64,000 bases of DNA from Aphrocallistes beatrix. Its lineage: Eukaryota > Porifera > Hexactinellida > Sceptrulophora > Aphrocallistidae. Below the pieces are notes generated by a model. It saw only the letters and a list, made by a program, of their open reading frames with translations, was not told the origin of the DNA and did not search any database. The stretch covers positions 1,717,001-1,781,000 of the forward strand of contig OY725506.1 of NCBI GenBank assembly GCA_963281255.1, read 5' to 3'. Below, one piece after another: positions 1 through 64,000 of this stretch; the first letter of the stretch is position 1; every line of letters starts with the position of its first letter. The position numbers and the translations under genes were made by a program.

Positions 1-1644
1 ACTAACAGCACCAACACTTTTCTTAGTTTGGAATCATACACCACTTTTGACACAGCTTCAACTCCTAACTTTATTCAGCCGATCTTAGCAACCAATGCCC
101 TACAGGCTCTTAACGTTATTCCAGACAATAATCCCCCATTCGTTCAAAATTTTATTCTCGACTTAAACTCGGACAAAATAACCATTTATTTTACAGAACC
201 AATAAAAGCGACCGAGTTGAATGCTACTAAAATTAGACTTGGGAATATGAATAGTCAGTCTGCCGCTATTTCGATCCCACTTAGTGGAAATATTCTCTCT
301 CTCAATCAGACATCAGTAACCGATGGAATATTGGTTGTGTGTCTATATCTAGACCTAGATACTCTAACTAACATTAAGGCAGATCCGAACATCGGTACGA
401 GAATTGGTAATGCATACCTCCTCCTTAGTGCTTCATCATTCACAGATATGAATGATCAGCCTAATATAGACCATCAAGTTAGAGCTGGACAGGTACTCAG
501 CGACCAGACAATGACCATGGTAACTAGCTTTACTTTAGATTTAAATTCTGGTCTTTTTAATCTATCCTTTTCTGATCTTATCAATGCCTCGTCTGTTAAG
601 TTCGATGCGATTACCTTTCAGAACGCCCCACTAGCTGTTTCCAGGGTGACTTTAAGTGGGGGATCCGTTTTGGATCCTACAGGGTCTACCCTCTCAATTC
701 TGCTCCTTGATCAAGATCTCATTTCTCTTAAAAATGCTCCTTCCCTCGCAGACTCTATAGACACCACTTATATAGTGATTAGAGCAGATGCGTTTTCTGA
801 TAGCTCCGACCTTGATATAATTCTCATTCCTGATGGATCTGCTCTCAGGGCTTCTAATTTCACGCCTGATGTAACGGTTCCTACTTTTGTTAACTTTACT
901 CTCAACATAAACACTGGCGTACTCACTCTTACATTTGATGAGCCTCTAGATCCCACTTCTATCAATACCACCTATATTACGATACTAAAGCTTCAAATGC
1001 CAAGTACAATCAATCACACATTATCCGGATCATCTGATATACAATTTTACAGCAGCAACACTATCGTCGTAATAACGCTAACTACAAGCGATGTCAATGC
1101 AATCAAATCACGAATCGAATTGGCGAACTCACAAACTAGCTGTTTCCTACGCCTGCTAAATTATACCGTTTTAGACGTGTCAGGAAATCCAAACCGCGAA
1201 CTAATCACTGCAATTGGAATGTTTCTTCCTGACATCAGTGGACCTAAACTACAGTCGTTCATTCTATTTAACATTGATAGTGGAATCATCCGTTTTATCT
1301 TTGATGAGCCTGTACTCGTCACTAGCATCAACTCTTCTGCACTCACGCTACAGGATGATTTCTATAACAATTATACTGATGCTTCCACGTTCTACACTCT
1401 ACGTTATGCTGTGAATTGCACCCTGTCCATAGGGTGTGACAATAGTACCGATGTTAGTTTTATCCTTCACCCAAATGATTTGGGGAATATCAAAGAGAAG
1501 CTAGGTTTATGCACAGTCAGAACTAATTGTGTTCCTGTATTTGATAGTTCTTTTATCACAGACATGGCTGGTATCCCCAACTTCCTTGTTGGCGTTCCGA
1601 ATGATAGGACAAATCTTGCGGAGCGATTGCTACAGGACTTCGTT
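1..1644 (+). repeat. Zone 1 block, first (partial): end of one domain plus four domains
   Basis: Bases 1-120 hold the last third of a domain ('STNTFLSLES' to 'NALQALNVI'), matching the 'NTFLS...ALQV' end of the repeat. Complete domains start near 121, 505, 865 and 1228. The domain at 121 is the long-insert type, with a looped segment ending 'SVTDG'. The domain at 505 is the zone 1 'D' type ('LSFSDLINASS', end 'IPDGSALRA') and its linker has lost the usual proline. The domain at 865 carries a lone cysteine (1141) where zone 2 has a pair. The domain at 1228 is the first four-cysteine domain. Confidence 0.85.
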
Positions 1645-4600
1645 GCTGACACCAGCAATCCCTTCCTTGAATCATTTTCCCTCGATCTCATTCTCGACAT
1701 TCTTGAACTTACTTTCAGTGAGCCTGTGGATGTTTCTAACATTCAAGTATCCAACATCAACTTGCAAGCTTCAGCCACTGGCGGAGCAAACTTCACCTTA
1801 TCTGCCAGCCTGCCGAGGGAGACAGTCAGCAAAATTATACGCTTTGATCTTAATCAAGACGCTCCATTGATAAAAATAGCTCCTTTCGCTTCTTCAGAGA
1901 ATGACACCTACATAGCCATCCAAGCTAGCACGGTGTCAGACGTTGCTAGTACTCCCAACACTCTCATTGGCATTTCACAGCTAAATGCGCTGAAAGTGAG
2001 CGGATTTATAACCGATTTTGACCCTCCCTTTTTGCAATCGTTTGAGCTAAATCTAGACTTGAATCAACTGCGTCTTACTTTTAATGAAAGAATTAAAGGC
2101 GTTCAGCTTAATACAACTCGCTTCACTCTCCAAAACTCTTTAAACGATTCTACTGTTGACATTGTTCCTACTGGGACGCTTACTGGAGTATCTGGTCAAG
2201 CAGTTACTAACGATGAACTCATTGTCTACATAAATCTTTTGCAAGAACCTGCTCTTGCAATTAAGACTACTACTGACTTCGCAACTTCGATTAATAACAC
2301 CTTTCTCAGAACTGATAATGCTGCTTTTGAAGATTTAATTGGTTTACCAAATGCAGCTAATATCTCTCAAGCTTCCGTGGTCACTGCTGATGAAACGAGA
2401 GCTAGTGTTACTTCTTTTATTCTGGATTTAAATACTGCCCAGCTCTTGTTAACTTTCAATGATGTAGTTGACAATTCGATTGTGATGTTCACTGGCATAA
2501 CTATACAGGAAAAACAACAGGGAGCCATCCGTGTCACTCTAACCGGTGGCAGTGTAATATCTCCCAGCGGTTACGTGATTGCCATTCAGCTTGTACCTGG
2601 TGATGCAATCCGCCTGAAGAGCACAGCTGGACTTGCTACCTCTGCTGCTGACACCTTCTTGGTTTTCACGGAGCTAGTTTTCAGAGATACTGCTGGTAGA
2701 AACGTTATCTCGATTCAAGACAGTGACGCTTTACAAGTTACCCCTTTCATTCCCGACACCACCTCTCCACTACTCACTAATTTCTCATTGAACATGAATA
2801 TTAGTGAACTTTCTCTAACTTTTGATGAGCCCATTCTTATTTCTACTCTTAATCTCAATAAATTTATCCTTCTAAATGTATTTAACACTTCTTTACCTCA
2901 CGACCAGGTCACGTTATCAGATCCTATACTATCGAGTTCGTCTAGTGACTTCACTGTCCTCACTCTAACCTTAAATCCCACCATTGATATTGAGAGGATT
3001 AAATCTACATCTACACTTGCTACCTTTAAGAGCAACACTTATATTCAAGTTTTGGACGGAGCTTTTGTTGACACTGCGTTAGATGGAAACTCAGCGAATC
3101 AGACTTTGAATCCTATACTTCAAGTGGACGATCTCGTTCCAGATACCGTACGGCCTATGCTCGATTCATTTGTTCAAGTTGATTTGAATCAAGGATTAAT
3201 TTCGCTGTCTCTAAACGAGCCCGTTGATGTGAATGCTATTAATTATCCGAGTTTTACTTTACAGAGTTTTTTCATGGTGGATCTTTCGGACGATTCTAAC
3301 CACTTCACACTTACTGGTGGGATTTGTAACACCGAAATTGGCTGCAACCCTGGCTCTCAATTTACCTTCAAATTAACTGATCAAGATTTGAACGAGATTA
3401 AATCAAGGCCAGGACTGTGTATTTCATCACAAACATGCATCCCTACGTTTACTTCAAATTTTCTAACTGACCTCTCACAGCCCCCTAACCAAGTGATCGC
3501 GGTACCGAATACAATCACGAACTTGGATATACGAAATTTGGGAGAATTTATTTCTGATAATACCAGTCCAAACTTAATATCCTTCAGCTTAGATCTCAAC
3601 TCAAATGAATTGATCCTCGAGTTCGATGAAATTGTTGACTCGAGTACTCTCAATGTAAATGGCATAACTCTTCAAGAATCTTCAAATTCCAGTTTAAACA
3701 CTTCTTCGTTCAGTCTCTTATCTGCAAGTTCTACTCCTTTTATTATCTCATCCAATATTACGCTAAGTCTTGGAGGCGATGCTCGCCCACTCAAGATCTC
3801 AGGATTTGCGACCAACTTGAACAACACCTTCCTATCTCTAGCGGCCGGTATAATCCATGATACGAACAATAACTTGAATAATCCTGTTGATTCTGAAACA
3901 GCAATCCGAGTTAGGGTCTTGACGGAGGACACCTCACCGCCAAATTTAGTTTCCTTCATTCTAGATCTGAATACAGATCAGCTAATTCTAACTTTCAACG
4001 AACCGCTTCAGGCACCTACAACAAATATTAGCGGGTTCTTCCTCCAGTCCTCCTCATCTCTCAGCTTCTCTATACCTATCAATGGGACTCTAATGAACTC
4101 ACTAGGTCAAGAATTGAGAAATGGGGATTCCGTTATAGTAATTTCTTTCGCAACTGAGACTATCTTGGCCATTAAAGGCAATCTAGCACAAATAGGAACT
4201 TACATGAATAACACCTACCTGAAGATTCTAAATCGCACAGTACTTGATACCACCGATAGACCCAATTTAGAGATTGTGGAGCAGGTTTCCTCAATCACTC
4301 CAGATACTACTCCTGCTATACTCAACTCCTTTATTTTAGATTTGGATATGAACCAAATTCTGCTGACTTTTAGCGATGTTGTTGATAGCAGTCTAATCAA
4401 CTTCAACTTCATCACAATACAAGACTTGCCATTAGCAGGACAATCCTTTCGTTTAACTTCAGGCATTACTTCTGGAAGAAAAGATTTTACTATCACACTC
4501 AATCTCACATCTTCTGACACTATCCAGCTCAAAGATAACACTTTACTTGGCACTGCTGTTGCAAACACTCACTTGACTCTGAGATCTAATGCATTTACTG

Positions 4601-7600
4601 ACACTTCAGGCCTATCTGTTGTGGCTATCATTGATGGCAATGGCAAGCCTGTTATGGCTATTATTCCCGATGGTACGTCTCCAGCATTGATCTCCTTCAA
4701 TCTGAGCATGGATAACGGAGTTATTACTCTCTCTTTTGATGAACCTATTGATATCAATACTTTAAACGCTTCTAAAGTGAAAATACAGAGTGAAAGTACT
4801 TCACCTTCATCATTTATCTCTCTCACCGGTTTCCAAAGTGTTTCTACTCAATTGTTTTCAACCCAAATTACTATAAATTTGTTGGAGTATGATCTGAATC
4901 AACTTCAAATTATGAGTTCTCTTGCTGTTGATAATCGCTCCACATTTATTATATTGGAAAATGACGCAATTAGAGACAAGTCTGGTAACTCTTTATTAGG
5001 ACAACCGACCGGAATTCAAGTATCGGAGTTTGTAGATGACCAAACAAACCCTTCTCTCTTATCATTCTATCGATTCGATCTTGATGAAGGCTTGCTAACC
5101 CTCAATTTTAGTGAGCCAGTCAACGTTAGTTCAATTAATCCTTCTGCTTTTGTTTTGCAAAACGCCATCGTAATTAATGAGCTTGTAACGGAGTCCTTTT
5201 TCAGATTAACTGGGTATCTTTGTAACGCAAGTTATTCGTGCATGGACGGCAGATCTATCACCTTTGGAATTACTGAAGGTGATCTAAATGAAATTAAACG
5301 AAAGACCGCTCTTTGTAGCCAAATGAGCAACTGTGTAACTCAGATTGATGGAAATTTTATAACAGATTTATCCGGGCTATCAAACCCTATCAATCCACTC
5401 CCCAATTCCTTTTCTAGTGCAGACACAAGACTTCTAACCGACTTCGTTCCTGATTCGACTCCACCTAGGCTATCATCATTTTCTCTCGACCTCAACTATT
5501 CAGTTCTCATTCTTAATTTTGATGAACCAGTTGATGTGGCTGCTGTTGAGGTATCTGGTATATTTTTACAATCCAGTTCTAACCTAGGAGAATCTGTTCA
5601 ATTATCCACAGCGATTGTATCTACCACCTTAACAGCCCAATCCTTGATCATCAATTTAGAATCAGATTCAAATCGATTAAAAGCTAGTGAATTCTTCACC
5701 GGAATTAATAACACCTTTCTTTCGCTATTCAGTAATGCGACTAGGGATGTTGCTTTTCCAAATCCCAACTCTGTATCTAGCATAGACCGATCGAATGCAT
5801 TACAAGCCTCCAATTTCACTGCAGATTTCATTTTGCCTACTCTTACAAGTTATATCTTAGATCTCAATGCTAATATTCTCCGTTTAACCTTTTCTGAAGC
5901 AATCCTGGCTACTCAAATCAACGTCACACAGATTAGTCTGCAAAATTCTGAGAGTGGTCCAGTATCTTCCCTTCAAATTGACGGTTTCCTTTTTGACCAG
6001 AACAATAATCCTGTTGAAGACGGTGCTACAGTTGTCTTCATCCTCATAAATGATCAAACTACTGTGAACTTAAAATCAGATACAAGCATAGGTACATCTC
6101 GTTCGAACACATTCCTTGAGCTTGAGTCCGACGCTTTTCAAGATACTCGTGCTCAAGGGAACCTCCCATCCGTTCAACAAGCGAGTATCGTTGTGCCTGA
6201 CACCTCACCCGCTAGACTCACTGCATTTTCTATTGATATGAACTTAGGAGAACTTTTACTCACCTTCAATGACGTCATAAATCCATCTACTTCTAGTTTC
6301 TCCTCCATCACTCTTCAAGATGCTCCCTCTGCCTCTGTGATCTACGAACTCACTGGAGGTGTGACTAATAGTCAACCAGGGTACTTCATCTCGATAATAC
6401 TGAGTGGAAATGATCTGATCGCACTAAAGCGCCAACCTCAGCTTTATACTAACCTTGATAATTCATATATTACAATCCGTGCCGACGCTTTTAAAGATAT
6501 CGCAAATCAAGATCTTATTGCCATAACTGATGGTAATGCTATACAAGCTTTCAGCTTTATTCCCGATACGACTCCGCCAGTTTTTAGGAATTTTTCTTTG
6601 AATCTTGATACTGGGAACATCATCCTAACTTTTGACGAGCCCCTAAATAGCTCTGCTGTCAACATATCTGGAATCACTTTACAAAATAGAGATATTGGAT
6701 TTACTGAATTCTACCAACTCACCGCTCCTAGCTCCGTTACCTTACTTAACGATCTTAGAGTGGTTAGTGTGGTTTTAACCAGTTCAGATATCAATAACAT
6801 CAAGAACTTGACAAACCTTTGTGTTAGCTCCAGCACTACATTCCTTACCCTCACTGGCGGATTTTCTGACACAACTGGGAATTACGTTCAAAATATTTCC
6901 TTAGGACAACAAGTTTCCTCTTTTCTCCCGGATGTCACTGGTCCATCTCTATTATCATTTTACAAACTTGACCTGAACACAGGCATCATCACGATTTCAT
7001 TTAATGAGCCCGTTGACGTTGGTTCCATCAATTTTACAAGATTAACATTACAAAACTCGCTACAGGTGCTATCATCAAACCCAGAGACTTATTATAACTT
7101 GAAAACTGGAGATTGTACTCCTTCATTTGATTGTAATAATGGTCTTCAATTCAGTTTCCTTTTGCCAACTCTTGAGTTGAATGAAGTAAAATCTCGTGTT
7201 ACGCTCTGTTCTCAAGTTTCTAACTGTTTTCTAACTTTGACTGAAAATTTTATTTTTGATCTTTCACTTCAACCTAACAGTAATTTTCCTTTTGCAAACG
7301 ACATCAGTAACAGTGTAGAACGACAGCTGAGCTCTATAACAGCTGATGGAACAGGTCCTGCACTGTCTCGTTTTGACTTGGATCTGAACACTGACTTCTT
7401 GAGTCTGTATTTTGATGAGCCTGTTGATGTGAGCACTCTGGTCGTTGAAGATATCACACTGCAAGATAGTAATATGACGGGTGGCAACACCGTGTCACTA
7501 CAAAGAGCTGATTCCAATCAAACAATAACGACAGTTGTGCGACTAAATCTGAACCAAGACGGAAACAGCATACGTGCAGCACAATTTCAAGATAATACAC

Positions 7601-10600
7601 ATATCTCTTTCCCGGCCAGCTTGATCTCTGACGTAGCGACAAACCCAGTTAAGCCTATTTTCCCTGCTTCTGCACTCCCCGTAACAAACTTCACTCAAGA
7701 CAACAGCACACCTGCCATCCAAAGTTTTATTCTTGATCTAAACCAGAACAGACTCATAATCGTCTTTTCAGAGATTATTCGGGCATCCAATTTAAGCATT
7801 TCAACTTTTACACTGCAGAACTCCGTGCTAAGCCCAACCATCGATATTCCGCTAAATGGAACGCTATCCGACTCCCAAGGAGCCCCACTCTCAGAGGCGG
7901 TTGAGGTTTACACTCAACTGACACAGGATATTGTTGTTACTATCAAGAACAATATCTTGATCGGCACCTCACTTGCGGACACAGTTTTATTTGTTAGCCC
8001 TGGTTCATTTTCCGATTTGTCTGGTCATTACAACGAGGAACAGTCGTTGAGTGCTAGCAACATTATAATGGATAGTACTCCCTCTCAATTGCTGAATTTT
8101 ACTCTGGATATGGATTCAAATGAAATGGTTCTTATTTTTGATGATGTTGTTAATATATCATCGGCCCAACTGACTTCGATAACACTTCAAAACAACTTCT
8201 TAGCTTCTCAGAGTTTAGCTCTTACAGGTGGTAATGTTTCCATTCCAAGTGACTTTTCTGTCCTTATAACTCTAGATCCACTCGATGTTATTCGTTTGAA
8301 AGCTAATACATTAATCGGAACCTCAGTTAGCAATTCCTACCTAATTATTCGTGAGAATGCATTTCTTGATCCTGTGGAGCAGACGATAGTAGGCATTGCA
8401 GACGGTCAAGCTCTCAGAGCTACCGCATTCTCTCCGGATGATACACCTCCCATGTTAGTATACTTTGATTTGGATATGAACCTTGGCTTGCTAGTGTTGA
8501 GCTTTAATGAACCTTTGAACCAGACTGCTGTCTATGTTCAATTCTTTAGTATCCTCAATTCTACATCTTCCCCCTTTACCTTTGTCAATTTAACAGCCGG
8601 CAATCGTGTATCCTTTAATTCTGACTTGACCAATATAGAAATTCAGTTATCTCAATATGACCTTGACGCTATCAAGATTAACACTCAACTCGCAACTCGT
8701 CAAGAAAACACGATCATTTCGTTCAGATCAGGGACTCTTTCCGATGTCTTCGGTAATCAAATCAATGCTCTTCTTGGTCTCAAAGTCAGAAGTTTCACAC
8801 CAGATACCACTTCCCCTCTGCTGGTAAAATTCACTTATGTTGACTTGGATACAGGATTGATATCGTTTGAATTCAATGAAGCCGTATCTAACTCACCTCT
8901 TAACTTTTCTGCCATCGTTCTGCAGAGCAGTTTCTTATCAGACAATTCTGATCCTCTCACATATTTACGCTTATCTGGTGGTACTTGCTCTATCATTATA
9001 TGTGAGAATGGCGTCAATATTACATTTCAACTATCAGAATACGACCTCAATCAAATTAAGCTCAGGCCTAACCTCTGTACATCTATCATCAACTGTTTCC
9101 CTGTCATTGCAAGTTCTTTCCTCAATGATCTAGCTCTCGTTCCAAATGCTCTCACAGAAGTGTCTAATGGTGCTGTGCAGTTGAATGAGCGAGTTTTGGG
9201 CAGTGTTATCCCGGATTTAACTAGTCCCATCCTAGAGCAGTTCGATCTAGACCTGAATTCCAGCCTTCTAATCTTGACATTTAATGAACCAGTCGATCCT
9301 AGCTCCCTGATCTTTTCCGGGATTGGGCTCCTTCCTGCTCCGAATAGCTCATCACTCTTTTTCCTTGATTCTGCTACGACAATGTCATTAGATTTCTCAA
9401 CTGTTGTAACAATCGACTTGAATATGGATGCAAACCTTATTAAAGCATCTGGTTTTGCGAATAATTCCTCCAATACCTATTTAACTATTCTGTCGTCTGC
9501 AATTAGAGATGTATCTGGGAATCCAGTTTCTGAGATCCCTATTCAGTCTGCAATAAAAGTTGTTAATTTCCAATCTGATCTCACTCCTCCTACTCTTACT
9601 TCTTTTACACTTGATTTGGATTCCAACGAGTTGATTTTCACTTTTTCAGAGTTCATCACTTCCTCGATTGACTTGTCGCGATTCTCTCTACAGGCGACGG
9701 CATTTGGATCTGGAATGCCCTCTGTTTCAATAGATGGAAATTTAGTAGATTTCAACGGCTCTAATTTGACGACGGGCGTAGATATTGTTCGTTTGCTACT
9801 CAGCACTGACACTATAGCCGGAATTAAATCAATAGTTAATCTAGGAACCCATTCTACTAATACATACTTGGATATTGGGCCTATAGCCTTTCGGGATATT
9901 GCCGGTAATCCCAATCTCGCAAGCTTCATTGGAGCTGCTAATGTAATTCAAGATACAACTCCTGCAGAACTGGTTGCTTTTGACTTGGATTTGCAAATGA
10001 ACATTCTCTCTCTGATTTTTTCTGATGCTGTTGAACCTAGCAGTTTTGATTTGAGCAAGATTCGAATTCAAGATGCTCCAACTGCTACAACATTTGTAGC
10101 ACTAACAGGAGGTAATCTGCCCAGCATAGCATCTCTTTCCCTTACCATCGCCTTTTCCAAAGACGATGTTGATTCTCTGAAGAACACTCAATCCCTTGCT
10201 ACCTCTACTTTTGACACCTTCATAACGATTGCTTCCACTGCTGCCAGAGATACTAGCTCGCAAAATATCGTTGGTATTCTTGATGGTTCAGGTTTGCAAG
10301 TGAGAGTTTATACCGCTGATACAACCCCGCCGATTCTTGGTGGGTATACTTTAAATCTGGACAGTAGTTTACTGATTCTCACTTTTGATGAGCCTATCAA
10401 CGAAACGTCACTTGATTTTAGGGAAATAATTATCCAGAATAGAGCTCAATTACCTACTATCACTTTGAATTTGAATGGAGTTGCGGACTTCTCTACGCAA
10501 TCGAAATCCACCCTCGCTTCTATTCAATTGCTTGAGAGTGATTTGGATGAGATTAAATTGAATACATCACTTGCAACTTCCGCTGCAGACACCTATATTG

Positions 10601-13600
10601 TATTCAGAGACAATTTGATCAATGATACAGCAAGTAACCCATTCAATGGTAGCAGGATTGGTATTTCACCTTTTTCATTTATTGCAGATGCTACCTCACC
10701 CTCACTTATTTCATTCAGCTTGTTTGATCTAAATACGAGTTTCATTCAACTTGTATTCGATGAGCCCATTGATTCTTCTACTATTTCATTTAATGGAATC
10801 ACTATACAGAATTCACTCTCTGTTAACTCGAGCAACACACAGACATTTTTCTCTCTAATATCCAGCATATGTAACCCTCTCCAAAATTGCATAAGCGGCA
10901 GAAACCTCACTTTTTCACTTTCCGATTCTGAGCTTAATCAAATTAAAATGCGCACTTCCCTGTGTACCGCCACTTCTAATTGCTATATTTCTCTGGAAAA
11001 TTCGTTCATAAGTGACCACGCGGGGAATCCCGTTAGACCTCTTCTCAATCTGGATAGTAATCAAACTGAGCGGGAACTAATTACACTTATTCCAGACTCA
11101 ACTCGACCTCAACTCTTGTCTTTCGATCTCAATCTTAATAATGATCGACTCACTTTGCAATTCAGTGAGGCAGTTGATACTTCTACTTTAAATGTGAATG
11201 AAATTAGTCTCCAGGAGAGGCCTGATGCAGCTGCCATGGCCATTTCTTTGCAGTCCTCGACTGTATTGAGTATTGGCCTGACTTACATTATCCTTCAACT
11301 CAACGGTGATGGGGCTAGAATTCGCTCATCTGGATTTGCGAATTCAGCTAACAACACTTTCCTCTCTATAACTCAGGTTGCGATTAGTGATTTTGCAGTG
11401 CCTGCAAACCAATTAATTCCTATTCCTTCAAATCAGGCGCTGAATGTTTCTTTCTTCACCGCAGATGATAAGAACCCTGAAATCGTCTCTTTCGAACTAG
11501 ATCTCAATTCTAGTTCTCTCACAATTTCATTTTCTGAAGCAATTCGAGCTGCAGCAGATTTCAATTTAGGAAATTCTTTGCTTTTAGACGAAGATAGTAA
11601 CTCGGCAGTCAATTTTGTTATTGGTGGTGTCGTGGTTAACGTTGATGGTAGCCCAATTACTGATGGAGTAACTTCTCTCAGAATTCTTTTGGATAACACG
11701 ACCATTACCAATATCAAGGGAGACAGTAGAATTGGTACTTCTACCGCTAATACATTCTTATCCTTCGCTGGAGGATCCTTTAGTGATATATTTGGGCAAG
11801 CCAATTCGCCCATTACTCCCCCAATAGCTGCAAGTCAGATCATCCCCGATGTTACTCCAGCCGAATTAATCCGTTTCAACCTAGATATGAATACCAATAC
11901 TCTGATTTTTACTTTCAGTGATGTTGTCAATCCATTGTCTGTTTCCCCCTTTTCCATTACCCTCCAAAGTTCTGCTCTCGCGTCTGCTGAGAGTGTGCAA
12001 CTCTCTCAATTAACGCCTAGCACCAATAATGACTTCATTGTAGAACTAATCATATCGGAATTTGACTCGATTCGAATAAAGAGTATACTCAGTCTTGCTA
12101 CTTCACGGAGTGACACATTTATCACACTACTTTCTGATGCTTTCCAAGACACTTCAATTCTTTCTCTAATACCTACTTCTGAACTTCAAGTTTATCAATT
12201 CGCTCCAGACATTACAGCCCCACAACTTGTCTCATTTGATTTAGATGTAGATTCAGGGATTCTTGTTCTGAACTTTGATGAACCAATGGATGAGAATACC
12301 TTACAGATAAATACGCTAACTCTGCTAGATAATCCATCACTCCCAGCTGAAATGTATCCACTTACATCAACTGAGGCATTAGTCAGCTCAGATTTTACTC
12401 AGATAAACATTTCTCTCTCTGCCAGTGGAGATTTGGAATCAATTAAGAATAGTACTTTATTTGGTACTCAACAATCCAATACATATCTTATTCTTGCCTC
12501 AGATAGTATCCGAGACACTTCCAACAATAGTATTTCTGCTATCACTTCTCGTGTATCACGTTTTTATCCAGATTCTACTTCTCCGATCCTTTTAGCTTTC
12601 CCACTGTTCGACCTAAATTCTGGCGTTTTAACACTTAGTTTCTCAGAACCAGTGGTTATTCAAAATTTGAATTTTTCAGCATTTTCATTGGCTCGTATTT
12701 TCAATGAAGATTTCTCTGACCCGAATGAGTATTATATGCTCACAGGTCTGATCTGTTCTTCTACAATTGGTTGTATTGACAGTGACCTTATATCATTCAA
12801 ACTAACTGACTTCGATCTCAATCAGATCAAATCTCGCCCCCAATTATGCATTACTGAAGAAAGCTGTGTCCCTGTTATCGGTAGTACCTTCACGCATGAC
12901 CACGCACTTGTTCCTAACTTTTTAACTCCTGTAGTGTCAGGATTTGATTTGATTTCTAACAAACTTCTATCACAACTTACACCTGACACGACCATGCCTA
13001 TGCTAATCGCTATGGAATCAGTGTTGGACCTTAATGGGAATCTTTTAACTTTAAAGTTCGACGAACCTGTCTTGGAGTCCAGTCTCCTTGTCAACTACAT
13101 TGTCATACATGAAACTATGAGTGGAGGTCAATCCTATAATTTATCTGCCTCTACACTCTTAAATTCATCTCTTACGGCCATAACCCTTAATCTTAATTCT
13201 GACGCAGATGAACTCAAAGCTCGGAGTTTTGCAACGATGGAATCTAACACCTACGTCAGTATATTTAGTTCTGCTATTCAAGATGTCGCCAGTCCCCCTA
13301 ACCCTGCACGAGAGAAGTCTTTTTCCAATGGAATGGCTCAGCGAATCGGAAGTTTGATTAGAGATGTGACCGACCCTAGTCTAGAATCTTTTATACTTGA
13401 TTTGAATAATAATCAATTAAGACTCACTTTTACAGAGAACATCCAAGCTTCAAAGATAAACTTAACGAAGATTGATATTCGAAGTTCTAGTTCTCCGACT
13501 GATGTCATTCCCATTATTGGTAACCTTCTGAACAGCACTGGAGGGCCGGCTACAGATGGAATTAGTGTTGTATTTATACAATTACTTAATAGCACAGTTG

Positions 13601-16600
13601 TGTCATTGATTACTAACTTGAATGTTGGTACATCTGACGCCAATACATTCTTAGGCATTGAGAGTAACGCCTTTGCTGACATGAACAACCAAGCGAATAC
13701 TGCTCAGAGCAAGCAAGCTTCACAAGTATTACAAGACAGCACCGCAGCTAGCTTGATTGCATTTGATTTGGATTTAAATTCAGATATGCTCACTCTCTCC
13801 TTCGATGATGTGGTTAATCCTTCTTCTCTCGACCTCACAAGTTTTACTATACAAGATGCATTGCTTGCTACTGAAGCACATACTTTCCAAGTCAACCCAA
13901 CAGTTTCTTCTTCTCCCGGCTTAGTTATCACTGTTCAAATCTCCAACACAGACGTCCTGAGACTGAAGAGCAACACCAATCTTGCCACATCTTCACTCGA
14001 TACCTTTTTATCGTTCAGAGTAGGTGGGATAAGCGATGTTGCTGCCAGGAATGTCATCCCAATACCTGATGGAAGTGCTATTCCTGTCACTTCCTATATA
14101 AATGATACCATCAATCCTGAACTAGATGCATTTTATTTTGATTTGAATAGTGGTGAACTCTTTTTGCGATTCAATGAACCAATTTCAACCTCCTATTTTG
14201 ATCTGTCCGCTTTTACTCTTCAGAATTCTGCCTTGAATCCAACCCAATCGATTTCATTAACTGTCACTCCTCCAATAGTGAACTCTGACCTGACCTTATT
14301 TACTGTTACTCTATCTGCTACAGATCTCTACAATATTAAAACCAATGACTCCCTTGCTATTGATAATTCTACAGCATTTTTAAGATGGAATGCGTTTGGA
14401 GTACGCGATACATCTGGGAACCCAATTCTCAGCGTCTCTACTGGTATTCAAGTGCTCAATTTAATTCCTGATACTACTAAACCAAATTTAGTATCCTTTC
14501 CTAGTTTTGATCTTAACCAAGGCTTGGTTACGCTCCAATTTGACGAACCAGTGTCGCTTCCTCCTAGCTTCTCCGCTTTCACTTTGCAGAATGATTTTCT
14601 GACTGACAGATCTGACTCGCAACTATCTTACACCCTGACCGACGGCATCTGTACAGCACCAATTGGTTGTGTAACTTCAAGTATAATTACATTCGGGTTG
14701 ACTGCTCAGGATATAAATGAAATCAAACTTCGTACTGGTGTATGCAGTCTTTCAACTAATTGTGTGCCAGCTTTTACTGACTATTTCTTATCTGATGTTG
14801 CGAAAATTCCCAATAATATAACCGAGGTACCAAACGCACGAATGCTAATAACAGAGAGACTCCTGGGTAATTTTGTGCAGGACACGACAGACCCTAGACT
14901 ACTGAGTTATCAATTAGATCTTAATCAGGACACACTCATCTTAACGTTCAATGAGCCTGTCGATGTCACATCACTGAACGCTTCTGCTCTACACCTTCAA
15001 ACCTCTTCAAATGGTGGCCAGCAAGTTGTCATAGCTAGTGCTGCTTCTTCTGACATGCGCTCTCTGATTGTAACTCTAGATATAAGTGGAGATTCGGACT
15101 CGATTAAGTCCTCTCCTATTGCCACCAACCCTAACACTACTTATTTAGTAGTTGACCGTACTGCTATCACAGATGTAGCTGCTAATAGTCCTAATTTCAT
15201 CACCATCATTCCCGCATCAAACGCTCTTCCTGCTGAAATGGTCATACTTGATGGTACAGCTCCCGCCTTATCTTCTTTCATTCTCGACTTGAATTCCAAT
15301 CAACTCATTGTGTCTTTCACTGAATTTATTGATAGTTCATCTCTAATAATATCTAATTTTATATTGTCAAACTCTTCGACTTTGACTCTCTTTAACATCT
15401 CCATTGCTGGTGGATTAACAGACAACGCACTTTCTCCTCTACCACCTGCTACCCGTGTCGTGTATGTAAATCTATCAGAACAGCCCTTGACTGCTATTAA
15501 AACGAATATGAACTTTGGAACAAGTAATGCCAACACTTTTCTTACTGTACAAGCGAATTCTTTCCAAGATATTAGTAGCAATCTGAATTTAGTAGGTAGT
15601 ACTATTCCGAGTTCTCAAGTTATACCTGATACAACCCCTGCTAGCTTATCATCATACACAATAAACCTTGAAGAGGAAGTTCTCATTCTCACATTTGATG
15701 ATGTTATTGATCCTTCAAGCATTCAACCACAGTTCTTAAACATTCAAGATGCGCCATCAGCTACCATACAGATTCCTCTCACTAGTGGTGTCCTGATGTT
15801 TTACACTGGTCTCTCTGTTTCTCTTCAGTTCGCATATACTGACATAGTTTTACTAAAGAGTAATTTAGGGATTGCTACTTCAAAAAACAACACTTATCTA
15901 ACAATGCGTGCAGATGCTTTCAATGATGTTTCTGGGTTTGATGTTCAGGCCATTACTGATGGCAATGGGCTGCAGGTATTAATCTACATTAAAGACAGCA
16001 CACCTCCGTTATTGGAGAGTTTTGGATTAGATATGAATCTTGGTAAAATTTCACTTAGTTTTAACGAACCAGTGAAAGAGAATACTCTCAATCTATCCCT
16101 ATTTACAATACAAGCACATAGACAGAGCCCCATTCAGTTTGTAGAACTCTCTGGTCAATTGGGAGTCAGTTCTAATGCCAATCTCACCTCAGTAACTGTA
16201 GATCTTTTGACTAGCGACCTAAACTCAATAAAAGCGAATGAATTGTTGGCAACTTCGTCCTCAAATAGTTTTGTTACCCACAGAGCTCTAGGTATCTCGG
16301 ACACTTCAGACAATCCAATCGATTCCATCCGTGACGGAATCCCTGCTGTAGACTATATCTTCGATAATACTGACCCTACTCTTCTGAACTTCACTCTTGA
16401 TCTTGACTTAGGCGCACTAGTCCTGACATTTGATGAAACAGTTCGAGGGATATCATTAGCAGAAACTAACATCGTTTTGAGGAACTCGTCAGGTGTCGGA
16501 TCATCACTTGTGTTAGCTGACGTGTTTAATTCCCCTACAGAAATTGCTGCCGTTATCACTGCACCGCTTGATCCAAATAATGTAAACGAGTTGAAGTTGA

Positions 16601-19600
16601 TTAGAGACTTGGGAACCTCTACAAACAATACATATATTGTTGCTAACAGAGGATTTATTGATGATATGCGGGACAGGCCTGCAAACGCAGTTTCGATCCC
16701 TATTCGTGCTCAAGAAATAATAGCAGACTCAGTACCTCCAAACCTGCTACTATATAACATAAATCTAACCGACAGTTCTATCACTTTCTCATTTAACGAA
16801 CCTGTGTTAGTGTCATCACTAAATCTCAGCCGTTTCTCCCTTCACAGCAATAGAGACTCTACTTTACTGGGGACTATCTCTCAGCCTTTTTCTGTTTCTA
16901 AAGTTATATCCACGGACTCAGATGTTGTGAAGGTTACCTTTACTGAGACGAATCTATTTGCTATTAGAGACAACCCTAACATCGCTAGCTTTAGGAATAA
17001 CACATTTTTGACCTTTGATATTTCTGCATTCACTGACATATATGGCAATGGAAATGAGGCCCGTGCTAATAACGACGCATTACAAGTTAACATTTTAACT
17101 GATGATTTCTCTGGACCGCTTTTACGTACTTGGACTATTGACATTGACAACGGACAAATTATTTTGAAATTTAATGAAAGCATTGCCCCGCAGACTTTGA
17201 GAGCTCAATTTATTACGATAATTAATAATCCGAATGGGGATATCTCCTATCAATTGAGCGGCGGTTCGACTTCTCAAATTACAGAATCTTCTGAGTTAAC
17301 TTTTAATCTTAGTTTAGTTGATTTGAATATCTTAAAGGCTAACACTTTACTTGCTACAGATAGAGGGAACTCTTACATCATTTTGGATCCAAATGCATTA
17401 ATTGATATTAACAACAATCCTATTACAGCTATCTCAAATGACTCTGCTATTCAGGCTGAAAATCATTTTCCAGATTCTACTAATCCAAATTTGATAGGAT
17501 TTGAACTCCAGATGGAAGGTGGAACAGTTCCATTATTGCTTGTTCTGACCTTTTCAGAAGCTGTAATCAGCTCTACAATCAATCCAGTAAACCAGTTGAC
17601 TCTTTACGACACAATTGATAACTCTGGTGTCAATTATACTATTCAATTAGGCCAGATAATATCTCCCAATTCAGACATCATAGTCATTAGCATATCCAGC
17701 CAAGACCTTTTGAACATTCAAGGCCTTTATCCACTCGGATCAAATGTGAATACCACCTTCTTATCAGCTCCTGATAGTTTGGCAAATGATAGTGTGAATC
17801 TAGGATCTGCAGCGATTGATGTTTCTTCCCTCCTTCAAGCCAGTAGAATTACTGCTGATTTGATCCCTCCCACCCTTAACTCATTTACTCTCGATTTAAA
17901 TTCGAACACATTGGTTTTAACATATAATGAACTGATCAATTCATCTACATTCGATATATCTACTGTGACTATTCAGAACCGTCCTACAAATCCTACATTT
18001 TCTTTGGCACTTTCTAGTGGTAGCATTTCTACAAATCTCCCAACACAAGTGACAATCTCTTTATCAGCAGATGTCATTGCGCTCCTAACTAATAATAGTG
18101 AGTTTGCTGTTTCCAATCTTACAACCTTTTTAAGAATAAATCCCGCCTCTATTCAAGACATAGCAACCAATAAGGCATTCGGTTCGGTTAACAATACTGG
18201 CTTTCCTGGATTACTTATAGAGGACAGGACTTTCAGCAGGCTTATTAATTTTACACTTGATCTCGATGCTAACAATTTGATCTTAACCTTTAATGAAGTT
18301 ATGAATTCCTCTACGTTTAATCCATATTTTAACATCCAAATCCAGAGTGGGCCTTCAGATCTCGACCGTTCCGTTGTATTTGAACATCTCGATTCCGCAC
18401 CGACCTCTTCTCCTGATGGTTTTGTTATCTCGTTTTATCTCAACCCTTCTGACGTACTGAATTTAAAAAGTTCTACTAATATTGCTCAGTCTCGGGAGAC
18501 CACCTTTCTCTCTATCTCTCCGGACACAATCCAGGACAACAATGGCAATCCTGTGCAACCTATCCATGATAATGATGCTCTTGCGGTCCAAGTGTTTATC
18601 CAGGATAGCTCCCCCCCGGTCATCACTTCAGCTGAGTTGGACATGGATTCAGGAGTTCTCTTCATCTCTTTTGACGATCCTGTAGATCGGACTAATTTGA
18701 TTTCTTCTATCATTCTTCTCTCAAACGATAGCACTGTTACGAACTCGTACAATCTAACTGTATCTACTCTTCTCTCTCCCACTCAAACTCAGAATGATTT
18801 TTATGTCCGTATTCAAATTGGGGAGGCTGACTTAGATCAACTGAAGATTCGTAGCATATGTACTAGCAACGTATCCTGTTTCTACCAGATATCCCGAGGC
18901 TTTGTTTCTGATTTTAATCAACTTTTAAGCGAGCCTTCTGGACCCCCTCGAGCCTTTAATATTTATCTTTTTGACGTCACATGCCCCAATATTGTTGAAT
19001 TCTCACTATTAGATCTCGATAATGGTTTTATTTCGCTCAGTTTCAATGAACCGATTATTCCTAATTCCCTTTCTCCTTCGCGATTATACCTCCAATCGCC
19101 ACTTAGAGAATTCCTACTGTTCAACTTCGTTCAGCTGGCGATTGATAGTCGTAATTACTCCGCTTCAAGAAATCTCAATTTTATGATCAATAGAGCCACA
19201 CTATCCCTTATTTATTTGGATGCCCTTCTCTGTACTGACGAGTCCAATTGTTTCATTATTGCTATCAAAGGTGCTATTAAGGATAGTTCAAATAACGAGA
19301 ATTGTCAGACACCTGTGGATATATACAAGGAACTTGGCTTGATGCTTAAATTTCTCTCGCCTGATCTTACCCGCCCCAATTTAACTAGCGTTTGTTTTGA
19401 TCTGAACAATTGCACTCTCAATCTTACATTTGATGAACCTGTTTCCTCTTCCTCCATTGACCTGACACAATTGACCATTCACTCAGACACAACCGGATCT
19501 GGATCATTTTACACACTGACTGGAGGAGTAGTTTCTTCTGATAATTCGGATTCTATTTTTGTTTATTTGACCGAAACGGACAAGAATCGCATCAAATTGA

Positions 19601-22600
19601 TGCTTGATCTCGCAACTAACGGGTCAAATACATTCTTTGCTATCACGAGCCATTTTGCTACTGATCTAGCTTTTAATATCACGACTAATTCAGACGCCAA
19701 TGCTGTGTATCCGATTGAAACTCCAAATCTTTTGAATGGTTCCAAGCTTATCCCTGATACGACACCGCCTATTCTTGAATCTTTCACTCCAGATTTCAAT
19801 TTAGATGAAATACGTTTAACTTTTTCAGAACCGATCAGTAATGGAACTTTTAATTTGTTTGGATTTACTTTTTCGCTCTGCTCGCGTCCAAACATTCCTG
19901 ATTACAACTTAACAGACAGCATAGTTTATACTCGTGATCAGCTGATATTTGTGATTGAACTTTCTGATTCAGATGTAACTGAACTGAAGTTGTTAGGATT
20001 TGCTCAATACCAAGCTTGCCTCTCCTCCATTAGAGGGTCAGTGTATGATATATCTGGAAATCCTTCAGACCCTATTAGCAACTTGATTGCTACTGCTCTA
20101 AGTTTAGACACAACAAGGCCTTCTCTATCTAGCTTCAGTCTAGACATGCAATCTGGTTTGCTCAACCTTACATTCGATGATACAATGAACGTATCGACTT
20201 TCAGACCTACCTCGTTTATTATTCAAGATAATTCATACTCACAACCTGAGAATCAATACCAACTTACTGACTCTACTTTCCTTGTTAGTTCAATGGACGC
20301 TTACACTATTCAAGTGAATCTCTCTGACCAAGATATTCTCGGAATTCGCCTAATTTCTGGTTTAGCTGAGTCTGTTTCGAATTCCTATCTCACTATGCAA
20401 GCGTCTGCTCTAGATGATTTAGAGGGTATTGATGTTTTAGCTATCACTAATGGCAAGGCTCTTCGAGTTAATTCATTTACTCCTGATAATGATCCTCCGA
20501 ATCTGGTTCAATTTGACTTCTCACTTGATGTTGGAAGAGTGATTCTCTCCTTTTCAGATACTGTAAACGTTTCCACTTTATTGCTATCCTTCATAACTAT
20601 ACAGGATTCTCAGACCGCTACGCGTTCTCTTACATTGGCTGGTGGAACATTTAGTTTAACACAAGATGGAAAGACAGTTACAATCTCTCTTTTAGAATCT
20701 GATCATAACAAGCTTTTATTTGACCCCATTTTAGCCTCTAATAGAAATAATACTTATATAACGATACAATCTAACGCCATCTTCGATCTAGCTGAAAATC
20801 CATTCTCTCCACCTATTTCAGATGGAAATGCTGTACAGGTTACGATATTCAAAAATGATTCTCTTCCAATTGAAGTAATTAGCTTTTCTCTTGACATTAA
20901 CTCTGGTATATTAATACTCACATTCTCTGAAACAATAAATAATTCAACCTTCAATTCAGACTCGCTCTCCATTCAAGGAAGTGCAAATAGTAGTGGCTTG
21001 GAGTATTTCAATCTAACGAATAATAGCACTTTTATACCTCTTGATCTGACCTCCATTAGGGTTGATATAGGAACGAGTGATATTGAAAGCATTAAGTCAC
21101 TACGGTCTGTAGCTAAAACCTCATCTGGCACTTTCATTTCTGTTGATTCTTCTTTAATTGAAGATACTAGTGGTAATCCTACGAAATCAATTCTGCGTAG
21201 CAGCGGCCTTCCAGTTAGTGGCTTCATATCTGATTCAGTGAACCCAATTCTAAATTCTTACAAATTAGACCTTAATATTGGTCAGTTAGTACTAACATTT
21301 TCAGAAACTATTGATCCTCGAACACTAAATATTAATGAACTCAAGATTCAAAACTTAGCTGCTTCTAGTCAGAACGAACCTGTAGGTGGTTCCTTTTTAG
21401 AAAATACAACAATCGAATTGAGTATATCACTTTCTACCAGCTTTTTGGATGTATTGAGACTAGATACTAATTTGGCAACTTCCAAATCCAACACGTTTCT
21501 TATTTTTACTGAAGGGACCGTCAAAGACACTTCAGGTAATGATATCCCGCAGATTATCAATGGCAATGGAAGAATAGTCGATATATTCATTTCGGACTCT
21601 CAGGTCCCCGAACTATTATCCTATACTTTAGATGTTGACTCAGGTGTTCTTGTTCTCTCTTTTTCAGAAGCAATAAACACTGCAACCCTGAATCCATCTA
21701 GAATAAACTTGCACGATACTTTTAGCTTAATGAGTATCAATCAAAATTATTCTCTTCAATCTTCATATAATCTTGCTCCTTCCCCAATCCTTGAACTGAA
21801 TCTCACAAAAACGGACCTTTTTAACCTCAAATTAATTGAAGGGCTTGCTACAGATATAGTAAACACGTATCTCAGCTTGGGTTTAGATGCCTTAAAAGAC
21901 TTTGCAAATAACGCTGCTGTAAATTCCACCTCAGGAATTCAACCATCTTCTTTTACTCCAGACATTACTCGCCCTCTTCTAGACTCATTTCTACTTGACC
22001 TTGGGAGGAGCCAGCTTAATCTCACCTTTGATGAACCAGTTCTTGCCTCTACTCTTAACGTTCCGTTCTTAACCCTTCAAGATTCAGCATCATCATTGAA
22101 TCCATATACACTAACCACTACCAGCAGACTATCATCAATCAGTAACGGCGTTGTGCAAGCTATCGATTTGAGTAACGGTGATCTAAATGCAATCAAAGGA
22201 CGTGGTATTGGCACTACAGAAACGAATACCATGCTTTCTTTTGCAAAGAATATGGTAGAAGACATGGTTGGTAATGGTATTCTTGCATTATCTAGCGCAA
22301 ATCCATTAATGGCATCCCAGGTTATACCAGATGTGGTTGGTCCTTTCATTACGAGGTTTGAACTTGATCTAAATGATGGAAGGATACTAGTAACATTCAG
22401 TGAATCTGTGAATTTAACTTCATTTGATCTTTCTGAAGTCTCAATTTTGAGTAATAGTGCAGCCAACCCATTGGAACGTGTCGACTTTAATTTCCAAGTT
22501 CTTGTCGTTGAAGACTCTATCCTATCTTTAATTGCTACTATAACAAACAATGATCTTAACAATTTGAAGATAAGAGCATTAGCCAGCTCTATTTCTGATA

Positions 22601-25600
22601 CTTTTGTCACTTATACTCCAAATGCATTTACGGATAGACTGGGTAACACAGCTACAGTAATTTCTCCTCTGATGGCTGCTCAAGTAATTACTGATAATAA
22701 TCCGCCCTCTCTGATTAATTTTGATCTCGACCTCAACATGGGTACGATTACATTCCATTTCGACGAAGCTGTTAATTCTAGTACAATCCAGATGAGTGAA
22801 TTTGCTCTCCAAGATTTGACAACGATTCCGAACTTCATAGTCAGACGACTTGATGGTATCCCACCCAATTCTGCATCTTCTTCTGTCACTGTGTCGTTTT
22901 CCTTTGGTGTACTGAATGAAATTAAGATACAGTCTCTCTGTACTTCTGCTCAAAACTGCTTTATTGTTTTCTCTAACCAGGCGGTTTATGACCTTGCAAA
23001 CAATCAAATTAATGCTCAGGGCAGTGGTCTGAATATTAGTATATTTACACCTGATACAACTTCTCCTATCCTGACACAGTTTAACTTATTCGACTTGGAT
23101 AGTGGCCTTATCTCGCTATCTTTCAATGAAGCAGTTGATGTTTCCTCACTGAACTTGACTGGACTTCAGCTACACAGTTGGTTCCAGCCAATAACTTCCT
23201 TTACTCAATTCAACATAACCTCTGGCTTTTCTGATAGCATAGATGGCCCTGTTATTAACATTACATTATCAAATGAAGACTTGACAATAATTAAAATGAA
23301 TTCATTACTCTGTAATATACAGACTGCTTGTTGGTCTCGAGTTAGTAGTAATTTTATTCAGGATACCAATGGGCAGCCAATTCAACAATTACTGACTAGT
23401 AGTACTTTCATGATGAACGAGTATGTACAAATTCTTCTTCCAGATGTAACATCTCCTCTTATCGATTCTTTTAACTTAAGCTTAGACTCTGGACTTCTTT
23501 TGTTATCTTTCAATGAACCAATCAACCCTCAAACTCTGTTAAGAGAAGCCCTTACCTTCCAATCCGATGTGACGTCATCTATCAGCTACACTCTTACTGG
23601 TGGGACAATCATTGAAAATGCATATACTACATTGCTCCAATTCATGATTAGTGCAAGTGACCTAATCAGTATCAGGGCTACAGAAAACCTTGCCTCAGAT
23701 CGTGACACCACTTATATAACATACACTCAGGAATTTATTGATGATACATTCCAAGTTGATCCTAATTCAGTCAATGGAAATCCAATTCAAGCTCGGCCAA
23801 ACGGTCAGGGACTCCAGGTTTCCTTCTATGATTCTGATAAAACCAATCCGGTTTTATTAGACTTTTTTCAATTTGACCTCAATACAGGCACACTCCTGCT
23901 TTCATTTAATGAACCTGTGAACATCTCTAGCTTCAACCCTTCAAAACTATCGCTACAATCTGGTGAATTTTCAGGTGATAATCACACTCTACTATCTACC
24001 GTAGTGACTTATTCTTCCTTATCAAATCAGAAGCTCGTGATTTCTATTAAGTTTGGTGCAGATGATGAAAGAGAAATAAAGCTACTACCTAATCTAGCCA
24101 CTGCTGGAAGTAACACATTTCTATTTGGTTTAGATGGTTTCATTAATGATGTGTCTGGAAATCCAGTTCTACCAATTAGATCTACAAATGCATCAGCAGT
24201 TAGTCAATTTATATCTGATACAACACCTCCAAGGCTTACAGATTTTGATTTTGACTTAAATGTGGGTTTGCTTTTGCTTATCTTTGATGATATAATGGAT
24301 GTAGCTAGCTTCAACCCTACTCGGATCACTATTCAGGCGAATATGAGTACGACTAATGCTTACTCTTTAACGGGCGGGACACCTAGCACCGAAAATGGTT
24401 TCGTAGTGAACTTAACTTTGTCCAACCTGGATTTGAATAGCATCAAGGCTACTAGAAACCTGGCCGAAGACCCTGTGACTACTTACCTCACGATGACTTC
24501 TGATACCATCACTGATGTAAGTGCTGTGGAGGTTATATCCATTTCCAGCGCCAACGGAAAGCAGGTCAGAACCTTCGAAAGAGATCTGGAGCCTCCTAAG
24601 CTGGAACGATTTACTTTTAGCTTTCAGACATCTATCCTAGCTCTTTCATTTAGTGAAACCGTAGATCCGCTTCTATTTAATCCTCAATTTATCACTCTCC
24701 AGAATGTGAGTAATACAACTGGTCTTAATGCCTCTACCTTTACTCTGTCTACGAATTCTGTGCCTGATTCAGTGACACCTACCGACGTCTTATCTGTCAG
24801 ATTAACTGAAGATGACATAAATCTTTTGAAATCTCTACTCAACCTTGGGACAAGTATCAATAATACTTTCATTTCTATAACTGCTGATGCGATTCAAGAT
24901 ATGAGCTCCCTTCAGGTTGTTCCTATTCTTACCACTAATGCTTTAAGAGCTTCCAGCCTAATCTCTGATTCCACTCCTCCGGAGCTACTCGAATTCACGC
25001 TTAATCTAAATGCTGATACGCTCATTCTCACATTTTCAGAAACAATTTCAGTGTCATCACTCGATTTAACCAAATTTACGCTGAGGAGTGATCGCACCAC
25101 TTTCGCAAGTGAATATACTCTCACGGATGGTACAAAACCAATTTTGGATGCACCAATTACTGTCATTCAATTGAGCTTTGTTGACTCGAATGCCATTAAA
25201 GGTGATCGTACATTAGCTGTTGGCATGTTATCCACCTTTCTCCAAATTTCCATTGATGCTTTCAATGACACGGCGACTAATCCCGGCACTCCAGTTGGAC
25301 TTAGTCAGGCTATCCAAGGGACTTTCATTCCCGATTCAACCAGTCCAATAATTGAGAGTTATGTTTTAAACCTTAGCTTTAATCAACTCATTCTTACTTA
25401 TTCAGAGACTGTAGACCCTCTTACATTTAATCCAATCCTGATAACTTTCCAGAGCTCTCGAGCTAACTCGATTTCATCTCTGAATCTTACAGGGGGGGTG
25501 CTAACCTCATTAAATCCTTCCCACATTCTCACTCTTAACCTCGCACCAACTGATGTGGTCGCCCTCCAGACAGATACTAACATTGCAACAGCATTGGGCA

Positions 25601-28600
25601 ATACACATATTTCTTACACACTAAACGCTACTTTTGATATGTCCGGAAGAACATTACTACCTCGAGGAAGTAACGAAGGCTTGCAAGCTATGATTGTTAT
25701 ATCGGATACAGTCCCGCCTACTTTGAATAGTTTTCATCTCGACATGAATGAAGGATATTTGAATCTTACTTTCTCAGAGAGTGTGCGTGCTGACTCTCTG
25801 AAAATTGGGAACATCGAGATACTGGACGAACAGGCAGCTGTTCCAAGCCTTATGGTTACACTATCCAACAGCCTCGTAAGGACATTTGGTTTCGAACTTG
25901 TCCTGCGAATTGATCTCAGTCCATTCGACTTGAATTCTCTCAAGGCTACCAAACAATTAGCTGATTCATTTGCATCTACATACCTCTCGATCCTCAACGA
26001 CACTGTTCTTGATATTAGCAATAATGGCATTTTGGAGATAACGACTTCAAATGCTTTACCTTTGAGTGTTTCCGATTATATAGCTGATACAACTGCCCCT
26101 CTTCTGGTTGCATTCAATGCGTTTCTTGTCACAGAACCAATGACTTTGCAACTTGTTTTTAATGAAGCTATAGAAGCCGCGAGTTTTGTGATAAACCGGG
26201 TGACTTTAACTGCCGGACCGTTAAATTCTTTTGTTAACTATCAGCTTACTTCATCCAGTTCGTTTATTTTGGAAGGTTCAAATACTATTAACATCACTAT
26301 TGGCAATGTTGACTTGGAAAATATTCGTCCATTGTCTCCTTTGTTCATTTATAGAAACTCCAGTTATGTGAATTTGGATAGTCGTACTATATCTGATAAT
26401 GCACTTAGTCCTAACTTCATCAGCTCTGTGGAAAATTTTTCCGTCTCAATTTACAATGTGGATTTGATTCCCCCTCAATTGACTAACTTTACTTTGGATC
26501 TGAATTCAGAGCGTCTTCTACTAACCTTTAATGAAGCCGTTCAACCTAGCACCTTTGATCCTAACACTATCACTCTCACCAATTCCCTTGATCAGTCACT
26601 CACTCTTTTGTCTTCTTCCTCCCTAACTCAGTCTGACATCATTCTTCAAGCCATTCTATCCTCTGATCAGATTAATTTAATAAAGAACAATTCACTCCTT
26701 GCAACTAATACCAGTAATACTTACATTAATTTCACTTACGGAATTATTGCAGATATTGCAGATAATGTTGCTAGAGCGCAAACAACACCTTTTCAGGCCG
26801 GGCAGGTTATCCTTGATATTACTAAACCCAAGCTTTTATATTACGATTTAAACATTGACACGTGTTTTGTTTCTCTGCAATTTGACGAGGTAGTATCCTT
26901 ATCATCTTTTGACGCGCGTTATTTGACCTTCCAGGATTCACCAGGAGCTTTTCCTGCCTACTCCTATACTCTTAAAGGCTATCAAAATTATTTTTTAAAT
27001 GGCTTGATTCTCAATTTTGAATTATTAGAAATGGACAAAAACAACTTAAAGGCAATCTCACAACTTGCGATCTCTGTCTCAACAACATGGATCGCCATAG
27101 AACCAGAACTTATTCAAGATCGCTCTTCTAACTATGTAGAAGCGATAAGGAGAGTAAATGCACGACAGGTCAGGAGCTATGTCAACGATACTCTCAATCC
27201 TCAGTTAATTAGTTTCGATTTGGATCTTAATACAGGCCAGGTTTCCTTCTCCTTTGATGAAACAGTCGATGCTTCTACTTTTGTGCCTTCACAATTTATT
27301 CTTATTAATCAAAGAACCTCTTCCCCGCTATCACGAATCCCAATTAATACAACGGCCATCACTACACAACAACCTTCTCCCTTGGTTTCTTTCATCATCA
27401 GTAATGAAGAACTCAACTTAATCAAACTAGATCCCACGATTTGCACTTCCAGTTCTGCAGGAGATTGCTTTCTATCCATCCAGGGTTCAAATGCAATATT
27501 TGATCAAGTTGGTATCCCCATCCACCCTGTTGCCAACACAGAAGCTATTTCGGTCAATCTTATTACTCCAGACCAATCTCCACCTCAACTTAGTGTTTTC
27601 ATGTTGTTTGACTATGTATCTAGCTCGATTCAACTTAGCTTCAATGAACCAATAAATTCTTCTTCTGTCGACTATACTAAAATTAGGATCCAAAGCCTCT
27701 TCTTTGATACCACCGATTCCTATTTTCTTTCGGAGGGTACTGACCTTACTCAAGCCAACTCTGTCATCATATCTATTGGTGTTAGTGCTTCAGATCTGTT
27801 CGTAATTCAGGAGAGAGTGAACCTTTGTTTTAATCCAGGGAGTTGCTACATTTTCTTTCAAGCCGGTGCAGTATATGATGTATTTGGAAACGCCAATCAA
27901 GAATTTGAACTTAATTTTCCAGGATTTCCTGCTTATATACTTCGTGCCGATTCCAGTGCACCACTATTGCGAAATTTTACTCTCGACCTGAATTCTGGAT
28001 TTGTGATCCTAACCTTCACAGAACCAATGCTAGCTTCCTCTCTGAATACGTCTGGCATCACTATTGGAATCGATCCTATGTTAGATCACTCTATTACACT
28101 TTCAGGAGGCCAAACCAATTCGTCTGACTCTGACCGAATAATATTCATTATGTTATCTCGTTCTGACCTAAATATGTTCAAGTCTACTATTCCCCTTTTC
28201 TCAAATACGAACACTTTCCTGACTTTACAATCTACAACAATAATGGATATTAGCTCTAATCCTGTCACTGTCATTGATTCAACACCTCTTCGTGTTGAGA
28301 TATTTGTATCTGACTCAAGTGGACCTGACGTCGATCGCTTTACACTAGATCTCAACTCAAATACAATAATTCTTACTTTCGATGAACCAACAAATATGAC
28401 AGTTCTAATGATTTCGGGCATCAAAATATTTTCTACCTCGAGCACATCCTCACCTAACATTACCCTTAATACCAGTTCCTTACTTCCTGCTTTTTCAAAC
28501 ACTATCATCGGAATTCAACTATCATCAGAAGACATTACTATTATCAAAAACACCGAAGCTTTAGCGACTTCGGATTTAAACACCTATTTGTTTATCTCTG

Positions 28601-31600
28601 GTTCTTCTATTACAGACATACGAGGCAATTACAATCTAGACATTGGCCCTCTTCGTGTATCAACTTTTATTCCTGATACAACTCGTCCAATGCTAATTTC
28701 TTACAGCCTTTATATTCAATCTGGAGTTCTCTCGCTTTCATTTGATGACCTAATGAATGTGTCTACATTTGATTCTTCTGCTATCACCATACAATCTAGC
28801 AAACTGGCAATTCCAGGTCAAGCGATCCAGCTCACTAATACCTCCCGCATTTCTACTAGTGAAAATGCATTTATTGTCCCTGTACAACTCTCAGATTTTG
28901 ATCTTCTACGAATCCGCGATAATAGAATGATCGCTACTACTCAAGCAAACCTCTTCCTCACTATCCAGGCATTTGCTATCGATAATGTAGATCAGATAGA
29001 TGTCCTTGCTATAACAGATGGAAAGGCATTGGCTGGCACGCTTATACCAGACTTAACACCACTTTTCCTTGTTAATTTTATTTTGGATTTAGACGATGGT
29101 TCACTTCTACTAAATTTTAATGAATTTGTTATTGAATCTTCTCTCAACATTGCAAATGGTCTCTTTCTTTTGAGTGCTCCTTCATCCACTAACCAACTGC
29201 CTATTACCACAGGTTCCTTATCTCGCACCAGTGATGGGAAAGGCATCCAAGTTTTTCTTACCACTCAAGACAGGAACTCACTTGTTCTTAATACAAATCT
29301 TGGAACCAATACGAGCAATACATATATTTCATTTGGTATTGATTTTATTCGAGATTTAGCTTCCAATCCTATTATGAGCATTTTAGTGTCTTCTCCCTTT
29401 CAATCTTCATCCATTATTAATGATACCACATCGCCTCAACTATCTCAATTCTCTCTCAATATCGACACCGGAATTTTATCTCTCGAGTTTTCCGAAACTG
29501 TGCTTTCAACAGCTATAAATTTCACGGCCATTTCGTTGCAATCTTCTGCGAGTATCTTTGCTTCTGCTCAGAACTATACACTCACAAATGGGTCTGCTAT
29601 CTCTCCAAGCGGATTTTTAATTGATTTAATTGTATCTAAGGAAGACTTAAATGCCATAAAAGCCAGGACTTTGCTTGGTTCACTAATTACAAATTCTTTT
29701 ATTTCCATTGGTAGTTCAGCATTTGTTGACTTTTCTGGGAATTCTATCAGCCCTATATCATCAAATTCCGCAACTATGGCAAACTCAGTTTCCATTGATA
29801 TTACTCGTCCTAATCTTATAGATTTTGATTTGGATATGGATTCTGGTATCATTTCGCTATTTTTTGACGAAACTATTTTAGTTTCAGATATTGATTATTC
29901 TAAAATTTTGTTATTCTCTGGTTCTAACATTATACTGAGCCTGAGTCAGTACACACTCACTGGCGGAACTCCTCTAAATGGAAATAGTGACATTCTATTG
30001 ATCGGTTTAAATGAGTTAGACTTGGCAAGTATTCAATCCAATACTCTCCTGGCAGTGGATAATTCCACTTCTTACCTCTTCTTAGATGACAGTGGAGCAC
30101 CTGCTGGGACATCCTTTGCATTTGTAGACACCAGTGCCATGCGCAACTATGTGGTGCAAGCACTTGGTACGGCCACCAAGAGAGTAAGGAATTTTATACC
30201 AGACACTACAGCACCAACTTTACTTGAGTTCACAATAAATCTTAACACTGGAATACTAACTATGGTGTTTGATGAGGTTATCATGGTATCTGCCATTTCA
30301 AATCTTTCTAAGTTCCTGATCCATCCTTCAATTAACCCATCTACAGGCCAGTCATACGACCTTAATGGCGGATCTGTAATTACCTCTTCTAACAGCAAGA
30401 CTGTTAGTCTACTAATTATTGATTCAACGCTCTCAAATCTAAAAGCTGACGCAAGTATTGCCACCCAATCTAACACCACCTTCCTCCAAATTCTTGAAGG
30501 TGGATTGATTGACATGGTAGGAAACAGATTCAATACCACCATACTTCTACAGGCTTCACTAGTCATTGTGGATGATAAAAGGCCAACTCTAGATGCATTT
30601 TCTCTTAACCTTAATCTCGGGCAGATCAGTCTCACCTTTTCTGAGGTCATAAATTCTACGGAATTTGATGTAACCATGCTGAGTATCTATAATCATGGAT
30701 CTCTCCCTACCACATCCGGTATTCGTCTATCCTCAACGAGCCTGATCATCACCAGTTTGGTGTCCGATGTTCTCACAATTCAACTTGCTGCTGAAGATAT
30801 AAACTTGCTAAATGATGATTTATTAATTGCCACTAATGTCAACAATAGTTTCATTACAATAGAAGAAAACTCATTGTCAGATATTTCGCTCAATCTTCTT
30901 GTTGGTATTAGTTTGCCGGGAGCACTACAAGTTTCTGGATTCACTGGAGATTCTACGATGCCCCTCCTTTTGAACTTTGACCTTGATATGAATACAGGAC
31001 TGTTACTATTGATTTTCTCTGAGTCAATTAGTCAAGCATCATTTGACCCAACTGCCATCACATTCTATGCTGCTAATGTAAGTAATGCCGAATCATATAG
31101 ACTTCAGGTTAATTCTCTTACTTCAAGTAAGCTTTCCGAAACAACTTTGCAGTTTAGCTTACCTTCAATGGACCTTAATGCTCTCAAGATATCGAGGAAT
31201 TTAGCATTCTTCTCAAACAACACTTATATTTCGTACACATCAAACTTAATTTCTGATAATGCAGGTAATCAGGCTGATGAGAAATCTCCAGAAAATGCTA
31301 TTCGTGTACGTAACTTCATCAGAGATGTTTCTTCACCGACTCTTCTCTCTTGGGACATTGACATGGATGGCTCTGGAAACTTTACTCTTCACTTTACAGA
31401 GACGGTTGATGTCGATTCACTTGATCTTTCTCAGATTAGAATTCAGATTAGTGAGTTTGTTCCTGCCGTGTCTCCATCCCCATCTGCCAGTTTCAAGCCT
31501 TCAATTAATTCTCCTGACATTACACTAAATTTTAATAACTCAGATCTAAATGAGATAAAAAGGTTGCAACTGTGCACCTCTGATTTGGATTGTTACATCT

Positions 31601-34600
31601 CCTACCCTAACACTTCTATTTTTGATATATTTGGCAACCCTGTCGTACCAAGGACTTCTAATGAAGGCCTCAGAGTAGATTCTCATATTCCAGATACAAC
31701 AGCTCCTCAACTAGCTCAATTTATTCGGTTTGACAAAGACTCGGGTGAGATTACACTCAGCTTTACAGAAACGATTAATGCTTCATCAATTCAAATACCA
31801 CATCTCTATCTCCAAGACTGGTATCAGGATGACGACAGCCTCAATTCAGTTAGGCAGCTTACTCAAGCTGCTATAATCACCTCCGACAGTTCCATTCTCA
31901 CACTTCGCCTGTCACAAAATGACTTCAATTCCATCAAAGCCGATCAAACTCTCTGTAATATTGGATCGACCTGTTGGATCCGATTTAATCGAATGTTTAT
32001 ATCAGACATGAATGGTAACCTTGTTATCGCAGTCCTCAACAGCACTATTTTCCAAGAGTCGGAAAATCCTGGCGATTTTATCCGAGATAGCACAACTCCC
32101 AATCTTATCAGTTATGATCTGGACCTAGATGATGGTATTATAGCTTTCACTTTTGATGAGACAGTTGATGTTCAATCGTTTGACGCACTTAAAATCAACT
32201 TTACTAATGTGTATGGTAATGTGTCATTCAGCCTCACGGGATCCAACATAATCACTACTGCCAATGGCATAACTTCCTCTTATCGTCTTTTAGTTCCAGA
32301 TTTAGTATTCCTGAAAGCCAACGATGACCTTGCAATTAGTGAAGACACGACATTTATTTCTTTCAGTACTTTTATAGAAGACACTAGTTCTAATCCGATT
32401 AATCCTCTCAACACCAGCTTGGCGGTGAGCAATTATGCTAAAGACTCTACTCCTCCTCTCTTAATCCAATTCACAGAATTAGATCTTAATCAAGAAACTA
32501 TAACTTTATCGTTTAATGAACCCATCAACGAGAACCTTATCGACTTTTCGCTCATCTCTCTACTTGGTTCTCCAAACGATACAATAGTCACACTGTCTGG
32601 ATCTAAATCGATCAATGCTCGTGTTTTGAGAACTGAAATTACCTTTTCTCTAACTGATGTTGATATTCGCTCCATTAAAGTATCGAGTCCCAACATTGCC
32701 ACTAGCACATCTAATAGCTATATCTCTTTGCAACTTTCTGCATTTGAAGATACTTCTGGAAACAAAATTGATGTTGTTTCTTCTCAAACCCCAATTCAAG
32801 CTGGTTCTTTCATTCCCGATACAAAGAGCCCTGAACTATTATCATATAGCCTCGATATGGATATTGGGTTTTTGAGGCTTACATTTGATGATATTATGGA
32901 TTTTAGTACTGTCAGATTTGATTCTTTTGGTTTCCAAAATATTCAGAATAACAATGGCTCTTCTGTCATTGTATTCCTTACCAGTGGAACTGTTTCAACA
33001 TCACTTGATTATGAAATCACCATCCTATTGAGTCCAACTGATCTTGATCGTATTAAAGCAAATGGCATTGCTCTTTCTAACAGTTCAACATTCATTGTAT
33101 TAAATGCCGACGCCGTTCTAGGTGTACCTAATGTATTGATAATTCCCTCTCTCACTCAGAATGCAGAACAAGTTAGTCAATTTACTCCTGATACCACACC
33201 TCCACGACTGACTTCTTTTGTTTTTGATCTCAGTATTGGGTTAATCCAACTTCAATTCTCAGAGGTTGTCTTAACAGAATCGTTTGATCCGACAAGCTTA
33301 ATTATCCAATCTACCCTTGAGTTGGACTCATCCACAGAAATCTTACGCTTGAATGGAGGTATCGCTTCTACATCATTACCGGTTAGAGAGTTTAATCTTA
33401 CCCTCACAACAGGTGATGTCAATATAATTAAAGGAAATCCCCAAATAGGAACAAACATTGAAAATACATATATTGCTGTATCTCCCTCTTTCATTAACGA
33501 CACCTTCTATAATCCTGTTGAAGAAATTTCTACTACTAGAGCTCTAAAAGCATCTTTGCTTCTTCCCGATTTTTCGCCTCCACTTCTCAATTCTTTTGCA
33601 TTCGATCTTAATTTAGGATTGATTGATTTGACTTTTAGCGAATCTGTAAATGCTAGCAACATTCAACCTACTGCGTTCACAATCCAAGGAAAAGAAGTAA
33701 TCACTCTAATCGATACTGATTACCACCAGATTATTAGCGCTACAGCTTCAACTGATAACTCTGCCTTTATTCAGTTGATGCTTAGCCCCTCTGACCTTAA
33801 CTCAATAAAGCAGAATCGAGGAGTTGCTACGTTTTTAAATAATACCTATTTAACCCATTCTAACCAAGCAGTTACTGATACTAATAACCAGCTAATTTTC
33901 TCCCGATCAGTTGGGCTCTTAGCATCTGCCTTCATCAATGATACTACAGCACCTCAACTACTATCTTTTGAAGTAGATATGAATATTGGAATACTCACTC
34001 TTACTTTTACAGAGACTATCGATCCTAATACAGTTGATCCCACTAAGTTTTCTCTGTATAGTAGCTCTCTGAATTCACCTACCCGGTTGAATTTGAATTT
34101 GACTGGCGGTACTGTATCCAACATACCTTCTCAGTTTATTATGTTAACGCTGAACTTTGAGGATGTAAATACCCTCAAATCACTGGATAACTTTTATACC
34201 CTCGAGTCAAACTCATTTCTAACTATCAAAAGAAGTGCCGCTAGGGATATGGCCGGGAACTATGTTGAGTCGGTAACTGAGCCATTAATATCTACTAAAT
34301 TCACTACTGATATCACGAGTCCACAATTGACAGAATTTGATCTTAACTTGAACTCGAATATTATAGTTTTAACCTTTTCAGAAACAGTAATTTCAAGTGC
34401 TTTAGATGTAACTGGGATCACTGTTCAAAACTCCTTACTTGGCCCTACAGAATTTTACATGCTTACTGGTGGTACCATCTCTCCAAGCCTAGGAGCAGTA
34501 ATTTCTATTTTCTTGACCAGATCTGATGTCAATGAAATTAATAAACTTCTAATGCTAGCTTCCAATAATGGCAACTCATTTCTTAACTTAAAAGTGGACA

Positions 34601-37600
34601 TCGTATCTGATACTTCCAATAATCTAAATACAAACGTTACCCTTCAAGTTAGAAATTACACTCTAGATAGAACTCCACCCACTCTAACTAACTTTTCACT
34701 CGATCAAACTGGCGATATTCCAACAGTTTTTCTATCTCTCACTTTCTCTGAAACAGTTTTAGCTAGTTCTCTACAGCCTATTGCGTTCACGATTCATTCC
34801 ACCTCGTCTGGAAATTCTCCAATTCAGATCAGCGGAACTGGATCAATGTTAAACGAATTCATATTGTCAATTGATCTAGATCCTTCTGTTGTCGATCAGA
34901 TTCGGAACCAACCGCCTTTAGGAAGGAGCACCAATTACACTTACATTAGTGTCCAAGCAAATGGTATCAGAGATGTAGTTTCCATTCCCATTCTAGCTAT
35001 CCCGAGTACAAATGCTATCCGTGCCTCTAGTGTAACAGCTGATTTCATTCCTCCAACTCTTTCAGAGTTCACACTGGACCTTAATCAACAAACACTGATA
35101 CTAACTTTCTCTGAGGTTGTACAAGGTTCCACTCTTGATCCTTCTCGAATAACGATACAATCACTATCCAATGATGATACGATATCTCAAGCTCTCATTA
35201 ACAGTAGTGTTCTTACTTTCAACTCCTCTGTTGTCTCGATAATGTTCTCTTCATTTTTCTTCACTTTGATTAAAAACAATTCAAACCTGGGAGTGTATGT
35301 GAACAGCACGTATCTAAACATTGCACAAGATTATGTCCTCGACTTGTCTAGCAATCTTGCAGATGGAATTAACTTTACGAATGCACTTAGAGCTAGCATT
35401 GTAATTCCTGACCAAACACCTCCTGAACTCCTAACCTTTTCTATCAATCTCTTAACTGATGAAATTATCCTCTCTTTCTCTGAACCGGTGAGTGAACTAT
35501 CTTTTGATTCCAGACATATTACTATTTTAGATGCACCAGCTGTTCTTCCACAAGTTTCTCACACACTTCAGAAACAAATTAATGTCAGATCCGAGAATCT
35601 GTCAACTGTAATCATTTTCCAGATATCTTTCGACGATTCGGCATTGTTGAAGAGTCTTGCGACCATAGCAACAAGAAGAGAGGATACCTATCTAGCCACT
35701 GACCCTGAAGCAGTTGCTGACGTAGATGGAAATCTTCTTGAACGGATTTCTCAATCCAACGCCATACAAGCGTTATTTTTCATTGCGAAGGATGTTCCAT
35801 CTCGTCCTACAGCCTTCTCGTTAAATTTTAATGACAGAACAATAGTGATCACTTTTGATGATCGTGTAAATGCATCTGAATTTAAGGTTAATTTCTTGAC
35901 CATTTCTACTGGAGTAAGCGAGTTACAGCTATCCACAAGCATTCCAGTACCAGATATTACACAAAACGTAATTATTCAGTTAGGTGATGAAGAATTTGAT
36001 TTTATTGTCCTAAATCAAATATGTGCAACTAGTCTTGGGTGCTCCCTAACTATTTTGGAAGGTGCAACATCTGATATATTCGGTCAACCCTCTGCTCCTA
36101 ATACACTTAACAATACAGAGGCTACTATTATTGCTGATGATACTAAACCATTTTTAACTCGATTTGATGCAATTGATATCATAACTGGGCTAATTAATCT
36201 GACATTCTCAGAAGTTATCAATCCTCTTTCGCTTAATATAACTGCTATTAAGCTGCAATCTCTATTTGAGGCGCCTGACCAAGTTGTTCGACTTTCTCAA
36301 GCCGACTTTTTGACACCAAATAGTACTGGCATTACTCTAAAGCTTAGTCAGGCTGATCTGGATACAATTCAGAGGAGAGACAACCTTTGTTCCATGCGAG
36401 CTAATTGCTACCTGACAATGGATGCTCTCGGTATTGCGGATTTGGCCGGCAATCTGAATCAACCCGTTTTTGATGGATTTCCAGGATTTATTGTTAATAG
36501 TTTTATAGCCGATAATGAACCACCTCGATTGATATCTTGGGATTTTGATTTGAAACAATATCGTATCTTTCTAAATTTTTCAGAGCTTATCAGTATTTCT
36601 ACCTTCGATCCATCTGCCATTACTCTACAAACGTCGCAAGGAGCTCCTGAATCCATAGCATCTTATACACTTACTGGTGGAGAGGTACTAACTTCTACTG
36701 ACACCAATAATTTCAGCTTTATGTTGACTTCACTAGATGAGTTCACTCTTAAGTCTACAATTCTTACTTTTGGAACCATGTCTATTTTTCTCTCTGCTAC
36801 AAATGCAACTTGTTTTGATCTGGCCTTCAGAGCTAACCCTCTAAACCCCATTGTTACTGAATTTGCACTCCAAGCAAATTCTATCACTCGAGATGACATT
36901 CCGCCTGTTCTTACAAAATTTTCTTTAGATTTAGATTCTAATACGCTTGAACTCACTTTCTCCGAACCAATCATTGCTACCAACTTCACTATTCCTGGCA
37001 TTTCAATAGCTTCCACTTCGAACATTTCAGATCCTCAGTCTATTGAGATAGTGCTCAACGGAGGCTTCATTACAGCCCTAACTAATTATACGTCTTCGAT
37101 ATCTATTGGTTTGACGTTAAATGATATAGTTAGGATCAAACTCAATCTTAGTATCGGCAATGCACGGGAAGACTCTTTCCTTAGCATCCCTTCAGCTGCT
37201 TACACTGATACTAACCTGAACTACAATATGGAAACTAGCCGCACTCAAGCTGAAGAAGTTACTCGCGATACAACAAGGCCCCAACTCTCTTCTTTCTCAC
37301 TTAACATAGTTACTGGTCGATTAAATCTCACTTTTGATGATCTTGTAAGCAACTCTACCTTTGATATATCTGCTCTAACTATCCAAAACTTGCCACTTAG
37401 CACATCAAGTTATACGCTAACTGCATCATCATACATTTTTAGCCCTTCCAGCTATCTTGGTTTAGTTCAAATATCTTCAAGTGATCTTCTCCAAATTCGA
37501 TCTAATCCCATAATTGCTCGTGGCATTGATTCTACATATCTCACTTTGCAAGCCTATGCTATTGATGACATCAACGGCTTAGATGTATTGGCCATTACAG

Positions 37601-40600
37601 ATGGAAATGGCATAATAGCCTCTGACTTTATCCCTGATACCTCTCCACCGTTTGTACAGCAAATTTCTTTTAATCTCGATGCTGGAACTATCAATATCAC
37701 TTTCAATGAATTTGTAAATCAATCTTCTTTTATCATTTCGAAATTTTCAATTCTGAACTCGTCACTTATTCAGAATCATGTTTTCAATCTCGGGACTCCA
37801 CAATACCTCGCTACATCTCTAGATGGATACACTCTAATTATCGCTATTTCAGACCAAGATTTAAATGCAATAAAACTGCTTAATGACTTTGCAACTTCAA
37901 GGGCTAATACACTGATATCTGGTGAGATTGGCTTCATCAAGGATTATGCTGGGTTAGATGCATTGCCCGTTGTTAATCTGGCCGTATCTCTGTTCATTAA
38001 TGACACTACACCTCCAGAACTTTCTTCTTTTGATTTAGATCTTGATATCGGTTTACTCGAACTAAGTTTTACAGAAGTTGTTTTAGCCAGTTCTCTCAAT
38101 ATTTCTCAATTGTCTTTTCAACCATTTGCCAACTCTTCTACTGTGCCTTCCCTTACCTATACACTTACATCTGCTGTTCTAATTAGCTCCAATGACATCG
38201 TTATACAGTTAGTTTTGTCCGAAATCGATATTGATGCTCTTAATAAGATCAATTTAGTAGCCAAAAGTGCAGAGCGATCATACATTAGCTTTTCTTCGGG
38301 ACTAATCCAAGACATGAGTTTCAATCCTGTCAGATCTGCCTCCATTCAAAACGGAGTTGCCGTCACTAACTTTATTCGAGATTCTACTCCGCCAACTCTT
38401 AATTCTTATACTTTAAATCTTAATACCTATACCCTCTCTTTGACGTTTGATGAAGTTGTTTCACCTATATCCCTAAATTTCCCAGAGTTAACTATTCGAG
38501 GTTCAAACTTTTTTCCTCTACCCTCAGTTAGCCTTAGTGGTGGTATGGTTTTTGGTTCTGAAAATGATGTAATTGACATTCAGTTATCCATTGCTGATCT
38601 TGACATTATTCAGAGTGACACAACCCTCGCCACTGATGCATCAAACACTTTCCTTTCTATCACCTCTAACTTCATTTCTGATGTATTTTCGAACCCTGTT
38701 AATCCTCAAGGACCGTTAGCTGCTCTCAATGTAACTCTTGATACGGATCTCCCTTATCTAGTTGAGTTCTCGCTTAATATGTCGAACTCACATCTCTTGT
38801 TAACCTTTTCTGAAGTATTAAACCGAGATTCTATTGTTCCATCAGTTTTTGAGTTCCGAAATAATGCTCAAGGTAGCATTAGATATACTCTACAAACGAC
38901 CGTTTACTCAGGCGCTAATAGTAGGATTATTGACATTACTCTAGCTCAAGAAGACTTCTTCGCGATTCAGTTAAATTCGGATATTGCTGTTTCTAGAGAG
39001 ACGACCTTTATTTTCTTACCCCAAAACTCCTTTTCTGACACAGCTGGGAATAGTAACGCTGCAATGAGTTCAGGAATTCAGGCAACAAACTTCTTTACAG
39101 ATTTGGTTGGCCCCTATATTGATAGCTTTGTACTTAACATTGGAACTGGAGTCTTACTTCTTACTTTTTCTGAACCGGTTCAATCCAATTTGAATTTGAC
39201 TGATATCACACTAATAAACACGAATCTTACTTCCACTGCCACCGAGTTTCTCAGACTCTCCACACAAACGACAGCAAACACGATGGACTCCATTGTTTTT
39301 GTGATACAAATGCACAGTTCCGACTTTAACCAATTACAAGCAAGTCCTAATCTCGGTAGTACTGTATCAAACACATACCTCACCCACACATCAGCCCTTG
39401 CTTCAGATGTATTCTCTATTCCTTCTCGATCCGTTGGATTTGTATCCTTTGCAATACAGGCAGCTCAGATCTTAACTGACACAGTACCTCCATCCTTACA
39501 ATTCTTCTCTATCGACTTGAACCTAGGTTTACTTGCATTAACATTTAGTGAAGCAATCAATATAAGTAACTTTGTTCCTACTGCTCTCTCACTTTATGGT
39601 TTAAATTCAACAGATTCTTCAGTAAGTACATTCACTTTAACTGGTGGTAGTTTTTCAAACTCTGCCCCATCTGTTGTTGACCTACTACTATCTTCAAATG
39701 ATATTGCTTCGATTAAAAAATCAACCTCTCTCGCAACCTCTGTAGATGACACTTACCTTTCTCACCCTGAAACTCTCATTACAGACTTGTCAGGATCTCT
39801 TACAGTAGCTATACTGCCCCAAAATGCATTGCAAGTCTCTAGCTACATAGCAGATTCTTCACCTCCCATCCTTCTTAATATCTCTATTAACCTCACGAAT
39901 AATATTGCGATGGTTACTTTTGATGAGCCTGTCAACTCTAGTACCTTCCTGACTAGTTCCATTTCGCTTTCTAATATATCAGCCTCTCACACACTTTCAG
40001 CGGGTATTATTTTATCCGATCCACTTGTTCAAGAGGTTACTTTTGTTCTATCCAAACAAGATCAGTTTATTTTGAAAACGAATAGTATGGAATCTGTCTG
40101 TTCTTCGACATGTTTCTTAACCGCACCTCAGGGGTTAGTATTTGATTTGGCACCTAGTCCTAATCCATCTCCGCCTTTTACTACCTCTGACTCGATCATG
40201 ATTCGATTTTTCCCAGATTTATCTCCACCAATCTTAACCTCGTTCGTTAGTTTAAATCTGAACAATGGTTACCTTAATCTCAGTTTTGATGAACCTCTTG
40301 ATCTCACCTCTGTTCAGACGTCAGTGCTTACCCTAAATGATGATTTCTTTGATGCTCAATCGAGCATAAACTTAACAAATGCAACCATATTTCCGAATGA
40401 ATTGGATACAAAACTCACCTTTCAGTTAAATCAAAATGATTTAGATAGAATTAAACTTGATACTTCTATTTGCACTCGACAGCGAGACTGTTATCTAAGG
40501 TTCTCTTCAGATTTTATTCGAGATACTGGAGGCAATCCTATTACGTCAGTTGTCGAGTCATTGTCTCCATCTATTACAGAGTATCCAGATACTTTTGTTT

Positions 40601-43600
40601 CTGACAGTCAATCACCTCAGCTTATCTCATTTAATTTCGATGTCAATTCTGGTCAAATCAATATGACTTTTGATGAACCAGTACTGAGTACTAGTTTTCA
40701 ACAGAGGGTGCTAACTTTTCAAAATTCCTTTTCGAAAACAACTGATTACGTCCCAACATTTATCCAAATCTTAAGTCCAAATGGTCGCGTACTCAACGGT
40801 CGACTTTTAAATGATCCAGACGTACAGAATATACAATCCGACTTTGAGCTAGCCACTAACCTGAACACAACTTTTATCGTTTATTCAATGGCTCTTGTAA
40901 CTGATATGACAGGAAATCAGATCGCGGCTAGGACCAATGGTATTGATCCTCTACCAGTGTCAACATTTCTAGGTGATATTATGAATCCTCAGTTATCTTC
41001 ATTTTTTACTTTCAACTTGAATCAGGAAACTTTTACTGTCCAATTTAATGAGCCAATGGATAATAGCAGTTTAAATTTTACTCGATTTTCGTTTTCTAGC
41101 GATTCACTGGGAAATTCGCAGATTTATCTCAATGGGGCGAAGCAAACAATCGTAAGTGCTGATCGAAAGGAATTTGTTATATTTCTAATCGATTCCGACG
41201 TTTCATCAATCAAACTGAATCCTAATGTCGGTACCAGTCGCGTTGATACATTCATCTCACTTGAATCTGGCGCTATTCAAGACGTAGCTCAGAACGATTT
41301 AATTTCTTCAGGATTTGTCCAAGTAGATTCTTTTGTTCCTGATACTTCGGCTCCCGAACTAACTAACTTTACCCTAGATATGAACACGGGCTTCCTTAAT
41401 CTGACATTTTCGGAAATAGTAAGAACGTCCATGATTAACCCAATACACCTAGTTTTACAGAGCACTAACGGATCAGGGACACCATTTACCTACGCACTCT
41501 CTGGTGGCATAACTTCAGATACTAATAATTTGTACTTCTCTTTTAAGCTCTCCTCTTTAGACTTGAATAGTATTAAAATTCAGACCTCCTTGTGTTCATC
41601 CATTGATTCCACTTTCATTTCGATTAACCCCTCTTTTATATCCGACGTTTCTTCCATCCCTTTGAGCAGAATTTCTCCATCTTCCGCTCTCCAGGCGATT
41701 CAATTCATCCCAGATTCGACTAAACCTCAACTCGTTGCATTTACTTTTGACTTAGACACACAAATTCTCAGTTTACTATTTTCAGAAGCAATAGATCTGC
41801 AAACTTTTGACGAGCAACAGATTACACTACAATCTGACCTCATGGGCATGCTAGGCTTTGGTGTATCAACTCGCACCCTTCTTAAAGGAATTGTAAATCT
41901 TGTTGGAATCAGCACTGTTAATCTTACTCTCAATAATTCAGATGCTAACTTCCTCAAAACAGATGTCAATTTTGCAACTAGCATCAACAACACCTACTTG
42001 AGCATTTCTGATTTATTGGTTCGAGATTATAACAACAATCCAATAGTGCCTATAGAGCCTAATGGTGCTTTAAAGGCATCTCTCTTCCTTCCTGACTCCT
42101 TGCCTCCAATTCTCACTGGTGCATCCCTTGATATGAATGATGGAAATGTCCAATTAACTTTTAGCGAAACTATTAACGCGTTATCTTTTACCCCTACTTC
42201 TGTGCAACTTAGTAGTGAAATTGCTCTGAATTCTCTCACAACTACTCGATTTCAGCTAACTGGAGGTAATTTTTCATTACTGAACAGCACATTTATTACG
42301 CTTAGTATCACAGTATCTGACTTGAACATGATCAAAACTCTAGAGAATCTTGCCTCACCACAAAACCCTGGTTTCTTATCTGTGCTTGCAAACGGTGTAG
42401 AGGATATGTCCGGGATTGCCATTGTATCATCTACTCTTGGTGTAGAGATTAATCCATATAGTCCAGATGGGACCAGTCCTACTTTATATAACTTTACACT
42501 TGATTTGAATGCTGATCTAATAACGCTAACTTTCTCAGAGACTGTTAACACGAGTAGTATTTCTCCCAGAGAGATTCGCATTCAGAGCTCCTCTCTTTCG
42601 TCTCAAATCTCCTACCAGATCTTCTCGTCTACGGTCATTACTAACTCGAATACTGATATCATTCAACTGGCTCTATCCCGTTTCGATAGTAATGAAATTA
42701 AGAAAATTCTTTCCCTTGCTGTATCCTCTAACTCTACTTTTATTTCTCTCAATTCTGATTTTGTGCGAGACATGAATTTTAATACTATTTTGCCGATTTC
42801 TCCGATCGAGGCTCTTCAAGTTCAGCAATTCATTTCTGATAGCACAGCTCCTTCACTACTTGGTTTTACTTTAGATATTAATAGTGGGATACTTAATATT
42901 AATTTCTCTGAAACTTTGCTATTGAATAGCTTTAATGTGAGCGAAGTAGTTTTGCTAGATGGCCGTGGCACTGGAAGATACCAACTCACTCCATCCAGCT
43001 ACTTGGTAACTACATCCAACGTGGACTTTATCTCGATTCAGATCGGTAACGATGATTTAAATTTTATAAAAAATGATTTAGATCTTGCAGTTAGCGATTT
43101 AACTACTTTTATCGCGTTTAGTTCCCTGCTGGCAACTGATACGTCCAACATCCCTATAATACCCATATTAGAGTCATCTCCTCGCAGAGTACTATCTTTT
43201 ACTGCCGATCAAACGCCTCCATCCTTGAATAGATTTGACTTGATCATGTCTGAAGGAACGGAACCACTCGAACTCATCCTTTACTTCAATGAAAGTGTTA
43301 TCGGAAATACTCTTGATATATCCAAAATCGTACTTATGAGCCATTTAAATTCGAATACTTCGCTTAGTTTCCGTTTAACAGACAGTAGTGTTTTTGCTCA
43401 AGATTCTCCTTCTACGTTGCATTTAAATATATCAGAACTTGACTTATTTAACATTCGTTCTCTACAACCACTTGCACAGAGTATTAACTTCACCTATCTC
43501 ACTATAGAAGCTAATTGTATTCAAGACACTGTTTTACTTTCAAATGATGAAAATACTCTGCAAGTTTCAAATTTCAATGCCGATTTAATAGATCCTGAAT

Positions 43601-46600
43601 TGGTTTCTTCCCCTGGAACACTGGATCTTAACACCGGAACACTCTTGTTAACATTTGACGATGTACTTGTCATAGAGTCTGCTAATATAAGGTATATTTC
43701 CTTTTATAATCATTCTACGAATTCAGGTGCTAGACATACCCTCTTCAATGCCACTGCTTCCTCAACACAAAGTCCAAGACAGGTGCTCATTACTATTGAG
43801 AAGAATAACCTTGATGTAATTAAATCCCTTCCTGGAATTTTTGATTATTCCACTGTCCATATCCAATTGCTCAATGATTTTATTCGGGATAGAGCCAATA
43901 ACCCTTCAGACCCAACTATTAACTCATCTCTACCTTCGCTTAATATCATTAGTGATACTACCAACCCTAATCTACTAAGCTTTTCTTTTGATCTGATGAC
44001 TGGAATTCTCTCTTTTTCATTCAACGAGCCAGTGAATACCAACACATTTGAGCCTTCCCGCTTCACTCTTCATAATTTGGGTTCTATTCAAAGCGTTATA
44101 TTTACTGCAGGCAACATCTTAACTTCATCAAATTATTCAACTACTCTCATTTTCAGACTGAGCATTGACGATCTAAACAGCATCAAAGCAAACGATAACC
44201 TTGGTGTTGATCTAGCTACCACTTACATATCAGTGGAATTAGGAGGAGTGTTGGACACATTTGGAAACTTCCTTAATGCATTAAGCAACCTTCCTGCTTC
44301 TATGTATGGAGTTGATACTACCTCTCCATCCTTGCGAAATTTTTCTCTTGATCTAAACTCTGCCATTCTTACCCTCACTTTTGATGAAACAGTTCAAATA
44401 AATACATTTGACGGAACTAGGCTCACTCTTTTGGATTCTGTTAATGGGAGTATTGCCTATACTTTAAGCTTAATGAGTAATGTTGTTAACCAGGATCACT
44501 CAGATGTTGTTGAAGTTCGTTTATCTGAATCTGATTCCAATACAATTAAAGGTCTCCGAATCTGCGATTCACAGGCTAATTGTTTCATTACCATACTTCC
44601 ACAGCTCGTTCAGGATATGGTAAATCGACAAGTAATCGAGATCCCCCCTAACCTTGCACTGCAAGTTCAAAACTTCACACGCGACGCCACTCCACCAACT
44701 ATCTTAGAATTCGTTGAATTTGACCTTTTTTCTGGTTCTATCACGCTATCATTCTCGGAAATAATTAATGCCAGCACAGTTAATCTCAGTGCACTAACCG
44801 TACAATCATTTTTTGAATTTCCCAATTCCAGAAGAAAGCTTACCTCTGGTTCTATCTCTTCCCCCGACTCTACTTCTTTAGAATTTTCGCTGAGTAGTGA
44901 TGATTTCCTTCGAGTAAAGGAATTTGGTGATCTTTGCGACAGGCGAGCTCACTGTTATATCACAATTGATTCTGATTTTATACGCGATATGGCTGACAAT
45001 GCAAACACCCCAGTGCTAGAGGGACCTCCAGGACTAGTGGTCACTCGATTCATTTCAGACAACACTCCTCCTCTTTTGTTAGATTTTAATCTTGACCTTG
45101 GGATATCGCTACTCACTTTGTTTTTTAATGAGCTAGTACTCACATCCTCTCTAGATCCTACTGGAATTGTTCTGCAAGACTCGAGCTTATCTTCTGTAGA
45201 ATCCCAAATTCAATTGACTGGAGGGTTCACTAATAGCAGTGAAGCATCGGCTACTATCGATTTTTTCCTTAGCAACGCGGATAGAAACAACCTGAAGGCC
45301 AGCAATATCGCTAAATCTAAAAGTACAACTTATCTCGCTATAAAAGCTGGGAGTATTACAGATTCAGCCGTCAATAGGAATGGCATTGAAGCAATTGTGA
45401 ATGGAAGTGCACTTCAAGTAGCTAATTTCACATTTGATTTGCGTAGTCCTGTGTTAAAAACATTCCAACTCAACCTGGACACTCACCAGATCCTCTTAAG
45501 CTTTGATGAGCCCATTACTATTGCGACTGTTAACCTTACCTCTTTATCATTACAAAACACATCCACTTCTACCTCACGTTTGAGTCTCTCTGGTGGTAGC
45601 ATTATTGAACAAGAGACCTTTTCCGCTACTCTTACTATCCAGCTCTCAAATCAAGATATATCACGCATTAAGTTGAATCTATTTATCGGGACCATGCCCA
45701 ACAATACATTTATTTCATTGCTGAATAATTCTATAGAAGATTCATTTGGAAATAACATTCTCAATACAGTAGGACACATGGCTATATCTAATATCCAAGA
45801 TGTATCTCGTCCAGAATTAGTTAGATTTTCAATTAACATGCAAACTGGTTCACTTAACCTAACCTTTAACGACGTAGTTCGTGCTGTTTCTTTTGATTCC
45901 ACAGCATTCGCAATTCAGCTAGATATGCTGTCTTCTTCTGATCGACAGGTTTCTCTCACTCCTTCAACATCTGCCCTTCTGCTGGACGGTTTTGTAATCT
46001 ACGCTACTATTAGTACCCCCGATCTAATTCGGATAAAAGAGATCCCCAATCTTGCTATCAATGAAAGTACAACTTATCTGGTCATGCAAGCGTTTGCTGT
46101 AGATGATTTGTTGGGTGTTGATGTTTTAGCCATCACTAATGGAAAAGCTATTCAAGTGACTGATTTTATTCCAGATTCTTTGCCCCCTGAATTGTTTGAA
46201 TTTTCATTCAATCTTAATTTGGGAGCACTGACCTTAACTTTTACTGATACAGTGGATGCCAGCAGTTTGGTGGTGAATTCTATAACTCTTTTTGATTCAA
46301 TCTTGGGACAGCGCGTTACTCTCACTAATGGAACGACAACAAGGTCTGCACTTGGGAACGAACTAACATTAAATTTGGATAATAATGACTTAAATTCTAT
46401 AAAGATGAACCCTATTCTAGCAGTGTCAAATGATACCCTGTTCCTCTCTGCTCTTTCTAATTATGTAATCGACCTGGCAGGTAATTTTGCTTCTGAGATC
46501 TCTATTGCATCACCTGTACCTGTGTCTAATTTCTTTCCTGATTCTACTGGTGCAGAGCTTCTTTTGTTCGATTTGGACATGAACACAGGCACGATTTTAC

Positions 46601-49600
46601 TATCTTTCAGTGAAACTGTGAATGCTTCAACTATTATCTCCTCTTCAATAACTCTACAGCCTCAATCTGATTCCTCCGATCGCCTTGCTGAGTCATTCAC
46701 CCTCAATGGGCACTCCTCATCTTCGATTAGTAACAGCCCTCTAATTTCTGTCACTATGTTATTTGACGATTTGAATGCAATCAAAGCAATTACCTCGCTA
46801 GCGTCAGATCCTACTAACAGTTACATATCCTACACCTCACTAATTATCAAGGATATGAGTAATAATCAAGCGATTCCTAAATCTATTAGTGAAGGTATTC
46901 CAATCCGAAACTACCAGGCTGATACTGATCCACCGCAACTCAATACATTTGACCTTGATATTAATCGTGGGGTCCTAACCCTATCCTTTTCAGAAACCAT
47001 GCGACCATCCTCTCTCAATTTCAGACAGATAACAATCCAGAGTTCTCCCAATATCAGTGAGGCCGGGGCTTCTTTCTATACTCTTCAAGACAGTCAGTTA
47101 TCCCCTAACGAATCCTCTACTATTACTATAACGTTGTCTGACATGGATCTATTTTCATTACAGCTTGATGACCAACTTGCGATCTCTCAGGGAACAACTT
47201 TCATTAGTTTTCCACAGGGTTCTGTCGCGGATACTACTGGAGTTCCTGTTATTGCAATTGCCAACCAGTCTGCCACTCGAGTGGCATTTTTCACTGAGGA
47301 TGTTTCACCTCCACAGCTGGTAGCCTTTGACCTGGACATGGACCAAGGTTTAATCATTCTCACGTTCAATGAAATCATCCGCGTTAGCACACTACGCACC
47401 GATTTACTGACATTACTCAGTGGCAATTTCACCTCTGCCAATCCCACTAATCTTCAAACTGTTACTTTAAACACTACTGACAACTCTAACATTATCTATC
47501 TCAATATAAGCCGTGCACTCTTGAATGATTTGAAGGCAAATACTGCAATTGCTGTTGATGTCGGTACAGCTTTTCTTAGACTTTTAAACAATGTTGTTTT
47601 CGATATGGCTACTCGCCCTTATGTGGAAATTGATCCGATTCCTGTCCAAACATTCATTCCTGATACGACCAGACCTACTTTGATATCCTATATCCTAGAT
47701 CTTAACCTAGGCGAATTGAAATTTACTTTCGATGAAACAATGAATACCAATCCCTCCGACGTCCTTGTCCCAGGGATATCTCTACAACGATCTAGAGTTG
47801 ACTCGAGTGACTCTATCCAACTTAGGAATGCTACTAATATTGTATCCGGGACGCCATCCCCTTTTGTAACCATTTCTTTATCTCTTGAAGATTTGAATAG
47901 GCTCAAAGCTCGAGGTTCACTAGCTACTGACCCCAGCAACACATTCTTAACTATTTTGGACCAAACAATATCTGATATGAATGAAAACTTGGTTATTCCT
48001 GTTACCTCTCTCGATGCTAAACAATCATCCTCTGTTATTCCTGACACAACAATGCCTAATCTTGATTCTTTTAATCTCGACTTAAATTTGGGGATTTTGA
48101 ATCTTACGTTTTCCGAATACATAGACCAATCTACCCTCATGTTATCAGAATTTAGATTGCAAAATCAGTTGTCATCTCCCACTCAAACATACACCCTCAC
48201 TATTCCCAAATCATCTCAACAGTACGTGACTGTAATTTCGCTAGAACTAACTGATCTGGATTCAAACGAAATCAAAAAGAGACATCTTCTTGTTCCAAAA
48301 TGCTGTGATGCGAATAATAATACTTTTGCATCAATTTCTTCCCTGTTTGTTCGAGACACAAACATGAATTCAATAGTGACACGAACCTTGCCAGTAGATA
48401 TGTTTATTCCTGATACTACCAATGTTACATTTATTGAATTTTCTTTGGACCTGAACCTAGGCGAGTTATATCTTACATTCTCTGAGACTGTAGACGCAGA
48501 TTCTCTCGTTATTGATAGCATTCTACTACAGAATGGACTTATCAACACAAGCACTACCTTTATGCTCACTGGAGGATCTGAACAAAATGGAGATGGAAAT
48601 ATCCTAAATGTAAAAATCAGTAATTCTGATTTGAATGAAATTAAAAAACTTGAGCTCTGTTTCATGGGTTCAGAATGTTACTTATCTCTACCATATTCAG
48701 CTGTTCACGACTCAAACCGGAATTTCGTTGTTAACACTGCTTTTGATCAAGCTCTTCAAGCTGCGGGTATAATCCCTGATATGACTCCACCAAGAATATC
48801 TTTTTTTGACACTTTTGATTTAAATAATGGCTTTCTCATTCTTGTTTTTGATGAGACGATCGATCCTACCTCAGTTATGCCCAACATGTCGACTTTACAT
48901 ATATTCGGCACTCAAACGAATTTATATCGACTTTCTTCCAATGCTGCTGTTAGTAGTGATATTTCTACTAATATTACCATTACACTAACACCGTCTGATA
49001 TTGAGCAAATTAAGCTAAATGATAAGCTTTGTACCGTGGAATTTGATTGTTGGGTGAGATTTAGTTCATTCTTCTTAATGGACACTAGTGGTAACCCCGC
49101 CTCACCAGTTACAATTTCCTCTCTTATTGACCTCAGTCATATCCCTACTACTTATATTGAGGATACCGTAAGTCCTGACATCGTAAGTTACACCATCGAC
49201 TTGAATTCTAACCAACTGCTGCTTACATTTACAGAGCCACTTAGACTTGAAACTTTCATGATTACCGATATTTCAATCCTCAATTCTTCTAATCCAAGTG
49301 AAAGTTCTTCCCACCAACTCCAGACTAATCAGGTATTATCAGGTTTCGATAAATTTGTTACTTTTACTTTACAATCCGCAGATATTTTGGCCATCAAATC
49401 AAACCCGTTTTTAGCTTTTGATATCAACACAACTTTTATTAGTTTCAGTGATCAATTAGTAAGGGACACGGCTTCGAACAATGTTGTTCCACATAACACT
49501 ACCAATCAGACTATTCAAGTTACTAATTTTATTCGAGACAGCACAAAACCTACCCTTTTAAGTTTCTTGGTTCTTGATGTTAATTCAGCACAGCTCCAAC

Positions 49601-52600
49601 TTCTGTTCAATGAACCTGTTGATATAGGTACATTCGTTGTCGATAACTTACTCCTTACCAACGACGTATCTAGTTCAACATTGCTTAACTTAACTGGGGG
49701 AACAATCATGCCATTTGTACCAGACTCGACAATCATTCAATTGACTCTTTCTGACTCAAACTACAGGAGCCTCAAATTAGACCCATCTATTGCGACTAGC
49801 AGATTTGATAGTTATATTGTTGTTAGAGAAAACCTTATCAGTGACTTTAGTGGCAATTCTCTTGATGCAGTGTTAACTCCAAGACAGGTTGTCAACTTTT
49901 TGCCAGATTCGACTCAGCCCCAATTACTCTTTTACAATCTCAATTTGAATACTGGTAGATTGTCGCTTACTTTCGATGATGTGGTTTCACGAAGCACGCT
50001 AGATCCAACTAAAATTATTTTCCAGTCAACTGGTGATGGTAGCGGAACTTCTCATCAATTGACTGGTGGGACCAGCAACAGTAGTGACGACTACTTTATA
50101 CAGATTTCCCTGACAACTTCCGATCTCAACGTTCTCAAGAGTCGACCTGATTTAACAACTAATGCGAATAATACTTATCTGAGCCTTCAGTCAGAAGCTA
50201 TTATGGACAACTTTGGCCAGCCAGTTCGTTCAATTATCATATCACAAGCCTTGGCGGTGACAACCTATGTTGAAGACAAGATTCCCCCTACTCTTGACAT
50301 GTTCACTTTTGATGTGGGACAAGGAATTCTCAGGCTAAGCTTTTCGGAAACAGTAAATATTAGTACATTTAGATTTGATGGTGTTGTTTTACAAAATATG
50401 GCCAATGGTGACGACTCGAACATCCTTTTTGTTGAACTCTCTAATGGATCTACAGACCCTTCTGACGTGGGTGCAGTCTTTACCATATTCCTTAATGTTA
50501 CTGACCTTAATGCCATTAAAGAACAAGCTATGCTAGGTACCGAAGAAAATAACACATTTATTTCAATATCTTCTAATACTATAAATGATATGAATGGAAA
50601 TCCTGTCGTACCAATTCCAAGAGTAGCTTCTCTTGCGGCCACAATACATCAGCCTGACTCACTTCCTCCTGAACTTGTATCCTGGAGACTTGATATGGAT
50701 AGCGGAATGGTTATTCTTACTTTCTCAGAAAGTGTTTCTGCCCAATCACTCAGGCCTGAACTGTTCGTGTTGCAACACTCAACTCTGTCTGTTGGGGACC
50801 AATTGCAGACTATCTCTGCCCTGGCAGTAAAATCTACACAAGACAACCCCATTGTGTTTTTCACGCTACCTACTGACGACCTAAATACTCTCACAAGCAA
50901 ACCTGAGATTGCTACTATGCAATCCAACTCGTATATTCGATTTCAAACCGATGCTGTTCGTGATTTGAATAACAATCCAATTAATGCTATTGGGAATGGG
51001 AATGCAATAGGAGCTCGTGATTTTATGAGAGATATGAGAGCCCCCACTTTGGTTAGCTTTACCCTCGACCTTGGGATTGAGGAGTTGATCCTTACCTTTG
51101 ACGAAACAATCCGTGGCGCGAGTTTAAATGCATCAAAACTAACCTTAGTAAATTTCAACACCTCCTCTCCCAGCCTCATAAGGATTATTCTTCAAGAAAG
51201 ACTGAGCACCCCAATCAATTCAAGCATCTTGAGGATCCAGTTAACCATTGATTTCCTAAATGAAGTAAAGAGATTTGTTGACATTGGTACTGATCCGACC
51301 AACACTTACCTCATACACGAAGCCGCTGTAGTGGAGGATATGAGCGGCAACGCAGCTAGTGAACTTGTCCTTTTACTTGCAGTGAGAGCAAATCAAATCA
51401 ATCCAGATTTTGAGCCACCTTCGCTTCTTAATTACGATCTAGACCTTGATACCAATTCTCTCATTCTTACTTTCTCTGAGACTGTGGATAGAGATACAAT
51501 TAATATGAATCAATTAACTTTCATTAGTACTGAAAACCCAAACAATCCCAACTTCAACTCCTTTACCCTCACTGACGGTATAATACCTCTAGGGAATAAT
51601 CACATCTTCAACATTACTCTGATAAGAGATGATCTTAACCAATTGAAGAAGTTAGACCCACAGGTAGCTCTGAATGCGTTCATAACATTTATAAACATTA
51701 CTGAAAGCTTTGTGAGAGACTTAGATGCCAACAGAGTTAACCCTATTACCTCTCCACTTGCCGTTTCAACGCATACTCCTGACCGAACTAATCCTTCTCT
51801 TGAATCTTTTGACTTAATTATGAACAACTTCACTACTCCTCTGATGATTATCCTCCACTTTTCAGAAACAGTTGATGCATCACTCTTTGCTTCTACTCAG
51901 TTTGATCCATCTAAAATCATTATTCAAGAAAGAATTAACATTTCTGTTGGTGCATCTTTTCAACTGAGCAGTCAAACTCTGGTTTCAATGGTTCGGGATA
52001 ATGATATTGTGTTGACTGTATCGGAACTGGATTTCAGAACTATTCAAATGCGTGCACCCCTTGGTCAGACTAGAATGACAACCTGGTTATCAGCTCAGCC
52101 TGATTTTGTTCGTGATAGATCTGATAATGCAGTCCTCGGTATTCCCTCTTCCTTTGCACTTAATGTGGATGTCCATACTGCAGATTTAATCCCGCCATTC
52201 CTGGATTCCTTTTCAGTAGATTTGAATAATGCAGAACTGCTTCTAACCTTCAGTGAATTTATCGTCACTTCCCCGATCGATCTCTCTTTAATTATTTTAC
52301 AAGAATCCAATGGGACTCATAACAATGAGCATAGGCTGTCTTCAAGTAGTATAATGTCAGTCATCGGTAACATGGTTGCTATATTGGTTTCGAACAGTGA
52401 TCAGAACCTAATCAAGCAAGAATACCCTCTCTTTACCGATGTTAGATTTGCTTTTATTCGAACTGATCAAGGAGCCGTTTATGATATTGCTGAAAATCCT
52501 AATACTATTTTAACTCAAGATTTTTCTGTTCAAGCATCCAGTCTTGTAATCGACAGGATTAGACCCATGCTTCTAAATTTTACTTTTGACCTGGAGAATT

Positions 52601-55600
52601 CTCAACTTATCTTCACATTCTCAGAGACTGTAAATTCCACTCAACTTGATCCTATTCAATTGATACTATCGAATGGTATTGTATCTGATGCAGTAAGATA
52701 CACTCTATCAGGCGGCCTACTAGAAAATATCTTGAGTCCTGTTGTTGCGCTTAACCTCACATTCACCGATGTTAATTTAATTAAAGGGATCCCTCAACTT
52801 GCTACGATGACAAACAATACATTCTTGATTGTTGATGCCGACTTCGCTTCTGATCTTGTCGGTAATCGTGTTTTCGCTTACTCAAGTAATAATGCTCTGC
52901 AAGCGATCTTCTTTATTCCTGATCAGACCCCACCTATCTTATCTCCTCCAGATTCTTCACTCGACCTTAATACAGGAATCTTAACTCTTTCTTTCAGTGA
53001 GACAATGAATGCTGATAATTTCATTCTTGGTGATTTGTTACTGAGTTCTACTACTTCTACTTCTACCTCTAACCAAATTTTGCTATCTTCTAACACTCCT
53101 CAACCATTAACTAACAGTGTCGTGGTTAATATTAGTCTTACTACAGATGATCTTAATATGATTAAAGATCTCGCCCTTTGTGACAACTCTACTTCCGGTA
53201 ACTGTTTCATATCGTTCCCTAATTCCTTCGCACAAGATATGGTTGGATTACCTATAGTTCCAATTCCTGTTCCGGTCAGCATTCAAGTATATGATGATGT
53301 AACATCACCCCAACTTGTCATATTTACTCAAATCAACTTGGATAATGGAACCATTTCCTTAGTGTTTTCTGAAACTATTGACTTCTCAACTTTAAATTCT
53401 TCAGTTATAACCTTGCAGAGTTTTTTTGAGTCTCCGAGTAACTTAATTTCTTTGTCTGGGGCTAATGCGATCCAGCTCTCTAAGACCGCTATATTACTTG
53501 AACTAAGTAAAGAAGATCTAGGATTGCTTAAGTTAGACAAATATGTCTGCTCGATACGAGGCAATTGTTATATAACTGCAACCTCGGACTTGGTCACAGA
53601 TACATCTAGAAACCCGTTATCTAATGTTCTCATGCGCGAGCCCGGGATTTTGGTTAAGGAAGTTATCCAAGACGAATCTAGTCCTATTCTTGAAGCAGTT
53701 GTACTTGATTTGGACTCGGAGATATTATTGCTCACCTTTGATGAACCTATTAACAATAAATCTGATTATTTTAACATTAATGGTTTTTCTTTTGGAGCTA
53801 CTACAAATTCTAGTGATAGAGTTTCCTTAACTTCTGGTATCATATCAAGAGTCTCCACCTTTGTTATCTCTTTACAACTTGATCCTCAAGATGTCAATGC
53901 TCTTAAAACCTCTGAATTCATAAAGTCTCAAGATAACACTTTCTTATATGTCCAACCAGACTCCGTCATTGACCTCGCTAGAATACCTAACTCATTCGCT
54001 GGGGTTCTTCAAGGTTTCCAGGTTTCCTCCTACATACGAGATGAATCTCCACCTGTTTTAATCTCGCTTTCTCTGGATCTATCAGATAATGTAGTCGTTT
54101 TCACCTTTAATGAACCTGTTCTGAGGTCAAGTTTGAATATCAGTGCAATCACTCTATATGCTGATTGCAACAACTTATCTCTAAGCAACTATACTCTTAG
54201 TGGCGGGGTATTATCTGCTGGCACACCATTGAGAAGCTTGGTATTGTCTAGTCAATTATCCTTGACCGATCTCACTATGATAAAATCCAACAGTCTTCTA
54301 GGAAGAACCAGTTCTACGAGCAACTTCATAATTTCAGTAAATGCAGTTCGAGACGTGTCAATGAATGGAATTTTAACAACAAACTGTACTCCTGCAACTG
54401 TATTTGTTCCTGATTCACAGTCATTAAGTCTAACTCGATTCAACCTCGATATGAATAAGGGAATTATTGATCTCTTTTTCAATGACGTTGTCGATTCCAA
54501 TTCTTTCGCAGCCTCTGGCCTCACTATCCAATCCTCTAGATCTCGGATTGCAAACGCTTTCTATCCGTTGACTGATTCAAGTTCTACTGTTAGCCCAAAT
54601 GGATTTTTGATTTCTGTAAATATTTCTCTAGTTGATTTCTTCAACATTAAGAACAACATTGATCTTGCTACTAATGTGAATAACACATACTTAACTCTTT
54701 TGGCTTCTACCATCGATGATCCACTTGGAATAGATATCATCGCCATTACTGATGGCAATGCTATCCAAGTGAACGAATTTACCGAGGACACAATAGCCCC
54801 TGCCCTCAATTCATTTACTCTAGATATTAACAATGGGCTCCTAATCCTCACATTTTCAGAGGCAGTAAATTCTTCTACTCTAAACGTCCAGCAAATATCT
54901 TTATTAGAGACAAGTACTTCCTCATCTCCTCTTCAGCTAAGCGTACTAACGTCTCTATCTTCCATATCTACAGATAGTATTGCACTTAGTCTTCAGCTGA
55001 GGAATTCAGATTTAAATTCAATCAAGTTGCGTCCCAATTTTGGCACTTCAAGAAGTAATAGTCTAATTGCTCTTTTAGGGGGAACAGTTTCTGACTTCTT
55101 CAACAATCCTTTACTCTCAATCGAAGCATCGTCTGCTCAGCAAGCTTTGACCTTCATTGAAGATTCCAGAGAACCCTCAATTTCTAATTTTAGCATTGAC
55201 ATGGATCTTGGAGCCATAACCCTTACTTTCGATGAAGTTATTAATGCTAGCACATTGAATCCTACTGCTATAACTCTTTTTGATTCATCTAGTTCAATGG
55301 CTCTGTCACATACACTTATATCAGCCAATTTGACATCTCTCTTTAACTCTGATGTGGTTACTTTAAGATTCTCTCAAGACGATATATTCCGCCTCCAACT
55401 ACTCAGGACTATTGGGTCGGACCAGTCCAGCATATTCATCTCTCACACGGCAGACCTGGTAAAAGATATGAATAACAATTCTGCTCTTAATAATAGTCAA
55501 CTTAGACTCAGTCCTCTAAGTTTCATTCCTGACACGACAAGACCCACGTTAATTGAATGGAGCATCGATATTAATTCAGGGGTGGTTCAGTTTATCTTCA

Positions 55601-58600
55601 ATAAAGTTGTAGATGTTTCAAAGATTAATTTTACTCTTTTCACCCTTCAGAATGCATTAATTGCTTCATCAAGTGTACAATTAACTGGAGGAAATATATC
55701 GGATGCAAATTCTTTCAATATTTCTTTCTTATTATCTCTTTCAGATTTGAACAATATCAAGATATTGAATAGTTTGGCGATCGATAGGAGCACAAGTTTT
55801 ATTGTTTTACAAGCTAACGCAGTTACTGACATCAGAGATCTTTTTAATGTTCTTATTCAACCTATCCAGGCATCAAGTTACGCAGGTGATACCACTCCTC
55901 CTGTCCTTGTCGACTTCACCTACGACTTGAACCAGGGTTTGATCATATTAACGTTTAGTGAAACCATTATAATCACTGATATTACATTGGTCTCGATTCA
56001 GAATCAGTTCAATGGATCCTTCTCAGTCTTTCCCAGTGCTATGTTGGTGCTGTCTGAGTTTGATTCAATCCTCACAATTAACTTTACAAATACTGAACTT
56101 AACAGGATTAAAGTTATGGTAGGAACAACACCACAGCAAAATCTTTCTATTCTAAACGGTAGTTTTGAGGATTCTTCAAATCTCGGATTGGCACAGTTCC
56201 CCCCTCGATTAGTTCTTTCCTCTAACTTTATCCCTGACTCAACTCCCCCTAGACTCATTGGATTCCGTGTCGATACTGTTGCGAGTCTATTGAACTTAAC
56301 TTTCAGTGAAATTATTGACAATGCTACTCTTATGATAAATTCCACTCGTCTCGTTTCATTTATCAATGCTTCTGACTACACTCTGAGGAGTAGCATGATT
56401 AACTCTATAGACATTGAAAATGCTATCGTCCTGCTCACGCTATCTGCTGAAGACACAGCTGCTATATCTTCGCTGGGTGCTGATGCAACTGTGTCTAATA
56501 TTAGTGTTTCGGATCATGCCGGGAATCAAATAGTACCAATAAACGTGCTAGATCTCCGTTCTGACAATGAAGGTATCGGCCCAGTTATTGTCTCTTACTC
56601 GTTAGACATGGACAATGGACTCGTTAGACTGACATTTACTGAGGTTGTTGATCGTAACAGTATCAATCCTACAGCACTCTCCTTTCATAATGGTCAAAGT
56701 ATTGATAGTGTCTCCTACTCGCTCACTAGTCAGTTTATACCTCCTCTTTCCAACAGCTCCGTTATTTCTATTTTATTATCTCAACTTGATCTTAATAATA
56801 TTAAGTCCCTACCCAACCTGGCTAGAACTAAAGAAACCACTTTTATAACTTATACTAACCAGTTCGCTACTGATATAGATAATAATCCTACAGATAACAT
56901 TCCCTTCAATTTGGCTATCAATGTAGAAACTTTTATTTTGGACTCTACTAATCCAGTGCTAACTAATTTTTCTTTAAATCTCACGTCAGAAACAATTACA
57001 CTGACATTTTCTGAAACAATTGATATAAATACTGTTGATTTCAGTAGATTTTTTATTCAAGACCAAGCATCCGGAAACAACATTGTGGTTTCTCTGTTTG
57101 GAAATCAAGTTATATTATCTCAGTCTAATCCTATTTTCTCTTTTCAGTTTGACCAGTCAGATTTAGACAACATATTCCTCCAAGAAATTTGTACTAGAAC
57201 AGATAACTGTTTTCTTAGACTCTTAGAAGAAGCGGTTCAGGATAGCTTTTCAAATTCGATTTTAGAAATTATTCTGTCCATATCTCCTGATGGTTTTACA
57301 CCTGACCGAAAGCCACCTAAATTTGAAAACTTTGTTTTGCTTAACTTCACGAGTGAAACGCTGGTCTTAAGTTTTGATGAGGCAGTTAACGTAAATACAC
57401 TAAATGCTAGTCAGCTTATCATTCAAAATTCTTTTAGTTTTATCCCTGGGTTTAATTCGTATCAGCTTCAAGGAGGGAGTGCTCTTAGTCAAAATGGATC
57501 GGAGCTTGTGATATCTCTCCTCATTTCAGACCTGAACGAACTCAAGAGGAGACGTGATACCCTGTGTGTTCTCATTACCAACTGCTATGTTAGATTTTCT
57601 AGTGCTCTTGTGTCTGACATGAATAACAACCCTGTAGTTCAACTTTCTGATGGCACCCTTGACAATCCAAATGACAGAGCCGATGCTATAATTATTGACT
57701 CCATCCCCCCTGTTCTTATTCAGTTTTCGCTTGACCTAAACATTGGCATTTTGAATTTGACCTTTAACGAGGTGGTTAAACCAGATAGTATTTTTACCCA
57801 ATTTATTACCCTTCAAAATAATCTTTCAAGCACTTCAAGATTAACTCTGTCTGCCCTCGATCCTTCTGATAGGATTACGCAGCAAATTGATTCAATCATC
57901 CGGTTCAGATTTGCATCCAGCGATTTTACAAGGATAAGAGCTAATCTTTTGCTCGGTAATGATGTCAATGATTCATATTTAACCCATACATCCGGTTTGA
58001 TAGTTGATGTATTTGACAACCCAGTTACTCCCCGCGTCGATGGCATTAGCGCCATACCAGCCTCGCTAGTTATATCCGATTCGATTGTACCAGAGATAGT
58101 AGAATTCTCTCAGCTCGATCTGGACTTAGGCACTCTTAGAATCTCTTTCTCCGAGCCTATCAATCCCAATCAAATATTCTTTGACAGAATTACAATTATT
58201 TCAACAAATAGTTCGCTTGCCACTGCAATACAGCTCACAAATGGTTCTGCTTTAGTATCATCAGACTTTTTCTCCATTACCATTATTCTCACGAACCTTG
58301 ATTTGATATCACTTAAACTCAATACAGCTGTCGCTAGTAGTGTGAGCAACACATTTTTGAACATATTACCGGGAGCCTTCTCGGATACCAGTGGTAACCT
58401 GATTATGGCGATCAATTCCTCTGATGCCCTCCGAGTCAGAATATTCACACCTGATATTACACGTCCCGAGCTTATCAGTTTTGATCTAGACCTAAACACT
58501 GGAACACTCATTCTAACTTTTAATGATGTTATACAACTTAGCACTGTTAATCCAACAGCTATCATTCTTCAGAGCAACAGAACTTTTGGCCCAGAATCTT

Positions 58601-61600
58601 CATCTTACACACTCACTGGTGGATTTGCTCAAACTCCTGATAATTCCACTCTTTTTATTTCGTTGATCGGCGTAGATATTACAAACCTAAAAGCTGATCT
58701 ATCTCTGGTATCTAGTGTCGATACAACATTTGTATCAATCACTTCTAATCTTGTTTTAGATCTTTTTAACCAGCCAGTTACTTCAATTATTGCTTCAAAT
58801 GCACTACAAGTAACAACTTATGTCAATGATTCCATACCACCCTTTTTAACCGGATTTACATTCAACCTAGATCAGGGCTCTATATCCCTTAGCTTCAGCG
58901 AGCCAGTGTATATTCCAACTTTCAGACCTGATCTCCTGACTATACAGAATATGGTTAATATATCTTCTGCTGAATTCTTTACGCTTATCGGTGGTGGATT
59001 CAGTAACCCTCTCATCTCTTCAACTTTGTTTACTTATTTTATGACTGAATCTGATCTAAATGCTATAAAAGCACTTGGTAATCTTGGCACGGATGTTGCT
59101 GATACGTATATTAGCTTTCCTTCTGCACTAATTATGGATACCTCCGGTAATCCTATTATTGCTATATCTGCAATGAATTCTACGAGGAGCAGTGTATTTA
59201 TTGGAGATAACACTCGCCCAGATTTACTCTCATTTAGTCTTGATATGGATAACGGAATTCTACTCTTGACATTCTCTGAAACTGTGGATAATTCTTCGAT
59301 TAGACTGAGCGAGTTTAGGTTCCAGGGATCACAGTCATTATCACCCACAGGTAGACAGGTGGCTTTAGATTCGAGCAGCCTTGTTACGTTTCAACCGGCT
59401 ATTGTGTTGAATGTTTCAATTAGCATTGAAGATCTAAACGAAATTAAATTTTTGTCTGATGTTGCTGCTGACAATATCACAACCTTCCTTACTATCCAGA
59501 GTTCATCTCTATTAGATTTAGCCCAGAATCCGGTTGATCCCTATCTGTCTAGTAATGCTCTTGGAGTATTTGAATACACTCCTGACTCCACCCCTCCCCT
59601 CATCCTCAATACTATCCTTGATATGAATGCTGGCACTATTCAGTTTACGTTTAATGAGCCTATAAATGCCTCCTCTTTCAATGGTTCAGGATTTGTTCTC
59701 CAAAATACGAATAACGCTATGTCTGTACTCATAACTGAGGGTCACATTATTCTAATCCAGCTCCAGCTTTCGAATCAGACACCAATTGTCACTAATATCG
59801 ATTCTACAGAATTAGTACTAGAATTTTTTTCTTTGGATTTAGATTTTCTTCAAGCTAATAACTTTTCATCCTCAATTGATAATTCTTTTTATGCTATTTT
59901 CGAAAATGCCTTATTTGACCAATCTGGTAATTCGATCTCACCCATCCCGGTTACTTCTGCTCAGCAAGTACAGGTGTTCGTTAACGATACCCAATCTCCG
60001 TCATACACTGGAGTTAGTCTTGATATGAACCTCGGAACTTTGACGCTTACTTTTGACGAGATCATTAATCCTTATTCAATTTTGTTAGACACTATCACTT
60101 TTAGCAATGCTCCAATCCTCATACCTCAAGCTACTCAATATACAATCAAAAATGGGAAAGTTGATCCAGTTTTCTCGAAAGAGGTCTTTATTGAACTGAA
60201 TAATCAAGATCTAAATGAGATAAAACGACTTACTGATCTCGCGACCTCGTCAACTAATTCCTATATCTTTATTCAGTCTCAAACTGCCTCTGATTCTAAT
60301 TTCAATCCAGTTAATGTCGCTACTAACAGTCGCCAAGCAATCAACTTCACAAGTGATACGACTCCTCCTGTCCTCGTAGGATTTATTATCGACACTCTTG
60401 CACTTAACACCGGGCGCATTCAGCTTAGATTTTCAGAAACAGTTAACGCATCTAGCTTAAATACCAGAAATATTTCTTTGTTAAGTCAACCTACATTACC
60501 CTCGATTCTTAACTATACACTTGATACTGCTAGCGTAATCGGCTCTGACTCTGATTTGATTATTCTTCATTTTGATATTACAGATATTGAATCCATCGTA
60601 GATATACCTCCTATTGGCCAAGGTCTTAATTCTACGTTTATCTCTGTCCCAAATGGTTTTGTTTCAGATATGTTTAATAATGATATACAAGCTAATATTT
60701 CATTACCAATATCTGTGACAATCGATGTTTTACGTTCTCAAGCTATTGAATTTAGTTTAGATCTTACAATAGGAAATATTATTGTCACATTTTCTGAATC
60801 AATCCAACTCACTACAACGAATATTTCACTTCTTACTCTATTCTCTGAATCAAGCCTTTTGGCTCAAAACTATTCTTTAACGAGCACCGATATTATGTTG
60901 ATCACAAGCAATATACTTGATATTAAGCTTAACCTTGTTGATCTCAATGCTATCAAGGCACTGGATAAATTGGCTATGAGCATGAATACAACACTAATTG
61001 TCTTGGATCGAGGATTTGTCGAAGATTCTAATGGAATTCTCAGTCAGGCTATCTCGATTAATGAAGCTTTGCAGATCACATCTTTCGTTCAGGACCATGT
61101 AAGGCCGATCCTTGTATCGTTTGATTTGGATATGAATTTGGGGTTAGTTACGCTATCATTCTCCGAAACTGTGAATTCGACTTCTCTTGAGCCAACCTTG
61201 ATAGCTTTACAAAATTTTGAGAATTCAGCAAATTTAGAATTTGCTTCATTCCAGTTCTCAGGAGCAGATCAAGTCACTCCCATCCCTAGCAACATTGTTA
61301 CATTCGGAATCGTAGAAAATGATTTAAGTGAAATTAAAAAGTTAAAGCTTGCTACTTCGACCGATGACACTTTCCTTACACTTAGCTCAATCTCAATTTT
61401 CGATATGAACGACAATCGAGTTTACCCAATTACATCAGTTAAAGGGAAACGAGTTTCCATTTTCATTCCTGACTCTTCTATTCCCATTTTAAATGCATTT
61501 GAATTTGATCTGAACCAAGGACTACTCACGCTCTCATTTAACGAGACTGTTAACGCATCATCGCTATCCGTTAATGACATCAGTCTCTTTTCACCTGATC

Positions 61601-64000
61601 GCTCCCTCTCCTTGGCTTCAAGCGTTGTTATTTCCGAAAATGCGCCTACCTTAATCATTCAGTTATCAAGTCAGGATCTCAATACACTAAAATCTCTTCC
61701 CATATGTTCCTCTAGAATTGCACAAAATTGTTTTCTGGATTTTCCATCTGGAATTGTTAAAGATATGGTCGAATTATATAATCTAGCCTTTCCTTCCTCC
61801 CAAAATGTATCTTTATTTATTAATGACTCTACAGGTCCAACATTGGTTGATTTTGAGGTATTTGATCTTCTCACTGGCTCCATCGTGCTAAGATTTTCTG
61901 AAATAATCAATATTTCTTCTTTTAGCATCCGATCCATAACTTTACAAACTTTAACTGACAGTCCATTAAGCAGTTTTACTCTAAGATCAGGAGATCTCTA
62001 TTTTGACAATAGCACGACTGTCACAATAACTATGTCGAGGAATGACCTGTTAGCAATCAAATTCGACGAACATATTTGTAGATATCGAGGTAATTGTTAT
62101 ATCTCCACCAACAGCTTCTTGGTTGAAGACTTTGCTGGGAATGAATTCTCCGTTCCATCGATTCCTCTAATTGTCTCCAATTTTATTTCTGATAACCTCC
62201 CTCCCCAATTGTTAAATTCGAGTCTCAATATGAACAATGGGACGCTCACACTAACCTTTAACGAACCAATAATACCACAAACATTCAATTTAAGTGGGAT
62301 TTCGATCCAAAATCATCCAGTTGTCCCAACTGAAGTCTATCAACTGACATCTGGGATTGTGACTAACCCCAATTCTCTCGAAATCAAGATTGTCCTATCC
62401 ACTTTGGACTTTAATTCAATCAAAAAAGCAAATCTTGCCTTTTCAACTTCAGATACTTACATCTCTCTCGCTTCAAACACGATCCGGGATAACTCGATAA
62501 GCAAAATTGGCAATGACTTGACAACGACAGCTATTATTGTTTCGCAATATGTTCCAGACTCTACAAAACCACAACTTCTTGACTTCAAATTGGATCTTTT
62601 TCAAGAAATTCTAACTCTCACCTTTAATGAACCTATTGTGTTACAATCTATCGAATTTGCTGGTTTTACGATTCGCTCGGACTGTCTGAAGAGCAGTTTA
62701 AATCTTACTTTGTCTGGCGGTTTCATCGATACGAGTTCTGATTCTATTATTGTTCCCATTCGTCTTCTCTCTTCAGATATATTTTTTCTAGTTGGGACTA
62801 TTGGCCTTGCTGATAATGAGAATAGCACTTATTTGGAGGTATTATCTAGTTCTTTCCGTGATTTCGCCAATAATAACGTCTCTAATATTCCATGTCTTAA
62901 AACTGGCGTTCATATATCAGATACTGACAGAATGATTCTACTTGCATTCGTCCTCAATGTCAATTCCAGCACTCTAACTCTAACATTTGACGATGCTGCG
63001 AATAGTGCAACATTTGATGCTAGGGGAGTTACATTGCAAAATTCGATTACTCGAGTCCCTGGCAAATTTCATACACTCTCAAGCACTACTATTACGAATT
63101 CACCTTCAGGTTCAGTTGTGGTGGTTGATATTTCTGCTGCTGATCTATTTGCCATTAATACTATAGCAGACCTTGGCCTGTCAACCAACGATACTTTCCT
63201 TACTCTTCAAGCCTCCACCATTGATGATCTTTTTGGTATCGATGTTTTAGCAATCACCGATGGAAATGCTCTTCCAGCCTCACAAGTAATTCTTGATATG
63301 CAAATACCCGTAGCTCGTAGCTTCATTCTCAACTTGGATGATGGTTTGCTACAAATACTGTTCTCTGAACCTGTTAACCCTGAGAGTCTCATATTTGATG
63401 GTCCTAATGGGATGATAGCCCTGCGAAATGCTCTAAATCCTCCAATTTCACAACAACTTATTGTTACACCAACCTCTAACATATCGCGTGAAGAAGATGG
63501 TCTGACAATTACTTTCAACCTTATTCGCAGTGATTTAGATAACATTAAAATGAATGCTGATATTGGTACATCACTCTCAAATACTTTCTTATTCCTCCCT
63601 GAAAGAAGCATACAAGACTTTTCTCAAAATGGTATTCAGGAGTCAGTTCTCACATCTACACGGATTATTGATGATGATGAAAATCCCTCATTAGTATCTT
63701 TTACTTTTGATCTTAGTAACGAAGCATTGTTATCATTAACATTTTCTGAAGCCATCAATTCGACCACTCTCAATGTTAGCGCGATCATTTTAATGGATGA
63801 CCCAGGACGCATAGCCACGTTTCTTATGCTTGCAGCAGCCAAGAGTACGATTGCTCTTCAAAATGTCCTGAACATCACTTTGATTGATTCTGATAAATTC
63901 TTCATTCAGAAAGCACCTAACTTTGCCACTTCTACAGAAAATTTATACATCAGTTTTCCTTCTGAAATGGTTTTAGATTTTTCTGGAAATTACATAAATC
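1..64000 (+). CDS. Giant tandem Ig-like-repeat protein, internal part (both ends outside window)
   Basis: One reading frame (codons starting at base 1, 4, 7...) stays open for all 64,000 bases, 21,333 codons, with no stop. I read every row in this frame. The protein consists of about 171 tandem domains, mean about 125 residues, each with D-x-[ST]-x-P-x-L, 'FxLDLNxG', 'LTFSEPV', 'YTLTGG', 'DLNxIK' and 'NTYLTI' segments in the same order. Predicted all-beta and extracellular; probably a fibre or adhesin, by inference from repeat architecture, sequons and paired cysteines. No enzyme motif, transmembrane segment or signal peptide is visible; these could lie outside the window. Resemblance to bacterial Big_5/SwmB-like 'FSE' repeats is by eye only. 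The gene family is not one I can name. No exon-intron boundary is visible; short in-frame introns are not formally excluded but the regular domain spacing argues against them. Confidence 0.95.
1228..1644 (+). other. Four-cysteine domain 1 (zone 1)
   Basis: A 139-residue domain with cysteines at codons 1417, 1435, 1510 and 1528. The two pairs are each C-x5-C, one in the central hairpin ('NCTLSIGC') and one after the IK helix-like turn ('LCTVRTNC'). The first strand has one extra residue ('FILFNIDSG') compared with the common 'FxLDLNxG'. The C-terminal linker is long and contains 'AERLLQDF'. Probably two disulphides; this is inference from spacing. Confidence 0.8.
1645..3552 (+). repeat. Zone 1 five-domain block 2
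   Basis: Domains start near 1645, 2011, 2386, 2752 and 3139. Position 1 ('APFASSENDTYIAI') is the zone 1 'GFA' type. Position 2 (2011) has the long central insert ('GTLTGVSGQAVTND'). Position 3 (2386) is the D type, 'LTFNDVVDNS', ending 'DSDALQV'; its linker 'ADETRASV' lacks the proline. Position 5 is the four-cysteine domain. Length 1908 bases. Confidence 0.85.
3139..3552 (+). other. Four-cysteine domain 2 (zone 1)
   Basis: Cysteine codons at 3325, 3343, 3418 and 3436 give 'GGICNTEIGC' and 'LCISSQTC'. First strand 'FVQVDLNQG' has the extra residue shared by this class, and the FSE strand is the variant 'LSLNEPVDV'. The C-terminal linker is long ('NLDIRNLGEF'). Confidence 0.8.
3553..5448 (+). 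repeat. Zone 1 five-domain block 3
   Basis: Domains start near 3553, 3925, 4300, 4669 and 5035. Position 1 has 'ISGFATNLNNTFLSL'. Position 2 (3925) has the long insert with 'NGTLMNSLGQELRNGD'. Position 3 (4300) has linker 'PDTTPAIL', 'LTFSDVVDSS' and the end segment 'VVAIIDGNGKPV'. Position 5 is the four-cysteine domain. Length 1896 bases. Confidence 0.87.
5035..5448 (+). other. Four-cysteine domain 3 (zone 1)
   Basis: Cysteine codons at 5221, 5239, 5314 and 5332 ('LCNASYSC' and 'LCSQMSNC'). First strand 'FYRFDLDEG' carries the extra residue. The C-terminal linker contains 'ADTRLLTDFVPD', close to the 'ERLL' linkers of sister domains. Confidence 0.8.
5449..7341 (+). repeat. Zone 1 five-domain block 4
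   Basis: Domains start near 5449, 5821, 6196, 6562 and 6931. Position 1 has 'SEFFTGINNTFLSL'. Position 2 (5821) has 'LTFSEAILA' and the long insert 'NNNPVEDGA'. Position 3 (6196) has linker 'PDTSPARL', 'LTFNDVINPS' and 'IAITDGNAIQA', very close to the zone 2 marker domain. Position 4 (6562) retains one cysteine (6820, 'LCVSSSTTF') at the site of a zone 2 pair. Length 1893 bases. Confidence 0.87.
6931..7341 (+). other. Four-cysteine domain 4 (zone 1)
   Basis: Cysteine codons at 7114, 7132, 7207 and 7225 ('GDCTPSFDC' and 'LCSQVSNC'). First strand 'FYKLDLNTG' with the extra residue. The linker contains 'SVERQLSSI', the local form of the arginine-containing long linker. Confidence 0.8.
7342..9210 (+). 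repeat. Zone 1 five-domain block 5
   Basis: Domains start near 7342, 7696, 8068, 8434 and 8800. Position 1 is the most divergent GFA-type copy ('AAQFQDNTHISF'). Position 2 (7696) has 'NGTLSDSQGAPLSEA'. Position 3 (8068) has linker 'MDSTPSQL', 'LIFDDVVNIS' and 'VGIADGQALRA'. Position 5 is the four-cysteine domain. Length 1869 bases, the shortest of the set. Confidence 0.86.
8800..9210 (+). other. Four-cysteine domain 5 (zone 1)
   Basis: Cysteine codons at 8986, 9001, 9076 and 9094. The first pair is C-x4-C ('TCSIIIC') rather than C-x5-C; the second is 'LCTSIINC'. First strand 'FTYVDLDTG' has the extra residue. The linker contains 'LNERVLGSVIPD'. Confidence 0.8.
9211..11091 (+). repeat. Zone 1 five-domain block 6
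   Basis: Domains start near 9211, 9574, 9949, 10315 and 10684. Position 1 has 'ASGFANNSSNTYLTI'. Position 2 (9574) has 'DGNLVDFNGSNLTTG'. Position 3 (9949) has linker 'QDTTPAEL', 'LIFSDAVEPSS' and 'VGILDGSGLQV'. Position 5 is the four-cysteine domain. Length 1881 bases. Confidence 0.87.
10684..11091 (+). other. Four-cysteine domain 6 (zone 1)
   Basis: Cysteine codons at 10870, 10888, 10963 and 10981 ('SICNPLQNC' and 'LCTATSNC'). First strand 'FSLFDLNTS' with the extra residue. The linker contains 'QTERELITLIPD'. Confidence 0.8.
11092..12981 (+). repeat. Zone 1 five-domain block 7
   Basis: Domains start near 11092, 11461, 11848, 12205 and 12568. Position 1 has 'SSGFANSANNTFLSI'. Position 2 (11461) has 'ISFSEAIRA' and 'VNVDGSPITDG'. 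Position 3 (11848) has linker 'PDVTPAEL' and 'FTFSDVVNP', but its end segment has drifted to 'LSLIPTSELQV'. Position 5 is the four-cysteine domain. Length 1890 bases. Confidence 0.87.
12568..12981 (+). other. Four-cysteine domain 7 (zone 1)
   Basis: Cysteine codons at 12754, 12772, 12847 and 12865 ('LICSSTIGC' and 'LCITEESC'). First strand 'FPLFDLNSG' with the extra residue. The long linker has 'ISNKLLSQLTPD', with lysine in place of the usual arginine. Confidence 0.8.
12982..14877 (+). repeat. Zone 1 five-domain block 8 (last regular five-domain block)
   Basis: Domains start near 12982, 13363, 13732, 14101 and 14467. Position 1 has 'ARSFATMESNTYVSI'. Position 2 (13363) has 'LTFTENIQAS' and the insert 'LNSTGGPATDG'. 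Position 3 (13732) has linker 'QDSTAASL', 'LSFDDVVNPSS' and 'PIPDGSAIPV'. Position 5 is the last four-cysteine domain in the window. Length 1896 bases. Confidence 0.87.
14467..14877 (+). other. Four-cysteine domain 8 (zone 1, last)
   Basis: Cysteine codons at 14650, 14668, 14743 and 14761 ('GICTAPIGC' and 'VCSLSTNC'). First strand 'FPSFDLNQG' with the extra residue; linker 'ITERLLGNFVQD'. The domain five places later, starting at 16360, has no cysteine, which marks the end of the five-domain cycle. Confidence 0.8.
17470..17853 (+). other. Long-hairpin domain, copy 1
   Basis: The first two strands are joined by a longer loop, 'LQMEGGTVPLLLVLTFSEA', in place of 'LDLNxGxLxLTFSE'. The same oddity returns exactly 23 domains later in five further copies, always as the eighth domain of a 12-domain half-block. 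Confidence 0.75.
18601..19359 (+). other. Cysteine tandem pair of domains, copy 1
   Basis: The first domain has 'ICTSNVSC' (codons 18859 and 18877); the second has 'LCTDESNC' (19231 and 19249) plus the extra-residue strand 'FSLLDLDNG'. Two further cysteines are unusual: one in the linker between the domains ('DVTCP', 18982) and one in the tail ('NENC', 19303). Together with the next two domains this makes the most cysteine-dense stretch of the window. Confidence 0.8.
20104..20481 (+). other. DVLAIT marker domain, copy 1
   Basis: Linker 'LDTTRPSL', strand 'LTFDDTMNVSTF' (FDD instead of FSE/FDE) and the C-terminal segment 'GIDVLAITNGKALRV'. The combination recurs every 23 domains (28672, 37264, 45796, 54409 and 62917) and, less closely, every five domains in zone 1. 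It is the best conserved stretch of the repeat. Confidence 0.85.
22690..23439 (+). other. Cysteine tandem pair of domains, copy 2
   Basis: First domain 'LCTSAQNC' (22939 and 22957); second domain 'LCNIQTACW' (23311 and 23329) with strand 'FNLFDLDSG'. The second domain is the 'C[WY]xRFSS' subtype ('CWSRVSSNF'). Confidence 0.82.
26083..26457 (+). other. Long-hairpin domain, copy 2
   Basis: Opening strands read 'FNAFLVTEPMTLQLVFNEA'. The 'xxEPMTLQLVF' layout matches later copies with 'EPLELILYF' and 'TPLMIILHF', and the usual DLNxG turn is missing. Confidence 0.65.
27184..27945 (+). other. Cysteine tandem pair of domains, copy 3
   Basis: First domain 'ICTSSSAGDC' (27442 and 27466), a C-x7-C variant. 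Second domain 'LCFNPGSCY' (27826 and 27844) with strand 'FMLFDYVSS' and the tail motif 'FPGFPAY', which recurs as 'FPGF' or 'PPGL' at 23-domain spacing. Confidence 0.8.
28672..29046 (+). other. DVLAIT marker domain, copy 2
   Basis: Linker 'PDTTRPML', 'LSFDDLMNVSTF', and 'IQAFAIDNVDQIDVLAIT' ending 'DGKALAG'. Its start lies 8568 bases after that of copy 1. Confidence 0.85.
31321..32082 (+). other. Cysteine tandem pair of domains, copy 4
   Basis: First domain 'LCTSDLDCY' (31573 and 31591); second domain 'LCNIGSTCW' (31954 and 31972), of the 'C[WY]xRF' subtype ('CWIRFNRMF'), with strand 'FIRFDKDSG'. The second domain closely matches copy 2 ('LCNIQTACW'), 23 domains earlier. Confidence 0.82.
34663..35037 (+). 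other. Long-hairpin domain, copy 3
   Basis: Opening strands 'FSLDQTGDIPTVFLSLTF' match the copy 1 layout ('GGTVPLLLVLTF') and replace the standard DLNxG turn. Confidence 0.75.
35788..36507 (+). other. Cysteine tandem pair of domains, copy 5
   Basis: First domain 'ICATSLGC' (36022 and 36040) is shorter than its sisters (115 residues). Second domain 'LCSMRANCY' (36388 and 36406), the 'NCY' subtype, with strand 'FDAIDIITG' and tail 'FDGFPGFIV'. Confidence 0.8.
37264..37632 (+). other. DVLAIT marker domain, copy 3
   Basis: Linker 'RDTTRPQL', 'LTFDDLVSNSTF', and 'LQAYAIDDINGLDVLAIT' ending 'DGNGIIA'. Its start lies 8592 bases after that of copy 2. Confidence 0.85.
39850..40602 (+). other. Cysteine tandem pair of domains, copy 6
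   Basis: First domain has a shortened pair, 'VCSSTCF' (40099 and 40111; C-x3-C), the only such case seen. Second domain 'ICTRQRDCYLRFSSDF' (40471 and 40489) with strand 'FVSLNLNNG'. Confidence 0.8.
43204..43578 (+). other. Long-hairpin domain, copy 4
   Basis: Opening strands 'FDLIMSEGTEPLELILYF' are nearly the same length and layout as copy 5 ('FDLIMNNFTTPLMIILHF'), 23 domains later. Confidence 0.8.
44311..45054 (+). other. Cysteine tandem pair of domains, copy 7
   Basis: First domain 'ICDSQANCF' (44563 and 44581); second domain 'LCDRRAHCYIT' (44935 and 44953), the 'NCYIT' subtype with His for Asn, strand 'FVEFDLFSG' and tail 'LEGPPGLVV'. Confidence 0.82.
45796..46170 (+). other. DVLAIT marker domain, copy 4
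   Basis: Linker 'QDVSRPEL', 'LTFNDVVRAVSF', and 'MQAFAVDDLLGVDVLAIT' ending 'NGKAIQV'. The DNA over 'DVLAITNGKA' differs from copy 1, about 25.7 kb upstream, only at third positions, although the flanking sequence has diverged. Confidence 0.85.
48409..49158 (+). other. Cysteine tandem pair of domains, copy 8
   Basis: First domain 'LCFMGSECY' (48658 and 48676); second domain 'LCTVEFDCWVRFSSFF' (49030 and 49048), the 'C[WY]xRFSS' subtype, with strand 'FDTFDLNNG'. The linker before the first domain ('PDTTNVTFIEF') lacks the proline. Confidence 0.82.
51778..52182 (+). other. Long-hairpin domain, copy 5
   Basis: Opening strands 'FDLIMNNFTTPLMIILHF'. At 135 residues it is the longest of the six copies, because it also has a longer loop after the FSE strand ('ASLFASTQFDPSK'). 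Confidence 0.8.
52918..53667 (+). other. Cysteine tandem pair of domains, copy 9
   Basis: First domain 'LCDNSTSGNCF' (53179 and 53203), C-x7-C as in copies 3 and 11. Second domain 'VCSIRGNCYIT' (53548 and 53566), the 'NCYIT' subtype, strand 'FTQINLDNG' and tail 'REPGILV'. Confidence 0.82.
54409..54783 (+). other. DVLAIT marker domain, copy 5
   Basis: 'LFFNDVVDSNSF' and 'ASTIDDPLGIDIIAIT' ending 'DGNAIQV'. The linker has decayed to 'PDSQSLSLTRF' and has lost both the Arg and the Pro of copies 1-4. Confidence 0.82.
56938..57696 (+). other. Cysteine tandem pair of domains, copy 10
   Basis: First domain 'ICTRTDNCF' (57190 and 57208); second domain 'LCVLITNCYVRFSSAL' (57565 and 57583), with strand 'FVLLNFTSE'. 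The RFSS motif is shared with copies 6 and 8. Confidence 0.82.
60352..60720 (+). other. Long-hairpin domain, copy 6
   Basis: Opening strands 'FIIDTLALNTGRIQLRF' are two residues longer than the standard 'FxLDLNxGxLxLTF'. It is the weakest of the six long-hairpin copies, but it lies at the expected 23-domain spacing. Confidence 0.6.
61468..62187 (+). other. Cysteine tandem pair of domains, copy 11
   Basis: First domain 'ICSSRIAQNCF' (61705 and 61729), C-x7-C; second domain 'ICRYRGNCYIS' (62077 and 62095), close to copy 9 ('VCSIRGNCYIT') 23 domains earlier, with strand 'FEVFDLLTG'. Confidence 0.82.
62188..64000 (+). repeat. Zone 2 half-block B11 (partial): first five domains
   Basis: Domains start near 62188, 62554, 62917, 63292 and 63670; the last is cut by the window end after 'DFSGNYIN'. 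The second (62554) has cysteines at 62683 and 62893, in register with 54037. The third is the marker domain. The order follows the earlier 11-domain halves, so the array should continue past the window with the same pattern. Confidence 0.83.
62917..63291 (+). other. DVLAIT marker domain, copy 6
   Basis: 'LTFDDAANSATF' and 'LQASTIDDLFGIDVLAIT' ending 'DGNALPA'. The linker 'SDTDRMILLAF' keeps the Arg but has lost the Pro. Its start lies 8508 bases after that of copy 5. Confidence 0.83.

What the first reader, a model, noticed from the sequence alone, without database searches (positions are those of the whole stretch)
14878..64000. 23-domain super-repeat (about 8.57 kb) made of 12- and 11-domain halves
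Cysteine tandem pairs begin at domains 50, 61, 73, 84, 96, 107, 119, 130, 142, 153 and 165 of the window, so steps alternate 11 and 12. The DVLAIT domain returns every 23 (54, 77, 100, 123, 146, 169), and the long-hairpin domain every 23 (47, 70, 93, 116, 139, 162). Block lengths between 19360 and 62188 are 8586, 8562, 8547, 8613 and 8520 bases. Such a large and regular period inside one protein is striking.
Basis: seen in the sequence. Interest (0 to 1): 0.9.

Follow-up and report, generated by a model that had tools for sequence, protein, structure and literature searches.

The report
Sponge giant protein with titin-like super-repeats
A glass-sponge-like genome encodes, in one unbroken 147-kb reading frame, a giant and probably secreted chain of 395 Ig-like domains whose 23-domain super-repeat is largely kept in register in other sponges, much as titin's super-repeats are kept in muscle, so it may be a ruler for an unknown extracellular filament.

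Summary
The window is one open frame; its 171 Ig-like domains show a lag-23 peak that none of 5000 permutations reached, and a weaker 11/12 signal. Corrections: the first 43 domains repeat every 5, and the 23-zone begins near 17.8 kb and runs past the window. The full frame has 49,068 codons, 395 domains and about 14 super-repeats. A 2023 paper gives one sentence to a 49,014-aa single-exon protein of the glass sponge Aphrocallistes vastus: this gene or a close ortholog, described there by size only.

New here: 29 of 69 long homologs (one from Corticium) and two Ephydatia gene models fall in the same 23-domain register. In the 29, Cys-pair domains sit at 247 of 265 predicted positions and 15 of 1268 others. 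Copy-number differences are mostly whole 5- or 23-domain units; P0008 (a 4-domain repeat) and P0020 (one domain) are exceptions. The 5-domain module is the core of each half-repeat. The chain ends in a conserved half-domain.

Best reading: a secreted, titin-like rod with stations about every 45 nm (inferred). Its location, perhaps choanocyte vane or collar mesh, is untested.

The parts
1..63999 (+). single open reading frame, part of one 49,068-codon frame (own genome C20:1708475-1855681)
106..16344 (+). 5-domain super-repeat zone (window domains 1-43)
   Evidence: lag-5 score 184 against 77-104 off-period; zone end
1216..14862 (+). four-Cys domains, one per 5-domain module: domains 4, 9, 14, 19, 24, 29, 34 and 39 (nt starts 1216, 3127, 5023, 6916, 8788, 10672, 12556, 14455)
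16345..17838 (+). transition domains 44-47, neither clearly 5- nor 23-periodic
17839..63999 (+). 23-domain super-repeat zone within the window (domains 48-171); continues to C20:1855678 outside the window
18586..19344 (+). Cys-pair tandem, domains 50-51
22675..23424 (+). Cys-pair tandem, domains 61-62
27169..27930 (+). Cys-pair tandem, domains 73-74
31309..32067 (+). Cys-pair tandem, domains 84-85
35770..36492 (+). Cys-pair tandem, domains 96-97
39835..40584 (+). Cys-pair tandem, domains 107-108
44296..45039 (+). Cys-pair tandem, domains 119-120
48394..49143 (+). Cys-pair tandem, domains 130-131
52906..53652 (+). Cys-pair tandem, domains 142-143
56923..57678 (+). Cys-pair tandem, domains 153-154
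61453..62172 (+). Cys-pair tandem, domains 165-166
20089..63276 (+). DVLAIT-type domains every 23: 54 (20089), 77 (28657), 100 (37249), 123 (45781), 146 (54394), 169 (62902)
17461..60705 (+). long-hairpin domains every 23: 47 (17461), 70 (26065), 93 (34657), 116 (43195), 139 (51775), 162 (60346)

Best explanation
It is the middle of a giant extracellular rod protein of a glass sponge: about 395 Ig-like domains (related to Pfam Big_5) in one 147-kb exon. SHOWN: domains follow one another at 111-141 residues throughout; about 13 five-domain modules are followed by about 14 copies of a 23-domain super-repeat; the super-repeat carries two core stations (Cys-pair tandem plus neighbours) 11 and 12 domains apart; this register is kept in sponge orthologs, and copy-number differences, where seen, are mostly in whole units. 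INFERRED: the protein is secreted, the domains are stiffened by inter-domain Ca2+, and the super-repeat acts as in titin. Each core is a fixed binding or cross-linking station, and the domains between are spacers. At titin's rise (43 nm per 11 domains) stations lie every 43-47 nm, the full period is about 90 nm and the molecule about 1.5 micrometres long. The protein would then be a ruler or backbone filament of a sponge extracellular mesh. Candidates are the choanocyte flagellar vane, the collar mesh or the gasket.
For: Register across species: 29 of 69 long homologs have one clear best domain diagonal (33-73 against 27-37 for the next; P0024 is nearly tied, 33.3 against 31.2); the other 40 are at 16 or below. 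In those 29, Cys-pair domains sit at 247 of 265 predicted positions and 15 of 1268 others. Found without reference to this gene, the best lag is 23, or 46 followed by 23, in 28 of the 69. In the own frame the tandem spacing alternates 11, 12 from domain 73 to 372 without a slip; at 314 one member has lost its pair and its partner 315 keeps it. A unit tree groups units 1-4, 6, 12, 13 and 14 across species with support 1.0. P0001 and P0008 reach the N-terminus with exactly 60 fewer domains, a multiple of 5. The order of the 5-domain module is kept in phases 3, 4, 5 and 6 of the 23-unit. Secretion: a candidate signal-peptide exon with matching intron phase 1.2 kb upstream, a paralog on C11 with an in-frame signal peptide, and 7 of 189 homologs with convincing ones by eye, out of 15 passing a hydrophobicity screen. 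Near-invariant Asp (D7, D106, D127, D230 of two domains) flank the junctions, as in Ca2+-stiffened bacterial Ig-like adhesins (recalled). Vane filaments are 3.5 nm thick, reach about 80 nm before branching, and lie in sheets about 45 nm apart; composition unknown (PMC9671500).
Against: P0008 breaks the register: its domains like own-genome 94-97, which include a Cys tandem, recur as a 4-domain unit (lag 4; extra tandems at 100/101 and 104/105). P0020 lacks one domain next to its first four-Cys domain. Units 7-11 are not one-to-one between species, so total length is not strictly fixed, as a strict ruler would need. Another own-genome domain is recognised only in part (frame residues 28355-28497). 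No structure could be predicted, so domain length, Ca2+ sites and rod shape are inferred. No localisation or expression data were seen. N-x-S/T sequons are not enriched (420, reversed motif 381, expected 408). The authors of PMC9671500 report (data not shown) that proteinase K did not remove the choanoflagellate vane. The signal-peptide exon is a prediction; a similar scan gave 1 hit in 11 other strand-scans.
Confidence: 0.55

Rival explanations
1. The super-repeat is only a relic of how the array grew: 23-domain blocks were duplicated long ago, nothing now selects for the period, and domain gains or losses are simply rare.
For: Units 7-11 show lineage-specific turnover of whole units, as unequal crossing-over of blocks would leave. 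P0008 carries a 4-domain block repeated several times, so other block sizes can spread. Many domain phases are hardly more alike between units than unrelated ones (self-similarity from -0.0 to 8.5 at phases 8, 9, 11, 12, 20 and 21).
Against: In the own frame, domains 23 apart share only about 31% amino-acid identity and there is no exact DNA repeat of 25 bases or more, so block crossing-over is not recent there. Yet the Cys register is kept at 247 of 265 positions in orthologs of about 28-36% identity, and similarity is concentrated at a few phases (3, 6, 14), as selection on stations would leave it.
Confidence: 0.3
2. The protein is specifically the filament of the choanocyte flagellar vane or collar mesh, the 11/12-domain steps setting the node spacing of the mesh.
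For: The register-matched hits that carry an organism name are sponges: Corticium P0007 and Ephydatia P0121 and P0168. Vane, collar mesh and gasket are extracellular structures of sponge choanocytes (PMC7755389, passages). Reported filament thickness and spacing are compatible (PMC9671500).
Against: No expression or localisation evidence. The proteinase K report in PMC9671500. No choanoflagellate ortholog was identified by name; the EukProt hits carry no organism in the tool output. Dysidea hits P0010, P0034 and P0083 did not match the register. Most homologs are unnamed ENA entries.
Confidence: 0.2
3. The large period is an artefact of assembly or of reading an open frame that is not a gene.
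For: Very long repetitive frames are a usual place for assembly errors.
Against: No N in the 180 kb read, no exact DNA repeat of 25 bases or more and only 2 short plus-strand self-matches. A published single 147-kb exon of 49,014 aa in A. vastus. Orthologs from other assemblies share the register, including one from EukProt whose name looks like a transcript assembly (P0004).
Confidence: 0.01

Closest known systems
Avas.s016.g412.i1 of Aphrocallistes vastus (PMC10282587; passages seen)
   Same: Single 147-kb exon, 49,014 aa, 5.34 MDa; here 49,053 aa from the first Met and 5.35 MDa. Very probably the same gene or a close ortholog.
   Different: The passages found give size and exon only; no domain type, super-repeat, orthologs, termini or function. 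The sequence itself was not available for comparison.
Titin A-band (PMC10665226; passages seen)
   Same: Tandem beta-sandwich domains in two zones of super-repeats, a short unit (7 domains) and a longer one (11) held to have evolved from the short one; conservation confined to certain positions; 43-nm spacing of partner stripes.
   Different: Ig/FnIII domains, intracellular, muscle. Here Big_5-like domains, probably secreted, units of 5 and 23 (11 + 12), Cys-pair tandems, and a half-domain C-terminus.
Big_5 (PF13205) and giant bacterial Ig-like adhesins
   Same: Domain family: 13 of 90 window domain pairs match Big_5, best E 3.9e-6; Lys/Arg-poor, pI 4.1; Asp flanking the junctions.
   Different: Most pairs do not match at E 0.01 and the best window piece is below Pfam's cut-off; animal gene; no multi-domain super-repeat of this kind recalled in bacterial adhesins.
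Corticium candelabrum LOC134193700 (P0007) and Ephydatia muelleri EMCRGX_G018689/G018688 (P0121, P0168)
   Same: Register-matched to own-genome domains 345-395, 274-293 and 295-307; period 23 seen by itself in the Corticium protein.
   Different: Annotated as separate uncharacterised or hypothetical proteins of 1.6-6.3 k aa.

Membership tests
Sponge giant protein reported in A. vastus (Avas.s016.g412) | single exon of about 147 kb coding for about 49,000 aa | tested here: met
   frame of 49,068 codons, 147,204 bases before the stop; report
Sponge giant protein reported in A. vastus (Avas.s016.g412) | same sequence | not testable with these tools
   the published sequence is not held; species of G000 inferred from size, collagen present, Wnt not found
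Pfam Big_5 (PF13205) | profile match above the curated cut-off | tested here: inconclusive
   21.6 bits against a cut-off of 23.6 for one of three window pieces; 13 of 90 pairs at E <= 0.01; 0 matches in the own genome at E <= 0.001
Titin/connectin family | Ig I-set and FnIII domains | tested here: not met
   no such Pfam match in the pieces scanned; no PDB relative by sequence beyond one chance-level hit
Titin/connectin family | kinase domain and sarcomeric location | not tested
   no kinase among the Pfam matches of the 3 window pieces scanned; rest of the frame not scanned with Pfam
Works like titin (super-repeat ruler), not membership | two zones of super-repeats, the longer built on the shorter | tested here: met
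   5-zone then 23-zone; four of the five module classes map in order to phases 3, 4, 5 and 6, the fifth only weakly to phase 10
Works like titin (super-repeat ruler), not membership | register kept between species | tested here: met
   29 of 69 homologs, Cys positions 247 of 265; exceptions: P0008 (4-domain repeat), P0020 (one domain), units 7-11 not one-to-one
Works like titin (super-repeat ruler), not membership | period matches that of a partner structure | not testable with these tools
   needs electron microscopy and localisation
Secreted extracellular protein | signal peptide | tested here: inconclusive
   candidate exon upstream; paralog on C11 has one in frame

The most novel reading that the evidence does not exclude
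The protein is the long-sought backbone of the sponge flagellar vane or collar mesh: a 1.5-micrometre, Ca2+-stiffened ruler whose Cys-tandem stations every 11 or 12 domains (about 45 nm) are the mesh nodes. Molecules join end to end by completing a split Ig-like domain: the conserved half-domain at the C-terminus (first half) docks on the second-half domain that some paralogs carry directly after their signal peptide.
Probability: 0.12. Interest if true: 0.95.

Novelty: new variant of a known kind. Interest (0 to 1): 0.75.

Why it matters
Titin is the textbook case of super-repeats that measure out a filament. This is an unrelated and longer protein, in an animal group without muscle, that arrived at a similar design: two zones, the long unit built on the short one, register largely kept between sponges. 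It gives a concrete candidate for the unknown component of sponge extracellular meshes that drive filter feeding, and it predicts lengths (about 45 and 90 nm) that can be looked for in tomograms. By size it is among the largest coding exons that I can recall in any animal.

Tried and rejected
Bacterial, phage or plasmid origin: the own genome is 100.5 Mb with fibrillar collagen; no match in the phage records (plasmid records not searched); a scan of prokaryote genome contigs with one 23-unit of the window found 6 pattern matches, none confirmed as a relative. Corticium as the source: a Corticium piece matches the own genome at 36-38% in its best hits, at most 48% in any of the listed rows. N-glycosylation as a signature: sequons not enriched. 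Further exons downstream: none within 14.3 kb (best 3.2 bits; reversed-strand control 11.4 bits; positive control on C11 strong). In one search the best flank hit was a minus-strand ORF at C20:1861187-1861510 (E 0.0013), opposite a retroelement ORF; taken as chance. Weak Pfam hits to MeMO_Hyd_G, DUF7638 and Glyco_hydro_5_C taken as chance or Ig-like cross-matches. A gapped domain-by-domain alignment of the 29 used too low a jump cost: it hops between units, mostly by multiples of 23. Summed by hand within each protein, I saw no sustained net shift inside the 23-zone other than multiples of 23, except P0008; P0024, P0045 and P0046 could not be placed cleanly. Structure prediction could not be run (queue full; 78 switched off), so no fold search was done. 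Exact species of G000 not settled: the 18S request did not complete. On rechecking, the confidence of the best explanation was lowered from 0.6 to 0.55, and that of the relic rival raised from 0.25 to 0.3, because of P0008.

Full report
WHAT WAS CHECKED. The window is one open frame of 21,333 codons. I placed 171 domains of about 124 residues (165 by an iterated matrix, 6 at midpoints of double gaps) and compared all pairs. For domains 45-171 the mean score is 136 at lag 23, 133 at 46 and 125 at 69, against a mean of 99 over lags 1-79, with small rises at 11 and 12. With domain order permuted 5000 times the largest score at any lag was 112.6, against 135.0 observed at lag 23 for domains 40-171. 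The Cys-pair, DVLAIT and long-hairpin positions and the five block lengths in the finding are exact. Domains 1-43 have instead a 5-domain period, and a four-Cys domain recurs every 5 from domain 4 to 39.

THE WHOLE GENE. The window lies in an assembly of 100.5 Mb in 28 contigs. The frame runs from C20:1708475 to 1855681 (stop included): 49,068 codons, no N in the 180 kb read. A profile made from the window's domains finds 395 domains, with starts 111-141 residues apart throughout. The first scores weakly, the last is cut, and one at frame residues 28355-28497 is recognised only in part. The 5-period holds to about domain 66 and the 23-period from about 71 to 395, with lags 23, 46, 69 and so on to 276 all raised. 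Cys-pair tandems run from domain 73 to 372 in strict alternation of 11 and 12; at 314 one member has lost its pair, and the next tandem expected, 383/384, is absent. There is no exact DNA repeat of 25 bases or more, so the array is old and not an assembly ambiguity.

WHICH ORGANISM. Wnt was not found (none of the 14 control genomes rang, so the negative is weak, though the same kind of search finds HSP90). Fibrillar-collagen COLFI was found. PMC5684314 (title and start of abstract in a search listing) treats glass sponges as animals without Wnt signalling. PMC10282587 (passages) reports in one sentence that the largest protein of the glass sponge Aphrocallistes vastus has 49,014 aa, 5.34 MDa, in a single 147-kb exon. 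Here the first Met gives 49,053 aa and 5.35 MDa. So the source is very likely A. vastus or a close glass sponge. A 403-aa ORF from the same genome is 100% identical to an unnamed ENA protein.

CONSERVATION OF THE REGISTER. A search with residues 1-5000 of the window's translation gave 69 homologs of 5.5-8 k aa. Analysed each by itself, 28 of 69 have 23 as the best lag, or 46 followed by 23, including Corticium candelabrum P0007 and the EukProt protein P0004; the rest have other periods or none. Aligned domain by domain to the 395, 29 of 69 have one clear best diagonal over 48-64 domains (P0024 only marginally): the same 28 and P0008. The other 40 do not. In the 29, Cys pairs occur at 247 of 265 predicted positions and 15 of 1268 others. 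A second search (8000 candidates scored, 120 of 133 hits listed) adds 22 of 120 with a clear diagonal. Among these are two consecutively numbered Ephydatia muelleri gene models that map to consecutive stretches (domains 295-307 and 274-293). Hits with an organism name were Corticium, Dysidea, Ephydatia and one partial Ectocarpus protein; of these only Corticium P0007 and Ephydatia P0121 and P0168 matched the register. A tree of 54 whole 23-domain units joins units 1-4, 6, 12, 13 and 14 across species with support 1.0. Unit 5 is represented by G000 alone, and units 7-11 are not one-to-one. So the two ends of the array are ancestral and the middle has turned over in whole units.

EXCEPTIONS AND STEP SIZE. 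P0001 and P0008 start with a cap domain like own-genome domain 1 and have 60 fewer domains before the 23-zone (P0001: 1-6, then 67 onward). P0047 fits the same, its cap not being scored as a domain. P0020 has one domain fewer still, next to its first four-Cys domain. P0008 repeats a block like own-genome domains 94-97, Cys tandem included, as a 4-domain unit, and so leaves the register. Steps of 5 and 23 are thus the rule in what I saw, not a law.

HOW THE UNIT IS BUILT. Setting phase 0 at domain 71, self-similarity is highest at phases 3 (86), 6 (84) and 14 (55). The two halves resemble each other at 3/14, 2/13, 6/17 and 5/16. Classes of the 5-domain module match phases 3/14, 4, 5 and 6/17 in order; the fifth class has only a weak best match at phase 10. 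The module is therefore the core of each half, and the rest are spacers. In titin, too, the longer C-zone unit is held to derive from the D-zone unit (PMC10665226, passages).

THE ENDS. About 1.2 kb upstream of the exon lies the only candidate locus found in 9 kb (two nested ATGs) for a signal-peptide exon, with donor GTGAGT and the same phase as the exon's likely acceptor (a similar scan gave 1 hit in 11 other strand-scans). A paralog on C11 has a signal peptide directly followed by the same kind of cap domain. Of 189 homologs, 15 passed a hydrophobicity screen and 7 look convincing by eye (P0005, P0034, P0075, P0115, P0122, P0133, P0147); many of the rest look like fragments without a true start. 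Three of the 7 (P0005, P0034 of Dysidea, P0115) continue with the second half of a domain. At the other end the frame stops halfway through domain 395. Six orthologs (P0002, P0006, P0007, P0013, P0099, P0166; 35-66% identical to one another, 36-38% to this one, over the last 800 residues) stop within a few residues of the same place. This half-domain has the highest mean ortholog identity among domains 59-395 (0.49), and no second half lies within 14.3 kb downstream. A conserved intron there is not fully excluded: mid-domain ends and starts are common among the homologs.

MECHANISM. Shown: architecture, register, mostly whole-unit change. Inferred: secretion, stiffness, ruler function. Using titin's 43 nm per 11 domains, stations are 43-47 nm apart, the period is about 90 nm and the molecule about 1.5 micrometres long. 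The choanoflagellate vane has 3.5-nm filaments that run about 80 nm before branching, in sheets about 45 nm apart, of unknown composition; sponge vanes and collar meshes are comparable extracellular structures (PMC9671500, passages and section 12; PMC7755389, passages). This fit is suggestive only, and the authors' proteinase K remark (data not shown) speaks against a plain protein.

NOVELTY. The giant protein itself is in print. I found no mention of its super-repeat, orthologs or function in the passages of PMC10282587 or in the listings; the library is open-access only and holds no bioRxiv preprints. PKZILLA-1, about 45,000 aa, is recalled as another giant. The design is a new, unrelated variant of titin's kind.

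Noticed in passing
window 106-16344: A 5-domain super-repeat with a recurring four-Cys domain precedes the 23-zone. About 13 copies in the whole gene, but apparently one in P0001 and P0008 from other assemblies, so it looks expanded in this lineage.
   Followed up: partly
P0008 (unnamed ENA protein, 5938 aa): An ortholog in which a 4-domain block with a Cys tandem is repeated several times, breaking the 23-domain register.
   Followed up: partly
own genome C20:1855500-1855681 (outside window; L019): The frame ends in the middle of an Ig-like domain, at the same place as six orthologs; the half-domain is strongly conserved.
   Followed up: partly
own genome C7:about 2749000-2869000 and C11:about 434000-482300 (L026-L029): Two paralogs with very large open frames (11,239 and 5,904 codons). 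The C11 gene has a signal peptide, and its C-terminal frame ends with the same letters as the unnamed ENA protein P0055, which carries a TIG domain.
   Followed up: partly
P0005, P0034, P0115: Paralogs start, right after a signal peptide, with the second half of a domain, complementary to the half-domain that ends the giant protein.
   Followed up: partly
units 7-11 of the 23-zone (own-genome domains 211-325): Own-genome units 7 and 11 pair with support 1.0 and units 8 and 9 group weakly (0.48), pointing to lineage-specific turnover of whole units in the middle of the array.
   Followed up: no
L009-L011, L019-L020: Flanks of the giant exon hold transposon remnants (gypsy-like pol, Tc1/mariner-like transposases, recognised by eye from the ORFs).
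   Followed up: no
L024:335-1543 (minus): Single-exon NHL-repeat protein of a large family (over 30 of the 54 listed hits lie on one ENA contig length, 1,110,297).
   Followed up: no
P0158: A partial Ectocarpus fasciculatus protein with the same domain type, without the register; possibly contamination or a wider eukaryotic spread.
   Followed up: no
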